This document shows positions 1 through 61,091 of a stretch of 61,091 nt of DNA, piece by piece. The notes beneath the pieces were generated by a model. That model was not told where the DNA came from, searched no databases, and worked only from the letters and a program-made list of their open reading frames with translations. The stretch spans positions 1 through 61,091 of the forward strand of contig JAFYWC010000117.1 in assembly GCA_017546585.1 (NCBI GenBank), given 5' to 3'. The DNA comes from Bacteroidales bacterium (GTDB taxonomy: Bacteria > Bacteroidota > Bacteroidia > Bacteroidales > UBA932). Within the stretch, counting starts at the first letter, position 1. Every line of letters starts with the position of its first letter. A program made the position numbers and the translations under genes.

Positions 1-1919
1 CCTGCCGCGCAGTATTTGCCGGTGTATGCTCCGATGCCGTCAGCATCTGCATATCCGTTCTGTGCAAGCACTACATATTTTCCCTGAGGGATCTCGATCT
101 TCACGTTCTTCTTCGATCCGTTGAGAACGACAACGAGTGACTTCGCCGAGTCGATGCCCTCGAGTCCGCTGATGCGGAATGCTACGACGCAAGGGTCGTT
201 AACCTCGATGAACTGAAGTTTCTCACGCACGAGAGCGGCATCGCCGAGGCAGAAGCCCGGATGTGCGTGACGGATTGCAGCAAGGCCTGCATAGTAGTCA
301 ACGAGATCCTTGTACTGAGTCTTGTATGTCCAGTCAATCGCATTGATAGAGTCAGGTCTGTTGTAGCTGTTCTTCACGCCCTGCTTGTGGCGATAGAGCT
401 CTTCTCCATTGAAAATGAACGGAATACCCTGCGATGTATACATTGCTGTCTGAGCGAGCTTCACCATTGCGAGGCGCTCCTTCTCAGTCGCCTTTGTAGC
501 TTCCTCGAGACGGTCACGGAGACAGTGGTCATCGTGGCAGCTTGCGTAGCTTACGTGCTGGAGCGGGTTGCTTGTCCAAGCCTCGACTGTCACCTGAGGG
601 TGCTCGATACCTCCGACGATACCGAACTCCACGTTAGCCTTGTTTCCGGCAACACCGTCCATAAAGCCGGCGTTCTCACAGCCGAGAGGTCCGCGAACAG
701 CGTCACGGATGTTGTCGCTGAACGCTCCTACCTTGTCAAGCATATAATTGTTTGCCTTGAGGGCGATCTTCTCTGAAGGATAAGCCGGAGCCTGTGCTGC
801 CCAACCCTCACCGTAGATCACGACGTTCGGATCGATGGCGTGGAGACGCTCGCTGATCTCGTTCATAGTGTCGATGTCGTGGATGGCCATAAGGTCGAAG
901 CGGAAACCGTCGATGTGATACTCCTTCATCCACCACTCGAGAGACTCGATCATATACTTGCGGAACATCTCCTGCTCAGATGCAGTCTCGTTGCCGCAGC
1001 CTGAACCGTCAAAGAACGATCCGTCCTCGCGCATACGGTAGAAGTAACCAGGCATTGTGCGCTCGAAACCTGTCTTCGAAGCGTCTGTAGTGTGGTTGTA
1101 CACCACGTCGAGGATCACGCGGAAGCCTGCCTTGTGGAGAGCCTGGATCATCTGCTTGAACTCCTTGATACGGGTTACAGGGTTGTATGGATCTGTCGAG
1201 TATGATCCCTCTACAGCGTTGTAGTTGAACGGATCATAACCCCAGTTGTACTGGTTGTTCTCAAGGTGAGTCTCATCTACTGTGATGAAGTCGGTAGACG
1301 GAAGGAGCTGCACATAAGTCACTCCGATCTCCTTGAGGTGGTCGATACCTGTTGAGAGTCCGTCTGGGTTCTTTGTTCCCTCCTCAGTGAGAGCGAGGTA
1401 CTTACCCTTGTTGGTCACACCTGAAGTCTGGTGGATAGAGAAATCCCTGTGATGCATCTCGTAGACGATGATGTCCGAAGGCTTGATCTCAGGACTCTTG
1501 TCCTCTGCCCATCCTTCCGGATTTGTCTCATTCCAATCTACCACTGCGCCTCTCCAGCCGTTCACTCCGACTGCCTTCGCAGCGATGCCGGCAGTCTCCT
1601 CGAGCCACTGGCCGTTCTTCTTCACCTGGAAGGTATAGAGAGCGCCCTTGACATCCTCCCTTACAGTCGCCTTCCAGAGTCCGTCCTTTCCGAGTCGCAT
1701 ATCGACTGTCTTGAAAGGAGTCTCATCTGAAGCAGTGTTGTAAAGCTTGAGCTGAGCGTCGTCAGCATCCGGTGCCCATACTGCAAATTCTGTCTTGTTG
1801 CCCTTGTACACACACTCTTCAAGTGTTGCCGCAGGGACTGTAAGTGCGCCGTCTGAAGCGCAAGAGACCATTAAGGCCGCAGCCATTGTTCCCATCAGAA
1901 AATTCCTCATTGCTATCAT
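1..1919 (-). CDS. pulA: Type I pullulanase, GH13 lipoprotein (3' end outside window)
   Basis: Debranching enzyme that hydrolyses alpha-1,6 bonds of pullulan and branched dextrins. About 639 residues are visible; the C-terminus runs off the window. The N-terminus has a lipoprotein signal ending in MVSC. A CBM48-like domain follows (about residues 30-130), then the GH13 barrel with the pullulanase motif YNWGYDP, the nucleophile region GFRFDLMA, the acid/base region YGEGW and the third carboxylate in SCHDDH. Two in-frame starts exist, 1919 (MIAMRNF) and 1910 (MRNF); I give the longer. It is the last visible gene of the starch operon. It follows susD by 265 bp holding a repeat and an AT-rich palindrome, so it may also have its own promoter. 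The identity is secure from the motifs; whether it acts in the periplasm or on the surface is inferred. Confidence 0.93.
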   Translation of the reverse strand, partial: MIAMRNFLMGTMAAALMVSCASDGALTVPAATLEECVYKGNKTEFAVWAPDADDAQLKLYNTASDETPFKTVDMRLGKDGLWKATVREDVKGALYTFQVKKNGQWLEETAGIAAKAVGVNGWRGAVVDWNETNPEGWAEDKSPEIKPSDIIVYEMHHRDFSIHQTSGVTNKGKYLALTEEGTKNPDGLSTGIDHLKEIGVTYVQLLPSTDFITVDETHLENNQYNWGYDPFNYNAVEGSYSTDPYNPVTRIKEFKQMIQALHKAGFRVILDVVYNHTTDASKTGFERTMPGYFYRMREDGSFFDGSGCGNETASEQEMFRKYMIESLEWWMKEYHIDGFRFDLMAIHDIDTMNEISERLHAIDPNVVIYGEGWAAQAPAYPSEKIALKANNYMLDKVGAFSDNIRDAVRGPLGCENAGFMDGVAGNKANVEFGIVGGIEHPQVTVEAWTSNPLQHVSYASCHDDHCLRDRLEEATKATEKERLAMVKLAQTAMYTSQGIPFIFNGEELYRHKQGVKNSYNRPDSINAIDWTYKTQYKDLVDYYAGLAAIRHAHPGFCLGDAALVREKLQFIEVNDPCVVAFRISGLEGIDSAKSLVVVLNGSKKNVKIEIPQGKYVVLAQNGYADADGIGAYTGKYCAA

Positions 1920-1987
1920 AAATTTTTAGTCTTATTAATCGTTCCACTATGCGCATAGGCGCACATTTTACGAATATAGCCATTTTT

Positions 1988-2010
1988 CTTATATATTGAA
2001 AATATATAAG
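1988..2010. promoter_or_regulatory. AT-rich perfect palindrome upstream of pulA
   Basis: CTTATATATT and AATATATAAG form a perfect 10-bp inverted repeat around a 3-bp centre, about 70 bp upstream of the pullulanase start. The placement suits an operator or an AT-rich upstream element. The rest of the 1920-2074 gap holds no gene. TATATTCG (minus strand, 1978-1971) is a weak match to the -7 box TAnnTTTG. Function is inferred from position only. Confidence 0.4.
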
Positions 2011-2074
2011 CGGAACTGTTGGAAGAACTTGACGAACGGCCATAATTTCCGGACGAATCACCACCGACAGCGAG

Positions 2075-2182
2075 CGTGAAATGCAAAGCACTACAGCACA
2101 GCTACTTACAGAAACTGCGTGCCGCCAAAGGGGAGCACGCAGAGTCAGCAAGAAGCTGAAGATCAAAGGCTTACATTTCACG
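2075..2182 (-). repeat. 108-bp element with 9-bp terminal inverted repeats, copy 1
   Basis: The ends CGTGAAATG and CATTTCACG are perfect inverted repeats. The centre (2117-2140) has arms GCGTGC and GCACGC around a 12-bp loop. A second copy of identical length lies at 31881-31988 with roughly 80 percent identity by hand alignment, and a partial copy centres on 25117-25140. Copy 1 starts one base beyond the stop codon of the upstream SusD gene. It could be a non-autonomous mobile element or an RNA 3'-end structure. Confidence 0.75.
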
Positions 2183-2183
2183 G

Positions 2184-3812
2184 TCAATAGCCGGGATTCT
2201 GGACGAGGGCCTTGTTGGTGGCGAGTTCGGTCGGAGGGAGCGGGAAGAGGCACTTGTAGGCCGGGAAGGCGGCGCCGGCGTAGGCGCTGCCGCCCTTATA
2301 CGGCCAGAGGAGTGCCTCTGTATTGTACACTCCGAAGCGGATAAGGTCGGTGCGGCGGTGAGCCTCCCAGAGGAGCTCGCGGGCACGCTCCGCGAGGAGG
2401 AAATCAGGAGTGATTTCCGACGGAGGAGCGACCCCGGCGCGGGTGGCAAGGGCCTGCATATACGGAAGTGCCTCATCCGGAACCCCAAGGTTCATACAGA
2501 CCTCAGCGTAGATCAGATAGATTTCCGCAAGGCGGATCATCGGAAAGTCCACATTGGAGTTGCTCATAGTCGCCGACTGCGGAAGGTATGACTGATTGGT
2601 CTCATTCGAAGGTATGTTATTGAATTTCAAACAAGTCCATCCGTTCATAAAGCTGTACAGAGCATCCTCCATAGACTCGCTGCGCCCCTTTATGTAGAAG
2701 ATCTCTCCCCTTCTGTCGGAGGTCTGATACTCCCCAGTCTGATAATTCTGACCCGAGACTCCGTAGTATTTTGATACGAATTCATATGGAGTCCTCAGAC
2801 CAGCCCAGCCGTTGACCTGACCGTTTGGTCTGGACGAATCCGTAATGTCTGTCGAGGCCATCGATGCACTCAGGATATAGGTCGTACCGCCATAGGAGTT
2901 GATATAGTTGTTATCATAGTCGACAGCCCACAGGAACTCCTGACGCGCTGACGCATTCTGGCCGTTATCACCCCTGAAAAGGTTGGCGTATGAAGGACTC
3001 AGCTGATAACCCATTGCGAATATCTCCTCGCATAACGACTTAGCTTCCGAGGACATATTAACTCCTGTGTACACCTTGGCATTCAAGTACATACGCGCCA
3101 GGAGGCCGGCAGCAGAACCTCTATCTGCGCGCGGATAAAGAGAATGTGCAGAGAGCATTGGACTATCATCTGCCACCAATGACTTCAACTCCCCTACACA
3201 GAAGTCAAACACTTGCTGACGAGGGGCCTGGGAAGGGAAATATGTTCCTCCGAAAGGTGAATTCTCTGTAGTGAAAGGTACATTTCCGAAGCAGTCGAGA
3301 GCCATCCAGTATAGGTAGGCTCTGATGAATCGGGCCTCGGCACGGTATGTCTGGATTGTAGCCGCAAGATCCGCGGACACTCCGCGAGAGGCCAGTTTAT
3401 CAGGCGTGGTCTGACGAAGGTACTCGTTTACAAAGGCCACCCCCTGGAGAGTGCGGACATAGACTGCATAGATTGCGTCATTCTGGACTCCGGTCCAAGT
3501 GTTCGTGTTAAGGGCACGCACCCAGGCGTCGTTTTCCCACGAACATTTGGCCTCATCGGTCGTGATCTCCTGGACTGACCAGAAGGCGCGGATCAGCTCC
3601 GACGCTCCGCCGTCCATCGGTTGCATATCTGTCAAGTCATTTGTGACGAACTGGAAGTAAAGGCGTGTAAGGCCTGCAAGGTAAGCCTCTTCTGAGTTAC
3701 CGTAGACATATTCGGATACCGGTTCCGTCTTGTCAAGCGGAAGTGTATCCAGATTCTGCACACAGGAGGTAAGGAGTGCGGCCAAGGCCGCTATGTATAT
3801 CATTCGTTTCAT
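2184..3812 (-). CDS. SusD-like starch-binding outer-membrane lipoprotein (second pair)
   Basis: SusD/RagB-family lipoprotein of 542 residues, which caps its SusC partner and delivers oligosaccharide to the pore. The start at 3812 (MKRMIYIAALAALLTSC) gives a clean signal and lipobox; an upstream in-frame ATG at 3860 lies inside a REP repeat and is less likely. Family hallmarks are visible: RTLQGVAFVNEYLRQ and YRAEARFIRAYLYW in the TPR region, and the C-terminal RARELLWEAHRRTDLIRFG with the ending NPGY. It is clearly paralogous to the SusD at 12655-14286, sharing DGGASE(L/F)IRAFWS and much else. That points to duplication of the whole SusC/D unit. It follows its SusC by 114 bp that contain a large REP hairpin. 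Starch specificity is inferred from the locus. Confidence 0.95.
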   Translation of the reverse strand: MKRMIYIAALAALLTSCVQNLDTLPLDKTEPVSEYVYGNSEEAYLAGLTRLYFQFVTNDLTDMQPMDGGASELIRAFWSVQEITTDEAKCSWENDAWVRALNTNTWTGVQNDAIYAVYVRTLQGVAFVNEYLRQTTPDKLASRGVSADLAATIQTYRAEARFIRAYLYWMALDCFGNVPFTTENSPFGGTYFPSQAPRQQVFDFCVGELKSLVADDSPMLSAHSLYPRADRGSAAGLLARMYLNAKVYTGVNMSSEAKSLCEEIFAMGYQLSPSYANLFRGDNGQNASARQEFLWAVDYDNNYINSYGGTTYILSASMASTDITDSSRPNGQVNGWAGLRTPYEFVSKYYGVSGQNYQTGEYQTSDRRGEIFYIKGRSESMEDALYSFMNGWTCLKFNNIPSNETNQSYLPQSATMSNSNVDFPMIRLAEIYLIYAEVCMNLGVPDEALPYMQALATRAGVAPPSEITPDFLLAERARELLWEAHRRTDLIRFGVYNTEALLWPYKGGSAYAGAAFPAYKCLFPLPPTELATNKALVQNPGY

Positions 3813-3829
3813 ATTGTATTCTTGTTTAT

Positions 3830-3918
3830 GAGATTGCCACAGCCCTGAAGGGCTTCGCAATGACGTATCCGACGAGTGTACACGTCATTGCGAGGAGCGA
3901 TAGCGACGTGGCAATCTC
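3830..3918. repeat. Inverted REP pair between susC and susD
   Basis: GAGATTGCCAC (3830-3840) pairs with GTGGCAATCTC (3908-3918), and CGCAATGACGT (3856-3866) pairs with ACGTCATTGCG (3882-3892). AGCCCTGAAGGGCT (3841-3854) forms a smaller internal hairpin. This is a head-to-head pair of a dispersed REP unit, also found at 9951-9979 and in degenerate tandem form at 35103-35245. It fills most of the susC-susD spacer, so the polycistronic mRNA would carry a long hairpin there. Confidence 0.85.
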
Positions 3919-3926
3919 GATACCTT

Positions 3927-6900
3927 TTAGAATTTTACATTCAGGCGGAGGGAGCAGGTGCGGGAACGCGGCCACATAGTGTTGTCGATTCCATTCTCGG
4001 AAGTGGTTTCCGGATCCGGACCGCTGTAGCCGGTCAGTATGAAGACGTTCTGCATACTGAGCGCAAGGCGTATGGTCGAGCCCCATTTTCCTATATCCCT
4101 GAAGGTGTATCCTAAGTTCACATCATCAAGGCGGAAGAAGGAACCGTTCTCCAGGAAGTAGTCAGAATACCACTGCTGAGCGCTGTTCGGCTCTATAAAT
4201 CCGGTGGTCTTCACCAGTCTGGCCTGATTAGGAAGCGCTCCTGAATTAAGGTCCAGACTTGCTGTAGAGTTCGCCGAAGCAAAGTCATTGAATATCCACA
4301 CACCTGCCGAGCCGTGTCCGTTCAGTCCGAAGTCCCAGTTCTTGTACCCCACTTTAAGGTTGAGTCCATAGTAGAACTTCGGAGCCGGACTCTTACCCGT
4401 CATATATCGGTCTCCCTCAGTAATCTCCCCATCACCATCCAGATCCTCAAACTGATTCTGGAGCGGCTTTCCGTCCGCATCATACTTCTGTTTATAGGTA
4501 TAGTATGTATATGGGGCATAACCGACCATCTGACGTGAGAGATATCCGCCTGTTCCTTTGGATATGGTACCAGTCTCTATGTAGTAGTTATCATCTTCAG
4601 TCACATTGAGTTTCGTAAAGACTGTCTCCTGGAATGTGCCATTGAAGCCGACCTGGACGCTCCACAGACCGGTCTGCACCGGGATTCCGCTGACAGAGAA
4701 CTCCAGACCCTTGTTACGGATCGAACCGATGTTCGTCATCAGTTTATTTCCGAAATTCGAGCCCATAGGCACCTGGACGGAATTGAGCAGATCCTTCGTG
4801 TCGCGCAGGTATGCGTCTATGCTACCGCTCAACCTGTCATTGAAGAATCCATAGTCGAGGCCCACGTTATATGTAGTCGTAGTTTCCCACTTGATCATAG
4901 GGTCATACGCCTGCGGCGTGAGCATATTCATAAAATTCTCATCACCCATATTATACATATAAGACGGGTTGTTCGACATATTGTATCGTGCCATATAGAC
5001 ATAGTCTCCGATACCGTCCTGCTGACCGGTCTGGCCGATAGAAAACCTGAGTTTCAATGCAGAAACCGCCTTGACATCCTTGAGGAAAGGCTCGTGAGCA
5101 ATGTTCCACGCAAAGGCTCCAGATGGGAAAAATCCCCATCTATGAGCCGCAGCAAACTTGCTGGAGCCGTCTCCACGGGCTGTGAATGTGAAGACATATC
5201 TGGAATCAATCGAGTAGTTCACACGTCCGTAGAAGGACACCAGAAAGTTCTCATTCCTATACATCAGATACCTCGAATCGACAGTCTCACCCGGATTCAG
5301 GTTCGGCTTATGAGTTACATTGAAATAATTTATGCTTCGGTTTGCCGCGTAATTGTTCTGCCAAGAATAACCGGCCACTGCATCCACGCTGTTGATTCCC
5401 CAGGAATCCTTGAATGCCGCATAGGCCTCAAAAGTCTGGCTGCGGCTGAGATTATAGCCACGATTATATCTGCCGACACCAAGATTGGCGGTGTCGGTAT
5501 AGGCCTGGAATGAACCAGGAACCACTCCGTTATATGAATCTGTGACGGTGATGTCCAATCCGGCGCTGACGTTAAAGCTCAGGTCTTCGAAGCCATTAAC
5601 CTTATAATATACAGCCGCACGGCCTATGAAACGCAGAGATTCCGCATCACTCAAATTATCATAAAGCATCGAGAGAGGGCTCGGCCCCACGAGCACATTA
5701 GGCGCGAAGAGGTTACCTTTGCCGTTACCATAGTTCCAATATCCGTTTGTGGTCGAATAGTCGATCGTGCCGTCTGAATTTACCCAATACGGATACTGAG
5801 TCGGATTGAAGAATGCCGCAGTCTGCACTGTGCCTCCGTCGGAATAGTCCTGGTACGAGTACACTCCCTTGGCATTGAGGTCGAGGCGAAGATGCTTGTC
5901 GAAGAAATCCGGAGAGAGGGTGACATCCACCGTTCCCCTATCATATCGAGCTTCCTTCAGAGTACCCTGCTGGCCCAGGTATGCAACTGACGCCCTGTAC
6001 GGCATCCTGTTGCGGAAGTTTCCCGACACACTTACACTCTGATCAGTCACAAAAGCCGGACGAAAGATCAGGTCCTGCCAATCTGTGAGCGCATTTCCCA
6101 TCAGTTCTTGTATCCTATCCCCTGTCGGAGTTCCTGCAGGATAGATCTGCGAATAAAAATCCACAAGCTCTGACGGCGACATCACCGGCACCTTGCCGGA
6201 AATATGCTGAAGGCTCGCCGAACCGGAATAGGTAACTTTCGGCTTACCTCCATATCCTTTCTTTGTCGTGATTATGATTACGCCGTTAGACGCTCGCGAA
6301 CCATAGATTGCCGAGGCCGAAGCATCCTTCAAGACTGTAAATGATTCGATATCATCGGGATTGAGCAGGTCCAACGGATTTGACATAGCCCCACCCGCAC
6401 CTTGTGCTATCGGGACACCATCTATGACGACAAGAGGGTCATTCGAGGCATTCAAGGACGCTGATCCCCTGATTCGGATTCGGGAGCCAGAGCCTGGTCC
6501 TCCATCGCCCGGGGTAACGAGCAAGCCCGGAATCTTACCTTTAATCATATCCTGAGTATTCACGACCGCACCACGATTCAAGTCGTCCGACTTGATGGCA
6601 GAGACCGAACCGGTCACGTCATCCTTCTTCACAGTTCCGTATCCAATGACAACTACCTCGTCTATAAATTCGGAGTCTTCCTTAAGGGTGACTGTTGCAG
6701 GCACTTGGGAAGCCTTGAAGATCTGAGGCGCATAGCCGATACAACTGACCTCCACCGATGATTCTGGGCTGGCTACCTTCAAGGTAAACTCACCATCCAA
6801 GCCGGTCGTCGTGCCGTTCTGTGTCCCCAGTTCCACCACCGTCGCTCCTACAACCGGTCCATACTGGTCATTGACTGTCGCACTGACCCCGTATCCGCCC

Positions 6901-6971
6901 TGAGCAGACAAAATGACGCCACCTGCACACAACAGTGCAAGTGACGTCAGTATATTCTTAAACCTGTCCAT
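3927..6971 (-). CDS. SusC/RagA-family TonB-dependent transporter (second pair)
   Basis: Outer-membrane TonB-dependent importer of 1014 residues, forming the pore under the neighbouring SusD. The start at 6971 (MDRFKNILTSLALLCAGG) gives a signal peptide ending near LSAQ; an upstream ATG at 7022 adds 17 residues of non-signal sequence. Domains in order: CarboxypepD_reg-like Ig domain (about 25-105, VNDQYGPVVGATVVELG), TonB box and plug (DEVVVIGYGTVKKDDVTGSVSAI, then the plug motif ASAIYGSRASNGVIIITTKKG near 245), and a 22-strand barrel ending SLRLNVKF. It resembles the SusC at 14299-17376 throughout, so the two pairs arose by duplication. It starts 82 bp after the GH13 amylase gene, within the same operon. 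Confidence 0.96.
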   Translation of the reverse strand: MDRFKNILTSLALLCAGGVILSAQGGYGVSATVNDQYGPVVGATVVELGTQNGTTTGLDGEFTLKVASPESSVEVSCIGYAPQIFKASQVPATVTLKEDSEFIDEVVVIGYGTVKKDDVTGSVSAIKSDDLNRGAVVNTQDMIKGKIPGLLVTPGDGGPGSGSRIRIRGSASLNASNDPLVVIDGVPIAQGAGGAMSNPLDLLNPDDIESFTVLKDASASAIYGSRASNGVIIITTKKGYGGKPKVTYSGSASLQHISGKVPVMSPSELVDFYSQIYPAGTPTGDRIQELMGNALTDWQDLIFRPAFVTDQSVSVSGNFRNRMPYRASVAYLGQQGTLKEARYDRGTVDVTLSPDFFDKHLRLDLNAKGVYSYQDYSDGGTVQTAAFFNPTQYPYWVNSDGTIDYSTTNGYWNYGNGKGNLFAPNVLVGPSPLSMLYDNLSDAESLRFIGRAAVYYKVNGFEDLSFNVSAGLDITVTDSYNGVVPGSFQAYTDTANLGVGRYNRGYNLSRSQTFEAYAAFKDSWGINSVDAVAGYSWQNNYAANRSINYFNVTHKPNLNPGETVDSRYLMYRNENFLVSFYGRVNYSIDSRYVFTFTARGDGSSKFAAAHRWGFFPSGAFAWNIAHEPFLKDVKAVSALKLRFSIGQTGQQDGIGDYVYMARYNMSNNPSYMYNMGDENFMNMLTPQAYDPMIKWETTTTYNVGLDYGFFNDRLSGSIDAYLRDTKDLLNSVQVPMGSNFGNKLMTNIGSIRNKGLEFSVSGIPVQTGLWSVQVGFNGTFQETVFTKLNVTEDDNYYIETGTISKGTGGYLSRQMVGYAPYTYYTYKQKYDADGKPLQNQFEDLDGDGEITEGDRYMTGKSPAPKFYYGLNLKVGYKNWDFGLNGHGSAGVWIFNDFASANSTASLDLNSGALPNQARLVKTTGFIEPNSAQQWYSDYFLENGSFFRLDDVNLGYTFRDIGKWGSTIRLALSMQNVFILTGYSGPDPETTSENGIDNTMWPRSRTCSLRLNVKF

Positions 6972-7052
6972 ATAAGTCCGTTTATAATTATTCAAAATTA
7001 TCTCACGGACTCTCCCATTCAATCCTCAGACCAAAGGGAGGATGGACAATGA

Positions 7053-9923
7053 TTATTTAGTGAGGAGGCGGAACTCTCCCTGCTTGAGGGTGATCGAGCC
7101 AGAGGCTGTACCTCCGTTGATCTCGTCAGTCCAGGTACCCGACGGAAGGGTATATGACTGGGTTGTCTTCGAGAAGTTTCCTACCACGTGGAAAGTGTTG
7201 CCGTCCACCGAGCAGGTGATCTTCTTGATCTCGCCTGTAGGAGTCCACTCGAACTTTGCATCCTTGTCGAAGTAGCGAGGATTCTCCTTGCGGAACTTCA
7301 GGAGGGCAGCATAAGTGTCGTAAAGAGCCTTACGTGCAGGAACTGCGAGATACTCGTCTGTCACTACCGGCTTCTCACCTGTACGGCCGTTATGCTCGAT
7401 TGTATAATCGTAACCGATCTCACCGAACTGCCAGATCATCTTAGGACCAGGAACTGTGAGGAAGAATGCTGCAGAAGCACCTGCACGACGCATTGCAACT
7501 GTAAGAGCATCCTCTGCAGGACCACTGCCACCGCCTACTGAAGGGTCTGCAGGACGCTGGCCTGAATTCATAACCCATACTGTCTCTGCATCAACACTGA
7601 AATAGAAGTCGTATGTGCCTGCGTTTGCGATATACATATCCTTTGAGCCGTTGCCGTTTGTCATCTTGTAGCCCTGGCCGATTGTAAGCTTGTAGTTGTC
7701 TGAAGAAGCACCGTAGTTGAATGCATCATTCCACTCGCCTGCCTTACGGATCTTGAAGCGGTCGTTAGCCTTCACCGAAACATTCTTCACTGAGAAGAAC
7801 ACACCGTCCTTTGACATAATCTTGTCGTTGTTCCAGTCGTCACCGAGACCGATCACACCCCAGGTAACCGAAGACGCATCAGCACCTGCGCCGTAGCAGA
7901 GACGCTCCTCGTCGTGGCTCTCCATATATCCCACATAACCTCCGAAAGGCTTTGTAGAATACATATTGCCGAAGTTTCCGGTACCTCCGCTCACAGCAGA
8001 ACGGTACTCGTGGTTCACGTTTCTCCAAAGCTGCATTCCGTGGTTTGCGAGGACTTCCTCCTCATCCCAGTCGGAGAGGTGCTCGAAGATTACCACAGCA
8101 TTGTCGTTCACTGACCAGATGTGATCCGCATATCCCTTGAGGATATCTACACGAGACTGGTCATAACGTCCCCAGGCTCCGACATCAGGATCTGTCATAT
8201 TCTGAGTGAATCCCTTTGTAAGGTCGAAACGGAATCCGTCCACATCATACTCAGTAAGGAGATACTCAAGGCTGCGCTTCACGTGCTCCTTCACCATCGC
8301 ATTCTCGTGGTTCATATCGTGATATACATTGTACGGATGGGTCGGATACTCGTTGAACCAAGGGTTGTTTGACGCAGTTCTGTCTCCTGCCCACCAGAGC
8401 TTTGCCCAAGGGTGTGAACCTGTAGCGTGGTTATACACAACGTCAACGATCACTGCAAGGCCACGTCTGTGGCACTCGTCGATGAACTCCTTGTATTGTT
8501 CGCGTGTACCATAATACTTGTCGAGAGCAAACCAGTGGTTAGGGTTGTAACCCCAGCTGAGGTTGCCGTCGAACTCCTGGATAGGCATAAGCTGAACCGC
8601 TGTCACACCGAGGTTCTCGATGTAGTCAAGCTCAGCCATAGCGCCTGCGATGTTCTGACTCTTTGTGAAGTCGCGGAAAAGCATCTCATAGATCACGAGG
8701 TCGTTCTTGTCCTCGACCTTGAAGTCAGAGTGCTTCCAGTTGTATGCTGGCCTGTTGATCTGGAATGCAGAAACAAGCTGCTTCGCTCCCTCCGGGAACG
8801 CAGGTACACCCTGGATATACTGGTCGTTCCACTCGTCATATACGATCTCTGTATAAGGATCACTTGCATAGATGTCACTGCCGGAACCAGTTCCAAGACG
8901 GTACTGGAAACGATACTCCTTGTCCGCATCGAAACCGTCGAGGGTGATCCACCACTTGCCTGTTGTAGGATCATAGTACATAGATCCCTCAGGTACTCTT
9001 GTCCAGTTGTTCCAGTCACCTACGATGAAGCAGTAGTTGTGGCGCTGTCCTGCTGTGTCCATATCGTGGAAGACGAATGTCACCGAACCGTCAGCATTGT
9101 AGTTGATGCCGTCCTTTGCTCCCTCAGGAAGTCTCTTTGTCTGGATCGCACCCGGATCGAACACCTCCGCCTGATACTTGTCATCCTGTACCGAGCAGAA
9201 CTGGTCGCTGTCGTGGCTCTTTGTATTTCCGTCGCCTGTTCTTACGATGAGGGCAATCTTGGTGAGAGGAGTCTCACCGCTGCCGAAATACTCACGGATT
9301 GAAGGCTCCATCTTGAACTCCCAGTGGTTGTCTGCAACCTTCTTGAAGTGAGTCTTCTCCTCTGTTGTGCCCCAGTCTGTAGGAACGAACTTCCACTCGC
9401 CGTCAACCACTACTCCGAAATGGCCGTAAAGCTCACCTGAATAGTTGTAGAGGGCATTGTCGGAAGCAGGCTTGAATACGATTGTACAAGGCTTGTCCGC
9501 ATTAGGATATGCAGGATCCACAGTGATTCCCGAAGCAGGATCCGGAGCAACGGCATCTGCCGGAGGAGTAACGATCTCCTCTGCACTGCCGGCCGCCTGT
9601 CTTACAGTAACCTCGATCGACTGACCGGAGCTGCTGAATGTGATCTTGCCTGAACGCTCCTGCGGAGAGTTTGCTGTCACATTGACCTCCACATTGCCGG
9701 AAGTCTTGCCGATGGTCTTGGATGTAGAAAGCCAAGAAGTTGCGGATGCTTCCACCTTAAGAACCCAGGTGGTACCCTCGCCTACAGTCACTGAAACAGT
9801 CTGTGAACCGGCGTCACCGCTGAACTCCAACGCAGTCGGAGTCACTGCGAACTGTCTAAGTTCCTTGTTACATCCCACGGCGATAAGAGCCATGGTCATA
9901 ATTGCAAAAAGAATTCTTTTCAT
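7053..9923 (-). CDS. Surface alpha-amylase lipoprotein, BACON-CBM-GH13 with inserted binding module (SusG-like)
   Basis: Lipoprotein (lipobox ALIAVGC, Cys18) that hydrolyses alpha-1,4 bonds of starch, filling the role of SusG. Domains in order: BACON (about 25-110, ending EVTVRQAAGS), a linker, an Ig/CBM-like domain (about 125-270), a second CBM48-like domain (NYCFIVGDWNNW, about 290-390), then the GH13 barrel from about 405. Catalytic residues are the Asp of GFRFDLTKG (about 561), the Glu of VIFEHLSDW (about 611) and the Asp of ESHDEER (about 670). Residues 684-800 interrupt the end of the barrel and resemble the SusE/F binding repeats encoded next door (WGVIG...WNN, KFRIRK-like core, DFYFSVDAETVWVMNSG). 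The only CATG seen in the window lies in its signal peptide codons. The family is certain; surface display is inferred. Confidence 0.93.
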   Translation of the reverse strand: MKRILFAIMTMALIAVGCNKELRQFAVTPTALEFSGDAGSQTVSVTVGEGTTWVLKVEASATSWLSTSKTIGKTSGNVEVNVTANSPQERSGKITFSSSGQSIEVTVRQAAGSAEEIVTPPADAVAPDPASGITVDPAYPNADKPCTIVFKPASDNALYNYSGELYGHFGVVVDGEWKFVPTDWGTTEEKTHFKKVADNHWEFKMEPSIREYFGSGETPLTKIALIVRTGDGNTKSHDSDQFCSVQDDKYQAEVFDPGAIQTKRLPEGAKDGINYNADGSVTFVFHDMDTAGQRHNYCFIVGDWNNWTRVPEGSMYYDPTTGKWWITLDGFDADKEYRFQYRLGTGSGSDIYASDPYTEIVYDEWNDQYIQGVPAFPEGAKQLVSAFQINRPAYNWKHSDFKVEDKNDLVIYEMLFRDFTKSQNIAGAMAELDYIENLGVTAVQLMPIQEFDGNLSWGYNPNHWFALDKYYGTREQYKEFIDECHRRGLAVIVDVVYNHATGSHPWAKLWWAGDRTASNNPWFNEYPTHPYNVYHDMNHENAMVKEHVKRSLEYLLTEYDVDGFRFDLTKGFTQNMTDPDVGAWGRYDQSRVDILKGYADHIWSVNDNAVVIFEHLSDWDEEEVLANHGMQLWRNVNHEYRSAVSGGTGNFGNMYSTKPFGGYVGYMESHDEERLCYGAGADASSVTWGVIGLGDDWNNDKIMSKDGVFFSVKNVSVKANDRFKIRKAGEWNDAFNYGASSDNYKLTIGQGYKMTNGNGSKDMYIANAGTYDFYFSVDAETVWVMNSGQRPADPSVGGGSGPAEDALTVAMRRAGASAAFFLTVPGPKMIWQFGEIGYDYTIEHNGRTGEKPVVTDEYLAVPARKALYDTYAALLKFRKENPRYFDKDAKFEWTPTGEIKKITCSVDGNTFHVVGNFSKTTQSYTLPSGTWTDEINGGTASGSITLKQGEFRLLTK

Positions 9924-9950
9924 TATATACTATATTCAATATTATTCATA

Positions 9951-10047
9951 AGATTGCCACGCTTCGCTCGCAATGACGTTGTGGCAGACGTCAAGCCCGA
10001 CTTGATCGGGCATCTTAGAAACCGGCGGTCCGGTCAGGGGCCGCCGG
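9951..10047. repeat. REP unit plus two more hairpins in the operon gap
   Basis: Three structures fill the 145-bp gap between the SusE/F-like gene and the amylase gene. The first is a single REP unit from AGATTGCCAC to GCAATGACGT (9951-9979). The second is GCCCGA/TCGGGC with a 5-bp loop (9995-10011). The third is CCGGCGG/CCGCCGG with a 12-bp loop (10022-10047). They could block 3'-to-5' decay or attenuate read-through, letting the binding protein and enzyme be made at different levels. Confidence 0.75.
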
Positions 10048-10068
10048 CTTATATAAAGACAAATCAGA

Positions 10069-12633
10069 TTACATTGCGATTGCCTGTGACACCACTGTCA
10101 CTGGGCTTGCAGCAACTGTTGCCGGATGGTTCTCGATATAGAAATCGTAGCAGTCGAATGTACAAGTTGTCTCAGTAAGGTCATAGTATGAGATGTACAT
10201 ATCCGAACGTACGAGCTCACCTGTCACGTAGTCAGCAGAGTAAAGCCAGATCTTACCTGAAGTAGCGTCTGTCTCCTCAACCTCATAGTAACCCTCAATC
10301 TGAGCATACCACATATCAACTCCGAAGAGAGGCATATAGTTGATAGCTGCCATACAGTAGTTCTCGATAGTGACACCGAGGTCGATCACTGCCTCCATAG
10401 AGTCCATACCGTACTGCCAAGCCATACCCTTCCAGTCGAAGATCCACTGCTTTCCTGCTACAGAGAATGAGCCTGCAGCTGCCTCAGAAGCGAATACAAC
10501 CTTTACATCAGAGTGGTTGCTTCCGTCCCAAGCGAAAGTGATTGTAGCTGTATAAGTACCTGCCTCGTCAGCAACGAAGTTGTCAGAACCTGAAACCTTG
10601 AGACCCTCTACAGTTGCACCGCCTACGCCGATCCACTGTCCGTTGATACGAACCTTGAACTCGTCGCCTGCAGCAACTGCGAAGTTCTTGAGCTGGAACT
10701 CATATGTACCTGAGAAAGTCTTCTCGTCTGTAACGTTCTTGCTTACGAAAGCTGCTCTGTCGTTTGCATCGAATGAAGGATCATCCCAACCGATTGCACC
10801 ACCTGAGAAACCTACTACGAATGACTCTGCAGAAGGGTCAGTGTAAACCTTCTGTGCTGCACCTGCATCAGCAGGAGTCTTGCCAGGAGTCATTACATAG
10901 AATGCAGAGAGGTCATTTGCGAGGTATACATCGAATGAACCGCCCTCAGCGATAGATGAGTTCTGCTTTCCGCCTGTACCGTCGATGAGATCGAGCTTAG
11001 CGTCGATAGTGATCTGGCCCTCATAAGTGAGCTCTACACCCCAAGCTTCGCCCTTTCTGAACTTGAACTGGTCACCGGCTGCGAACTGTACACCCTTAGC
11101 AACGCTGTAGTCACCTGAAACGTAGAGAACCACGTTGTTTGACCAGTTGTTACAAGCTGCAAGTGATCCGATAAGGCCCCACTCAGCAGCTACAGGAGCC
11201 TCAGCTCCACCAGGGTAAGAACCGTCGTTGATGAACCAAGCCTTAGCATTTACTGGATCGAGGTATACATCGTATGTACCTGCAGGTACGTTGATGTTCG
11301 CACCGTCCTGTGCAAGAGCGATCTCAGCGTTTGCTGCAAACTCAGCGCCCTCTGCATAACCGAAGTTCACACCCCAGTCAGCATCCTTACGGAACTTGAG
11401 CTCACCCTCGAGCTCAGCGCCCTTCACAACATAGTAGTCACCCTCAGCAGTAAGAGCGAGGTCACCGCCCCAGCCGTTGAATCCGCCGATGAGACCCCAG
11501 CCCTGGAATGGCTCTGGTTCTGGCTCCGGCTCTGGAGTAGTTGTACCGCCAACAGGCTCATCCTTGCCGAACATACCCTTGTTGAGCTCGAATGTCATTT
11601 CAGCCTTGTTGTTCATATTAACGTATACACGGTAGTTACCTGCAGTAACAGGGATATTGTCAGCACCAGCCTCGAGAACGCCGTCCTTCACACCCCAGTT
11701 GACATCCCAACCTGCGTCTGCACGGAACTTGAAGCCTCCGTCTGCAGGGAACTCAACGTCAGCGTAGAAGCGCTGCTTAGCCTCGTTGAATGACATTACC
11801 ACGTCAGCACCCCAACCGTTGAAGTCACCGATCACACCGAGCTGATCGAATGAGAAGTCAGCAGTAAGAGTGAGTGCACGGTCGAATGTAAGGTGATAGT
11901 AACGCTTAGCCTGGTAAACGTTGATGTTGTCACCGCCACCTGCTACGAGAGTGATAGTCTTGGACTCAGCATCGTGTGGACCGCTCATAGAGTGCTCGTC
12001 CTTACCCCACGCACCGCCAGTGATCTTGAACTCGTTGGAAGCGTGATCCTCACCGAAGTCAACGATACCCTGGTAAACAGCGTCAGTAGCCTCGAAGTCG
12101 AAGAGGTACTGGTTCTTGTCGTGTGACCAGCCGTTGTATGAACCTACAACGAAGAGCTTAGCATACTGCTTCTCAGCTGCAGTCACCTTGCAGGCTACTG
12201 CGATAGAGTTTGAGTATACAGGAGCATACTCGCCGATCTTTGCGCTGACAGTGAAGAGGACATCCTCCTCAACGCCGTCGTTGAGCTTGAGGTCGTTGAA
12301 GAGAATACCGTTGAGAGTCTCGTAATCAACCTCAGCAGTAGTATTTGTAAGACCTGAAGTGATGGAAACAGTTGTCTCCGGAGCCGCAGCGGTAGCAGCG
12401 AGGAGAGAGTAGTTTACCTGAGTAGCTACACCGAAATCGGCAGCAGACCAACTGAAGGCAACCTTACCGTCCACCATATTGGTAGGTGTGATCTCGATAG
12501 GTCCCTCAACAGCCTCGAGAACAGGAGCCACGACATCCTCTGGAGCCGCGATCATATTCATCTCTGGCTGGTAGCAGCCTGCGAGCATAGCGACCGCAGC
12601 TGCCATCGAAAAGAAATATTTTGTGATTTTCAT
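10069..12633 (-). CDS. SusE/SusF-like starch-binding outer-membrane lipoprotein with about five binding modules
   Basis: Surface starch-binding lipoprotein of 854 residues (lipobox AMLAGC, Cys20). After an N-terminal SusE-type Ig domain (about 25-150) come tandem starch-binding modules, each opening with a related motif: VVGSYNGW, VIGDFNGW, LIGGFNGW, LIGSLAACNNW, then a divergent VVGFSGGAIGW. They carry the aromatic and KFRK-type core strands typical of SusE/F. A Pro/Glu linker (PEPEPEPEP) separates modules two and three. The last 140 or so residues, from AGSFSVAGKQWIFDWKG, form a separate domain that I do not recognise. The length is well above SusE or SusF (about 400-500), consistent with a merged and extended version of both. 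It lies 21 bp after susD. It has no enzymatic motif. Confidence 0.93.
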   Translation of the reverse strand: MKITKYFFSMAAAVAMLAGCYQPEMNMIAAPEDVVAPVLEAVEGPIEITPTNMVDGKVAFSWSAADFGVATQVNYSLLAATAAAPETTVSITSGLTNTTAEVDYETLNGILFNDLKLNDGVEEDVLFTVSAKIGEYAPVYSNSIAVACKVTAAEKQYAKLFVVGSYNGWSHDKNQYLFDFEATDAVYQGIVDFGEDHASNEFKITGGAWGKDEHSMSGPHDAESKTITLVAGGGDNINVYQAKRYYHLTFDRALTLTADFSFDQLGVIGDFNGWGADVVMSFNEAKQRFYADVEFPADGGFKFRADAGWDVNWGVKDGVLEAGADNIPVTAGNYRVYVNMNNKAEMTFELNKGMFGKDEPVGGTTTPEPEPEPEPFQGWGLIGGFNGWGGDLALTAEGDYYVVKGAELEGELKFRKDADWGVNFGYAEGAEFAANAEIALAQDGANINVPAGTYDVYLDPVNAKAWFINDGSYPGGAEAPVAAEWGLIGSLAACNNWSNNVVLYVSGDYSVAKGVQFAAGDQFKFRKGEAWGVELTYEGQITIDAKLDLIDGTGGKQNSSIAEGGSFDVYLANDLSAFYVMTPGKTPADAGAAQKVYTDPSAESFVVGFSGGAIGWDDPSFDANDRAAFVSKNVTDEKTFSGTYEFQLKNFAVAAGDEFKVRINGQWIGVGGATVEGLKVSGSDNFVADEAGTYTATITFAWDGSNHSDVKVVFASEAAAGSFSVAGKQWIFDWKGMAWQYGMDSMEAVIDLGVTIENYCMAAINYMPLFGVDMWYAQIEGYYEVEETDATSGKIWLYSADYVTGELVRSDMYISYYDLTETTCTFDCYDFYIENHPATVAASPVTVVSQAIAM

Positions 12634-12654
12634 ATTCTTTGAACTGTTTTATGA

Positions 12655-14286
12655 CTATCTCGCGTAACCAGGGTTCTGCTGGAGATCAAGGTTTGTAGCA
12701 AGCTCAGTCGATGGAACAGGGAATACATTGAAGTGTGTAGGAAGATCCTGACCCTTGAAGTTACCGCCCTTGTAAGTCCAGTTGTAACCACTGATCCACT
12801 TGCCGAAACGGATAAGGTCTGTACGACGGTGTGCCTCCCACATAAGCTCGCGGGCACGCTCCTCGAAGAGGAACTCCTCAGTGATCGCTGCTGGAGCAGC
12901 AACACCGGCACGCTCAGCAAGAGCAGCCACCTGTGCAGAAGCGTCGCCACCTGCGTGCATACAAGCCTCAGCATAGATGAGGTGGATCTCACCGAGACGG
13001 ATGAGAGGCCAGTCGATGTCAGCGTTGTTCTTTGTTGCAGCAGTTGCAGCATACTCTACAGCATCCATATCGTGAGGAACGTTGTTGAACTTGATGCAAG
13101 ACCAACCGTTGAGGAATGTGTTGAGGTTGTTCTCCATAGACTCTGTACGGCCCTTGATGTAGAAGTAGTCGGCACGTTTGTCAGTATTGGTGTACTCACC
13201 AGTCTCGTAGTCAGGGTTCTTTACGTCAGTGAAGAACTTCGCAACATACTCGTAAGGAACACGGTTACCTGCCCAACCACCGTTGATACCGATGATGTTC
13301 ACAGCGCCGTCGTCACCTGAGAGAGTAGAGAGAGTGAGGTAAGTTGTACCGCCGTATGACTGAGTGTTCTCAGCATCGTATGAAGCAGCGAAAAGGAACT
13401 CGCCCATTGCATCCGGATTCTCACCGTTGTCACCGCGGAAAAGCTCTGCGTGAGTAGGAGCAAGCTTGTAGCCAAGACGGTAGATATCCTCACAAGCCTT
13501 CTTAGCCTCTGCCCACATTGCAGTACCGGTATAAACCTTAGCGTTGAGATAAACACGAGCAAGGAGACCAAGGCAAGAGCCCTTGTCAGCACGTGGATAG
13601 TTTGACTGTGCTGCAGGCATTGCGCTGCCCTCTGAAGCAAGGTCAGTGAGCTCGCTTACGATGAAGTTGAAGATCTCTGTTGCAGAAGCCTGAGGAGGAT
13701 TGTAGCCGCCACCGAACTGAGTGTTCTCAGTTGAGAAAGGAACCTGTCCGAAAGTATCCATAGCAGCCCAATAGAAGAATGCACGGAGGAAACGTGCCTC
13801 TGCACGATACTCCTGCACCTTAGCCTTTACAGCATCAGAACAGCCTCTTGTAGAAAGGTTGGCGTCAGATGTCTGACGGAGATACTCATTTACATAAGTG
13901 ATACCCTGGAGAGTACGTACGTATACTGCGTAAACAGCGTCGTTGAGGACGTCACCCTTCCAAGTATTGTTGTTGAGGTCGTTTACCCAAGCGTCACCCC
14001 AAGCACACTTTGCAGCGTCTGCGGTAACCTCCTGAGTCGACCAGAATGCGCGGATGAACTCCGATGCACCACCGTCAGCAACCTCAAGGTCCTGAGTATT
14101 GTTAGATACAAGCTGGAAATAGATCTTGGCAAGACCCTGCACATAGCCTGCCTCATCAGCACCGTAAGCGGTCTCTGAAGTCACATCGGTAGGATTCAAC
14201 GGAACAGTGTTGAGGTCACCGACGCAAGCTGTGAGCATTGCAGCAGCTGCAACTGCGGAAAATATTTTCTTGAAATTCATTTTCAT
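12655..14286 (-). CDS. susD: SusD-like starch-binding outer-membrane lipoprotein (first pair)
   Basis: SusD-family lipoprotein of 543 residues with lipobox AMLTAC. Family motifs include RTLQGITYVNEYLRQ, YRAEARFLRAFFYWAAMD, FLFEERARELMWEAHRRTDLIRFGKW and the ending LQQNPGYAR. It binds starch helices and acts as the lid on the preceding SusC. It begins only 12 bp after the SusC stop. That short gap carries a strong Shine-Dalgarno sequence, unusual for this phylum (see the separate entry). It shares extensive identity with the SusD at 2184-3812. The gene symbol follows the locus logic rather than proven orthology. Confidence 0.95.
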   Translation of the reverse strand: MKMNFKKIFSAVAAAAMLTACVGDLNTVPLNPTDVTSETAYGADEAGYVQGLAKIYFQLVSNNTQDLEVADGGASEFIRAFWSTQEVTADAAKCAWGDAWVNDLNNNTWKGDVLNDAVYAVYVRTLQGITYVNEYLRQTSDANLSTRGCSDAVKAKVQEYRAEARFLRAFFYWAAMDTFGQVPFSTENTQFGGGYNPPQASATEIFNFIVSELTDLASEGSAMPAAQSNYPRADKGSCLGLLARVYLNAKVYTGTAMWAEAKKACEDIYRLGYKLAPTHAELFRGDNGENPDAMGEFLFAASYDAENTQSYGGTTYLTLSTLSGDDGAVNIIGINGGWAGNRVPYEYVAKFFTDVKNPDYETGEYTNTDKRADYFYIKGRTESMENNLNTFLNGWSCIKFNNVPHDMDAVEYAATAATKNNADIDWPLIRLGEIHLIYAEACMHAGGDASAQVAALAERAGVAAPAAITEEFLFEERARELMWEAHRRTDLIRFGKWISGYNWTYKGGNFKGQDLPTHFNVFPVPSTELATNLDLQQNPGYAR

Positions 14287-14289
14287 ATT

Positions 14290-14295
14290 CCTCCT
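14290..14295 (-). promoter_or_regulatory. Strong Shine-Dalgarno AGGAGG before susD
   Basis: AGAGGAGG lies just upstream of the susD ATG (14286), entirely within the 12-bp gap after the susC stop. Most Bacteroidota genes lack a canonical Shine-Dalgarno site and most other starts here show none. This site fixes the start at 14286 and suggests elevated susD translation. Confidence 0.8.
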
Positions 14296-14298
14296 CTA

Positions 14299-17200
14299 TT
14301 AGAAGTTAACATTGAGACGGAGTGAGAAAGTACGAGGTCTTGGCCAGAAAGTTCTGTCAACACCGTCAGTGCTGTTAACCTCCGGATCAATTCCTGAGTA
14401 CTTGGTAAGAACGAATACGTTCTGGCAAGAAGCAGCGATGCGGATGTTGCCAGCCCAGTTGCCGATCTCCTTGAATGTGTATCCAAGGTTGATGTCGTCA
14501 AGACGGAAGAACGAAGCGTCCTCGAGATAGAAGTCTGAGTAGAACTGATAGTCACCGCTGATCTGGGTGAAGCCTGTTCTCTTGACTGCATTTGCGAAGT
14601 TAGGAAGGTTACCTGCGTTCACGTCGAAGTAAGCTGTAGAGTTGTTAGACGCGAAGTCGTTGAACACCTTGTAACCGAATGAACCGTGACCGTTGAAACC
14701 GAAGTCCCAGTTCTTGTAAGACAACTTCACATTGAGACCGTAGAAGAAGTCCGGATTAGCGTTACCTGCACAATACTTGTCGTCATTGTTGATCACGCCA
14801 TCCTCGTTGCGGTCAACGAAAGCATTCTGGATAGGCTTGCCGCTCTCATCATAAAGCTGCTGGAACACCCAGAATGAATATGGAGCGTAACCTACCTGAT
14901 GACGGCCGATGTAAGAACCTGTACCGTGTGAGATACCTGAAGTATTGATATAGTATCCGTCGATGTCAGTCGCGTTGAGCTTAGTGATCTTTGTATCTGA
15001 TACTGTACCGTTCACACCGATAGAGAGATGCCAATCGTTTGTCTGCACTGGGATGAAGTTGAATGCGAACTCGACACCCTTGTTCTGCATAGAACCTACG
15101 TTTGTAAGAACCTTGTTACCGAAGTTCGATCCCATTGGAGTCATAACCTCATTGAGGAGGTCGTTAGTGTTGCGGAGGTAAGCGTCAACGTTACCTGTGA
15201 TGCGGTCACCGAAGAAACCGAAGTCAACACCGACGTTGTAAGTAGTTGTAGTCTCCCACTTGATGTTAGGGTCATATGCTCCTGGAGTCCACATAAACTG
15301 GAAGCCGTTTGAACCCATATAATACTGCTTGTAAACATCAGTAGAGAGGCCGTAACGTGAAAGGTGAGCGTACTCGCCGATACCGTCCTGCTGACCTGTC
15401 ATACCTGCAGAGAGACGAACCTTCAACTGTGAAAGCTCCTTCACGTCCTTGAGGAAGTCCTCAGACTTTGCGTTCCAAGCGAATGCTCCTGAAGGGAAGA
15501 GACCCCAACGTGTAGCTGGAGAGAAGCGTGAAGAACCGTCGTTACGGAGAGAGAATGTGAAGAGGTACTTCGAAGCGATCGAGTAGTTGATACGACCGTA
15601 GAATGAAACGAGGTAGCTCTCCCACTGCCACTTAGGATAGCGGCCCTCAGCTGTCTCACCCTCGTTGAGCTTGATCTCGTCAGTCTCGTTGAAGTAAGAG
15701 ATGCTGCGGTTTGCACCGTAGAAGTGCTGCCAAGAGTAACCTGCCATCACGTCAAGGTTGTGGATGCCCCAAGTCTCGTTGTAGTTTGCGTAAGCCTCGA
15801 GAGCCGAGCTGCGGCGGAGCTGCCACTCCTTAGAGTACTGACCGATACCGCGGTTCTCAGTGTCAGACCAAGCCTGGTATGAACCTACTACTGAACCGTT
15901 CTTGTTGTTGTAGTCTGAAATATCAGTTGAAGCTGTCACATTGAGACGGAGAGACTCGAAGCCGTGTACCTTGTAGTCAACACCTGCACTTGCGATGAGA
16001 CGACGTGAAGAACCGTAGCTGATTCTGTCGTAAAGCTGTGACATAGGACCTACACCGAGGAGAGTGTTAGGAGTGAAGTTCTCGCCACGACCAGTACCGT
16101 AGTTGAAGTAACCGTTACAAGTGTCATAGTCGATAGAACCGTCCTCGTTGTAGAAGTATGGAGCCTGAGTAGGGTTGAAGAAGGCTGCGTTGCCTACAAC
16201 ACCGCTGTCAGCATAGTTCTGGTAAGTGTACACACCCTTTGCATTGAGGTTGAGGGTGAGGTGCTTGTCGAAGAAGTTTGGAGAAAGGGTGAGGTCGAGG
16301 GTACCCTTGTCATAAGTAGAACCCTTGAGTGTACCCATCTGGTCAGTGTAACCGAGAGATGCACGGTAAGGCATACGGTCAGAAACGTTTCCGCTCACGC
16401 TTACGTTGTGGTCGTGAGTGATGGCTGCCTGGAAGATGATGTCCTGGTAGTCAACGTTTGTATCCTTGCTGAGGCGTGATGCGATAGCCTTTCCTGCAGG
16501 AGTAGAAGTGTCGCCCATAAGCTGGTCGCCTTCCCAATAGATGCCGTATGTGTCCTTGATGAACTCACGGAACTCTGTAGGGTTCATAACCTGGAGCTTC
16601 TTTGAGTTCTGCTGAACGCTCACGCTACCGCTGTATGAAACCTGCGGCTTGTTGCCCTTACCCTTCTTTGTAGTGATGAGGATGACACCGTTTGATGCAC
16701 GTGAACCGTAGATCGCAGCTGAAGATGCGTCCTTGAGGACAGTGAATGACTCGATGTCGTTAGGGTTGATCATATCGAGTGGGTTAGACATACCGTAACC
16801 ACCCTCGCGAGCGATCGGAACACCGTCGATGACGATGAGAGGATCGTTTGATGCGTTGAGGGAAGCGGCACCACGGATACGGATTGTAGATCCTGAACCC
16901 GGACCACCGTCACCAGGAGTGATGAGGAGGCCTGGAACCTTACCCTTGAGCATATCCTGGGTTGAAACCATCGCACCGCGGTTGAGCTCCTCGCTCTTGA
17001 TTGCAGTGATGGAACCAGTCATATCCTCTTTCTTTACGGTACCGTAACCGATGACCACAACCTCATCGAGGAAAGTTGTATCCTCAGAGAGAGTCACAGT
17101 TGCCGGAAGCTGTGAGGCTACGAAAGTCTGTGTTGCATAACCGATGCAGCTTACTTCCACAACGGCATTTGCGCTTGAAACAGTAAGGACATAGTCGCCG

Positions 17201-17376
17201 TCGAGACCGGTCGAAGTACCGTTTGCGGTACCCTGCTCGATGACTGTAGCACCGATAACAGGACCGATTGCGTCAACAACTACTCCTTTCACCTCGTATC
17301 CGCCCTGGGCGAATACAGACACACCCATAATGCACGAAAGCACGAAGGATGCGCATAGTGTCTTGATTCTGTTCAT
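14299..17376 (-). CDS. susC: SusC-like TonB-dependent starch oligosaccharide transporter (first pair)
   Basis: TonB-dependent outer-membrane importer of 1025 residues. The signal peptide ends near VSVFAQ. It has a CarboxypepD_reg-like domain (EVKGVVVDAIGPVIGATVIEQG, about 25-105), then the TonB-box/plug region (DEVVVIGYGTVKKEDMTGSITAI; plug motif AAIYGSRASNGVILITTKKG) and the barrel, ending SLRLNVNF. It is the first of the two SusC genes transcribed, 67 bp after the SLC45-like transporter gene. Its synonymous choice is strongly biased to one codon per residue, more than in the second SusC (3927-6971), which suggests higher expression. Import of maltooligosaccharides is inferred from the neighbours. 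Confidence 0.96.
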   Translation of the reverse strand: MNRIKTLCASFVLSCIMGVSVFAQGGYEVKGVVVDAIGPVIGATVIEQGTANGTSTGLDGDYVLTVSSANAVVEVSCIGYATQTFVASQLPATVTLSEDTTFLDEVVVIGYGTVKKEDMTGSITAIKSEELNRGAMVSTQDMLKGKVPGLLITPGDGGPGSGSTIRIRGAASLNASNDPLIVIDGVPIAREGGYGMSNPLDMINPNDIESFTVLKDASSAAIYGSRASNGVILITTKKGKGNKPQVSYSGSVSVQQNSKKLQVMNPTEFREFIKDTYGIYWEGDQLMGDTSTPAGKAIASRLSKDTNVDYQDIIFQAAITHDHNVSVSGNVSDRMPYRASLGYTDQMGTLKGSTYDKGTLDLTLSPNFFDKHLTLNLNAKGVYTYQNYADSGVVGNAAFFNPTQAPYFYNEDGSIDYDTCNGYFNYGTGRGENFTPNTLLGVGPMSQLYDRISYGSSRRLIASAGVDYKVHGFESLRLNVTASTDISDYNNKNGSVVGSYQAWSDTENRGIGQYSKEWQLRRSSALEAYANYNETWGIHNLDVMAGYSWQHFYGANRSISYFNETDEIKLNEGETAEGRYPKWQWESYLVSFYGRINYSIASKYLFTFSLRNDGSSRFSPATRWGLFPSGAFAWNAKSEDFLKDVKELSQLKVRLSAGMTGQQDGIGEYAHLSRYGLSTDVYKQYYMGSNGFQFMWTPGAYDPNIKWETTTTYNVGVDFGFFGDRITGNVDAYLRNTNDLLNEVMTPMGSNFGNKVLTNVGSMQNKGVEFAFNFIPVQTNDWHLSIGVNGTVSDTKITKLNATDIDGYYINTSGISHGTGSYIGRHQVGYAPYSFWVFQQLYDESGKPIQNAFVDRNEDGVINNDDKYCAGNANPDFFYGLNVKLSYKNWDFGFNGHGSFGYKVFNDFASNNSTAYFDVNAGNLPNFANAVKRTGFTQISGDYQFYSDFYLEDASFFRLDDINLGYTFKEIGNWAGNIRIAASCQNVFVLTKYSGIDPEVNSTDGVDRTFWPRPRTFSLRLNVNF

Positions 17377-17443
17377 AAGAATTTTGTTTGGTTAGTAGAT
17401 TGTTTGTTGTTTGTATTATGATTAATCCTATTTGGTCAACGGA

Positions 17444-18742
17444 TTATTTTTCCTTCACAAATCTCACAGCCACCGCTCCGAGAACGAGGAGCACTGCCGC
17501 AACGAGGAACATACTTACCTGAGCACCACCTACCAGACTGAGAACGAAGCCTCCGCAAGCTGCAGCGGCGATCTGCGGAAGGCAGATTGTACCGTTGAAC
17601 AGGCCGAGGTATGTTCCGATATGGTCACCCGAAAGCGAGTTGGTGAGGAGAGTGAACGGCACTGCAAGCATTGCAGCCCAGGCAGCTCCGATAAGGAGGA
17701 ACGAGCCCACGAGAGCATACTGGTTGTGGATGAAGAACACTGAAGCGAAGCCGACAGCACCTACGAGAAGGCTGACAACGTAAGCAGTCTTGATGTTCTT
17801 GAACTTAGGGATGAGAAGCGCCCAAAGCATCGAGCCGATAGCCTGGACAGCGAACATAAGTCCAACCCAGTTTCCGGCCTCCTGATATCCCTCTGAAGCC
17901 ACGTCTGTAGTGCCCCAGCAAGTGTCTGCGATGGCACCGTTGGTGTATGTCCACATATACAGGAACGCAGCCCAGCAGAAGAACTGCACGAGACCTACTG
18001 TCCAGAATGTCTTAGGAGCCTTCTTAAGGAGTGTGAGCATTGACGGAGCCTTCTCCTCCTTCTTGTCTGCGTCGATTCCGTGGAACTCCGCATACTCCTT
18101 CGGAGGCATCTCCTTCACCTTGAATGTAGTGAAGAGAACGCAGAGGATCAGGATGGCTGCGCCGATGTAGAAGGCATACTTCACTGTGTCGGGAACCTGT
18201 CCTTCAGGAGCCACGTTGGCGATGCCGAACCAAGCGAAGAGGAACGGGAACACATAGCCCACGAGGCTGCCGGCGTTGCAGAGGAAGCTCTGGATCGAAT
18301 ATGCCTGGCCCTTCTGCTCGTCGCTTACCATATCGCCGACAAGCATCTTAAACGGCTGCATAGCCACGTTGATCGAAGTGTCCAGGAGCATAAGCGAGAT
18401 GAGTCCGAAGATCATCGCTCCGCTTACTGCGAGACCGAAGTTACCTGCGTTCGGAAGCATACACATCACGAGGATGGCGATGATCGAACCGAGGAAGAGA
18501 TAAGGGATGCGGCGTCCGAGGCGTGTCCAGGTCCTGTCGCTGTACTTACCCACGAGCGGCTGGACGATGAGGCCCATAAGCGGCGGGAGAATCCAGAAGA
18601 AACTGAGACTGTGCGGATCCGCACCGAGAGTGGCGAAGATGCGGCTGATGTTGGCGTTCTGAAGCGAGTACGCGATCTGAACTCCGAAGAAGCCGAAGCT
18701 GATGTTCCACATCTGCCAGAAAGTCAGTTTTGTTTTTTGCAT
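17444..18742 (-). CDS. SLC45/GPH-type MFS transporter, probable maltose or maltooligosaccharide carrier
   Basis: Inner-membrane transporter of 432 residues with about 12 hydrophobic segments. The N-terminus (KLTFWQMWNISFGFFGVQIAYSLQNANISRIF) and the cytoplasmic loop KYSDRTWTRLGRRIPY match the SLC45-like sugar:cation symporters common in Bacteroidota maltodextrin loci. The start at 18742 (MQKTKLTFW) is chosen because it opens directly on this conserved region; the upstream GTG at 18787 adds an unlikely hydrophilic leader. It is the first gene of the starch operon and divergent from the histidine kinase. It would carry periplasmic products of the SusC/D system into the cytoplasm for MalQ. Substrate is inferred. 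Confidence 0.9.
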   Translation of the reverse strand: MQKTKLTFWQMWNISFGFFGVQIAYSLQNANISRIFATLGADPHSLSFFWILPPLMGLIVQPLVGKYSDRTWTRLGRRIPYLFLGSIIAILVMCMLPNAGNFGLAVSGAMIFGLISLMLLDTSINVAMQPFKMLVGDMVSDEQKGQAYSIQSFLCNAGSLVGYVFPFLFAWFGIANVAPEGQVPDTVKYAFYIGAAILILCVLFTTFKVKEMPPKEYAEFHGIDADKKEEKAPSMLTLLKKAPKTFWTVGLVQFFCWAAFLYMWTYTNGAIADTCWGTTDVASEGYQEAGNWVGLMFAVQAIGSMLWALLIPKFKNIKTAYVVSLLVGAVGFASVFFIHNQYALVGSFLLIGAAWAAMLAVPFTLLTNSLSGDHIGTYLGLFNGTICLPQIAAAACGGFVLSLVGGAQVSMFLVAAVLLVLGAVAVRFVKEK

Positions 18743-18867
18743 TTCTATATGCGTTTTAAGGTTATTTGTTCTTGTTATGCGATACACAAAAGTCTGCTAA
18801 TTTACTCATTTAATACCTAAAGAGCCAATATCTGCGACGAATTGTGCGAAGAAAGGGACGAACGGAG

Positions 18868-18897
18868 ATTTTTGAGCGACGAAAAGCGCTCAAAAAT
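18868..18897. promoter_or_regulatory. 11-bp perfect inverted repeat between the starch operon and its divergent kinase
   Basis: ATTTTTGAGCG (18868-18878) and CGCTCAAAAAT (18887-18897) pair perfectly around an 8-base loop. The repeat lies between the divergent transporter and kinase genes, about 20 bp upstream of the kinase -7 box. It may be an operator shared by both directions or an RNA hairpin on a long leader. No gene lies in 18743-18939, and I could not find a convincing -7 box for the starch operon there. Confidence 0.5.
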
Positions 18898-18919
18898 TGG
18901 AATCCAGAAGGTTTTTTTA

Positions 18920-18927
18920 TAATTTTG
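18920..18927 (+). promoter_or_regulatory. Bacteroidota -7 box TAATTTTG for the kinase operon
   Basis: TAATTTTG fits the TAnnTTTG -7 consensus and sits 12 bp before the first possible kinase start (18940). The spacing leaves a very short leader, so the true start may be the in-frame ATG at 18949. Confidence 0.5.
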
Positions 18928-18939
18928 GTGTCTTAACCT

Positions 18940-20334
18940 ATGAATAGTATGACTATTGCCCACAAAATGCGACCTTCCTGCATCATCCATCTCTTCGCGA
19001 TTCTTCACGCGGTGACTGCTCTCGTATGCAGAACTTTCGGCATTGACGACGAACTTCTGCTGACCATCCTGACCATCATAATGTCTCTCATCATCTGTTA
19101 TAAGAAGGGTGCGAGCATCGAGTTCACGGCTGCCATCATCATCGTCAGCAACATCGCCGGCTATCTGATCGGAACCTTCGGAGCCTTCCTTTTGGGGCTC
19201 CTGTTCAAGTCGCCTCTTGCGACCCACAGCGTAGCCACAGCCTTGACCACCGAATTCCTGGGATGGTGCATCCTCGCATCGACAAACATCTTCAGGTCTA
19301 AGGACACTTCCAACGCGAGACTGTCTTTCAGTTCATCTTATGTGAAGTGGCTCCTGCTTGCGACAAGTGTCATCATAGTCATAAGGCTGGGCATCATCCT
19401 TTTCTATGCGAACAGCTCTTACGAGACACCCGAGACCACTTTCCTCGTGTTTATGGAAGTGATCAGCACGACTATCGGTCTCATCATCCTTACCTGCATC
19501 AACATCCTTTATATAAGGTATCTGTCTCAGCTTGAATGTGACGGCAAATGCCGCATCGCCCTCCTGGTGGCATTTATGGTGCTTGCGACCACCATCGAAT
19601 ACTTCATTGTGGACGTCAAATACCTCTTTGAGTCCAGCCCGACAAGGCCGTATGAAATCCCTACGCTGGTAGTTGTCTCACTCCTGACCCAGACTGTCAT
19701 TTACTGCCTCATCTACCTTATGAACTTCGCATTGAATTCAAGAGCGCAGATGCACGAGCAGAGGGAGAAGGCTAACGTCGCGCAATACAGATACTTCAAG
19801 CTCAAGAGCCAGGTGAACCCTCACTTCCTCTTCAACTCGCTCAACATCCTTGACTGCCTCGTATGCGAGGATAAAAACGAGCAGGCCAGCATCTACATCC
19901 ACAAACTGGCGGGCATATACAGATATATGCTCAAGAGCGAAGAACAGGAACTGGTGACGCTCAGAGACGAGCTTGAGTTTATGGATATGTATGTCGAACT
20001 GCTGAAGGTACGCTTCCCGGAGGGATTCGACGTGATCACAGACATACCTGAAGATCTGATGGCAAGATATGTGCTTCCTTGTTCGCTTCAGCTGCTGATC
20101 GAGAATGCGACCAAGCACAACGCAGTGTCGATCGACGTGCCTCTGGTAGTCAAGGTGACCGCAGACGAGCACAGCATCAGCGTATGCAACAACATCGTGC
20201 CTAAGTTGACCAGAAGTTCTTCGACAGGACTTGGACAGAAATACATTATGCAGCAGTATATGGACCTGTCGGGCAAGGAAGTGGAGATCTGCAGCTCAGA
20301 AACAGAATATTGTGTAACATTACCGCTTTTGTAG
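18940..20334 (+). CDS. LytS/YehU-type sensor histidine kinase
   Basis: Membrane sensor kinase of 464 residues. The first 260 or so hold six to eight hydrophobic segments with no clear periplasmic ligand domain. A short coiled coil (MHEQREKANVAQYRYFKLKSQ) leads into the His_kinase motif QVNPHFLFNSLN (phospho-acceptor His about 294). The ATP-binding N-box is QLLIENATKHN, and the C-terminal ATPase half is short, as usual for this family. It is followed after 6 bp by the LytTR response regulator, so the two form a two-component system. It diverges from the starch operon, making alpha-glucan sensing or cell-state control of that operon a reasonable guess. The signal is unknown. An alternative start is 18949. 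Confidence 0.93.
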   Translation: MNSMTIAHKMRPSCIIHLFAILHAVTALVCRTFGIDDELLLTILTIIMSLIICYKKGASIEFTAAIIIVSNIAGYLIGTFGAFLLGLLFKSPLATHSVATALTTEFLGWCILASTNIFRSKDTSNARLSFSSSYVKWLLLATSVIIVIRLGIILFYANSSYETPETTFLVFMEVISTTIGLIILTCINILYIRYLSQLECDGKCRIALLVAFMVLATTIEYFIVDVKYLFESSPTRPYEIPTLVVVSLLTQTVIYCLIYLMNFALNSRAQMHEQREKANVAQYRYFKLKSQVNPHFLFNSLNILDCLVCEDKNEQASIYIHKLAGIYRYMLKSEEQELVTLRDELEFMDMYVELLKVRFPEGFDVITDIPEDLMARYVLPCSLQLLIENATKHNAVSIDVPLVVKVTADEHSISVCNNIVPKLTRSSSTGLGQKYIMQQYMDLSGKEVEICSSETEYCVTLPLL

Positions 20335-20340
20335 AAGGAT

Positions 20341-21105
20341 ATGGCGACAAAAATATTTATCGTCGAGGACGAGGTAATGGCTCAGAAGAGCCTGATCAGA
20401 TTGCTGTCACAGCACTTTCCGGACTTTGACGTAGTTGGTTCAGCGACATCTGTCAAGAGCGCCGTGGAGTGGCTCAGGAATCCGGAGAATTCGGCAGACA
20501 TCATCTTTATGGACGTAGAACTTTCGGACGGAGTATGCTTCGAGATCTTCCGCCAGGTGGATGTGACAGCAAAGGTGATTATGACCACAGCATACGACAG
20601 TTATGCGCTCAAGGCATTCGAGGCCGGCAGCGTGGACTACCTGCTGAAGCCGGTGGAGGTGACATACCTCAAGAGAGCGGTGGCAAGATGCACCACAAAC
20701 AACCAGAACATAGACATCAACGCCCTTATGAACGCTCTCGGCAAAGCTTCCGAGACCAAGAAGGAGTACAAGGAAAGGTACATCATCAGATTCAACGACC
20801 GTATCATCCCTCTTGAGACATCGAACATCGCCTATGTATATTCGGAGGACAAGAACAACTATCTCTTGACTTTCGACGGACACAAATACATCATCGATTT
20901 CTCTCTTGACGTGATCAACGAAGACCTGAACCCGGACGATTTCTTCCGCATTTCCCGCGGATGCATCGTATCGATGAAGGCCATCAGAAGCATCACCAAG
21001 CAGCAGGGTGGAAGGCTGAAGATCACTGCCGAGCCGGCAGCGTCATTCGATATGACGGTAAGCCGTTCAAGAGTCGACGACTTTATGGAGTGGCTTGAGA
21101 AATAA
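20341..21105 (+). CDS. LytTR-family response regulator
   Basis: DNA-binding response regulator of 254 residues. An N-terminal receiver domain (about 3-120) has the acidic pocket VEDE, phospho-acceptor Asp in FMDVELSDG (about 58), conserved Thr in TTAYDSYALKAF and the Lys in DYLLKPVE. A C-terminal LytTR domain (about 145-252) includes YIRFNDRIIPLETSNIAYVYSEDKNNYLL and FFRISRGCIVSMKAI. LytTR proteins bind paired direct repeats; I could not define a convincing site by eye. It sits 6 bp after the kinase, with AAGGA just before its ATG. It is the only transcription regulator gene in the window, so it is the leading candidate to control the adjacent starch operon. Confidence 0.95.
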   Translation: MATKIFIVEDEVMAQKSLIRLLSQHFPDFDVVGSATSVKSAVEWLRNPENSADIIFMDVELSDGVCFEIFRQVDVTAKVIMTTAYDSYALKAFEAGSVDYLLKPVEVTYLKRAVARCTTNNQNIDINALMNALGKASETKKEYKERYIIRFNDRIIPLETSNIAYVYSEDKNNYLLTFDGHKYIIDFSLDVINEDLNPDDFFRISRGCIVSMKAIRSITKQQGGRLKITAEPAASFDMTVSRSRVDDFMEWLEK

Positions 21106-21128
21106 AATTGGTTCAAGAAATAAAAAAG

Positions 21129-21156
21129 AAGAGGCTGATCGGTTGACCAGCCTCTT
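21129..21156. terminator. Bidirectional intrinsic terminator
   Basis: AAGAGGCTG and CAGCCTCTT form a 9-bp stem with a 10-base loop. There is TTTCT on the plus side and a T-rich run on the minus side (AATAAAAAAG upstream). It lies between the convergent response regulator and malQ genes and serves both. Confidence 0.85.
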
Positions 21157-21166
21157 TCTGTATGGA

Positions 21167-23569
21167 TTATTTACGGCCGCTTGCGGCGATCATTCCACTG
21201 AGTGTCTCGTTGAACTCTGTCGCTGCCTGGAGCTGTTCTACTGTAAGATGCATACGGTAGCGCCAGTAGTGACGTGAGTTTGCAGGGACATTGATACGCT
21301 CATCCTGCGGATTCACGCGGCGGAGAGCTCCGTCCATCGAGAGCCAGTCCTGAAGCGGAAGCACTGTGAGCATAGCAGGAGACCAGAGGTGCTGGTCGAG
21401 GATCTGGCGGCAGATCCAAGGCTCGCAGTAGTATGGAGCCTCGCCTGTGTTGCCGAGAATCATCTGCCAGAACTGGTCGGTAACCTGACGGTCCTCCTCC
21501 CACCAAGCGCGTACAGGATTCATATCGTGTGTAGATGTCGTACATACCGAGAGGTATGGATAGTTCGCAGGATGTGCGAATGTCTCCTCTACCGACTTAG
21601 GCATACGCTGGATCTCGAGAGAAAGGATTCTGAGGTCAGCCATAACCTGAGGCACAGTCGCAGGGATCATACCGAGGTCCTCACCGCAGGCAAGCATTCC
21701 TGTAGAATCGAGGAGTGCAGGAAGTTTCTGCATAGCCTTGTCCTTCCAGAACTCGTTGTTGCGACGGTAGAAGAAGTCTTCGTAAAGACGGTCAAAAGCC
21801 GCACGGCGGTATGCGTCAAGCCACATATAGCCCTGAGTAGACTTTGCGCCGATCTTCGGATGATAGTGGCCTGTCTTGCGTGGATCCTCGATGAAGAGGT
21901 CCTCGTTCTTCACGTCGAAGCCCTGCGATGAAAGCTCGTCTGCAGGGAAAGGAAGTGCAGGGTTGAAATAGCCGTTGAGACCGCTCTTTGTCCAGAGTGG
22001 AATCTCCCAGATGCGGAAGAAACCGAGGATATGGTCGATACGGAATGCATCGAAGTACTCGGACATCTTTGCAAGGCGCGACTTCCACCAAGCGTAGTCG
22101 TCCTCTGCCATCTTCTCCCAGTTGTATGTAGGGAAGCCCCAGTTCTGTCCGTCAGCAGAGAATGCATCAGGCGGTGCACCTGCCTGCGAGTTCATATGGA
22201 AGAGCTCAGGATAGAGCCAAGCGTCTACGCTGGTACGGCTGATACCGATAGGAAGGTCACCCTTGAAGATCACACCCTTGGAGTGTGCATACTTGCATAC
22301 CTCTGAAAGCTGGAGGTCAAGGTGGTACTGTACGAAGCACCAGAAGTCAACCTCTGCCTTGTGCTCCTCGCAGAATGCTGCAACCTTCTTCTTGTTGTAT
22401 TTTGCATAGCCTTTCCACTGTGAGAAGTCCGGAGTGCCGTTGAGGTCACGGAGGACGCAGAAGGCAGCGTAAGGAAGAAGCCAATGAGCGTTCTTCTCAA
22501 CGAAAGCCTGGTATCCCTTTGTAGCGGAAAGCTTCTTGAATGTCTTGTCGAATGCCTTATGGAGGAGTTCGAGCTTTGTATTGTTGACTCTCTCGTAATC
22601 AATATTCTCAAGAGCGTTGAGCTCAGCCTGGAGAGCCTTGAATTCCTCGTCTACCTTCACTCCGGCTGCAGGGAGGTTAAGGAACTGAGGGTGGAGAGCG
22701 AATGTCGAGTTAGGGTTGTACGGATAAGAATCCTCCCAAGTGTGGAGCATTGTGGTGTCGTTGATAGGAAGAAGCTGGAGAATGCTCTGGCCTGTCGCTG
22801 CAGCCCAGTCGACCATCTTCTTGAGATCGTAGAACTCACCCACTCCGAAGTCATCCTCGCTGCGGAGAGAGAACACCGGAATCGCTGTACCGGCACCCTT
22901 CCAGTTTCTGCCGCCGAAGCGTACCTGGAGGTCAGCCTCTACAACGAACTCGTCCTTCTGAGGAAGCGCTGCGAACCATCTGTTCTCACCGTCCTCCCAA
23001 GCTACAGGAGCGAGTGTCTCCTTGTCAGCGATAAGTATCTTGTATGCGAATGGCTCAGTCACATCGAGAGCAAGCGACCATACAGGGAACTGTGTTCCGT
23101 CGAACGGCACCACCTTGTTCCAGTCCTTGAGCGCCTTACCGCTGCCGGCGAGAGCGAGAACCTCGTTAGGACGGAGGGCTGGAGCAGCCACCTGAATGAG
23201 TGCATTTGCACCCTTAGGCGCCTTCTTTGCCTTCTCTGCAGGTCTGCCGAAGATCGCATTTGTGAAAGCAGAAGAGTAGAACGGAGAGTCCTCAGGACGG
23301 TCGATCCATCTGTCATAGACTGTAAGAGTCTTAGGCTCTGCACCTTCAGGAAGAACAAGCGTGTGCTTCTTCCACTCGGTACGTACAGTCTGTCCGTCGC
23401 GGACCACCTCATAGCCGTACTCCGCTGTCTTTTCGAGAGCGACGCGGGCTACAGTGCCTTCCCAGAGACCTTCTGAAGTATATGCAAGCGGATAACGCTT
23501 GCCAGCAAGACAAAGGACGATTTCTTCGCCCCAGTTTGTCCTGTACTCTATACTGACGTTGAGTTTCAT
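21167..23569 (-). CDS. malQ: 4-alpha-glucanotransferase, GH77 with two N-terminal CBM20-like domains
   Basis: Cytoplasmic amylomaltase of 800 residues, disproportionating maltooligosaccharides. No signal peptide is present. Two starch-binding domains precede the enzyme: residues 1-95 (SIEYRTNWGEEIVLCLAG) and about 115-215 (PALRPNEVLALAGSGKALKDW). The GH77 domain begins about 230 (AIPVFSLRSEDDFGVGEFYDL). Catalytic residues are the Asp of FDAFRIDHILGFFRIWEIP (about 508), the Glu of ACGEDLG (about 629) and the Asp of STHDMNPVRAWW (about 680). The architecture resembles plant DPE2-type enzymes rather than the short E. coli MalQ. It lies 56 bp after the upstream transporter gene and shares a terminator with the regulator. 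It completes the cytoplasmic end of the starch pathway. Confidence 0.95.
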   Translation of the reverse strand: MKLNVSIEYRTNWGEEIVLCLAGKRYPLAYTSEGLWEGTVARVALEKTAEYGYEVVRDGQTVRTEWKKHTLVLPEGAEPKTLTVYDRWIDRPEDSPFYSSAFTNAIFGRPAEKAKKAPKGANALIQVAAPALRPNEVLALAGSGKALKDWNKVVPFDGTQFPVWSLALDVTEPFAYKILIADKETLAPVAWEDGENRWFAALPQKDEFVVEADLQVRFGGRNWKGAGTAIPVFSLRSEDDFGVGEFYDLKKMVDWAAATGQSILQLLPINDTTMLHTWEDSYPYNPNSTFALHPQFLNLPAAGVKVDEEFKALQAELNALENIDYERVNNTKLELLHKAFDKTFKKLSATKGYQAFVEKNAHWLLPYAAFCVLRDLNGTPDFSQWKGYAKYNKKKVAAFCEEHKAEVDFWCFVQYHLDLQLSEVCKYAHSKGVIFKGDLPIGISRTSVDAWLYPELFHMNSQAGAPPDAFSADGQNWGFPTYNWEKMAEDDYAWWKSRLAKMSEYFDAFRIDHILGFFRIWEIPLWTKSGLNGYFNPALPFPADELSSQGFDVKNEDLFIEDPRKTGHYHPKIGAKSTQGYMWLDAYRRAAFDRLYEDFFYRRNNEFWKDKAMQKLPALLDSTGMLACGEDLGMIPATVPQVMADLRILSLEIQRMPKSVEETFAHPANYPYLSVCTTSTHDMNPVRAWWEEDRQVTDQFWQMILGNTGEAPYYCEPWICRQILDQHLWSPAMLTVLPLQDWLSMDGALRRVNPQDERINVPANSRHYWRYRMHLTVEQLQAATEFNETLSGMIAASGRK

Positions 23570-23625
23570 ACTGTTGATGTTATTTGGTTATTTCTATGTT
23601 GTTCTATACTTTCTTTTTTGAGGCA

Positions 23626-25014
23626 TCATCCCTGTAGGGTGCGGGTGCGGAGCTTGTTCCAGTTGAGGACCGGAAGGGCGAACGAAATCACTGCCGCCAC
23701 CACCCAGAACCACGAAACCGGTCCGAAGTCATACACCTTGTTTACCTCACCTGCCGCATTCAGCACCTCAACCGTATTGTACTGAATGAGATATCCGCTT
23801 GTTATGTCCTGCAGTCCCGCAGCCACATAACTTGAAATTCCTACAATTCCCAAAGCCGCTCCGGTGGCCTTTCTCGGAACGATGTCCACAGCCATAAGGC
23901 CTGCCACCACGCAATAGAGCACTCCCATCGAGAAACTGAACATCGACACATACACGATGTTCATAAGATAGCTTCCGCCGACAAAAAGGAAGAGAGCGAG
24001 AGAAACTGCGCACATAATTCCCGAAATCAGCGCAGGCTTGATGCGGTCACCCCTGAACACCCTGTCGGACAGCCATCCGGCAGACACTGTTCCGGCGATG
24101 CTGAATCCCACCGAATACGCCAGGATCCTTGTCGCCTCGCTCATATCAAAGCCCCTCGCCTCCTGAAGGAAGAGCACTCCCCAACCGTCAACCGCATTCT
24201 TGGTGATGTAGAGGAAGGCGCTCGAAAGCGCGATGACCCACACTCCCGGATGCCTCAGCACAAACTTCTGAAGTTCCTTGGTAGGCTTCTTGTCCACCTT
24301 TGTAAGAGACTCTCCGGAGAGTTCCTGTACCGACGGAAGTCCCTTGCTTTCAGGAGTATCCGAGACTGTCAGAAGAATGAAGCCGGCGCCGAGGAGGCCA
24401 GCGGCGGAAGCCGCGAGAAAGCCGAACTGCCAGCCGGCTGCTCCGCATATCCATCCGAGGATGAGATACGAGAAGAACTTTCCGATATCGGGACTTGTGC
24501 TGAAAAGACTATAATATGAACCTCTTTTCGAAAGAGGGAACCATCTTGAAAGGCTTATGACTCCCGGTGCCGAACCCATCGACTGCGAAAGGCCGTTCAT
24601 TCCCCAAAGGATGGCGAAAAGGATGAATATGAGCATCGAAGGAATCATATTCTGGAATATTCCCAATGCAGCCATAATGAGGTTCACGAGCGCCGACACG
24701 AAAAGTCCGGTCGCCATAAAGCGACGGATGTTGCAATAGTCTGCGATGAAGCCGTTCAGGAATTTGCCGATTGCATAGACGAACATAAATGAGGAGCCGA
24801 TGAGTCCCAGCTGTCCTGCAGTGAGGACATCCCCGTCGATGAGAGGCTGCTTGAAGATGCTGACGCTCATTCTGCAGATGTAGTACAGGCTATATGCTAC
24901 CGTAGCCCCCCAGAATGTCTTGTTTCTGAGAGACTTGTAGGTCGATGCGACCTTTTCCTCGGGAACTTTTTCCGCAGAGGGCTTGCTTATCCTGTAGAAT
25001 GAAAACAGACTCAT
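23626..25014 (-). CDS. MFS transporter of the organophosphate:phosphate antiporter family (UhpC/GlpT-like)
   Basis: Inner-membrane protein of 462 residues with 12 predicted segments. The N-terminal region (KTFWGATVAYSLYYICRMSVSIFKQPLI, then FMFVYAIGKFLNGFIADYCNIRRFM) and the loop SRWFPLSKRGSYYSLFSTSPDIGKF are typical of OPA transporters such as GlpT, UhpT and UhpC. The start at 25014 (MSLFSFYRISKPS) is preferred over a TTG four codons upstream, because a perfect TTTG-19-TAACTTTG promoter lies just above it. Substrate is probably a sugar phosphate or glycerol phosphate; a sensor-like UhpC role is also possible. It is probably cotranscribed with malQ. Confidence 0.9.
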   Translation of the reverse strand: MSLFSFYRISKPSAEKVPEEKVASTYKSLRNKTFWGATVAYSLYYICRMSVSIFKQPLIDGDVLTAGQLGLIGSSFMFVYAIGKFLNGFIADYCNIRRFMATGLFVSALVNLIMAALGIFQNMIPSMLIFILFAILWGMNGLSQSMGSAPGVISLSRWFPLSKRGSYYSLFSTSPDIGKFFSYLILGWICGAAGWQFGFLAASAAGLLGAGFILLTVSDTPESKGLPSVQELSGESLTKVDKKPTKELQKFVLRHPGVWVIALSSAFLYITKNAVDGWGVLFLQEARGFDMSEATRILAYSVGFSIAGTVSAGWLSDRVFRGDRIKPALISGIMCAVSLALFLFVGGSYLMNIVYVSMFSFSMGVLYCVVAGLMAVDIVPRKATGAALGIVGISSYVAAGLQDITSGYLIQYNTVEVLNAAGEVNKVYDFGPVSWFWVVAAVISFALPVLNWNKLRTRTLQG

Positions 25015-25033
25015 ATTGACTGCCAAATCTTGA

Positions 25034-25064
25034 CAAAGTTACAAAACATCTGTGATTAAACAAA
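25034..25064 (-). promoter_or_regulatory. Consensus Bacteroidota promoter for the OPA transporter-malQ operon
   Basis: On the minus strand TTTG (25064-25061) and TAACTTTG (25041-25034) are separated by exactly 19 bp, matching the -33/-7 consensus. The transcript would begin near 25027, about 13 bases before the transporter start. Confidence 0.75.
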
Positions 25065-25116
25065 AAACAAAACACCTGGCGGGTAAAAACCTCAGCATCA
25101 ACACATTACCGAAACC

Positions 25117-25140
25117 GCGTGCCGCCAATAGGGAGCACGC
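25117..25140 (-). repeat. Core of the 108-bp element, partial copy 3
   Basis: Arms GCGTGC and GCACGC with the same spacing as the core of copies 1 and 2, differing by a few central bases. The flanks are more diverged and the terminal CGTGAAATG repeats are not recognisable. It lies 22 bp beyond the stop of the MATE gene, in the same orientation relative to the upstream gene as the other copies. The rest of the 25065-25162 gap holds nothing else I can recognise. Confidence 0.65.
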
Positions 25141-25162
25141 GAAACCCACAACGCACTATATA

Positions 25163-26539
25163 TCAGCGAATTGAGCGCCAGATTCGAGTCAGATAGACCG
25201 TGCGTGCAAGCAGATGTGCGAAGTATGCAGCCATAAGGATGTGCATCGCGATGCGGCCGTATTCCGCGGCTTCCGGCGATACGACACAGTTGAGACAAAG
25301 TATGCCCAGGGCCCAGGTTGCGGCAAAGCCGAGGGTCGCCCAAAGCATCGAGTTGCGCATCTGGCGCGAGGCTGTGGCGCCGATGAAGATGCCGTCCCAG
25401 GTGAAGGCGGCGCAGCCGGCCACAGGCATCAGAAGGAGCCACGGAAGATACTCCAGTGAAGCGTTCACAACCGCCTCGTCAGAGGTCATCGCCTTGAGCA
25501 TAGGCACTCCGGCAAACTGATATATCGCTATGAATATCAACGCAATGGACATACTCCACACAAAGGTCCACCTGACGGTCTGGCGCAGCATCGCGCTGTC
25601 CTTCGCTCCGATGTATCTGCCGGTAAGAGCCTCACCGGCATAGGCAAATCCGTCTGTAAAGTATGAGAATATCATCAGGAGTTTCATCAGTATCGAGCTG
25701 ACCGCCAGGAGCACATCGCCGTATCTGGCAGAGATGACTGTGAAACCGATGTAGATTGCGATGAAGCATAGCGAACGGACGAAGAGGTCGGTGTTCATCA
25801 CGAAGAAGCGCTTTGTCTCCCCTCCTCTGAACAAACCTTTGAGGTCGTCCTTCCGTAAAGTTGACAGGGTATTTTTCACATACTTGGTGAGCAGTCGCAT
25901 CAGTGCCACAAGCAGACCCGAATACTGGGCCACGACGGTTCCGACAGCTACTCCGATGAAGCCGATTCCGCCGAAATGCCAGCCTCCGAGGGTGAATCCG
26001 AGAGCGAGAAGAACACTCATCAGGATATTCATTCCATTGACTGTGAAGTCGGTGAACATCGGACTCACACTGTCCTGCATTCCGATGAACCATCCTTTGA
26101 GGGCCATCAGACTGAGGGTCGCGGGAGCGGCCCAGATGCGTACGAAGAAATATCTTGACGCGAGATCACGGACCTCAGGAGTAGAATCCACGAACAGGAA
26201 GGCAGCCTGTACAAATATCCATTGTATCGCGATAAGCACGAAGGCGCAGGCAAGTGCGATTCCGAGAGCACGGGCCAGTATGCGGGCACATTCGCGTCTG
26301 TCGCCACGGCCGAAGGCCTGGGCAGCCAGACCGCCCGTGCCCACTCTGAGGAAGCCGAAGTTCCAATAGAGCAGATCAAAGAGCATAGATCCGATGGCGA
26401 TTCCGCCGATCATAGTGGCCGCGCTTCCGTCAAGATGTCCGGCCACGGCGATGTCCACCATTCCGACGATCGGCACGGTGATGTTCGCCAGGATACTCGG
26501 TATCGCCAGCTTAAGTATGTCTTTGTTGATTGGTTTCAT
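25163..26539 (-). CDS. MATE-family efflux transporter (DinF-like branch)
   Basis: Inner-membrane exporter of 458 residues with 12 predicted helices in two six-helix halves. Family features are the start KPINKDILKLAIPSILANITVPIVGMVDIAVAGHL, the loop FGFLRVGTGGLAAQAFGRGD and, in the second half, ILMKLLMIFSYFTDGFAYAGEALTGRYIGAKD. These point to the DinF/Na+-or H+-coupled branch. The ATG overlaps the rsgA stop as TAATG, so translation is probably coupled. The substrate cannot be predicted. Confidence 0.93.
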   Translation of the reverse strand: MKPINKDILKLAIPSILANITVPIVGMVDIAVAGHLDGSAATMIGGIAIGSMLFDLLYWNFGFLRVGTGGLAAQAFGRGDRRECARILARALGIALACAFVLIAIQWIFVQAAFLFVDSTPEVRDLASRYFFVRIWAAPATLSLMALKGWFIGMQDSVSPMFTDFTVNGMNILMSVLLALGFTLGGWHFGGIGFIGVAVGTVVAQYSGLLVALMRLLTKYVKNTLSTLRKDDLKGLFRGGETKRFFVMNTDLFVRSLCFIAIYIGFTVISARYGDVLLAVSSILMKLLMIFSYFTDGFAYAGEALTGRYIGAKDSAMLRQTVRWTFVWSMSIALIFIAIYQFAGVPMLKAMTSDEAVVNASLEYLPWLLLMPVAGCAAFTWDGIFIGATASRQMRNSMLWATLGFAATWALGILCLNCVVSPEAAEYGRIAMHILMAAYFAHLLARTVYLTRIWRSIR

Positions 26540-27543
26540 TACCTGTATTTTCCCTCTTCGTCAAGCATACCGAGGTACGACGAATAGCGGTCATAGCTGA
26601 TCTCGCCGGCCTCGACAGCCTCCTTCACCGCACAGCCAGGTTCGTGCGTATGGGTGCAAGGAGCAAAGCGGCAATCTTCCGCCACCTTGAGCATTTCAGG
26701 GAAATAGAGAGCGATCTCCTCCTTCTTGAGGTCCACCAGACCGAAGCCGCGGAGACCAGGGGTGTCCACGATGAATCCTCCGGATACGAGTGAGTACATT
26801 TCGTAGAAAGTAGTCGTATGCTTACCCTGGAGGTGTACATCCGAAATCTCTCCTACACGTGGATCGAGCGAAGGGTCCAAAGCCTTGATGAGGGACGACT
26901 TTCCAACTCCGGAAACTCCTGAGAACAAGGACACTACAGGCTTTGAAGGATCGTAGTTTTCATTGACGCTTCCGTCCGGAAGAATCTTGCCGGAAACGAT
27001 GTCGCGAAGGCGGTCTACGCCGTCGCCGGTATGCGCCGACACCTCGACGATAGGATAGCCGGCACCGGTATAGATTTCACGGAAGGCTTCCAGCATATCC
27101 TGATGCTCCGGACCATAGAGGTCACATTTGTTGAGCACGATCACAGGGGGCACGTTATAGACCTCGCAGGTGACAAGCAGTCTGTCCAGGAACGGGAGCT
27201 TCACCTGAGGAAAATCCAACGTGATGACAAGGAAGGCGCGGTCCAGATTGGCCGCGATGATGTGGGACTGGCGTGAAAGGTTTGTGGACCTGCGGATGAT
27301 GTAGTTCTTCCTCTGCTCGACAGCGGTGATGACTGCAGGATTCTCCAGCGAAAGGTTCTCCGCCGGCACATCAGCCTCGAATGTGACTATATCACCCACC
27401 GCCACCGGGTTGGTCGCAGTGCTTCCCTTGAGTCTGATCTTTCCTCTGAGCACAGCCGGAAAGAGATTCCACTGCGGAAGCTGAGCCAGCATATAGTGGC
27501 TTCCTGTATGTTTTACTACTGTCGCTTGTCCTTTAATAGCCAT
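26539..27543 (-). CDS. rsgA: Ribosome small-subunit-dependent GTPase A
   Basis: Circularly permuted GTPase of 334 residues that helps late 30S subunit assembly. It has an N-terminal OB-fold (about 1-75), then permuted G motifs in order G4 (NKCD), G5 region, G1 (SGVGKSSLI, about 210) and G3 (DTPGLRG). The C-terminal zinc-binding motif is CRFAPCTHTHEPGC. The start at 27543 (MAIKGQATVV) is preferred over two codons upstream because conservation begins there. It faces the prenyl synthase gene across back-to-back promoters and is followed by the MATE gene with a one-base overlap. Confidence 0.97.
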   Translation of the reverse strand: MAIKGQATVVKHTGSHYMLAQLPQWNLFPAVLRGKIRLKGSTATNPVAVGDIVTFEADVPAENLSLENPAVITAVEQRKNYIIRRSTNLSRQSHIIAANLDRAFLVITLDFPQVKLPFLDRLLVTCEVYNVPPVIVLNKCDLYGPEHQDMLEAFREIYTGAGYPIVEVSAHTGDGVDRLRDIVSGKILPDGSVNENYDPSKPVVSLFSGVSGVGKSSLIKALDPSLDPRVGEISDVHLQGKHTTTFYEMYSLVSGGFIVDTPGLRGFGLVDLKKEEIALYFPEMLKVAEDCRFAPCTHTHEPGCAVKEAVEAGEISYDRYSSYLGMLDEEGKYR

Positions 27544-27564
27544 AAGCAATCCCGTTTAATGGTG

Positions 27565-27601
27565 CAAAGATAAAGAATTTCCGTTTTTATGTATATCTTT
27601 G
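27565..27601. promoter_or_regulatory. Back-to-back -7 boxes for rsgA and the prenyl synthase
   Basis: The minus-strand TATCTTTG (27572-27565) and plus-strand TATCTTTG (27594-27601) form a perfect inverted repeat separated by 21 bp. Each matches TAnnTTTG and sits 22-25 bp from its gene start. Clear TTTG boxes at -33 are not visible. Confidence 0.65.
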
Positions 27602-27625
27602 TGGGATATAGAATTTAATATTGTT

Positions 27626-28612
27626 ATGATACAGGAAAGCCATATTGATGCTGCTCTGAAGGAGATTTTCGACAATCTCACCTTCACACCGGAACCGTCG
27701 GGCCTCTACGACCCTCTCAGGTATATGATCGAGATCGGAGGAAAAAGGATACGTCCGCGCCTCTGCCTCACCGCATATGCATTGTTCAAGGACGGCTTCT
27801 GCGAGGAGATCCTGACTCCTGCGGCTGCAATCGAAGTATTCCACAGCTTCACCCTCATCCACGACGACATTATGGACAAGGCGGACGTGCGCCGCGGTGT
27901 GCCTACAGTGTACCGCAAGTGGGACGAGAACACCGCTATCCTTTCCGGAGACGTAATGTCGATCGAGAGCTACAAGATGGTGGCAAAGGCACCGGCAAAG
28001 GCTCTGCCTGAGGTGCTGACGCTGTTCTCCAAGACCGCTGCAGAGGTGTGCGAGGGACAGCAGTACGATATGGACTTCGAGGATATGGACTTCGTGCCTA
28101 TGGCCAGCTATATGAAGATGATCGGCCTGAAGACCGCAGTGCTCATCGCCTGCGCGGCAAAGATGGGCGCGGTGATTGCAGAAGCACCGGCGGCATCCTG
28201 CGAACTCCTGTACAAGTATGGATACGACCTCGGACTCGCATTCCAGATCGCTGACGACTGGCTCGACACATACGGCGACCCTGCGGTGTTCGGAAAGGCG
28301 ATCGGAGGCGACATCCTGAACAACAAGAAGAGCTGGCTTATGACCAGAGCGTTCGAGAAGGCGTCCGACGAGGTACGCGAGAGACTGATCTCTGCGATGG
28401 CAATGCCGATCGAGCCCGAGGCCCAGAAGGAGGCGAAGATCGCTGCAGTGAAGGACATCTACAGCGAACTCGGAGTCGAAGAGGAGGCACGCCAGGAGAC
28501 AGTGAAGTTCCACAGCCAGGCTATGGGCTACGTGGAAGAACTGAACCTCGCTCCTGAGGCTGCAGCGCTTCTTGAAAACTATGCAAAGAAATTATTAGGT
28601 AGAACAAAATAA
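27626..28612 (+). CDS. Polyprenyl diphosphate synthase (class I, IspA/IspB-like)
   Basis: Trans-prenyltransferase of 328 residues, extending allylic diphosphates with isopentenyl diphosphate. It shows GGKRIRPRLCLTAY, the first Asp-rich motif DDIMD (about 80) and the second, DDWLD (about 210), followed by KAIGGDI. Residues upstream of the first motif (VFHSFTLIHDD) carry no obvious bulky pair that would fix a short product. It could make geranylgeranyl or longer chains for menaquinone; product length is not predictable here. The start at 27626 follows the -7 box by 24 bp. The stop overlaps the next gene as TAATG. Confidence 0.93.
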   Translation: MIQESHIDAALKEIFDNLTFTPEPSGLYDPLRYMIEIGGKRIRPRLCLTAYALFKDGFCEEILTPAAAIEVFHSFTLIHDDIMDKADVRRGVPTVYRKWDENTAILSGDVMSIESYKMVAKAPAKALPEVLTLFSKTAAEVCEGQQYDMDFEDMDFVPMASYMKMIGLKTAVLIACAAKMGAVIAEAPAASCELLYKYGYDLGLAFQIADDWLDTYGDPAVFGKAIGGDILNNKKSWLMTRAFEKASDEVRERLISAMAMPIEPEAQKEAKIAAVKDIYSELGVEEEARQETVKFHSQAMGYVEELNLAPEAAALLENYAKKLLGRTK

Positions 28613-30063
28613 TGGAACACAATGATAACAAGGCGCTTCAGCGCCGTGCCACTCTGGCACCCGAACCGAACGCAAGTGAGTGTTCGGTATGCCCCTCGGG
28701 GCTGTCACCAAAGGTGACTGGGGGTAGACCAATCTCTAAAGCGAGCGCTTTAGAGATTATGGCGCCTGCAGGCAACTTCGAATGCCTGCACGCAGCAATA
28801 CAAGGTGGAGCGGACTCTGTGTATTTCGGAGTTGAGAAACTCAATATGCGATCACACTCTGCCAACAACTTCAAGATGACTGACCTTGCAGAGATTGTGA
28901 GGATCTGTTCACAGTACAATGTAAAGACTTATCTTACCCTCAACATCGCCCTTTTCGGTGAAGATCTTGAGGATATGAAGCGCACTCTTGACGCAGCCAA
29001 GGCTGCAGGCATCACTGCCGTGATCGCCTCGGATATGGCTGCGATCATCTATGCCCGCCAGATCGGCGTGGAGGTGCATATTTCCACACAGCTCAGCATC
29101 TCGAACATCGAGGCTCTGCGCTTCTATGCGCAGTACGCCGATGTGATCGTGCTTGCCCGCGAGCTCAACCTCGGCCAGGTGAAGGAGATCAAGAGAATCA
29201 TCGACGAGGAGCAGATCTGCGGTCCTTCAGGCCGTATCGTGGAGATCGAGATGTTCGCTCACGGTGCGCTCTGTATGGCCATTTCAGGCAAGTGCTACCT
29301 CAGCCTTCACGAGTACGGAGCATCCGCAAACCGCGGCTCGTGCTTCCAGCTCTGCCGCCGCGCATACAAGGTGGAGGACAGGGAGACCGGAATGCAGCTT
29401 GAGATCGACAACAAATACATTATGTCGCCTAAGGACCTGTGTACCATCGAGTTTATGGACAAGATCATCGACGCCGGCGTGACTGTCTTCAAGATCGAAG
29501 GACGTGCACGTTCGGCTGAATACGTGAAGAGAGTGGCTTCTTGCTACCGCCGTGCGGCTGACGCCGTATGCGACGGCACATACACTCCTGAGCTCGGCGA
29601 ATCTATGAAGGCCGAACTTATGGAAGTATTCAACAGAGGCTTCTGGGGCGGCTACTATCAGGGTGCCAAGATGGGAGAATGGTGCGACGTCTACGGAAGC
29701 ACCGCTACCCGCAAGAAGGCATACTGCGGAAAGATCACCAACTGGTTCGGCAAACTCGGAGTGGCAGAGATCCTCGTGGAGTCAAACCCTCTCAAGGTTG
29801 GTGACAAGATCCTCATCATCGGTCCTACATCAGGCTGCGTAGAGTACACAGTTCCTGAGATCCGCGTGGATCTCAAGCCGGTAGAGGAAGCTGGAAAGGG
29901 AGTATACTGCTCTATTCCTATCGACTGGAGCCAGGTGGTTCCGGGAGCACGCGAGGAGGCGTTGAGCCTCTGCGGCGACGGCTGCAGCGAGACAGCCTGC
30001 CGCGCCATCGAGGAGTCCCGTCTCCGCCGCAGCGACAAGGTCTACATCTGGCCTGAAGTGTAA
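28612..30063 (+). CDS. Peptidase U32-family protein (RlhA/TrhP-like) with hairpin-encoded N-terminal insert
   Basis: Protein of 483 residues. Conserved U32 sequence starts at EIMAPAGNFECLHAAIQGGADSVYFGV (about residue 48) and continues through the cysteine-rich core CMAISGKCYLSL...GSCFQLCRRAY and FKIEGRARSAEYV. Characterised members (TrhP, RlhA) are iron-sulfur proteins acting in RNA hydroxylation rather than proteases. Residues 10-47 are encoded by six consecutive DNA hairpins (28632-28758) and look unrelated to the family. Removing 38 codons would leave MEHNDNKAL-EIMAPAGN, a normal U32 start. The start at 28612 is supported by TAATG coupling to the prenyl synthase gene. The ATG at 28759 could also be used but would cut the first conserved strand. 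Confidence 0.9.
   Translation: MEHNDNKALQRRATLAPEPNASECSVCPSGLSPKVTGGRPISKASALEIMAPAGNFECLHAAIQGGADSVYFGVEKLNMRSHSANNFKMTDLAEIVRICSQYNVKTYLTLNIALFGEDLEDMKRTLDAAKAAGITAVIASDMAAIIYARQIGVEVHISTQLSISNIEALRFYAQYADVIVLARELNLGQVKEIKRIIDEEQICGPSGRIVEIEMFAHGALCMAISGKCYLSLHEYGASANRGSCFQLCRRAYKVEDRETGMQLEIDNKYIMSPKDLCTIEFMDKIIDAGVTVFKIEGRARSAEYVKRVASCYRRAADAVCDGTYTPELGESMKAELMEVFNRGFWGGYYQGAKMGEWCDVYGSTATRKKAYCGKITNWFGKLGVAEILVESNPLKVGDKILIIGPTSGCVEYTVPEIRVDLKPVEEAGKGVYCSIPIDWSQVVPGAREEALSLCGDGCSETACRAIEESRLRRSDKVYIWPEV
28632..28758. repeat. Cluster of six hairpins inside the U32 coding sequence
   Basis: Six consecutive inverted repeats: GGCGCT/AGCGCC (28632-28645), GTGCCA/TGGCAC (28646-28660), CCGAAC/GTTCGG (28661-28687), GCCCC/GGGGC (28691-28702), GTCACC/GGTGAC (28704-28718) and a 13-bp stem starting AATCTCTAAAGCG (28731-28743, paired with 28746-28758). 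They cover almost every base and lie in frame. This resembles a composite REP cluster that was inserted into a gene and retained as coding sequence. Confidence 0.85.
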
Positions 30064-30081
30064 CCCATTCAATTTCAGAAA

Positions 30082-30291
30082 ATGGACGTTCTTGTATTGC
30101 TGGCCATACTTTTCCTGGCCCTCTGGTTCTGCATATTCCTCCCCGCAGGAATGGCACTACGCCGTGGCCGCAGTGCCATCGGATGGGTGTTGATGGCGTG
30201 GATCACCACGCCAGTCGTTGCGATCATTGCACTCCTCATCGTCGGAGACAGCCCGGACAAGATCCGCGAAGACCTCCGCAACGATCGCTAG
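30082..30291 (+). CDS. Small two-helix membrane protein, unknown function
   Basis: Predicted protein of 69 residues with two hydrophobic segments (VLLAILFLALWFCIFLPAG and WVLMAWITTPVVAIIALLIVG), separated by a basic turn (ALRRGRSAIG), and a charged tail (DSPDKIREDLRNDR). It begins 18 bp after the U32 gene on the same strand and ends 1 bp from the convergent VWA gene. The shared junction is the palindrome CGCTAGGCTAGCG (30286-30298), which supplies both stop codons. I do not recognise a family. The clean topology and operon position support a real gene. Confidence 0.7.
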   Translation: MDVLVLLAILFLALWFCIFLPAGMALRRGRSAIGWVLMAWITTPVVAIIALLIVGDSPDKIREDLRNDR

Positions 30292-30292
30292 G

Positions 30293-31777
30293 CTAGCGGA
30301 CGAGAGATTTGGCTGTTGAGATGAGTTCGAGGAGTTCGGCTCTGTAGCCGTGCGGATCGAAGGCGAGGCCCTGCTCAACGAGCGATGCAGCCATATCGTA
30401 GTCTGCTGTACCTTTATGCTTGGAGTCGCGGAGGACCATTCCGTAGGCTGCGACACCAGCTGCGAATGAGAGTTCAGATCCGTCTGATGACACACCCTTC
30501 ACCTCATCTGTCAGGAGGATGCTCTCCTGTCCGAGTGCCTTCTTATAGCGTACATCGAATGCAGCCACCTGCTGACCCGACTCGAAACCTTCTGCAGGGA
30601 TGATTTCATAAAGCGCTGTGATTGTCTGGCCTGCACCGATCTCGCCTGCATCCTTCTTGTCATTCTCGAAATCCTCGTTGGACATCACCCTGTTCTCGTA
30701 ACCGATGAGTCTGTAGCTGTCCACCTTCTCAGGATCGAATGTGATCTGAACCTTGGTGTCGTTTGCCACCGAATAGAACTTTGAGTTCTCGTGAACAAAC
30801 ACCTTCACCATTTCAAGCTCAGAATCAATGTACTGATATGTGCCGTTTCCCTTGTTGGAAATGGTCTCCATCATACTGTCATTGAGATTGCCGGAACCGA
30901 AACCGCATACTGTAAGGTAGATTCCCTTGTCTGCATAGTCCTGCACCATTTCAAGAAGAGCGTCTGTCGATGTCACGCCGACATTGAAGTCGCCGTCTGT
31001 GCCCATAATCACTCTGTTGTTGCCGCCTTCGATAAAGTTTTCGAGTGCCTCTTCATATGCCATCTTCATAGCTGCACCACCGGCAGTCGAGCCCCTGGCA
31101 TTGAGCTTTGCGATGGCCTTCTTTATCTTGTTCGCCTCGCTTGCCGGGGTCGATCCGATCAGTTTTTCAACACTGCTTGCATATGTGATGATCGACACTC
31201 TGTCATCAGGACGGAGGTTGTCTACCAGAGTGGCCAGACAAGATTTGAGAAGTCCGAGTTTGTCGGCAGAATCCATTGATCCCGAGACATCTACCATAAA
31301 GACAAAGTTTGCAGGAGGTGTCTGTGAAAGGTCCATCGATTTTCCCTTGAGACCGAGACGTACGAGTCTGTGTTCCTCGTTCCAAGGGCAAGGTCCGACT
31401 TCAGAATTCACTGCGACTGTATGGTCGCCTGTCGGATCCGCATAGTTGAAAGTGAAATAATTGAGAAACTCCTCGATGCGTACCGAATATGCACTTGGAA
31501 GCATTCCTTTGGACAGCATCTTTCGCATATAACCGTATGCTGCGCCGTCAGCATCGATCGAGAATGTAGAGACGTTCTGGTCTGATGTCTTGATGAAGTC
31601 GTTTTCTACGATTTCATCGAACCTGTCGCCCGCCTCTTCGTCGCCGGGCTCCGGCATTGAAGCCTCATAATCCTCCTCAGGGTAAACCAATCCATCCATA
31701 TAAAAGCCTCCCTTCGAGCAGGACGCAACACAGATGCCCACCAGAGCCACTGCGAGAATGTTGAAAAGATGTCTCAT
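30293..31777 (-). CDS. VWA-domain lipoprotein, YfbK family
   Basis: Lipoprotein of 494 residues (LVGICVASC) with a YfbK-type arrangement: an N-terminal von Willebrand-associated region (FSIDADGAAYGYMRKML, RIEEFLNYF), a VWA domain about 155-330 with MIDAS motif DVSGS (about 165), Thr in STAGGAAM and Asp in GTDGDFNVG, and a C-terminal DUF3520-like region (SVANDTKVQITFDPEKVDSYRLIGYENR...LYEIIP). Residues 25-50 after the lipid anchor are very acidic. Its upstream gap (31778-31880) shows no clear promoter, and the 108-bp repeat lies just above. The molecular role of YfbK proteins is not established. Confidence 0.92.
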   Translation of the reverse strand: MRHLFNILAVALVGICVASCSKGGFYMDGLVYPEEDYEASMPEPGDEEAGDRFDEIVENDFIKTSDQNVSTFSIDADGAAYGYMRKMLSKGMLPSAYSVRIEEFLNYFTFNYADPTGDHTVAVNSEVGPCPWNEEHRLVRLGLKGKSMDLSQTPPANFVFMVDVSGSMDSADKLGLLKSCLATLVDNLRPDDRVSIITYASSVEKLIGSTPASEANKIKKAIAKLNARGSTAGGAAMKMAYEEALENFIEGGNNRVIMGTDGDFNVGVTSTDALLEMVQDYADKGIYLTVCGFGSGNLNDSMMETISNKGNGTYQYIDSELEMVKVFVHENSKFYSVANDTKVQITFDPEKVDSYRLIGYENRVMSNEDFENDKKDAGEIGAGQTITALYEIIPAEGFESGQQVAAFDVRYKKALGQESILLTDEVKGVSSDGSELSFAAGVAAYGMVLRDSKHKGTADYDMAASLVEQGLAFDPHGYRAELLELISTAKSLVR

Positions 31778-31880
31778 ATCGTATCGGTTTTATTGTCCGC
31801 CCATATAGATGCACATCCCCGGTCTTTCGTTACAGCCAGACCCTGGAATTTTCCAACCCGGCTTAATGTGGCGTTTTGAG

Positions 31881-31988
31881 CGTGAAATGCAACAAGCTGC
31901 AGCACAGTCACTTACAGACTATGCGTGCCGCCAAAGGGGAGCACGCGGTTTACGTAAGATGCTGAGGATAAAAGGGTTACATTTCACG
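31881..31988 (-). repeat. 108-bp element with 9-bp terminal inverted repeats, copy 2
   Basis: Same ends as copy 1 (CGTGAAATG/CATTTCACG), same length of 108 bp and an identical 24-bp core at 31923-31946. It lies 45 bp downstream of the recO stop and upstream of the VWA gene. Differences from copy 1 cluster between the ends and the core, so both ends and core appear constrained. Confidence 0.75.
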
Positions 31989-32033
31989 GCAAATGCTGAA
32001 TCGCCTATGGATAGAGGGTGGGCAGAGGGGAAA

Positions 32034-32687
32034 TCAGGCGAAAAGGGAGCGGAGGACGCGGAGGGAGTTGACGTTGACGGCAGAGTCGGTGTGGAACTCG
32101 ATGTAGCGGAGGATTTCCTCCGCGATCTCATTGCGGACTGCGCCGCTGAGAGGGATGAGCATCGACTCCGCGAACGGGAGCGACATAAACTGCTCCACTA
32201 TCGGATAATGGTCGCCGACGAACGGAAGGAGGTCCTTGGCTTCCGGACGGAAGCCGAGCTCGACTGAAAGTTCGAGAAGGAAGCGGATGTGGAAGTTGCT
32301 GAAGTCTGACTCGATCGCATCAAGAAGAAGGATGCTCTTTTCACACCACTCATAAAGACCTGGTTCATAGGTGCCTTCCTTGACGACGCGGAAGAGCACC
32401 TCGCTGATGAACATAGTCATCGCGTTCTTGTACATATTGTTTCGGATGCCCATCAAAGGGTGTCGCGAAACGAGGTTGCGGGCCGTGAAGAGAGTGGATT
32501 TGTTGGTCTCGATCACATCGGCCTCCAGCAGGGAGAGAGGGAGGTACAGGGACATAGAGGATTTCTTGCCGGCTGAACGTACAAGAAAACTTCGTCGTCC
32601 ATACTCCCTGCTGAGGGTATGGACGACGAGTGAATTCTCACCGAACTTGGTGGTATGTAGAACTGTCAGTTCGGTATTTTTTGTCAT
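32034..32687 (-). CDS. recO: DNA repair protein RecO
   Basis: RecF-pathway mediator of 217 residues that loads RecA. The N-terminal OB-fold opens TELTVLHTTKFGENSLVVHTLSREYGRRSFLVRSAGKKSS. The helical C-terminal half contains LFRVVKEGTYEPGLYEWCEKSILLLD and FHIRFLLELSVELGFRP. The zinc cysteines of some RecO proteins are absent. The start at 32687 (MTKNTELTV) is preferred; an upstream in-frame ATG at 32750 would translate a REP sequence (residues NCHPERSRGSN) and overlap rdgB. It is probably cotranscribed with rdgB, separated by the REP unit. Confidence 0.93.
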   Translation of the reverse strand: MTKNTELTVLHTTKFGENSLVVHTLSREYGRRSFLVRSAGKKSSMSLYLPLSLLEADVIETNKSTLFTARNLVSRHPLMGIRNNMYKNAMTMFISEVLFRVVKEGTYEPGLYEWCEKSILLLDAIESDFSNFHIRFLLELSVELGFRPEAKDLLPFVGDHYPIVEQFMSLPFAESMLIPLSGAVRNEIAEEILRYIEFHTDSAVNVNSLRVLRSLFA

Positions 32688-32699
32688 TGCCTTCGTATT

Positions 32700-32726
32700 A
32701 GACCCTCGACTTCGCTCGGGATGACA
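32700..32726. repeat. REP unit between rdgB and recO
   Basis: AGACCCTCGACTTCGCTCGG followed by GATGACA. This is the reverse orientation of the unit at 59653-59679 (GTCATCCTGAGCGAAGTCGA...), with small differences. It occupies nearly the whole 41-bp gap between the two genes. Confidence 0.8.
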
Positions 32727-32728
32727 GT

Positions 32729-33358
32729 TTAAGCATTGTTCTGAAGCCACTGGGCCATAGCGCGGAGGGCCTTGCCTCTGTGGGAGATGTCGTTCTTCTG
32801 CTCTTCAGAAATATCTGCGAGAGTGAGTCCCGGATACTCGTCAGCGATGAAGATAGGATCGTAGCCAAAGCCGCCGTTGCCTGATTTCTCACGTGCGATA
32901 ACGCCCTCGAGAGCGCCCTCGAACATCTTCACCTGACCGTCGATGATCAATGTGATCACACTCTTGAAGCGGGCTCTTCTCGACACAGACTTTGTCTTCA
33001 CGCCAAGCGCCTCTGCCATCCTTGCCTCGCCCTCGATCACACCGAGTTCGTAGAGGACCTTGTCCATATTCTTGTTGAAATCCTTGTCGTCGCCTGCATA
33101 GCGGGCTGTGTACACTCCGGGAGCGCCGCCCAAAGCATCGACTTCAAGTCCTGTATCGTCTGCAAAACAGTTGCAGCCCAACTTCTCATATAGATACTGA
33201 GCCTTCTGTAAAGAATTGGCTCTCAATGTCTTTCCAGTTTCAGGTATATCTTCTGTGATACCTACATCTGCGAGAGAAACGAGCTCAAAGCCCTCGCCGA
33301 GAATTTCCGAAGCTTCGCGCAGTTTGCCGCTGTTGCCCGTTGCAAATACTATTTTCAT
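32729..33358 (-). CDS. rdgB: dITP/XTP pyrophosphatase (HAM1/RdgB)
   Basis: House-cleaning nucleotide pyrophosphatase of 209 residues that hydrolyses non-canonical purine NTPs. It shows the opening FATGNSGKLREA, the conserved ETGKTLRANSLQKAQYLYEKLG, FADDTGLEVDALGGAPGVYTARYAG, the core GNGGFGYDPIFIADEYPGLTLADIS and the C-terminal KNDISHRGKAL. The length is normal. Its gene starts 35 bp from a -7 box TACCTTTG (33400-33393) divergent from the S41 protease gene. It is followed by recO after a REP unit. Confidence 0.97.
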   Translation of the reverse strand: MKIVFATGNSGKLREASEILGEGFELVSLADVGITEDIPETGKTLRANSLQKAQYLYEKLGCNCFADDTGLEVDALGGAPGVYTARYAGDDKDFNKNMDKVLYELGVIEGEARMAEALGVKTKSVSRRARFKSVITLIIDGQVKMFEGALEGVIAREKSGNGGFGYDPIFIADEYPGLTLADISEEQKNDISHRGKALRAMAQWLQNNA

Positions 33359-33392
33359 AAAACTGCTCTTTTATTACTGTATTAAACGGCTG

Positions 33393-33421
33393 CAAAGGTA
33401 TAAAAATATTTCGTATTTTTG
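33393..33421. promoter_or_regulatory. Back-to-back -7 boxes for rdgB and the S41 protease
   Basis: TACCTTTG on the minus strand (33400-33393) and TATTTTTG on the plus strand (33414-33421), 13 bp apart. Both fit TAnnTTTG. The first gives rdgB a 35-bp leader region and the second lies 66 bp before the protease start at 33487. Confidence 0.65.
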
Positions 33422-33486
33422 TGGCACATATTATGCCTCCCCTGCGGCCGGATTTCCCGCGCACAAAGGCATCCAAGAACGAATAT

Positions 33487-35103
33487 ATGAGGAAATTATA
33501 CATCATCACGGCCATCGCCGTGACTTTCTTTGCTGCGGCGAACGCTGCAGGCCAGTCCAAAAGCTTCAAGCTCGGACAATGGTCCGAAATCCACAATTCC
33601 ATCATCAAGGAACTGAACCGTTCATACGTGGACTCGCTTCCTGTAGACAGGATCCTGAGAGCAGGCGTGGACGCGATGCTCGAAGAACTCGACCCTTACA
33701 CAGTCTATATCCCAGAGGAGGAAAACGAGGATCTCCAGATGATGCTTTCGAACACATACGGAGGCATCGGAGCCATCATCCACAAGCCTAAGGGCAGCAA
33801 TGTGATCATCAACGAACCATATGCGAACTCCCCTGCCACCAAGGCCGGGCTCGTATGCGGCGACGAGATCGTAGCCATCGACGGTGTGCTCACCAAGAAC
33901 CTTGAGATCAAGGAAAGCACAGACAGGATGAAGGGCAAGCCGGGCACTACCGTTGTTTTCACAGTGAAGAAGGGACGCACAGGCGACACCCTCGACATCC
34001 CGGTTGTGCGCGAGAGAATCCACCTTCCTGATGTGGAGATCGCACAGATGATCGACGACACCACAGGCTACCTTCTTCTCGGCGGCTTCACCGAAAACGT
34101 GGGCGCAGAGGTGAGGACAAAGTTCACCGAACTGAAGAAGGCCGGTATGAAAAGGTTCGTACTGGACCTCAGAGGCAACGGCGGAGGCCTTATGGGCGAA
34201 GCCGTGAACATCCTCTCTATCTTCTTGCCTAAGAACACATTGGCAGTCACTTCAAAGGGAAACACAGAAGCGTCATATCACGAATACCGCACTACCCAGG
34301 AGCCCGTGGACACTGAGATGCCGGTAGTCGTGCTCATCGATTCAGGTTCAGCTTCCGCTTCCGAGATCGTTGCCGGAGCCATCCAGGACCACGACAGAGG
34401 AACCATCATCGGCACCCGCAGCTACGGCAAGGGCCTCGTGCAGTCGATCCGTCCGCTTCCGTACAACGGCCAGATGAAGCTGACCACAGCGAAATACTAC
34501 ACTCCTAGCGGACGCTGCGTGCAGGCGATCGACTACAGCCACCGCAACGAGGACGGCAGCGTAGGACACATTCCGGACTCGCTCACAAAGGAGTTCAAGA
34601 CCGCATCAGGACGCATTGTCCGCGACGGCGGCGGCATTACGCCGGACGTGACCATCAAGCCGAAGGAGTACAGCAGACTTGTATATGCACTCGTGCTCGG
34701 AGGCATCATCGACCAGTATTCGATCGACTATTCACGCAGACACAGCAGCATTCCTGCAGTGGAGGAATTCCACTTCGGAGACTCTGATTTCGAGGACTTT
34801 ATAAAATTTGCCAAGACTCAGGAGTTCGACTACCGCAGCAGCGCAAAGACTCTGTATGACCAAATGAAGAAGGAGCTCGAGAAGGACGGACTCGCAGAGT
34901 CTATGTCCGAAGAGCTGAAGGCTATGGAGAAGGCTCTTGATATGGAAAAGGAGAAGTTCCTCCGTCTGAAGAAGGATGAGATCATTCCGTTCATCGAAGA
35001 AGAGCTTGCCACACGCTACTGGTACCAGGAGGCCGGCGTGAAAGTGCGCTTGCGCTACGATGACCAATTGGAGAAAGCGCTTGGAGTGAAGATGCTGTTT
35101 TAA
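33487..35103 (+). CDS. S41-family C-terminal processing protease with PDZ domain
   Basis: Periplasmic or outer-membrane-associated carboxy-terminal protease of 538 residues. The start at 33487 (MRKLYIITAIAVTFFAAANAAG) gives a signal peptide; the in-frame ATG at 33421 overlaps the -7 box and is unlikely. A short helical leader (IHNSIIKELNRSYVDSLPVDRILRAGVDAMLEELDPYT) precedes a PDZ domain (about 70-160, NTYGGIGAII...ANSPATKAGLVCGDEIVAIDG). The catalytic S41 domain follows, with LDLRGNGGGLM, Ser in SGSASASEIVAGA (about 288) and Lys in RSYGKGLVQ (about 314). The C-terminal 130 residues are charged and helical. Its partner substrates are unknown. Confidence 0.94.
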   Translation: MRKLYIITAIAVTFFAAANAAGQSKSFKLGQWSEIHNSIIKELNRSYVDSLPVDRILRAGVDAMLEELDPYTVYIPEEENEDLQMMLSNTYGGIGAIIHKPKGSNVIINEPYANSPATKAGLVCGDEIVAIDGVLTKNLEIKESTDRMKGKPGTTVVFTVKKGRTGDTLDIPVVRERIHLPDVEIAQMIDDTTGYLLLGGFTENVGAEVRTKFTELKKAGMKRFVLDLRGNGGGLMGEAVNILSIFLPKNTLAVTSKGNTEASYHEYRTTQEPVDTEMPVVVLIDSGSASASEIVAGAIQDHDRGTIIGTRSYGKGLVQSIRPLPYNGQMKLTTAKYYTPSGRCVQAIDYSHRNEDGSVGHIPDSLTKEFKTASGRIVRDGGGITPDVTIKPKEYSRLVYALVLGGIIDQYSIDYSRRHSSIPAVEEFHFGDSDFEDFIKFAKTQEFDYRSSAKTLYDQMKKELEKDGLAESMSEELKAMEKALDMEKEKFLRLKKDEIIPFIEEELATRYWYQEAGVKVRLRYDDQLEKALGVKMLF

Positions 35104-35116
35104 AGATTGCCACGTC

Positions 35117-35245
35117 GTTGCACTCCTCGCAATGACGTAAAGGGATGCACTCCTCGCAATGACGTACAGGGTTGCACTACTCGCAATGACGCAGAGGGCT
35201 GCACTACTCGCAATGATATGAAAGGTTGCGCAATGACGTATAAAG
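35117..35245. repeat. 27-bp tandem repeat, five units, derived from the REP family
   Basis: Units start at 35117, 35144, 35171, 35198 and 35225. The first four are exactly 27 bp and the last is 21 bp after loss of six bases. Each contains GCAATGA preceded by TGCAC and differs by one to several bases. A partial REP end (AGATTGCCACGTC) precedes the array at 35104-35116. It fills the gap between the S41 and HAD genes; no gene is seen in the gap. Confidence 0.85.
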
Positions 35246-35255
35246 AGATGAGACT

Positions 35256-35879
35256 ATGATTGTACTGTTCGATTTCGATGGCGTAATCGCCGACACAGAA
35301 AGCCAATATACCGTATTCTGGAACGAGATGGGAAAGAAGCATCTCGGAGCGGAGAACTTCGGTCTGACCATCAAGGGACAGACCTTCAAGCAGATAACAA
35401 AATACTTCGCCGAGAACCTCAGCGTGCTCTTCGATGTCATCGAGCCGCAGTTGAACGAATTTGAGGTGAATATGTCATACGACTATGTACCAGGTGCGCT
35501 TGAGTTCATCAAGGAACTCAAGGCCGCCGGCATCCGCACAGCGATCGTCACAAGCTCACACAACGTCAAGATGGCCAATGCATACAGGGCACACCCTGAA
35601 CTTCCAGGCCTCGTTGACGCCATCCTCACAAGCAACGATTTCACCAAGTCGAAACCGGACCCTGAATGCTTTCTGAAAGGTATGGAAGTGCTTGGAGGCA
35701 CACCGGAAGAGACCATCGTATTCGAAGACTCGCTTCACGGAATCAACGCCGGACGTGCAGCTGGAGCAAAGGTGATCGGTCTCACCACAACAAACAAGAG
35801 CGAGGTTCTCACCCCGCTCTGCGATATGGTAATCGACGACTTCGTCGGCTTCAGCCTCAAAGACATCGAGTCTTTATAA
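35256..35879 (+). CDS. HAD-superfamily phosphatase, beta-phosphoglucomutase-like
   Basis: Cytoplasmic phosphohydrolase or phosphomutase of 207 residues. HAD motif I is FDFDGVIADT (nucleophile Asp6, acid/base Asp8), motif II is IVTSSH, the motif III Lys is in KSKPDPECF, and motif IV is VFEDSLHGINAGRAAG. The helical cap between motifs I and II marks subfamily IA (YniC/PGMB type). The substrate cannot be fixed; sugar phosphates are usual. Its TAA lies inside TTATAA (35874-35879), which also supplies the stop of the convergent CotH gene. Confidence 0.9.
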   Translation: MIVLFDFDGVIADTESQYTVFWNEMGKKHLGAENFGLTIKGQTFKQITKYFAENLSVLFDVIEPQLNEFEVNMSYDYVPGALEFIKELKAAGIRTAIVTSSHNVKMANAYRAHPELPGLVDAILTSNDFTKSKPDPECFLKGMEVLGGTPEETIVFEDSLHGINAGRAAGAKVIGLTTTNKSEVLTPLCDMVIDDFVGFSLKDIESL

Positions 35880-37487
35880 CTTGTTGAGTTCCTTGTTCAT
35901 CCACTCGACTCTGCGATCGTAGAAGTCCTTCAGGAAAGCGACTTCCGCTTCGTACGAGCCCTCTGACGGTACTCCTACCCAATCCACGACCTCATTGATG
36001 TCCCACACCTCGAAGTTGCGCTGCTGGGCCTTGTCGAGAATCTTCACCTGCTCATCAATGAAGGCAGAAGTGGCTTTAATCTGCGGATAAAGCTCATTCC
36101 AGCGGTTCTTCAGTCTGGTCGCAAATGCAGGATCCTTGAGCATTCGGTTGAACCAGTTGTGTCCAGGAGTACAATCCGGCTTGTAATCCTTGATGTAGAA
36201 TCCCTCCGGATCGCTGAGCCAGCCTGTGTTGCCGAATGTCAGGTCGAAGTCCCAGAGATGATACATCTCCAGCTTTCCGCCCTTCTTCTTGGTGATGAAC
36301 GAGCTCTTGCGAAGGTTGCCGTCAGTGTTCTTCGCAAGTTCCTGGACGATGTAGTAATCAATGAACGAGTCTACATCGATATATTTCGCGTATCCCTTTT
36401 CAGGGTCTGCACGATTTGCATCATCATACAGCACTGCCTCGAAATCCGCGAACCACTGGGTGATTTCATTGTACAGTTCTGCAGAAGGCTCCTCAGGGTC
36501 GCTGAACATCATCGGAACGCCCATTCCGGTCCACCAGCAGGTAGTCTCATCCTGCTGCTGCTCGATCTCGAGATATACATCACCCGCATCAACGTCGATG
36601 TTCACCCTGTCCTTGTGCACCTTCTTGTGCTCACACAGAGTATAGACGCCTTGATACTCATTGTTCAGATACACATCCACGCTGTACATATGCGGTGTCC
36701 AAGAAAAGCCGCAGATTTCCGACAGCCTCATAGCCAAGATGTTACGCACCAGCGTTCTGTCCGAATAGTTTGCAAGTATCGCCCACTCCTTGTCTGCGCC
36801 CATTCCGAAGATCGAAGCCTTTTCCTTCAGCTTGATCTTGTACGGCTTCTTAGGGAAGCTCCAGGTCGAGTTGCCTCGTCCGCGGATGCCCATCGGCGCT
36901 GTGAACTCAGTGACATCGCTATACAGCTTTTCCGGATCCTTGATGGTTATCGTACCGTCCACATAGTTCTCCTTGTCATAGATGCCCTTGCCGCCTGTGT
37001 TGATATAAAGGGCAGGGATATTCTGACGGCGCTGGAGTTCTTCCTCCGCAACTTTTGCGGCAGACTTGAATCTCAGGAGCACACGGTTGCTCAACTGCAT
37101 ATACAGGTCAGTCGAATCGAAATACACGTACACAGGCTGCGCCTCTTCCTTAGGAACAGAAGCCGACTGGGCCTTGATTCCCAGCACCACGCCGTCGACC
37201 GACCAATAATATGTACCCACTACCACGTAAATGTTAGGAAGCGGCTTGGAAGTATGGTCGTGAATGTCGAACGACGAAAGAGGCACAGTTACCTTTGAGC
37301 CGTCCTCGAAAACCACCGTATTGGCTCCGTCCGACCTCAACACTTCCTTATACAGCTTGCCCGCATCGTATGCAGAAAGGAGTTCATCGTATCCGGGGAT
37401 TGTCTTGTCCCCTTCTGCAGGCTGCTTCTCGCAGGATGCAAGGAGCACTGAAAGCATCAGTGCGAATGTGTACAAAATTCGTTTCAT
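35874..37487 (-). CDS. CotH-kinase-domain lipoprotein
   Basis: Lipoprotein of 537 residues (SVLLASC) with a CotH-type atypical kinase fold (about 195-500). Visible motifs are IRGRGNSTWSFPKKPYKIKL, ANYSDRTLVRN, LNNEYQGVYTLCEHKKVHKDRVNI, ELAKNTDGNLRKSSFI and YHLWDFDLTFGN (about 405-415), the last holding the metal-binding Asp. The first 190 residues are an additional domain typical of Bacteroidota versions. It is the last gene of the second polysaccharide operon, starting 3 bp after the upstream GH16 stop. Extracytoplasmic CotH proteins in this phylum have no settled role; protein or glycan phosphorylation is a guess. Confidence 0.9.
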   Translation of the reverse strand: MKRILYTFALMLSVLLASCEKQPAEGDKTIPGYDELLSAYDAGKLYKEVLRSDGANTVVFEDGSKVTVPLSSFDIHDHTSKPLPNIYVVVGTYYWSVDGVVLGIKAQSASVPKEEAQPVYVYFDSTDLYMQLSNRVLLRFKSAAKVAEEELQRRQNIPALYINTGGKGIYDKENYVDGTITIKDPEKLYSDVTEFTAPMGIRGRGNSTWSFPKKPYKIKLKEKASIFGMGADKEWAILANYSDRTLVRNILAMRLSEICGFSWTPHMYSVDVYLNNEYQGVYTLCEHKKVHKDRVNIDVDAGDVYLEIEQQQDETTCWWTGMGVPMMFSDPEEPSAELYNEITQWFADFEAVLYDDANRADPEKGYAKYIDVDSFIDYYIVQELAKNTDGNLRKSSFITKKKGGKLEMYHLWDFDLTFGNTGWLSDPEGFYIKDYKPDCTPGHNWFNRMLKDPAFATRLKNRWNELYPQIKATSAFIDEQVKILDKAQQRNFEVWDINEVVDWVGVPSEGSYEAEVAFLKDFYDRRVEWMNKELNKL

Positions 37488-37490
37488 ATT

Positions 37491-38636
37491 CTATTTTTTC
37501 TGGAATACACGGACATAGTCCACTTCCATTTCTGCAGGTCCGTTGCTGAGCGCGGTCACTTGATTGATGTCCCAGATCTGAGGGAAGTTGCCACCGACAG
37601 CAAGGTTAAGAAGAATGAAGTTGTCTTTGCGGAACTCATTGTCACCGAAGTCCTTGATAGACATCTTGAAATATGGTTTTGCGTTCGGATCGGTATCAAG
37701 ATCGATATACATCGCTATCTGGTTCTCATCCCAGATGCAGGTGAATGTATGGAACTGACCGTTCTGGACAGAGTAGCTGTTGGTGTAGCTTGGTCCGTAA
37801 TATGCGTGGCCCGGCTCTCCCCAGTGGCAAGCTCCGTTGAGGAACTTCTCCTGGGTTCCGTTATTGATTCCTCCCACGTTGCCCATCTCAAGGATATCTG
37901 TCTCGCCGCAGTTCGGCCATCCCTTCGATCCGAAGTCATTTCCCATCATCCAGAATGCCGGCCAAAGACCGTTCGCAGTCTTGGGAAGCTTGATGGAAGC
38001 AGTCACATAACCATATTTGAAATACACCTTGCCGAGAGTGATAAGGCGAGCAGAGGTGGCTGTCGCTCCCTGATAACTTTCCTTGCGGGCTGTGATCACG
38101 AGCTTGCCGTCGCGCACATCCACATTTTCTGTCCTGTCTGTATAATACTGGAGTTCAGCATTACCCCAGCCATTGCTTCCGCGACCGATCTCGCAGGTCC
38201 AGTTGTCTGTATTCAAGGCCGGTCCGTCGAACTCGTCGCTCCACAGAAGCTTGTATCCCTCCGGAATGAACATAGCCTCACCTGTGGTGCTGGTCTCCTG
38301 AGTGATCTTCACCTCAACTGAAGAACTGTGGGTACGGAACTTCAGGGTGTTCACCCTGGACTCGGTAAGGATATTCTTCTTGATCGTAACCTTCACCTGA
38401 GTCTCCCCTTTCAGTCCTCCGGTAGGAGATACTGTACACCAGGACTGGTCCGAGAGAGAAGAACCCCACTCTGACTCAGCCACAACTGTAACGAACACCT
38501 CCTGTTCCTCAAAATCGACAGTGATTTCCTTAGGATTTACATCTATCGAGCCTCCGGTAGGCCTCTGGTCGTCGGCCTTGTCAGTGCAGGAGGCAAGCAA
38601 CAGAGTTATAGCCAGCAATTTAGTTATCATCTTCAT
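37491..38636 (-). CDS. BACON-GH16 beta-glucanase-like lipoprotein (A)
   Basis: Lipoprotein of 381 residues (TLLLASC). A BACON domain (about 30-115, VNPKEITVDFEEQEVFVTVVAESEW) precedes a GH16 beta-jelly-roll. The catalytic signature is GETDILEMG (nucleophile and acid Glu, about 247-252), with flanking WPAFWMMGNDFGSKGW and the closing MEVDYVRVFQKK. The motif fits the laminarinase/endo-beta-1,3(4)-glucanase group, although GH16 also contains beta-galactanases. It starts 2 bp after the other GH16 gene ends and shares its BACON-GH16 layout, so the pair probably arose by tandem duplication. Substrate is unproven. Confidence 0.93.
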   Translation of the reverse strand: MKMITKLLAITLLLASCTDKADDQRPTGGSIDVNPKEITVDFEEQEVFVTVVAESEWGSSLSDQSWCTVSPTGGLKGETQVKVTIKKNILTESRVNTLKFRTHSSSVEVKITQETSTTGEAMFIPEGYKLLWSDEFDGPALNTDNWTCEIGRGSNGWGNAELQYYTDRTENVDVRDGKLVITARKESYQGATATSARLITLGKVYFKYGYVTASIKLPKTANGLWPAFWMMGNDFGSKGWPNCGETDILEMGNVGGINNGTQEKFLNGACHWGEPGHAYYGPSYTNSYSVQNGQFHTFTCIWDENQIAMYIDLDTDPNAKPYFKMSIKDFGDNEFRKDNFILLNLAVGGNFPQIWDINQVTALSNGPAEMEVDYVRVFQKK

Positions 38637-38638
38637 AT

Positions 38639-39748
38639 CTATTGTTTCTGAAAAACTCTTACATAGTCAATTTCATAAGTCGCAGGGAGACAGCTCTCAT
38701 CCACGCCGTACATTCCGCCCCAGTCACCTCCCCAGGCAAGGTTCAGTTTGAGTTCGAACGGCTTGTTGAACGGCCAGGTTTCGGCATTGCGTCCCTGCGG
38801 ATAGTCGTCAGGATTATAGTAGAACAGCTGTTCTCCATCCACGAACGACCTTATATATTCAGGAGTCCACTCCAAAGCGTAGATATGGAACTCGTCCATC
38901 ACTCCCGCAATCTTTCTTGCTGCAGTCTTCTGCGTACCTACAGCGTGATAGTAGGCCTTGCAGTGAATCGAAGAAGACACCTCGGTAGGAACACAGCCCA
39001 CGTGTTCCATAATGTCGATTTCGCCTCCTTCAGGCCAACCCGACCAGACAGACGGCATCATCCAGAATGCCGGCCAGGTACCCTTGCCCTTCGGTAGTTT
39101 AAGGCGTGCCTCAAAGTAGCCGTAGGTCCAGTTTTCCTTTGTGTTCACTCTCGCCGAATACACCCTGCTTCCGCTCTTTATGGCGCGGATCTTCAGCGTG
39201 CCGTCACTTACATCGGCTGTGACGATGTCGCCGATCTTTCCGGCAACATATGTCTGCAGTTCATTGTTGACCCATCCCGGTTCTGCAGTCTCATACCACC
39301 ACTTGCTCTCGTCAGGCATAGTCAGCGAAGGGTCGTCAAACTCATCGTTCCACACAAGTTCATATCCTTCCGGAGCCAGGGCATCATCTCCCATACCCTC
39401 TTGAGCAACAGGTATTTCCACTCTACCTGACGCAGTTCTGAATGTCAGCACAGACTCTCTTGCCTTAGAGCCATAGTTAGCCTCTGCAATCACCTTGATT
39501 TCCGCCTTGCCCTTGCCGCCGCCGGTAGGCACGGTCTTAAGCCATTTGTCTTTCGCGAAAACGCCCCAGTCTGTATCGGCGTTCACTTCAAGAGTTATGT
39601 CCTGGGCCTCCGAAGTCAGGGCAACTGACTGAGGAGTGACCTGAATATGGATTTCAGCAGAGTCACCTCCCTGCGCAGGGCCGTTCTCGGTGCAAGAGCA
39701 TCCGATGAATGCGAATATGGTGAATATCGGAAGAATGTTGAATTTCAT
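38639..39748 (-). CDS. BACON-GH16 beta-glucanase-like lipoprotein (B)
   Basis: Lipoprotein of 369 residues (signal MKFNILPIFTIFAFIGC). A BACON domain (about 30-120) is followed by GH16 with catalytic motif GEIDIMEHVG (about 243-248), WPAFWMMPSVWSGWPEG and the ending YEIDYVRVFQKQ. The loops around the active site differ clearly from the neighbouring GH16 (for example HCKAYYHAVGTQKTAAR), which suggests different cleavage preferences. It lies 58 bp after the binding-protein gene. Confidence 0.93.
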   Translation of the reverse strand: MKFNILPIFTIFAFIGCSCTENGPAQGGDSAEIHIQVTPQSVALTSEAQDITLEVNADTDWGVFAKDKWLKTVPTGGGKGKAEIKVIAEANYGSKARESVLTFRTASGRVEIPVAQEGMGDDALAPEGYELVWNDEFDDPSLTMPDESKWWYETAEPGWVNNELQTYVAGKIGDIVTADVSDGTLKIRAIKSGSRVYSARVNTKENWTYGYFEARLKLPKGKGTWPAFWMMPSVWSGWPEGGEIDIMEHVGCVPTEVSSSIHCKAYYHAVGTQKTAARKIAGVMDEFHIYALEWTPEYIRSFVDGEQLFYYNPDDYPQGRNAETWPFNKPFELKLNLAWGGDWGGMYGVDESCLPATYEIDYVRVFQKQ

Positions 39749-39806
39749 AGTGTAAATTTAAAAGGCAGGGGCAAGGCCGAAGCCTTGTCCCCACCTGTAT
39801 GAAAAA

Positions 39807-42230
39807 TTAGATTGATTCGCGGAATACGATATCCTTTACAGTCACCTCAGTGCCAGCAGGATTTCCTCCGAAATCAAAGAAGAGGCTGATCTTCTCCATA
39901 TCGATGCCGTCCATTCCCACTACTGCATAAACATAATCCTCATATGCTGTGATCTTATGCTTGTCAGCAAAGTAGAACGTATTGTCGTCACCGGTCTTGG
40001 TCAGCTTTATGGTCATACCAGGAAGATCCTGAGTCGAGTTGACCACGCAGTAGAAGTCATACTTCTTGCCGGCCTGTGACGAAAGGTCAGTACGGAATGC
40101 GACCTGTGCCTGCCACTGATCTGTAGTAGCCTCAGGAAGAACCACTGTAAGGCTGTTTCCTTCAACTGTGGTTTCAGGATCTTCGATCTGAGCCCAACCT
40201 GGAGCGTAGTAGTAGAACATCTCCTCAACAGTCATTGAAAGCCAGAGGTTTGTTCCTGCTGTAGGGTCGAACTCAGGAGTCTCAGGCTCCGGTGCAGGAG
40301 TCTCCTTTGACTCGCGGAGAACGATATCCTTCACAACCACTGTAGAGCCGCCCTGTCCGCCACCGAAGTCGAATACGAGCTTGAGGTTGGCGCAATCGAT
40401 GCCAGGAGCAGCATATACATCAAGAACGAAGTCCTCATATGCTGTGAGAGCATAACGGCCGTCTGTGATGATAGCGCCGTCATCGTCCTGTGCACAAAGC
40501 TTCACTGTCACGCCTGGGTGATCCGCTGTAGAGTTGAGCACGAGGTGGAAGTCATAAGTCTTGTCTGCTGCTGTAGCAATGCCGGTGTTCTGGAAGAAGA
40601 ACTGGCCCTGCCACTGCTGACCGCCGAGACCCTCAGGAAGAACAAATGTGTGAGTGCCGCCCTCTGAAGTGATGGTGGCGTTGTCGATTGCACCCCAGTC
40701 ATTGTTTGCAAACCAGAAGTGGTGGTCTGTTGTCACAGCCGAGTTCCACATATTGTCTGCTGCAGAAGGATCGAAAGGTGCCGGACCAGCCTGTCCGCCG
40801 CCGTCGATATGCTCCTGAAGGATGATATCCTTCACAACTACTGTAGAACCTGCCTGTCCGCCACCGAAGTCGAATACGAGCTTGAGGTTGTCACAGTCGA
40901 TACCAGGAGCTGCCACTACCTTGAGTACGAAGTCCTCGAACGCAGTGAGGGCGTAACGGCCGTCTGAGATGATCGCAGCATCATCATCCTGTGCGCAAAG
41001 CTTCACTGTCATACCTGGATGATCTGCCGATGAATTGATCACCATATAGAAATCATATGTCTTGTCGGCAGAAGTTGCGATGCCTGTGTTCTGGAAGAAG
41101 AACTGGCCCTGCCACTGCTGACTTCCGAGTCCCTCAGGAAGTACAAATGTGTGAGTACCGCCGTCTGAAGTGATTGTAGCATTGTCAATCTGACCCCAAT
41201 CGTTGTTTGCGAACCAGAAGTGGTGATCTGTTGTCACAGCGTTCTTCCAGAGGTTGCGGTCAGAGTTCGGATCGAATACGACATCTCCTGCACCTGGCTT
41301 CTCTGGCTCTGGAGCAGCAGATCCCTCAACAACGAACTCATACTTCCAAGCGATTGCACCGTTGTCATTCACAAGGGCGAGCTTCTTGGTGTTTGTTCCC
41401 TCGAGAATCTTGTAACGTGGATTTGTAGTAATAGCCTCAGGGTTAGGGATGTACGAAAGGTTCTTGCCTTCAGGAAGCACGAGATATACCTCCTCGATAC
41501 CTGCAGCATTCCACTCTCTTTCGAACGAGTAGTCAGTAGTGTACTTCTCGATAGGAACGAGGTAGTCGTTGCCGTCATTGGTGTTGTACTCAGGACCGAA
41601 ACCGGAATCCTTGTTTACGTATACCATTCCGCCTTCACCTGGATCGTATGTGTACTTGCCGTCCTTTGTGAAAGTAAGTCTGTCGTCATAGAGACCCCAG
41701 TCCTTCTTCTCGTCCGGACCTGCAGCCCACCAGTTTGTACCGTCAGTACCCGGCTCGCCACATCCGAAGTGAGACTTCACTGTAGAGTTCCACTCCCATA
41801 CCTTCTGGTCGCTTCCAGCGAAGAATGTGATATACTTCGAAGGATCGAACGGATCACGATAAGTGTTCTCGATCACGAAATTGCCCATCTTTGAACCGAG
41901 GGAGATACCGTTGGCATTGTATGCCTTCACCTCCACCTTGTGAGTTCCTTCCTCACGGAAACGGAGAGTGACGCCGTTGCCTGTGTAGCAGAACTGCTTT
42001 CCAGGCTTGCCGTCGATCAGTTCCTCGCCGAAGATCCAGATAGGAACAAGGCCAGGATTGGTCACCGAGAATGTCACATAGTTTGTCGTGTTGTCCACAA
42101 CGATCTTAACGTCCAGTTCATCAGCAACAGGAAGCTTGCTCTGATCCGGCTCGACAATCTCAGGTGAACAGCCTGCTGCAAACAAGGTTGCCACCAGGGC
42201 AGCGGCCATATATTTGAAAATTCTCTTCAT
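39807..42230 (-). CDS. Surface glycan-binding lipoprotein with three tandem C-terminal modules
   Basis: Lipoprotein of 807 residues (TLFAAGC) in the SusE-equivalent position. It has an N-terminal PKD/Ig-like domain (about 35-120, NYVTFSVTNPGLVPIWIFG), a middle domain (about 125-315, YITFFAGSDQKVWEWNSTVKSHFGCGEPG) and then three repeats of about 165 residues, each opening FDPxxxxxxW. Repeats 1 and 2 are nearly identical (VTTDHHFWFANNDWG, HTFVLPEGLG, QQWQGQFFFQNTGIAT), and repeat 3 is diverged. The modules look like jelly-roll carbohydrate-binding domains. Tandem duplication at DNA level is visible between about 40320-40740 and 40830-41260. Glycan specificity is unknown. Confidence 0.88.
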   Translation of the reverse strand: MKRIFKYMAAALVATLFAAGCSPEIVEPDQSKLPVADELDVKIVVDNTTNYVTFSVTNPGLVPIWIFGEELIDGKPGKQFCYTGNGVTLRFREEGTHKVEVKAYNANGISLGSKMGNFVIENTYRDPFDPSKYITFFAGSDQKVWEWNSTVKSHFGCGEPGTDGTNWWAAGPDEKKDWGLYDDRLTFTKDGKYTYDPGEGGMVYVNKDSGFGPEYNTNDGNDYLVPIEKYTTDYSFEREWNAAGIEEVYLVLPEGKNLSYIPNPEAITTNPRYKILEGTNTKKLALVNDNGAIAWKYEFVVEGSAAPEPEKPGAGDVVFDPNSDRNLWKNAVTTDHHFWFANNDWGQIDNATITSDGGTHTFVLPEGLGSQQWQGQFFFQNTGIATSADKTYDFYMVINSSADHPGMTVKLCAQDDDAAIISDGRYALTAFEDFVLKVVAAPGIDCDNLKLVFDFGGGQAGSTVVVKDIILQEHIDGGGQAGPAPFDPSAADNMWNSAVTTDHHFWFANNDWGAIDNATITSEGGTHTFVLPEGLGGQQWQGQFFFQNTGIATAADKTYDFHLVLNSTADHPGVTVKLCAQDDDGAIITDGRYALTAYEDFVLDVYAAPGIDCANLKLVFDFGGGQGGSTVVVKDIVLRESKETPAPEPETPEFDPTAGTNLWLSMTVEEMFYYYAPGWAQIEDPETTVEGNSLTVVLPEATTDQWQAQVAFRTDLSSQAGKKYDFYCVVNSTQDLPGMTIKLTKTGDDNTFYFADKHKITAYEDYVYAVVGMDGIDMEKISLFFDFGGNPAGTEVTVKDIVFRESI

Positions 42231-42267
42231 AATAAATTTCGTTTAATATTCACCAGCACAGCTGCCG

Positions 42268-43767
42268 TTAATAGTTGTTCTGTACAAGGTTAGGGTCCTT
42301 GTCACACTCCGACTGAGGAAGAGGCCAATATTTCTTGTTCTCTGTCCAGTCGTTCTGACGCCACTCGTGGTTGGCTGCCTTGAGGACAGTCGCCGCCTGA
42401 CCTGTACGGATGAGGTCCCAGTAGCGTTTTCCTTCACCGACGAACTCCTTGTGGCGCTCCTCGAGGATAGAAAGCTGGTCTGTACCTGTATCAGAGCAGT
42501 TAGCACGCGCACGGACCTCCGCAAGACAATTGCTGCGGTCCTTGCCTGTAAGCACTCCAAGCTCCGCTGCGTTGAGAAGAGTCTCTGCATAGCGGTAGTA
42601 ACGCTGGTTGTTGCCGTAGTTCATATCGGCGTCAGCGATCTGGCCGTGGTTGCCGTTCATTCTTGCGACATACTTCTTGAGGAAGAGGCCGGTATACTGC
42701 CAACGTGTCTCACCGAGAGTAAGGTCCGGGAACTCATAGTAGAAGTTGAGGATACCTCCGTCACGACGGATATCTCCCTCCTCATACATATCCCAAGCTG
42801 ACTGGGCTACAGGACCGAAGCCCCATCCGCCCTTGTAGCCAGAAGCCTCAGGAGCACCAGGAACACCGGAAAGCATAGGATATACTGAACCGCCGCTGTA
42901 GATAGGGTTGCCCCAAGAACGTGCAGCGCCCTCAGACATATAGTTGATCTCCCAGACAGACTCTGTTCCCCACTCGCCAGACTCTTCCCAGATAGATGCG
43001 AAGTCAGATACGAGAGAGTACTTTCCGCTGGTGATGATCTCATCCATAAACTCGAGAGCCTTTGCGTAGCGAGCCTGGTCGTTCTGATACATAACAGCCT
43101 CTGCATAAAGCATATAAGCCATAGCCTTGGTCACGCGACCTTCGTTTCCGGCAGCAGCCTTCATAGGGAGCACATTGAGTTCGAACGCCTCTTCGAGACG
43201 TGTGACGATGTTCTCATACACCTCGTCAGCCTTGAGCTGAGGAGCGATATACGGAGCCTCGAGGTTCTTGTCATAATAAGGGACATTTCCCCAGAACTTC
43301 CAGAGAAGTGTGTAGTAGAACGCCTTGAGGACTGTAGCCTCTGCCTTGTAAAGGTTCTTCTTCTCCTCGGTCATACCAGGCACTCCGTCAACGTTCTCGA
43401 GAACGTGGCAGGCACGGTTGATACCGGAGTAGCAGATTGTCCAGATGGCGCCGCACTGCTCGAGAGAAGTGACATTATAGAAGTGGGTCTTCACGAGCTT
43501 AGGCTGGTCACCTTCGTTCGATCCGCCGCAATAGATGTCATCCGCCATAATGTCTGACACCATATTGAGGGCGTCGTACTCGTTGAAGTAGTCGAACCAC
43601 TTCAACGGGTCGTAAGCTGCCACCAGACCCTGGAACATACGCTCTTCGTTGATATAGTACTCGCTCTGAGGCTCTGAAGAGTTATGCACAGCGGTAACGA
43701 AATCCTTACCGCACGATGAAAGCATCAGAACTGCAAAAGCGCAGATTGCATAAAATATCTTTTTCAT
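42268..43767 (-). CDS. SusD/RagB-family outer-membrane lipoprotein (second locus)
   Basis: SusD-like lipoprotein of 499 residues (VLMLSSC). Family features are the N-terminal helical region AVHNSSEPQSEYYINEERMFQGLVAAYDPLKWFDYF, YKAEATVLKAFYYTLLWKFWGNVPYY in the TPR region, KAMAYMLYAEAVMYQ, and the C-terminal RHKEFVGEGKRYWDLIRTGQA with KYWPLPQSECDKDPNLVQNNY. The start at 43767 (MKKIFYAICAFAVLML) is preferred over an ATG three codons upstream (43776). It begins 20 bp after its SusC. It is not closely similar to the starch-locus SusD proteins, so this pair serves another glycan. Confidence 0.95.
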   Translation of the reverse strand: MKKIFYAICAFAVLMLSSCGKDFVTAVHNSSEPQSEYYINEERMFQGLVAAYDPLKWFDYFNEYDALNMVSDIMADDIYCGGSNEGDQPKLVKTHFYNVTSLEQCGAIWTICYSGINRACHVLENVDGVPGMTEEKKNLYKAEATVLKAFYYTLLWKFWGNVPYYDKNLEAPYIAPQLKADEVYENIVTRLEEAFELNVLPMKAAAGNEGRVTKAMAYMLYAEAVMYQNDQARYAKALEFMDEIITSGKYSLVSDFASIWEESGEWGTESVWEINYMSEGAARSWGNPIYSGGSVYPMLSGVPGAPEASGYKGGWGFGPVAQSAWDMYEEGDIRRDGGILNFYYEFPDLTLGETRWQYTGLFLKKYVARMNGNHGQIADADMNYGNNQRYYRYAETLLNAAELGVLTGKDRSNCLAEVRARANCSDTGTDQLSILEERHKEFVGEGKRYWDLIRTGQAATVLKAANHEWRQNDWTENKKYWPLPQSECDKDPNLVQNNY

Positions 43768-43786
43768 AATCATCATCCGGAATTAA

Positions 43787-46700
43787 TTAGAAATTAAGAT
43801 TTACACCGACTGAGAATGTACGTGACTGAGGATATACTCCACGGTCGATACCGAGGTCTGAGCTAAAGCCGTTGCCTCCGGTAACCTCAGGGTCACATCC
43901 TACGTACTTGGTGATGGTAAAGAGGTTCTCTGCCTGAGCATATACTCTGAGGCGCTGGATGGCAACCTTCTTTGTCCACTTCTGAGGGATAGTGTAACCG
44001 AGCTGGACATTACGTGCGCGGAGGAATGAAGCGTCCTCTACCCAAAGGTCAGATGCACGGTAGTTGTTGTTCGCAGACTCGAACATAAACTTAGGCTGAG
44101 TGTTCGATGTGCCCTCGCCTGTCCAGCGGTTGAGGATTGTCTTAGGAAGGTTCACATAGTACAGGTCGGTACGACGTGTCACGTTGAACACCTGGTTTCC
44201 GATTGTACCCTGGAGGAGCATACTGAAGTCGATGCCCTTCCACTCGAGAGAGATGTTGAGACCCAATGACCAGTCAGGAACACCCTTTCCGATATATGTG
44301 CGGTCCTCGTCATCGATGTCACCGTCACCGTCGATATCCACGAATCTCACGTCGCCAGGAGCAGCGTTAGGCTGGAGCGGCTTGCCTGCCTCGTTAACAT
44401 AAGCTGCAACCTCTTCCTCATTCTGGAAGATGCCGTCAGTCTTGTGTCCGTAGAAATATGGGAACGGAAGGCCTACGATACCTCTGGTGAGCTGGCCGAT
44501 CTTGTGGTCTGAGCCGTAGAATGCTGTAGCATCGTCAGTAAGCTTTGTAAGACGGTTCACATTGTATGTGGCATTTGCTGAAATGCTGTAGCTGAGGTCT
44601 CCGTAAGTGTCACGGTATCCGAAATCCAACTCGATACCTGCGTTCGACATTGTGCCGACATTTCCTTCCGGTGCAGAATCACCTGCATAGCCAGGCACCT
44701 GCATAGCCATAAGCATACCTGAAGTGATCTTGTTGTAGTAGTCAGCGGTCAAAGTGAGTCGGTTGCCGAGGAATCCAAGGTCGACTCCGAGGTCGGTCTG
44801 GATCGACTGCTCCCACTTCGCATCAGGGTTTGCAAGACCGTTAGGCTTGGCTCCGATGCTGATGGTCTCGCTGCCGTTCGCGCCTGAACCGAAGGTGTAG
44901 TTATTGCCGGTGCTCATATAAACGGCATACTTGAAATCAGGAATGCCGTCGTTACCGTTGATACCCCAGGATCCGCGGACCTTCAACATTGAAAGCCAAT
45001 TGACATCCTTGAGGAATTCCTCGTTCTTCGCGTTCCAACCTGCACTGACTGACGGGAAGTAACCCCACTTGTTGTTAGGTCCGAAGTGTGAAGAAGCATC
45101 GGCACGCATTGTAGCCTGGATCATATAGCGCTCGTCGTAGTTGTATGATACTCGACCGAAGTAAGAGAGAAGCGAGTAAGCGATTGAGTTCCAGCTTCCC
45201 CAACCGTTGCGGTTGCCGTCAGCCTGCTGACCCACTGTGTTATTTACAGAGATCTTCCACTCGTCGTAAGGATACATAAGTCCGCGTGCGTTTGCACCGA
45301 CGTTCGATCCTGTAGAACGGATGGCTGTCTGTCCGAGAACGGCAGCGACGCTGTGCTTGCCGAATGTCTTGTCATAAGAGATCACATTCTCGAGCTGCCA
45401 TCTGAAAGAACGGTTCATTTCCTGCTGAGCAGACTCTGCATAGTTGATCTTCTCAGTCACTGTAGCGTTTCCGTCCTTGTCATAAGTGGTCTCGGAAGCT
45501 ACAGTATTGTAGTTGTAGCTCTTCGATGAAAGGAAATACTGCTTTGTGTAGCCGTGGTTGCCCCAGAAAGAGAGGTCAATACCCAAAGATGAGCGGAACT
45601 TGAGGGCATCCCAGATATTGAGTTCCACAGCGCCGTTGATGACGAACTTGTCTGTGTCATACTTGGTGCCAGGAAGGCTGAGCGAAGCGAGCGGATTGGT
45701 CTGCTCGTTGTAGACGTTTCCGTCGACAACTGTATAGGCTCTTCCGGAAGCATCTCTCACGATGTGAGCATATCCTTCCGGATACATTGTCTTATACTGT
45801 TCTTCCTCCTCTGGAGTCGCATATACGCTGAGGAGCGGCGACATTGCGAGAGCCGAACCGAGCGGCGAACCGAATTCAGAGTTGGTGCTGATGCCGGTAG
45901 AGTTCATATGTGCATATGAAATCGCAGTATTGAAGGTCATCTTGTTCAGCCAGTTACGCTGCGCTGTATTGTCGAAGAGGACAGCATTCACAGTCTGGCG
46001 GACAGTGACACGGTCATAGTTTGAACGGCCGTAGTTACCACCGATTGTACCTTCCTTGTAGAGATAGCCGACAGAAGTCGAATAAGTGAGCTTGTCGTTA
46101 CCGCCTGTGATGTTGAGGTCGTGCTTCTGGACAGGAGCATTGTCGTTGAAGATGAGTTCAACCCAGTCTGTTCCCTCGCCGAACGAATATGGATCGTCAT
46201 AGATAGGAGCCTTGCCTGAATTCACATAACCTTCATTCATCATAATGGCATACTCTGTAGCGTTAAGCACTGAAGGTTTGCGCCAAGGGTTCTGCCATCC
46301 GTATGAGAAGTCGTAGTTGACCTTTGTCTTACCCTTCTGGCCCTGTTTTGTAGTCACGAGGATTACACCGTTGGCTGCACGTGCACCGTAGACAGCACCC
46401 GAAGCTGCGTCCTTGAGTACTTCGATACGCTCAATGTCGTTAGGATTCAGATAGTCGAGGCCACCGCTGACTGCGAAGCCGTCGATGATGTAGAGAGGGT
46501 CACTTCCGTTTGTAGAACCGATACCGCGGACGCGGATCTGGGAAGTAGCATCCGGAGCTCCGGAAGGAGAGACAACCACCACTCCGGAAGTCATACCCTG
46601 GAGGAGGTTCTCGATTCGAGTCTGAGATTGAGATTTGAGGTCTTCAGACGTGATTGAAGAAATCGCTGCCGTAACAACGCTCTTCTTCTGGACTCCGTAA

Positions 46701-47029
46701 CCGATGACTACGGTTTCTTCCAGCATCTCGTTATCCTCCTGGAGGACAACTTCTACAAAGCCTGATCCTACAGGAACCTTTGCTGTCTTGTAACCGATGG
46801 AGGTCACAACCAGAACAGCATCCGCAGGGACTGCCTTGTCAAACACGAAATTACCGTCAAGATCCGCTGTCGTACCGTTGGCTGTGCCTTCGACAACGAC
46901 TGCAGCGCCGATTACAGGCAGACCTGCAGAATCCTTGACTGTACCTTTCACTTGCTGAGCAAACGCACTGGCGCAGCTCAGACCCATTATCGCAAAGATA
47001 AGGGCGATTCGATAAGCTAGGTGTTTCAT
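43787..47029 (-). CDS. SusC/RagA-family TonB-dependent transporter (second locus)
   Basis: Outer-membrane TonB-dependent importer of 1080 residues. The signal peptide ends ASAFAQ. It has a CarboxypepD_reg-like domain (VKGTVKDSAGLPVIGAAVVVEG), TonB-box/plug (EETVVIGYGVQKKSVVTAAISSI; SGAVYGARAANGVILVTTKQG) and a barrel ending TFSVGVNLNF. It is the first gene of the second polysaccharide operon. A -7 box (TATATTTG, 47102-47095) lies about 66 bp upstream, back-to-back with that of the divergent GH53 gene. It partners the next SusD. Confidence 0.96.
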   Translation of the reverse strand: MKHLAYRIALIFAIMGLSCASAFAQQVKGTVKDSAGLPVIGAAVVVEGTANGTTADLDGNFVFDKAVPADAVLVVTSIGYKTAKVPVGSGFVEVVLQEDNEMLEETVVIGYGVQKKSVVTAAISSITSEDLKSQSQTRIENLLQGMTSGVVVVSPSGAPDATSQIRVRGIGSTNGSDPLYIIDGFAVSGGLDYLNPNDIERIEVLKDAASGAVYGARAANGVILVTTKQGQKGKTKVNYDFSYGWQNPWRKPSVLNATEYAIMMNEGYVNSGKAPIYDDPYSFGEGTDWVELIFNDNAPVQKHDLNITGGNDKLTYSTSVGYLYKEGTIGGNYGRSNYDRVTVRQTVNAVLFDNTAQRNWLNKMTFNTAISYAHMNSTGISTNSEFGSPLGSALAMSPLLSVYATPEEEEQYKTMYPEGYAHIVRDASGRAYTVVDGNVYNEQTNPLASLSLPGTKYDTDKFVINGAVELNIWDALKFRSSLGIDLSFWGNHGYTKQYFLSSKSYNYNTVASETTYDKDGNATVTEKINYAESAQQEMNRSFRWQLENVISYDKTFGKHSVAAVLGQTAIRSTGSNVGANARGLMYPYDEWKISVNNTVGQQADGNRNGWGSWNSIAYSLLSYFGRVSYNYDERYMIQATMRADASSHFGPNNKWGYFPSVSAGWNAKNEEFLKDVNWLSMLKVRGSWGINGNDGIPDFKYAVYMSTGNNYTFGSGANGSETISIGAKPNGLANPDAKWEQSIQTDLGVDLGFLGNRLTLTADYYNKITSGMLMAMQVPGYAGDSAPEGNVGTMSNAGIELDFGYRDTYGDLSYSISANATYNVNRLTKLTDDATAFYGSDHKIGQLTRGIVGLPFPYFYGHKTDGIFQNEEEVAAYVNEAGKPLQPNAAPGDVRFVDIDGDGDIDDEDRTYIGKGVPDWSLGLNISLEWKGIDFSMLLQGTIGNQVFNVTRRTDLYYVNLPKTILNRWTGEGTSNTQPKFMFESANNNYRASDLWVEDASFLRARNVQLGYTIPQKWTKKVAIQRLRVYAQAENLFTITKYVGCDPEVTGGNGFSSDLGIDRGVYPQSRTFSVGVNLNF

Positions 47030-47094
47030 TGGTTTGTGTTTAAGTGTATTGTGTTAAGTGTGTCTTATCGAAGTATGTATTGTCGTGGTCGTAG

Positions 47095-47131
47095 CAAATA
47101 TAATGATTTCAAACAATTTTCAATATATTTG
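47095..47131. promoter_or_regulatory. Back-to-back -7 boxes for susC (second locus) and GH53
   Basis: TATATTTG on the minus strand (47102-47095) and TATATTTG on the plus strand (47124-47131) form a perfect inverted repeat 21 bp apart. The plus box lies 34 bp before the GH53 start. On the minus strand TTG sits 18 bp upstream of its -7 box. The two promoters occupy the same DNA, so the two transcription units are probably controlled together or compete. Confidence 0.7.
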
Positions 47132-47164
47132 CCAAAGTAAAAATCACACGGAAATTTAAATTTT

Positions 47165-48268
47165 ATGAAACTTCTCTGCATATCAGCCGCGATGATTCTA
47201 ACGTTCGCATCCTGCGGCAACGACCCATACGGACCGACAGACTATGTGCCTGAAACCCAGAAGCCTGAAGAGAAGCCTGACGTGCCCGGCAAGACAGCCG
47301 GATACGCCGAGGGAGCCGACATCAGCTGGGTCACCCAGATGGAGGCGGACGGGCAGAAATTCTACACTGCCGACGGCAAGGAAATGGAGTGCACGGCCCT
47401 TATGAAGGAGCTCGGACTCGACGCCATCCGACTGCGCGTCTGGGTCGATCCTGACGGCGGATGGTGCGGAAAGGACGACGTGGTGGCGAAGGCCAAGAGG
47501 GCTCAGAATCTGGGGATGAGGATAATGATAGACTTCCATTACAGCGATTCCTGGGCTGACCCGTCAAAGCAGGTAACACCTTCTGCCTGGGCAAGTTACA
47601 GTATAGGCGAATTGGCAGATGCCGTAAGCGCGCACACTTCGGAAGTGCTGCAGGCATTGAAGGACAACGGCGTGGAAGTAGAGTGGGTGCAGATCGGAAA
47701 CGAGGTCAACAACGGTATGCTTCACCCTCTCGGAAAGGTGCAGGGAAACACTGCTGAAAACTTCATAACCCTGACCAGGGCGGGCCGCAATGCAGCACGC
47801 AAGATCTATCCGGAAGTAAAGACGATCATCCACGTGAGCAACGGTCACGACGAAGGACTTTTCGAGTGGTTTTTCGGGCTGATGAAGACCGGCGGAGCAG
47901 AGTATGACATCATCGGAATGTCGCTCTATCCGACCTGGTGGGAGGGCAGCGGATGGTGCGACTGGAAAGCCAATGCGGACCGCTGCATAGCGAACATTAA
48001 AACTCTTTCTTCGAAATACGCTAAACCGGTGATGCTCTGCGAGTTCGGTATGCCGGTTTCCGAGGTTCAGATGTCAAGGGAAGCGCTTCAGCATATGCTT
48101 GAAAAGACCAGGGAAATCGAGCAGTGTGCAGGCCTTTTCTGGTGGGAGCCGCAGACCGACGGAGTATGGAAGCCGGCGAGCTACAACGCCCTTGGCTGGG
48201 GAGCCTACGACAAGGGTGCATTCAAGAACGGAAAAGCGACTGCAGCATTGGAGCCTTTCGGCAGGTAA
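47165..48268 (+). CDS. GH53 endo-beta-1,4-galactanase lipoprotein
   Basis: Lipoprotein of 367 residues (LTFASC). The GH53 TIM barrel starts at GADISWVTQMEADGQKFY and contains MRIMIDFHYSDSWADPSKQ, the acid/base Glu in QIGNEVNNGMLHPLG (about 179) and the nucleophile Glu in MLCEFGMPV (about 292). LFWWEPQTDG lies near the end. GH53 enzymes cleave beta-1,4-galactan side chains of pectin or arabinogalactan. The start follows the -7 box by 34 bp. An intrinsic terminator follows at 48292-48320. Together with the divergent GH16 operon it points to a galactose-containing target. Confidence 0.95.
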   Translation: MKLLCISAAMILTFASCGNDPYGPTDYVPETQKPEEKPDVPGKTAGYAEGADISWVTQMEADGQKFYTADGKEMECTALMKELGLDAIRLRVWVDPDGGWCGKDDVVAKAKRAQNLGMRIMIDFHYSDSWADPSKQVTPSAWASYSIGELADAVSAHTSEVLQALKDNGVEVEWVQIGNEVNNGMLHPLGKVQGNTAENFITLTRAGRNAARKIYPEVKTIIHVSNGHDEGLFEWFFGLMKTGGAEYDIIGMSLYPTWWEGSGWCDWKANADRCIANIKTLSSKYAKPVMLCEFGMPVSEVQMSREALQHMLEKTREIEQCAGLFWWEPQTDGVWKPASYNALGWGAYDKGAFKNGKATAALEPFGR

Positions 48269-48291
48269 AACGGGGCTTTGCGAGATAAGGA

Positions 48292-48320
48292 ACATACGGC
48301 CTACGGCCGTGTGTTTTTTT
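48292..48320 (+). terminator. Intrinsic terminator of the GH53 gene
   Basis: ACATACGGCC pairs with GGCCGTGTGT around a TAC loop and is followed by a run of T. The T run at its end overlaps the -33 box of the next promoter. Confidence 0.8.
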
Positions 48321-48348
48321 GTTTTCTGCGATGTTTTGATTATTTTTG
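48318..48348 (+). promoter_or_regulatory. Consensus promoter of the lipoprotein/subtilase operon
   Basis: TTTG (48318-48321) and TATTTTTG (48341-48348) are separated by exactly 19 bp, a perfect Bacteroidota -33/-7 arrangement. The start codon of the first subtilase is 23 bp downstream of the -7 box (48371). It is the only promoter I can see for the 11.8-kb operon. Confidence 0.75.
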
Positions 48349-48370
48349 CGGATTGTTATCTATTTTGACG

Positions 48371-50440
48371 ATGAAGCATTTAATAATCAACATTGTAGCC
48401 CTCGCCGCCGTAGCCATCAGCTGCACCGAGGGATTCCAAGAGTACAATGCCGAGTATTCAAGCCCTAACACATTGGAAGCCAAGCTTGTAGGAGGCACCG
48501 ACGGAGACATCGTTCCGGGAACCGTCCTCATCAGACTGAGCGAAGAGGCCACCAAGAGCGTGATCGAGGGCAATTTTTCACAGATTTCAGAGGAACTTTT
48601 CGGTGACGTGAAGGTCACTTCACTGACCAGCGCCCTTCCTGTCCAGCCGAAGAACGCCGAGGCTGCCAGAAAGTACGGACTTCACCAGTGGTTCACTGCA
48701 GAATTCGACAGAAACACCCCTGTGCAGACTGTAGCCGGAAGACTTGCAAAGTCTCCGAAGGTAAGCACTGTGCAGTACACAAGATTCATCGAGCCGACAA
48801 TCTCGGAGGAGGTCTTCCCTGCCGAGCTCCCTGCCCTGACAAAGAGCGGAGATGCTTCCGAGAATCCTTTCAACGACCCTTTCGCACAACATCAGTGGAA
48901 CCTCCACAACGACGGATCCATCAGCAAGAAGGCTGTTGCCGGAGCCGACGTCGGAGTGAGAGAGGCGTGGAGACTCACCGGCGGCGACCCTAGCGTCGTC
49001 GTTGCCGTATTCGACTGCGCCGTATCCGCAAGACACGAGGACCTCGCCGACGCCGTATGGAAAAACGAGGCCGAGGTCAACGGACAGGACGATGTGGACG
49101 ATGACGGAAACGGATTCATCGACGACAAATACGGTTTCAACTTCGTAGGCTGCTATGCGATCAATGCCGATTACGTCAACGGAGCGCTCGACGGCCAGAA
49201 GCAGGCCGCTGTCAAGGGCAAGTCGCTCAACAGCATCGCGGGAAGCGGACACGGAACCCACGTTGCAGGAATCATCGGTGCGACCAACAACAACGGAAAG
49301 GGCGTAAGCTCGATCGCCGGCGGCACCGGAAACGGTGACGGCGTGAGACTGATGTCCTGCCAGATCTTCGAAGGTTCTTCATACTGCGCAGACGCACAGA
49401 ACGCTGCGGCCTTCATCTACGCTGCCGACAACGGAGCCTGCATCGCACAGTGCTCGTACGGCAACTCGAACGTCATCACAAACGATGATCTCTACATCAA
49501 CGGAGGCCAGCTCATCACAGACTCCGGTTCCACAAAGGTGACAGCATCCACTCTCGAGAACGCTGCTCTCAGATACTTCCTTGACCCGTCGAACAGCAAC
49601 CACGAGGCAATGGAAGGAAACATCGCAGTCTTCGCGGCCGGCAACCACAAGAATCCTTATTCGATCTACCCGGGAGCTCTTTCGTATGTGATTTCAGTTA
49701 CCGCTATGGGATGGAACTTCCTTCCTGGTGACTACACCAACTACGGCCCAGGCTGCAAGATCGTGGCACCTGGCGGTCAGTACAGCGGAGTCACAGGCGA
49801 CTATGCGTCAATGATCCTCTCTACAGGAGTGTCGGGAGCAATGACACAGTCGCCGGGAGTCGAGACCGAAAAAGGCACAAGCAAGCATTACGTGTATATG
49901 CAGGGAACTTCAATGGCCTGTCCACACGTTTCAGGCGTAGTTGCCCTCGGACTTTCATATGCGAAGAAGCTCGGAAAGAAGTTCACCCGCGAGCAGGTGC
50001 AGTCAATGCTCCTCACATCCGTGACAGACATCGACCAGTTCAACCCAGGCGGAAATATGAGCAAGTATATGGGCAAGATGGGAACAGGCGCCGTGGATGC
50101 GTGGAAGTTCCTTATGGCCATCGAAGGCACACCGACTTTCCTCGCACAGCTCGGCCAGACTGTAAAGATCGACATCAGCAGATACTGCAGCCCGTCACAG
50201 ACCTACGAGGTGGCGATGGACGAGGCATCCCTCAAGTCTCTCGGACTTGACGCTGTTCCTGAAGTGAAGGACGGATGCATCGAAATCTGCTGCAAGAACA
50301 TCGGAGCCGGCAAGCTCACCCTCAGCGCGTCCGTAGGAAAGGACACCGAGAAAGAGGACGGCATCGGAGAAATGGCATACACCCGCGAGATCTCTATCGC
50401 ATCGAGACCTTTCGCGACTGACAATGGAGGATGGTTGTAA
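48371..50440 (+). CDS. Subtilisin-like serine protease lipoprotein (S8), copy A
   Basis: S8 protease of 689 residues, lipidated at Cys18 (AAVAISC). The start at 48371 is chosen over an ATG at 48278, which precedes the promoter. A pro-domain (about 40-150, GTVLIRLSEEATKSVIEG... WFTAEFDRNTPVQTVAGRL) precedes the catalytic domain. The triad is Asp in VVAVFDCAVSARHEDL (about 213), His in GSGHGTHVAGIIG (about 293) and Ser in GTSMACPHVSGVVAL (about 512). The usual Asp-Ser/Thr-Gly is replaced by DCA. A Ca-binding-like DVDDDGNGFIDD segment follows. The C-terminal beta domain (about 560-689) ends NGGWL. It is paralogous to the protease at 57637. It is the first gene of the operon; the stop overlaps the next ATG (TAATG). 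Confidence 0.94.
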   Translation: MKHLIINIVALAAVAISCTEGFQEYNAEYSSPNTLEAKLVGGTDGDIVPGTVLIRLSEEATKSVIEGNFSQISEELFGDVKVTSLTSALPVQPKNAEAARKYGLHQWFTAEFDRNTPVQTVAGRLAKSPKVSTVQYTRFIEPTISEEVFPAELPALTKSGDASENPFNDPFAQHQWNLHNDGSISKKAVAGADVGVREAWRLTGGDPSVVVAVFDCAVSARHEDLADAVWKNEAEVNGQDDVDDDGNGFIDDKYGFNFVGCYAINADYVNGALDGQKQAAVKGKSLNSIAGSGHGTHVAGIIGATNNNGKGVSSIAGGTGNGDGVRLMSCQIFEGSSYCADAQNAAAFIYAADNGACIAQCSYGNSNVITNDDLYINGGQLITDSGSTKVTASTLENAALRYFLDPSNSNHEAMEGNIAVFAAGNHKNPYSIYPGALSYVISVTAMGWNFLPGDYTNYGPGCKIVAPGGQYSGVTGDYASMILSTGVSGAMTQSPGVETEKGTSKHYVYMQGTSMACPHVSGVVALGLSYAKKLGKKFTREQVQSMLLTSVTDIDQFNPGGNMSKYMGKMGTGAVDAWKFLMAIEGTPTFLAQLGQTVKIDISRYCSPSQTYEVAMDEASLKSLGLDAVPEVKDGCIEICCKNIGAGKLTLSASVGKDTEKEDGIGEMAYTREISIASRPFATDNGGWL

Positions 50441-50859
50441 TGAAAAGAATTCTGTATATGCTTTGCGCAGCACTGCTTATCGTGGCCTGCGGAAACAAGA
50501 ACGGCGACAAGAACCTGACGCTTGAGGAGAAACTCTGCACAGAGTGGCACAGCGAAGCCCTTTCTGTCGACGGAGACGTATATCTTCATTTCGAGATCGA
50601 CAAGACCTTCGAGATCTACCAGAGGATCGGCGAGGGAGCATACCGCCTCTATCGCGGCACCTGGAACCTCGAGGAGAACCTCCTCACCGGAAAATACAAC
50701 GACGGAGAGGACTGGGCAGCCGGCTACAACATTGAAATCAACGGAAACACGCTTACAATGACATCGCTCAACGATGCTGCGGAGGTGACAGTCTACACCA
50801 AGACAGCCATACCGGAAAGTGTGAAGAACGGCAGTGAAACAATAGTGAAATCAATATAA
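50440..50859 (+). CDS. Small lipoprotein, lipocalin-like, copy A
   Basis: Lipoprotein of 139 residues (LLIVAC). The mature part is a single small beta-rich domain: CTEWHSEALSVDGDVYLHFEIDKTFEIYQRIGEGAYRLYRGTW, then TGKYNDGEDWAAGYNIEINGNTLTMTS. This pattern resembles lipocalin-like/DUF4923-type domains, though I cannot name the family firmly. It is homologous along its whole length to the protein at 59692-60135, and both directly follow a subtilase. The TAATG junction with the protease implies coupled, roughly equimolar synthesis, so it may be an inhibitor, chaperone or partner of the protease. That role is inference. Confidence 0.85.
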   Translation: MKRILYMLCAALLIVACGNKNGDKNLTLEEKLCTEWHSEALSVDGDVYLHFEIDKTFEIYQRIGEGAYRLYRGTWNLEENLLTGKYNDGEDWAAGYNIEINGNTLTMTSLNDAAEVTVYTKTAIPESVKNGSETIVKSI

Positions 50860-50874
50860 AACAAACTCTACATT

Positions 50875-53112
50875 ATGAAAAAGATCCTTTTATTCGCAGT
50901 TGCAGCGGTGCTCGGATTCGCATCCTGCACAAAGGCGCTCGAGGACAGAGTAGGCGCATTGGAGAATGACGTCAACGCTATCCAGCAGCAGCTTGCGGAG
51001 CTTACCGAGAAGCTCAACAACGAGGTTAACGACCTCAAGGGACTCATCGAGGCTCTCGAGAACAAGGTATACGTTACCGGTATCTCGGAGATCAAGGAAG
51101 GTGACAAGGTAATCGGTTACACCATCACCCTCAGCAAGGGCAAGGCTCTTACAATCTACCACGGAACAGACGGTAAGAACGGTATCAACGGTACAAACGG
51201 TAACGACGGTAAAGACGGTAAAGACGCTGTCGCTCCTACTGTAAGCGTTGTTGTCGAGGACGGAGTATACTATTGGGCTGTGAACGGTGAGATCCTCACT
51301 GACGCAAACGGCAACAAGGTGGCTGTCTACGCAGAGTCTGACGCTCCTGAGTTCAAGTATGAGAACGGACAGTGGTGGATTTCTGTTGACGGCACTTGGA
51401 GCCCGCTCGCTTCAGGCAATTCAGGAGACTGCACATTCTCTGACGTTCAGTACGATGACGCATCAGTTACATTCGTTCTTGCAAACGGCACAGAGATCGT
51501 TCTCCCAAGACAGGCAGTATTCAGCCTCAACATCGCTTCTGCTCAGGTTGCTGTGCTTCCTGGTGCAACTGTAAAGGTGGCATATACTATCACTGGCGCT
51601 ACTGAGACAACAACAGTTTACGCAGTAGCTGACGGCGGCTATTCAGTAGCTGTGGAGGCAAAGAACGCATCCGAGGGTGCTCTCGTCATCACTGCACCAG
51701 ACCCTCTCACAGACGGCAAGGTTGTAGTGTTCGCAGGTGACAACACCAAGGCTGCTATGCAGGTTCTCAGCTTTGAGGAAGGTGCCCTCACAGTTACAGG
51801 CAACACTTTCACCGTAGAGGCTGAAGGCGGAGTATTGGAGGTTCCTGTTATGACTAACCTTGACTATGAGGTTGAGGTAAGCGCTGACTGGGTGACATAT
51901 GTCGAGACCAAGGCTATGCGCGAGGAGACTCTCGTATTCAATGTTGCAGCAAACACAGGTGCAGAGCGCGCAGCAAAGGTTGCGCTCAAGGTAAACGGCA
52001 ACGAGGTTCAGTCATTCCAGATCGCTCAGAAGACTTCAATGGTAGCCAACTTCGAGCTTAATGACCTCCTTGGCGACTGGAATGTATATTTCGACAACGG
52101 TCTCCAGTACACTTGGACATTCGGCGCCAGCGATGATGCATCAAAGGGCAACGCTACTCTCGTGAACATCTTCGGAAAGAACACCAAGAACATCAAGGTA
52201 TATGTAAACTTCGACATTACGACTGGCGTCATCTCTATCGCCACAGGACAGGCTTGCGAGGATGACTACGGCTGGTCTGTGAACCTTGTAGCAAAGGATG
52301 GCGCAAGCGTGATCGAGTATACAATGACAGAGAAAGGCAAGTTCGGCAACCCATCATCAGAGATCGGATACAAGGACTCTTGGAGCTCGAAGTATCTCTC
52401 TAACGTATATGGCGAGAAGGTTGACCCTAACGCACTTGCTGTCGGAAACTACTACTACGCAGACGGCACTTGCACTGCGACATTCATTGCAGACAAGGAC
52501 CTCGTTGGTATCGTATGCTGGCTCGGCAACCTCACTTCGACTGACTCTGCACTCAAGGCAGCATTCCCTAACTGCAAGAACGGTCTTGTGATGTCAGTAA
52601 ATGCAGTCAACAACATCAAGTGGCAGACAAACGCTGCAAGCGTATCATCTTGGCAGGCTGACTATGCATCAAGCTTCACAAGCATCCAGGTGAACTATTC
52701 AAACGGTGCGACTAACCTTGACAAGGCCCTCGGCTACAACAACACTCAGGTGCTCAGAGCATACAACGCAGAGAATCCTGAGACTGCAGTTGACGTATGC
52801 ACTGCTCTTGACGAGTTCGCAGCAGCACACCCTGCCCCAGCAGGAACCAGCGGATGGTACATCCCAAGCGTAAAGGAAGTGAGCTATATGTGCTACGGTG
52901 CCAACGACAATGCCTGGATGGCAAGCGGCACTGACAATATGAATATAATGAACACCAAGATCGAGGCTGCAGGTCTCAGCAAGATCACTTGGAGCAATAT
53001 GGCCTCATCTTCCGAGATCAGCACAGACTCAGCATATGCATACCAGAGCAGATATGTCGGCAACCCTGACAAGACAGCTGACTTCACTCTTTGCCCAGTA
53101 TTCGCATTCTAA
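50875..53112 (+). CDS. Large lipoprotein with coiled coil, DUF4988-like, collagen-like and BACON regions
   Basis: Lipoprotein of 745 residues (LGFASC). In order: an N-terminal coiled coil (about 20-65, LEDRVGALENDVNAIQQQ), a DUF4988-like stretch (YTITLSKGKALTIYHG), a short collagen-like run of Gly-x-x around GTNGNDGKDGKD (about 105-118), a domain with WWISVDGTWSPL, a BACON-like domain (about 305-390, EAEGGVLEVPVMTNLDYEVEVSADWVTYV), a beta domain, and a C-terminal DUF1566/Fibrobacter-paralog-like domain (from about 505) with SGWYIPSVKEVSYM. Such N-terminal layouts occur in PL29 lyases, but I see no lyase motif here. The architecture suggests a surface-extended adhesin or binding protein. It lies 15 bp after the small lipoprotein. 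Confidence 0.85.
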   Translation: MKKILLFAVAAVLGFASCTKALEDRVGALENDVNAIQQQLAELTEKLNNEVNDLKGLIEALENKVYVTGISEIKEGDKVIGYTITLSKGKALTIYHGTDGKNGINGTNGNDGKDGKDAVAPTVSVVVEDGVYYWAVNGEILTDANGNKVAVYAESDAPEFKYENGQWWISVDGTWSPLASGNSGDCTFSDVQYDDASVTFVLANGTEIVLPRQAVFSLNIASAQVAVLPGATVKVAYTITGATETTTVYAVADGGYSVAVEAKNASEGALVITAPDPLTDGKVVVFAGDNTKAAMQVLSFEEGALTVTGNTFTVEAEGGVLEVPVMTNLDYEVEVSADWVTYVETKAMREETLVFNVAANTGAERAAKVALKVNGNEVQSFQIAQKTSMVANFELNDLLGDWNVYFDNGLQYTWTFGASDDASKGNATLVNIFGKNTKNIKVYVNFDITTGVISIATGQACEDDYGWSVNLVAKDGASVIEYTMTEKGKFGNPSSEIGYKDSWSSKYLSNVYGEKVDPNALAVGNYYYADGTCTATFIADKDLVGIVCWLGNLTSTDSALKAAFPNCKNGLVMSVNAVNNIKWQTNAASVSSWQADYASSFTSIQVNYSNGATNLDKALGYNNTQVLRAYNAENPETAVDVCTALDEFAAAHPAPAGTSGWYIPSVKEVSYMCYGANDNAWMASGTDNMNIMNTKIEAAGLSKITWSNMASSSEISTDSAYAYQSRYVGNPDKTADFTLCPVFAF

Positions 53113-53129
53113 TAAAACAACTATAGAAA

Positions 53130-55043
53130 ATGACAAAGAAACTTATCAACTTGGCTCTTTGCGGTCTGCTGCTCCTCGCAGCAGGCTGCCAGAAGCCTGT
53201 AACACAGGAGCCTGACGATGTTCCTGTAGAAACTGTAAAGCCGGAGGACGGCAAGCCTATCGAGCTTGAGAACTTCACTGTTACCCTCACCTCACTTCAC
53301 TCAGGTGACGTATTCTTCAACATCCAGCCTAAGGACGAGACTATGACATACTGGTTCGCTCTTCAGGTAAAGGAGGATATGGAGGCAAATGACGAAGGTA
53401 CCATCGCAGCTGACAGAGAGTACTTCGAGTACATCGCAGACTACTATGGACTCTCTCTTCACGAACTCCTCAGCGACAACCTCTTCGCTGGCGAGAAGGA
53501 CTGGATGTACAACTCACTCAGCGCAAAGACTGAGTATGTACTCTATATGTACGGTCTTTCTACAGACGGCGAGCCTACGACTGGTGTGAACCAGATCACT
53601 TTCACAACTACCAAGGTAGGTCCGGTTGACTGCGACTTCGAGCTTGTAGTAGGTGACAACATCACTGCAAGATCATTCTCGATCACTATCGTGCCTTCTG
53701 ACGATCACGTGGCTTACTTCTACGACATCTTCCCGGCAGCAATGTATGAGGAGTACTGCCTCAGCGACCCTGAGAATCTCCCTGCATTTATGGCTGAGTA
53801 CATCCCTGCACTCGCTTCAGAGAACGGCGTTTCAATCCCTACAGCTGTAGGTGCAATCTCTGCATACGGCGCCATCACTCAGGACTTCACATCAGAGGAC
53901 GGTATCGAGGCTGCAAACACTTACTATGTGTTCGTGCTCGGTATCGGTGCAGACGGTACAGCTACAACTGACGCAGAGGTGATCAGCGTGACAACAGCAC
54001 GTCCTCCAATGAATACATTCGAGGTAAGCACAGCGTCTATCGAGGACGACCGCGCTTCATTCTATGTGCTCCCTACCCAGAGCGAGTCTTATGTAGCGCT
54101 CTTCGAGCTCCAGGAGTATATGTACGACGCAAAGGGCAACCCTCTTTCTGACGAGGAGATCATCAACGCGATCCTCGCAGCACAGGGTGACCATATCGCA
54201 AATCACGTATACTCAGGCACATCTTCAGTGTCAGAGTGTCCTCTCATCCCTAACAAGGACTACTACTGTCTTGTATTCGGATACTTCGGAGGCGAGGTAA
54301 CAACACCTCTCACAAAGGTTCCTTTCAAGACCAAGGCTGCTGACCCTCAGGATGTAGACTTCATCCTTACTGTCGGCGAGCCTACTACAACTTCGGTTTC
54401 TGTATCTGTACAGCCTTACCGCGAGCCTACTCCGCATATGTTCAACTATATGCCATATTCTACTTATGTAGAGTACGGAGCTAATGACGAGGCTATCAAG
54501 AGATTCAACAACGAGCTCATCGACGGTCTCTGGAACCCTGCAAAGATGAGCCGCGAGGAGTGGCTTTCAAGAGCACTCGAGACAAGCTACAATTCTTGGC
54601 TTATCGAAGGTCTCGAGCCTAATACCAAGTATGTATTCTACGCTATCGGTCTTGTTCCTGACGGAACATACACAACTCAGGCGTTCGTCAAGGAGTTCAC
54701 TACCAAGGAGCTCAAGGAAGGTCCTCAGGTAGACGAGATCCTCTTCAGCAAGTCTGGAAACGATGTCCTCGCATACTTCTACCTTGACGGAGATTCAAAC
54801 GTTGCGAAGTTTGTGATGAGCCACATCATCGACGATGCTTCAGTTTACAATATGTCTGACGCAGACCTCCTCACATACCTCGAGCTTGATAACGAGACAA
54901 CATTCCTGAACGAGGTGAGCAACCAGACATACTTCACAATAGTTGACAAGAACGTAAGCGCAGGCGCTACCATCTACTATGCGGGTGCCGTTTACGATCC
55001 GGAGGGCAACTATACCATCATCAGACATACTTATAAGAAGTAG
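53130..55043 (+). CDS. Multi-domain Fn3-like lipoprotein
   Basis: Lipoprotein of 637 residues (LLLLAAGC). After a Pro/Glu/Asp-rich linker (EPDDVPVETVKPEDGKP) it has about four or five Fn3-like repeats. Each has a signature such as L(S/E)xxTxYVxYxxGLxxDGxxTT followed by FTT (SAKTEYVLYMYGLSTDGEPTTG; EPNTKYVFYAIGLVPDGTYTTQ), and several carry a helical insert with a YxxY motif. I do not recognise an enzyme. The BACON-Fn3 protein at 55733 has related repeats. A surface scaffold or binding protein is likely. It lies 17 bp after the upstream gene and 4 bp before the next. Confidence 0.82.
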   Translation: MTKKLINLALCGLLLLAAGCQKPVTQEPDDVPVETVKPEDGKPIELENFTVTLTSLHSGDVFFNIQPKDETMTYWFALQVKEDMEANDEGTIAADREYFEYIADYYGLSLHELLSDNLFAGEKDWMYNSLSAKTEYVLYMYGLSTDGEPTTGVNQITFTTTKVGPVDCDFELVVGDNITARSFSITIVPSDDHVAYFYDIFPAAMYEEYCLSDPENLPAFMAEYIPALASENGVSIPTAVGAISAYGAITQDFTSEDGIEAANTYYVFVLGIGADGTATTDAEVISVTTARPPMNTFEVSTASIEDDRASFYVLPTQSESYVALFELQEYMYDAKGNPLSDEEIINAILAAQGDHIANHVYSGTSSVSECPLIPNKDYYCLVFGYFGGEVTTPLTKVPFKTKAADPQDVDFILTVGEPTTTSVSVSVQPYREPTPHMFNYMPYSTYVEYGANDEAIKRFNNELIDGLWNPAKMSREEWLSRALETSYNSWLIEGLEPNTKYVFYAIGLVPDGTYTTQAFVKEFTTKELKEGPQVDEILFSKSGNDVLAYFYLDGDSNVAKFVMSHIIDDASVYNMSDADLLTYLELDNETTFLNEVSNQTYFTIVDKNVSAGATIYYAGAVYDPEGNYTIIRHTYKK

Positions 55044-55047
55044 TACA

Positions 55048-55713
55048 ATGAGAAAGATTTTGATGCTCGTTTCAGCATTGACTCTTATGGCGGTTTCGTG
55101 TACCAAGCCGGACGTTCCGTCCGGCGAGGACACTCCGCCTGTAGACAACACTGGCGGAAACGAGGATAACGACGACAACAACGAGGAGCAGACTCCTAAG
55201 GTCTACAAGGCAGGCGACTTCTACAAGGTAGGTATTACCGAAGGCGTGGTCATCTGGGCTGACGAGGCCGGCGAGCACGGACTTGTCATTTCATTGGACG
55301 AGGGTGTCGCTGCGTGGTCAACAGAAAGCAGGATGCTCACAAACCAAGGCGGAGAGTTCTCGCTTTCAAACGGACAGGCAAACAGCAAATATGTAAAGCA
55401 GCAGGAAAACTGGAAAGAGCTTTACCCTGCCTTCGCGTGGTGCGACTCAAAGAATGCGCTCGGCCTCTCATCTTGGTATCTTCCTGCACCGGAGGAACTC
55501 GAGCTTGCTCTTCCTGCAGTAGAGGCTATCAACAAGACTCTCAAGGAGCAGGGTGCAACAGAGCTTTCTTTGGAAGGCAAGTATTGGACCTCATATGAGG
55601 CAGGAGCCGCTCTGGCATATCCGTTCAGTTTCAGATCAGGACCGCTCTACGAGGACATCTACGACTTAGACAAGAATCTGGAGCACCTTGTACGCGCTAT
55701 GCGTAAATTTTAA
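55048..55713 (+). CDS. Small DUF1566-like lipoprotein
   Basis: Lipoprotein of 221 residues (TLMAVSC). An acidic, low-complexity spacer (GEDTPPVDNTGGNEDNDDNNEEQ, about 25-48) precedes one domain (about 50-221) starting YKAGDFYKVGITEGVVIWADEAGEHGLVISLDE and including SSWYLPAPEEL. This resembles the DUF1566/Lcl-like C-terminal domain of the 745-residue protein two genes upstream. The start at 55048 is chosen because it gives a lipobox; an upstream in-frame ATG (54979) overlaps the preceding gene. The long acidic linker would hold the domain away from the membrane. Confidence 0.85.
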   Translation: MRKILMLVSALTLMAVSCTKPDVPSGEDTPPVDNTGGNEDNDDNNEEQTPKVYKAGDFYKVGITEGVVIWADEAGEHGLVISLDEGVAAWSTESRMLTNQGGEFSLSNGQANSKYVKQQENWKELYPAFAWCDSKNALGLSSWYLPAPEELELALPAVEAINKTLKEQGATELSLEGKYWTSYEAGAALAYPFSFRSGPLYEDIYDLDKNLEHLVRAMRKF

Positions 55714-55732
55714 AAGCACACATTGACAGACA

Positions 55733-57637
55733 ATGGTTAGATTAACTAAATTTTTTGCTTTGGCTCTCGCTGCCGCAGTCGGTTTCATCGCCTGCGAAAA
55801 GCCTGTCGTGCCAGACCAGCCGGATGAGCCGACAGACAAGACCGTGACACTCGAGATCTTCGAGAATCTGGTCAATGCCGGCGGCAACGGCGGAGAGTAC
55901 AGCTTCACCTATACTCTCGTAAACGGTGAGGCAGAAGACCTTGAGGCAAAGTGTTCAGACAGTTGGGTACACGACTTCGACCTTTCTGAGGAGGGAGTCG
56001 TAAAGTTCACAGTCGACAACAACCCGACAGAAAGTTCAAGAATCACTCAGGTGACCCTCAAGCACGGAAAGGTTTCCGACAAGATCGTGATTTCGCAGAG
56101 CGGAATCGCACCGGAGCCAGTCGAAGCTACATTTGATTTCTCATTCGAGATCAACGGACCTTACGTGAGAATGTTCGTGACACCTGATCCTGAGAGCGTA
56201 AGATATTATGCCTGGTACTTCTCGAAGAAGACTCTCGAGGAGTCTCTTGCAATGTCTCCGGGAGTGGACGAAGTGATGTATCTCAACAAGATTGTAGAGG
56301 TTGATATCTCTGAGGCTATCTACTATGGAGCATACGCAGGCTACTCTGCAGAGCAGGCTGTGGCAGAGATCACTCTTGTGGGCACTACATATCAGGACTT
56401 TGAACTCAATGCCGAGACAGAGTACTACGCATTCGCTTGTGCAGTAAGCAACAGCGGCGAGAGACTCGGCAACGTATCGATCACTGAGTTCAAGACAGGT
56501 CCGGTTGAGCCTTCAGACAACGTTCTTACCATCACTGCAGACGATGTAAACACTGATCGAATCACATACAGCATCCATACAACAAATATGGACCAGTATG
56601 CGGCAATCGTTCTCCCGGCTGCTGATGTAGAGGGCAAGAGCGACAAGGAGATCGAGGCTATGTACAACAGCTTCAGCAACTATATCGGCTACCTCCACTT
56701 CGGAAACTACACCGGTACAGTTCTCGTAAGCGAGGAAAATGCTGATTACTACATCCTTGCATTCGGTTTCGAGTATGGTATGCTCACAACTGCAGTGGAG
56801 AAGATGAAGGTTCACACCCTCACTTCAGATCCTGACGCAGTTCCTGAGTTCAACGTGACCATCGACAAGGTTACAAACTACAGAATCAAGGGTTCTATCG
56901 ACGTGAATCCTCGCACAAGCCTCTACTATGTAGACTGGTGTTATGCCGGCGACAGCGCCGAGGGTCTCAAGAAGATGATCCGCGAGGCTGCACAGTGGTA
57001 TGTGGACAGCGGCTACTACGGAAGCCTTGCAGCTTGTATGAAGGTCATCGGTACCAAGGGCAGCAAGCCGTTCGAGTACACAGGTCTCACTCCTGAGGAA
57101 GGCTACCAGATCTTCGCAGTCGGCATCGACGAGAAGACAGGAGAGTTCAACACTGAGGTATATTTCTCAGAGGTGATCAATACTCCTGCGAAGAAGGTAT
57201 CCGAGTCATACATCGAGATCAATGTGGACAAGTACTTCGACGGATTCGACCTCGCATCAGCATACCCCAACGATTTCAGCGACGCTGACGGCTGGGCTAT
57301 CGTACCTCTCGAGGTGAAGATTCACGGCGACGTAGTGGACTACTACTATGACATCTATGTAGGAGATGTCGCAGCGGATCCGGAGGCTACTGACAATGCT
57401 CTCATACTTGATCTTGTACAGTACGGCAACCATAACACTGCACTCACTATGTCTTACTGCTACTTCTACGAGGACCTTACACTCGTATACTTCTCGAAGG
57501 ATACAGATGACAACTACAGTGAGGTAAAGAAGGTGAAGATCAATCTCGATCCTGCAAAGTGTGCTCCTGTAACGGAGTTCACCTATGGATCTTCAACAGC
57601 AGCGATGGCTAAGAGCCCACGAAAACTGACTGAATAA
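55733..57637 (+). CDS. BACON-containing Fn3-like lipoprotein
   Basis: Lipoprotein of 634 residues (AAVGFIAC). A BACON-like domain (about 35-120, FENLVNAGGNGGEYSFTYTL...SDKIVISQSG) is followed by several Fn3-like repeats with helical inserts, ending in motifs such as LNAETEYYAFACAVSNSGERLG and TPEEGYQIFAVGIDEKTGEF. They resemble the repeats of the lipoprotein at 53130. No catalytic motif is visible. The stop overlaps the next ATG (TAATG), coupling it to subtilase B. This duplicates the pattern of a multi-domain lipoprotein adjacent to a subtilase. Confidence 0.83.
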   Translation: MVRLTKFFALALAAAVGFIACEKPVVPDQPDEPTDKTVTLEIFENLVNAGGNGGEYSFTYTLVNGEAEDLEAKCSDSWVHDFDLSEEGVVKFTVDNNPTESSRITQVTLKHGKVSDKIVISQSGIAPEPVEATFDFSFEINGPYVRMFVTPDPESVRYYAWYFSKKTLEESLAMSPGVDEVMYLNKIVEVDISEAIYYGAYAGYSAEQAVAEITLVGTTYQDFELNAETEYYAFACAVSNSGERLGNVSITEFKTGPVEPSDNVLTITADDVNTDRITYSIHTTNMDQYAAIVLPAADVEGKSDKEIEAMYNSFSNYIGYLHFGNYTGTVLVSEENADYYILAFGFEYGMLTTAVEKMKVHTLTSDPDAVPEFNVTIDKVTNYRIKGSIDVNPRTSLYYVDWCYAGDSAEGLKKMIREAAQWYVDSGYYGSLAACMKVIGTKGSKPFEYTGLTPEEGYQIFAVGIDEKTGEFNTEVYFSEVINTPAKKVSESYIEINVDKYFDGFDLASAYPNDFSDADGWAIVPLEVKIHGDVVDYYYDIYVGDVAADPEATDNALILDLVQYGNHNTALTMSYCYFYEDLTLVYFSKDTDDNYSEVKKVKINLDPAKCAPVTEFTYGSSTAAMAKSPRKLTE

Positions 57638-59649
57638 TGAAAAGATACAGCATTTTGATGGCCACTCTTATGGTGGCTGCGGTTTCCTGCGTTTCAGAGG
57701 CGGACTTCACTGCCTCTGAAACTGCAGAGACAGCAGGAGAGAAGGCGCTTATGACAAAGCTCACCGGCAACACGAACGGTGAGTATATGGAAGGCAACCT
57801 TCTCCTGTTCCTCAATGAAGAGACAACTGCAAGAATCGAGAACGGTGAGACCGCAGCGGTGGTGGCGGAGATGTTCGAGGGTCTTGAGGTGGCGGATTTC
57901 CAGCCGGCTCTTCTAAGTTCCCCTAAGAACGTGGAACTCGCAAGAGAACTCGGTCTTCACAGATGGTTCTCCGTGTCGTTCGACAAAAGAATGCCGCTGC
58001 GAAGCTTTGCGGAAGCAGTGGCTGTGAGGCCGGAGATCACTGCCGTACAGTACAATGCTATGCCTAAGCTCGCATCGGACTTGAGGAGCATTCCTTTCAA
58101 GCCTGCGGCTCAGATGAGCAGTGCTGCAAAGACTCAGGCGATTCCGTTCAACGACCCTATGAATGAGTATCAGTGGAACCTCCTCAACACCGGAGACAAG
58201 GCTGTCGCTTCGACTGCCCGTGAAGGTGGAGACGTAGGAGTCGCTGATGCCTGGAGCCTTACAGCAGGTACACCTGACGTGATCGTGGCTGTGATCGACG
58301 CTCCTGTCAAGTACACTCACCCTGACCTTGCAGACGCAATGTGGGTGAACGAGGCAGAGAAGAACGGAACCAAGGGAATCGATGATGACGGAAACGGCTT
58401 CATCGACGACATCCACGGATACAACTTCTATACAGACGGCTATTCATACGGCGCTATCAACTGGGAGGTCCAGGGTGAATCAGGCCACGGCACTCACGTT
58501 GCCGGCATCGTTGCTGCAGTCAACGGAAACGGCATCGGAGTGAGCTCTATCGCAGGAGGTACCGGCAATGGTGACGGCGTTCGCCTTATGGCCTGCCAGG
58601 TATTCGAAGGCGGATATGCCGGCGGAGACCGCGAGATGGCCAATGCATTGACCTATGCTGCCGACAACGGAGCCTGCATCGCTCAGTGTTCATACGGCTA
58701 CAGCGCAAGCGTGTTCTCAAGCGACAACCAGTACATCAACGCTGCACCGCTCGAGTACAGAGCCTTGAAGTACTTCGTGAATCCGTCAAACTGCAACCAC
58801 CCGTCATTGAACGAGAATGTGGCGATCTTTGCTGCCGGCAATGAGGCTGCATCGAATTCAGACTACCCTGGCGCTCTTCCTATCTGCGTTTCAGTAACTG
58901 CATTCGGACCAGACTTCCTTCCTGCAGGATACACCAACTACGGACGTGGCTGCAACATCGCAGCTCCGGGCGGAGACTATTGGATCGGTGCCGCAAAGGA
59001 AGATGACAACAGAAGTATGATCCTCTCCACCTGCATCAGCGAGGTGGACAGCGACTATACCTGGATGCAGGGATCGTCGATGGCCTGCCCTCACGTTTCA
59101 GGCGTGGCAGCCCTCGGCGTATCATATGCAGGAAAGATCGGCAGAAAGTTCGGCGAGGGTGAATTCGTAAGCCTTCTCCTCACTTCTGTAAACGATATGA
59201 ACGCATTCCTTCAGGACGGTCTCAAGCCTTACGGCGACACTACCATCGGCCTCTCGACATACAACAAGCGTATGGGTACAGGCGCGATCGACGCGTGGAA
59301 GCTTCTTATGCAGATCGAGGGTACGCCTTCGATTATGGTTCAGAGCGGCACAAGCTGCAGCGTGGACATCAGCGAGTATTTCGGTGAGTCTGCAGCAGAC
59401 CTTACTTATCTTGAGGTGACTTACGATGACGCTGCCAAGAAGGCTCTCGGACTCGCATCAAAGCCTAAGGTGAAGAAGGGTATCCTTGAGATCAACTGCA
59501 TCAACAACGGTTCCGCTAAAATCAGAGTGTCTGCCATCGCAGGTGGCGGCCAGCTCGGAGGCGGAAACAATATCGGAGGTACAGAGATCTCACGTGAGAT
59601 TTCCATCGTTTCAAGAGGTGTTCACTCAAGCAATGGAGGATGGCTCTAG
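57637..59649 (+). CDS. Subtilisin-like serine protease lipoprotein (S8), copy B
   Basis: S8 protease of 670 residues, lipidated at Cys18 (MVAAVSC), paralogous to copy A along its full length. The pro-domain (about 50-150) includes LLLFLNEETTARIENG and HRWFSVSFDKRMPLRSFAEAV. The triad is Asp in VIVAVIDAPVKYTHPDL (about 220), His in GHGTHVAGIVA (about 283) and Ser in GSSMACPHVSGVAAL (about 479). The glycine after the catalytic Asp is again missing (DAP). The C-terminal domain ends SSNGGWL, as in copy A. The ATG overlaps the previous stop. A REP unit separates it from the small lipoprotein that follows. Confidence 0.94.
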   Translation: MKRYSILMATLMVAAVSCVSEADFTASETAETAGEKALMTKLTGNTNGEYMEGNLLLFLNEETTARIENGETAAVVAEMFEGLEVADFQPALLSSPKNVELARELGLHRWFSVSFDKRMPLRSFAEAVAVRPEITAVQYNAMPKLASDLRSIPFKPAAQMSSAAKTQAIPFNDPMNEYQWNLLNTGDKAVASTAREGGDVGVADAWSLTAGTPDVIVAVIDAPVKYTHPDLADAMWVNEAEKNGTKGIDDDGNGFIDDIHGYNFYTDGYSYGAINWEVQGESGHGTHVAGIVAAVNGNGIGVSSIAGGTGNGDGVRLMACQVFEGGYAGGDREMANALTYAADNGACIAQCSYGYSASVFSSDNQYINAAPLEYRALKYFVNPSNCNHPSLNENVAIFAAGNEAASNSDYPGALPICVSVTAFGPDFLPAGYTNYGRGCNIAAPGGDYWIGAAKEDDNRSMILSTCISEVDSDYTWMQGSSMACPHVSGVAALGVSYAGKIGRKFGEGEFVSLLLTSVNDMNAFLQDGLKPYGDTTIGLSTYNKRMGTGAIDAWKLLMQIEGTPSIMVQSGTSCSVDISEYFGESAADLTYLEVTYDDAAKKALGLASKPKVKKGILEINCINNGSAKIRVSAIAGGGQLGGGNNIGGTEISREISIVSRGVHSSNGGWL

Positions 59650-59652
59650 CCA

Positions 59653-59679
59653 GTCATCCTGAGCGAAGTCGAAGGATCT
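59653..59679. repeat. REP unit inside the lipoprotein operon
   Basis: GTCATCCTGAGCGAAGTCGA followed by AGGATCT, an imperfect palindrome, fills most of the 42-bp gap between subtilase B and the small lipoprotein. The unit at 32700-32726 is the same family in reverse orientation. The equivalent gap in module A has no REP and overlaps by one base. Confidence 0.8.
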
Positions 59680-59691
59680 AAAAACACAGAA

Positions 59692-60135
59692 ATGAAAAAA
59701 TTACTGTTTATTTTGGCAGCATTGATGCTGATCGCCACCGCCTGCAAGAAGGAGGACAAGAAGGTCGACTACAAGAAAAGCATTGTTGGCGAATGGCATT
59801 GTACTCCTGCAGAGATCGATGCGGATGTATATGTCTCTTTTGCTGAGGACGGAAGCTTCGACCTTTTCCAGAAGATCGGAGAAGGACGTCACAGACACTA
59901 CACAGGAGACTGGGCCATCGAGGGCAAGACTCTTTCAGGACACTATGCCGACGGAACCGATTGGGGAAGTGCATATACAATGGACTTCAGCACAGAGGGA
60001 ACTATGGTTCTCACTGCGCTCAACGGCTCTGAAGAGGTTATGGTCTATGTGAAGGAGGAGATTCCGTCTGACATCAAGAATGGTGCAGTCGAAGTGAAGT
60101 CCGCTTACACAGAGGACATCAGACCGATTCTCTAG
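59692..60135 (+). CDS. Small lipoprotein, lipocalin-like, copy B
   Basis: Lipoprotein of 147 residues (MLIATAC). Its mature domain matches the copy at 50440-50859: GEWHCTPAEIDADVYVSFAEDGSFDLFQKIGEGRHRHYTGDW and SGHYADGTDWGSAYTMDF align directly with copy A. The basic/acidic stretch after the cysteine (KKEDKKVDYKKS) may be an outer-membrane export signal. It closes the eight-gene operon and overlaps the convergent queH gene by 4 bp. As in copy A it follows a subtilase, which supports a functional partnership. Exact function is unknown. Confidence 0.87.
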   Translation: MKKLLFILAALMLIATACKKEDKKVDYKKSIVGEWHCTPAEIDADVYVSFAEDGSFDLFQKIGEGRHRHYTGDWAIEGKTLSGHYADGTDWGSAYTMDFSTEGTMVLTALNGSEEVMVYVKEEIPSDIKNGAVEVKSAYTEDIRPIL

Positions 60136-60731
60136 TCTTTACGGATACTGAATTCGCAGCCGCAGTACAGCTGGTTGTAGAAATCGTATTCCTTTATAAT
60201 CTGAAGACGGCGCTCCTGGAGCCCGTTCTTTCGCCAGTTCTGATCCCACCAGATGATGCTACGCTCTTCTGGTGGGATTTTATTTACTGCCCAGGTGCCG
60301 GCCTCGTTTATCTGGTCGAGCGATTTCCAACGTGATGATGCGAGAGTTGTGGTGATGACCCTGATGCCTCTTTCGCGGGCATACTGTGCCGTGCGCAGGA
60401 GACGCAGCTTGAAGCATTTCAGGCAGCGGCCGCCGCGCTCTGGCTCTGACTCCAATCCTGTCATCTCCTTGAGCCAGTTGTCGTGGTCATAGTCTGCGTC
60501 GATGATCTCCAGTCCGAGCGACTCGGCGTAACGCGTACACTCGTTCTTTCGGATATCGTATTCTTCCTGAGGATAGATGTTCGGATTGCAGTAATAGATG
60601 ACGGGAGTGATGCCGTTCTGCATCATCGCCTCGATGATGGCGCTTGAGCAGGGGGCGCAGCAAGTGTGGAGAAGAACTGTAGTCTCCCCCATCGGTGCCT
60701 GGATCTGCGGCTTATGCCTGTTGGTCTTCAT
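60132..60731 (-). CDS. queH: Epoxyqueuosine reductase QueH
   Basis: Iron-sulfur enzyme of 199 residues for the last step of queuosine synthesis in tRNA, reducing epoxyqueuosine. Conserved features are LHTCCAPCSS (paired Cys near residue 24), YYCNPNIYPQEEYDIRKNE, GGRCLKCFKLRL, TTTLASSRWKSLDQIN and the C-terminal YCGCEFS. These cysteines fit the cluster and metal sites of QueH. The length is normal. A -7 box TATATTTG lies 8 bp upstream on the minus strand. The stop lies in CTAG, shared with the convergent lipoprotein gene. Confidence 0.95.
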   Translation of the reverse strand: MKTNRHKPQIQAPMGETTVLLHTCCAPCSSAIIEAMMQNGITPVIYYCNPNIYPQEEYDIRKNECTRYAESLGLEIIDADYDHDNWLKEMTGLESEPERGGRCLKCFKLRLLRTAQYARERGIRVITTTLASSRWKSLDQINEAGTWAVNKIPPEERSIIWWDQNWRKNGLQERRLQIIKEYDFYNQLYCGCEFSIRKD

Positions 60732-60738
60732 AACGCTG

Positions 60739-60767
60739 CAAATATACTCCTATTTTAAGTATCTTTG
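60739..60767. promoter_or_regulatory. Back-to-back -7 boxes for queH and the nhaC fragment
   Basis: TATATTTG on the minus strand (60746-60739) and TATCTTTG on the plus strand (60760-60767), 13 bp apart, the same spacing as at 33393-33421. The plus box lies 22 bp before the ATG at 60789, so the truncated nhaC reading frame has a plausible promoter. Confidence 0.6.
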
Positions 60768-60788
60768 CACCCGCTTGACAAATTTAAT

Positions 60789-61091
60789 ATGGAGAACAAT
60801 TCTAAAAGAAACATCGCCGGACTCGTATCCCTCGCGAATCTCTGCACAGCAAACAACACCATCGCGATCATCACCACAGGACAGATCGCACGTGACATCT
60901 CAGAGAAGTTCGGAATCAATCCGCGCAAGAGTGCCAGCATCCTGGACACGTTCTCCTGCCTCATCCAGGGCCTCATCCCTTACGGAGCACAGCTCCTTAT
61001 GGCTGCCGGCCTGGCCGGAGTATCCTCGATCTCCATCGTCGGATATCTCTACTATCCTTTCGTGATGGGATTCTGTGCGATCCTCGCCATC
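60789..61091 (+). CDS. NhaC-family Na+/H+ antiporter, C-terminal segment only (open at window end)
   Basis: At least 101 residues, continuing past the window. NSKRNIAGLVSLANLCTANNTIAIITTGQIARDISEKFGINPRKSASILDTFSCLIQGLIPYGAQLLMAAGLAG matches the C-terminal quarter of NhaC antiporters, which are usually about 440 residues. Here the reading frame opens with MENNSKRN directly before this segment. The upstream DNA is a promoter and then queH on the other strand, with no trace of the preceding 300 or so residues. It may be a remnant after deletion or a stand-alone short protein. Transport function is unlikely without the rest. Confidence 0.8.
   Translation, partial: MENNSKRNIAGLVSLANLCTANNTIAIITTGQIARDISEKFGINPRKSASILDTFSCLIQGLIPYGAQLLMAAGLAGVSSISIVGYLYYPFVMGFCAILAI

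What the first reader, a model, noticed from the sequence alone, without database searches (positions are those of the whole stretch)
1..61091. Near-total absence of the tetranucleotide CATG across the whole window
Reading every line I found one CATG, at 9891-9894, against about 240 expected from 61,088 positions at equal base frequencies. Other 4-bp palindromes such as GATC, GTAC, TGCA and TCGA occur freely. The avoidance reaches into codon choice: Met codons are preceded by T-ending codons (TTT ATG, CTT ATG, GAT ATG, TAT ATG) although C-ending synonyms are otherwise preferred. Housekeeping genes, both glycan loci and the repeats all show it, so it is probably genome-wide and old. A long-resident CATG-specific restriction system or methylation-linked selection would explain it.
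Basis: partly seen in the sequence, partly recalled or inferred. Interest (0 to 1): 0.85.

Follow-up and report, generated by a model that had tools for sequence, protein, structure and literature searches.

The report
Gut bacterium genome purged of CATG
The DNA of this uncultured gut bacterium has been almost wholly cleared of the four-letter word CATG, most likely because a DNA-cutting defence enzyme that targets CATG punished every copy; this is a very strong case of a known effect, and the enzyme itself was not found in this genome assembly.

Summary
Confirmed: the window holds 1 CATG against 252 (Markov) or 238 (composition) expected, the most depleted of all 256 tetramers. All three codon frames are purged by synonymous choice, so the site itself is selected against. 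In 75 stretches of the genome not chosen for CATG (window included), 140 of 155 2-kb bins have none; imports keep it. Only 32 of 250 genomes drawn from the genus, this one included, show it by a CCATGG proxy. A phage in the same bin avoids CATG while most relatives do not. The only two of the 250 with an NlaIII-family endonuclease are both avoiders; its partner methyltransferase family occurs in other phyla beside four kinds of candidate nuclease, often in CATG-poor DNA. Best reading: restriction-site avoidance driven by a CATG-specific type II R-M system, gained and lost among species. Against closure: no CATG methyltransferase was found in this bin, and 29 of the 32 lack the identified one. 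The phenomenon is known (PMC4687349); its strength and the exchangeable nucleases are the interesting parts.

The parts
1..61091 (.). CATG-depleted DNA: 1 CATG where about 250 are expected, coding and non-coding, both strands (palindrome)
   Evidence: counts for all 256 tetramers; three codon frames
9891..9894 (.). the only CATG of the window (inside CCATGG)
   Evidence: one search lists G000:C65:9890-9895
7053..9923 (-). alpha-amylase-family gene (PF00128) with BACON domain; its codons 10-11 (ACC ATG, Thr-Met, near the start of the protein) hold the single CATG

Best explanation
The window lies in the core genome of an uncultured gut Bacteroidales species in which CATG has been counter-selected for a long time by a CATG-specific type II restriction-modification system, of the NlaIII kind or a functional equivalent. 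Mechanism: any CATG that escapes methylation, for example after replication or when the methyltransferase is diluted or lost, is cut, so cells that replace CATG by a synonymous neighbour win, until almost none is left. Shown: the depletion, its independence of codon frame, a sharp limit at an import inside a core contig, its on/off distribution among congeners, and CATG avoidance in a co-binned phage lineage. Inferred: that cleavage is the selective agent, and that the system was active in this lineage until within about 2% neutral divergence. Not shown: the enzyme in this genome; it is missing from the bin, unrecognised, or recently lost.
For: 1 CATG vs 252 expected. All three codon frames purged: 243T:1C before ATG, 69 CAC:0 CAT before G, 0 of 131 xCA before TG; 40 kb of two non-avoiding congeners show no such bias (84C:39T; 32 CAC:27 CAT; 24 of 69). 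140 of 155 2-kb bins of 75 stretches not chosen for CATG (window included) have 0 CATG; 16 stretches from CCATGG-bearing contigs, the phage contig included, hold 561 CATG in 231 kb, and three of five such contigs tested carry conjugation proteins (TraG, TraM, a coupling protein). CCATGG/GGTACC is two-moded in 250 genomes of the genus, 32 below 0.5, median 1.83; direct CATG counts in samples agree for most: G071 1/72, G031 1/77, G153 3/78 and 0/25, G156 0/23 and 1/42, against G016 80/77 and G065 77/78. PF05315 (ICEA/NlaIII family) is in 2 of 250, both avoiders (hypergeometric p 0.016); the adjacent methyltransferase M2 at 60% identity or more is in 4 of 250, 3 of them avoiders (p 0.007); the fourth, G127, has M2 with no nuclease recognised beside it and does not avoid CATG. 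Among 80 named M2 loci (three are the congeners G193, G161, G127) 67 had 5 kb or more of context: Markov CATG ratio median 0.40 with a candidate nuclease (46) vs 0.69 without (21), one-sided p 0.009, control GTAC 0.81 vs 0.85, p 0.40; CATG is the lowest palindrome in 21 of 67, more often than any other (by composition 0.31 vs 0.45, p 0.005). Phage contig C158 has CATG 3/36, nine 98-99% relatives 0.08-0.21, and 15 of 17 relatives at 54-74% identity 0.64-1.52. Known effect: PMC4687349 and PMC6286503.
Against: No CATG methyltransferase in the G000 bin (95.57% complete): no D12 MTase; the one PF01555 hit lies on the phage contig; no M2; no ICEA; the 53 [VAY]PPY-type and 23 [DN]PPF-type pattern places gave, among frames of 110 aa or more, only PrmC, an RsmD-type and one other MTS-domain methyltransferase, the phage MTase and one type I HsdM; the one C5 MTase sits in a CATG-containing import. 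29 of the 32 proxy avoiders have no M2 match, including the strict avoider G071 (95% complete). Two proxy avoiders do not hold up in the stretch sampled (G212 21/30, G122 48/57). Locus L128 has zero CATG (0/77) with M2 but no recognised nuclease beside it. Near-zero values in M2 loci are not special to CATG: below 0.15 by Markov are CATG 11 of 66, GGCC 13 of 56, CTAG 12 of 59, GATC 8 of 67. The phage-host link rests on co-binning only, and the nine close phage contigs are not independent.
Confidence: 0.8

Rival explanations
1. Trace of a lost system (a variant of the best explanation): the CATG R-M system shaped the genome but was lost before this genome was sampled, and CATG is only beginning to return through imports and mutation.
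For: No cognate enzyme found in the bin. Congeners show all grades: G030 15/78 and 10/78, G107 11/77 and 14/78, G018 21/76, G179 26/77 could be decay after loss. Such traces are documented in PMC4687349.
Against: The window has 793 neutral one-step routes to CATG (568 synonymous, 225 outside ORFs of 200 aa or more), about 264 new sites per unit of neutral divergence; one site seen limits the time since loss to about 1.8% divergence at 95% (simple equal-rates model). At least seven strictly CATG-poor genomes (G000, G031, G035, G071, G153, G156, and G261 on 3.3 kb only) show no M2 in their bins, and recent loss in every one is unlikely.
Confidence: 0.25
2. An unrecognised CATG-directed system: most avoiders in this genus use a nuclease and modification that do not look like D12, N6_N4, C5 or NPPY/NPPF enzymes, for example a new methyltransferase class or a non-methyl DNA modification.
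For: 29 of 32 proxy avoiders lack M2; G000 was searched for [DNH]PPY and [DN]PPF motifs, PF02086, PF01555, PF00145 and PF05315 without a candidate.
Against: Bins lose R-M genes: in G130 the M2 gene is split between two contig ends. Ordinary R-M systems come and go here: a DpnII system in G031 inside CATG-bearing DNA, a C5 system in G000. PPW and rarer motifs were not searched, nor PF02384 or PF07669.
Confidence: 0.15
3. Mutational loss, for example deamination of a methylated C in CATG, rather than selection on the site.
For: TATG and CATA are over-represented (1.53 and 1.39), as C-to-T change would give.
Against: GATG and AATG are also over-represented (1.35, 1.42). Where a silent escape runs through the T or A of CATG, sites are equally gone: 0 CAT among 69 His codons before G, 0 xCA among 131 before TG.
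Confidence: 0.02
4. Chance, composition or assembly artefact.
For: None found.
Against: 1 against about 250 with ordinary counts for TGCA, TCGA and GATC; the same in other stretches and in other genomes of the genus.
Confidence: 0.005

Closest known systems
Restriction-site (palindrome) avoidance by orthodox type II R-M systems (Rusinov et al. 2015, PMC4687349; abstract and passages seen)
   Same: A 4-bp palindrome is under-represented in the host core; closely related genomes differ; avoidance can outlive the system; sites of types I, IIG, IIM, III and IV are mostly not avoided.
   Different: Near-total elimination (ratio 0.004) in this window; the causal enzyme was not found in this genome's bin.
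NlaIII of Neisseria lactamica and IceA1/HpyIM of Helicobacter pylori (CATG R-M; passages of PMC13340068 seen; the 2002 IceA1 paper it cites was not held)
   Same: In congeners G193 and G130 a PF05315 endonuclease lies beside D12-type M2, the same gene pairing; 5 of 12 phage records with an M2 relative name it 'ulcer associated adenine specific DNA ...'.
   Different: A second, permuted methyltransferase (M1) precedes the nuclease; elsewhere in the M2 family the nuclease is replaced by unrelated-looking proteins (types B, C, D). None of it was found in the window's own genome.
Phage anti-restriction by site loss (Rusinov et al. 2018, PMC6286503; abstract seen)
   Same: The phage lineage of contig C158 is CATG-poor while 15 of 17 relatives at 54-74% identity are not.
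   Different: Host assignment here rests only on co-binning.

Membership tests
Restriction-site avoidance caused by an orthodox type II R-M system | short palindromic word under-represented against a Markov expectation | tested here: met
   ratio 0.004
Restriction-site avoidance caused by an orthodox type II R-M system | the depletion is specific, not shared by most palindromes | tested here: met
   of 16 palindromes only CATG and CTAG fall below 0.7; CTAG is depleted in three sampled non-avoiding congeners too
Restriction-site avoidance caused by an orthodox type II R-M system | selection on the site in every reading frame | tested here: met
Restriction-site avoidance caused by an orthodox type II R-M system | cognate R-M genes in this genome or in close relatives | tested here: inconclusive
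   relatives: NlaIII-like genes in G193 and G130, M1-type B-M2 in G161; own bin: none found, bin 95.57% complete
Restriction-site avoidance caused by an orthodox type II R-M system | imported DNA not yet purged | tested here: met
   G000:C73 has 12 CATG in its first 3.2 kb, over a C5 R-M pair, then none to 20 kb; conjugative contigs CATG-rich
Restriction-site avoidance caused by an orthodox type II R-M system | CATG methylated, and unmethylated CATG cleaved, in the living cell | not testable with these tools
   needs native reads or cells
NlaIII/ICEA R-M system (in congeners, not in the window's genome) | PF05315 endonuclease | tested here: met
   G193 5.4e-117, G130 3.4e-114; no match in G000
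NlaIII/ICEA R-M system (in congeners, not in the window's genome) | adjacent D12-class adenine methyltransferase | tested here: met
   M2: PF02086 2.6e-50, PADLOC MTase_II 6.7e-133
NlaIII/ICEA R-M system (in congeners, not in the window's genome) | CATG specificity of both enzymes | not testable with these tools
   only indirect: CATG-poor flanks in many loci
PD-(D/E)XK nuclease fold (type D partner of M2) | E...D...DxK catalytic residues and matching fold | tested here: inconclusive

The most novel reading that the evidence does not exclude
Most CATG-avoiding species of this genus, including the window's own, carry a CATG-directed restriction system whose modification enzyme belongs to no recognised DNA methyltransferase class. 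In parallel, a single conserved CATG methyltransferase lineage (M2) is served across phyla by at least four unrelated-looking, exchangeable nucleases, two of them (types C and D) with no Pfam match over its cut-off (two members of each tested) and no PADLOC match (one member of each tested).
Probability: 0.15. Interest if true: 0.7.

Novelty: new member of a known kind. Interest (0 to 1): 0.42.

Why it matters
It shows a gut-bacterial core genome rewritten at the codon level by what is most likely a defence enzyme, with the trait differing among species of one genus. That gives a large set of natural replicates for timing gain and loss of restriction systems. CATG density also becomes a direct marker of recently imported DNA in this genome, and a phage in the same bin carries the mirror image. 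The M2 family points to nuclease partners that the defence library searched here does not list.

Tried and rejected
Candidate enzymes in G000 rejected: the phage-contig PF01555 MTase (the phage lineage is itself CATG- and GATC-poor and the gene lies on a phage); the C5 MTase plus REase of C73 (in a CATG-containing import, so too recent); HsdM of C37 (type I). In G071 the PF01555-type frame lies in CATG-rich DNA (16 CATG in 9 kb) and has an SPPY motif. In G031 the D12/PF01555 pair flanks a DpnII endonuclease, PF04556 4.9e-106, so it is a GATC-type system by family. PF01555 (80 of 250 genomes) and PF00145 (66 of 250) do not follow avoidance by eye; no test was run.

tblastn of 557 kb of G000 stretches, the window and 23 stretches of other CATG-poor genomes with M1, M2, nuclease types A-D and flank genes of L128 found no R-M remnant; the only R-M-type hit was M1 against the phage MTase (35.6% over 73 residues). 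Restriction without modification was considered and disfavoured: CATG-containing imported DNA lies on the same contig as CATG-free core DNA (C73) and would be cut. Type D gave no Foldseek match at E <= 0.001 and only weak VIA-align matches, several to PD-(D/E)XK enzymes; type C (pLDDT 80) gave nothing useful. M2 and the ICEA protein have no relative among PDB sequences at the limits used. Listings of paper searches searches showed no title reporting CATG avoidance in Bacteroidales; I opened passages of PMC4687349, PMC13340068 and PMC11834463 and the abstracts of PMC4687349 and PMC6286503, nothing else, and most subscription papers are not held. The genus name Cryptobacteroides was used as a search word from recall; no call named the genus.

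They show that near-zero palindromes in M2 loci are not special to CATG (told under evidence against), which weakens that line; the within-genus, codon and phage evidence carries the claim, and I left the odds as they were.
Full report
What was checked. The window has one CATG, at 9891-9894, against 252.3 expected from a second-order Markov model and 238.0 from base composition. It is the most depleted of all 256 tetramers; the next is CTAG (7 against 73.6). TGCA, TCGA, GATC and GTAC are common.

Selection on the site. CATG can lie across codons in three ways, each avoidable by a silent change. All three are purged: before ATG there are 243 T-ending and 1 C-ending codons (elsewhere 4209 and 6791); His before G is CAC 69 times and CAT never (elsewhere 111 and 66); xCA before TG occurs 0 of 131 times (elsewhere 1424 of 4456). 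Nineteen other core stretches of the same genome behave the same (0 C of 481, 0 CAT of 155, 1 xCA of 176). Forty kb from non-avoiding congeners G016 and G065 do not (84 C to 39 T; 27 CAT to 32 CAC; 24 of 69) (genes are ORFs of 200 aa or more picked by length, not curated). A mutational cause acting on C alone would not clear the frames where the escape runs through A or T.

Extent in the genome. The window is contig 65 of an assembly of 2,494,267 bases in 163 contigs. In 75 stretches not chosen for CATG (368 kb, window included, a few overlapping), 140 of 155 two-kb bins have none; 16 stretches from CCATGG-bearing contigs, the phage contig included, have 561 CATG in 231 kb. Ten proteins from five CATG-rich contigs were scanned: three contigs carry conjugation proteins (TraG on C22, TraM on C128, a coupling protein on C36), two (C10, C39) showed none. 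Contig C73 begins with a type II C5 R-M pair carrying CATG and is CATG-free from 3.2 kb to 20 kb, so an import on a core contig keeps CATG.

Variation among relatives. CCATGG against its reversed control GGTACC in 250 genomes drawn from the genus, the window's own included, is two-moded: 32 below 0.5, 20 between 0.5 and 1, 198 at 1 or more, median 1.83. Direct CATG counts in sampled stretches (observed/composition) mostly agree. Strict: G071 1/72, G031 1/77, G035 3/76, G153 3/78 and 0/25, G156 0/23 and 1/42, and on short stretches G261 0/12, G217 0/11, G064 1/20. Graded: G022 6/77, G214 5/53, G067 8/78 and 8/77, G108 9/77, G144 10/78, G203 10/78, G030 15/78 and 10/78, G107 11/77 and 14/78, G079 16/76, G020 7/27, G018 21/76 and 15/46, G183 26/78, G179 26/77, G089 30/66. 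Not borne out in the stretch sampled: G212 21/30, G122 48/57. Above the proxy limit: G001 7/26. Non-avoiders: G016 80/77, G065 77/78, G097 48/77. The trait therefore differs strongly within the genus and is not simply old.

Enzymes in relatives. PF05315, the ICEA/NlaIII endonuclease family, occurs in 2 of 250 genomes, G193 and G130, both avoiders; it was found in none of 14 control genomes. Beside it lie M1, a permuted PF01555-type MTase with an HPPY motif, and M2, a D12 MTase. H. pylori iceA1-hpyIM is described as an NlaIII-like system (PMC13340068, passages). M2 at 60% identity or more occurs in 4 of 250: G193, G130, G161 (avoiders) and G127 (not an avoider; M2 without a recognised nuclease beside it); eleven further genomes, none of them a proxy avoider, have only distant D12 matches. 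In G161 the ICEA gene is replaced by a protein with weak, below-cut-off EVE and NucS-like matches (type B); G193 keeps a fragment of type B next to ICEA.

The M2 family at large. Four kinds of candidate nuclease lie beside M2: A (ICEA), B, C (286-303 aa, D...DQK) and D (about 195-229 aa when whole, D...D[HL]K). The members of types C and D that I tested had no Pfam match over its cut-off and no PADLOC match. In the 67 loci with at least 5 kb of context the Markov CATG ratio has median 0.40 with a candidate nuclease (46) and 0.69 without (21), one-sided Mann-Whitney p 0.009, while GTAC does not differ (p 0.40) (by composition 0.31 and 0.45, p 0.005). CATG is the lowest palindrome in 21 of 67 loci, before CTAG (16) and GGCC (13). 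Strong cases: L127 0/70, L129 0/38, L181 0/69, L132 1/71, L147 1/42, L185 2/70, L140 2/66. Against a simple rule: L128 0/77 with no recognised nuclease; L160 and L150 with type A pieces at 0.75-0.77, where the type A frames are short or weak; and values below 0.15 are as frequent for GGCC (13 of 56) and CTAG (12 of 59) as for CATG (11 of 66). The tie of M2 to CATG therefore rests as much on the named H. pylori pairing as on these counts.

Phage. Contig C158 of the bin encodes a DnaB-like helicase, primase and DNA polymerase of phage families. It has 3 CATG where 36 are expected. Nine IMG/VR contigs 98-99% identical in the primase (one over 96 residues only) have 0.08-0.21; of 17 more distant ones (54-74%), 15 lie at 0.64-1.52, with L307 (0.21) and L312 (0.38) as exceptions. 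This fits phages that face CATG restriction, with the caveat that the host link is co-binning.

The gap. In G000 no CATG MTase was found: no D12, no M2, no ICEA, PF01555 only on the phage contig, a C5 MTase only in a CATG-containing import. Of 53 places fitting [DNH]PPY and 23 fitting [DN]PPF, all lay in stretches I held (three and two of them in stretches fetched earlier); frames of 110 aa or more gave PrmC, an RsmD-type and another MTS-domain methyltransferase, the phage MTase and a type I HsdM. For G031, 11 of 13 [DN]PPF places were held, for G071 all 19. If the system had been lost, new CATG would arise at about 264 per unit of neutral divergence in the window, so one site bounds the time since loss at about 1.8% (equal-rates model). 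Either the system is missing from the bin, as nearly happened in G130 where M2 is cut by contig ends, or it is unrecognised, or it was lost very recently.

What is known. Rusinov and colleagues report that orthodox type II systems, and hardly other types, cause avoidance, that it grows with residence time and can outlive the system (PMC4687349, abstract and passages), and that phages show it too (PMC6286503, abstract). This case is a strong member of that kind. The additions are the near-complete purge, the two-moded distribution over one genus, the phage mirror, and the exchange of nucleases around one MTase lineage.

Verdict. Observation confirmed. Interpretation partly supported: restriction-driven avoidance at about 0.8 confidence, with the enzyme in this genome unidentified.

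Noticed in passing
window 1-61091; sampled congeners L223-L225: CTAG is also strongly depleted (7 against 73.6 Markov in the window) and is depleted in the three sampled non-avoiding congeners too (0.04, 0.21, 0.00), so it looks like a genus-wide trait.
   Followed up: partly
L116, L117 (G067), L210 (G261): GATC is almost absent from some congeners (G067 3/78 and 6/77; G261 ratio 0.08 on 3.3 kb) but free in others: possibly a second switching palindrome avoidance in the genus.
   Followed up: no
L111 1286-3477 (G000:C73): C5 methyltransferase plus REase_II pair in a short CATG-containing stretch at the start of an otherwise CATG-free core contig: a recently acquired, different type II R-M system.
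   Followed up: partly
L002 3586-8779 (G000:C158): In the phage, the DNA polymerase gene is in two parts with a methyltransferase gene and an HNH-like gene between them; the broken end reads to me like an intein start.
   Followed up: no
L128 8891-11020 and L127: M2 lies near the same permease-like gene in both genomes; L127 has the M1-ICEA-M2 set, L128 M2 alone, yet both flanks are CATG-free.
   Followed up: partly
L181 9156-10013, L185 9106-10002, L149 4515-5132 and relatives: Two candidate nuclease families (types C and D) beside the M2 methyltransferase with no PADLOC match in the members tested; type D has invariant E, D, D and K residues of PD-(D/E)XK type.
   Followed up: partly
window 9951-9978, minus strand: A short intergenic sequence (cgtcattgcgagcgaagcgtggcaatct) upstream of the amylase gene, of a kind I recall as a common intergenic repeat; copies were not counted.
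   Followed up: no
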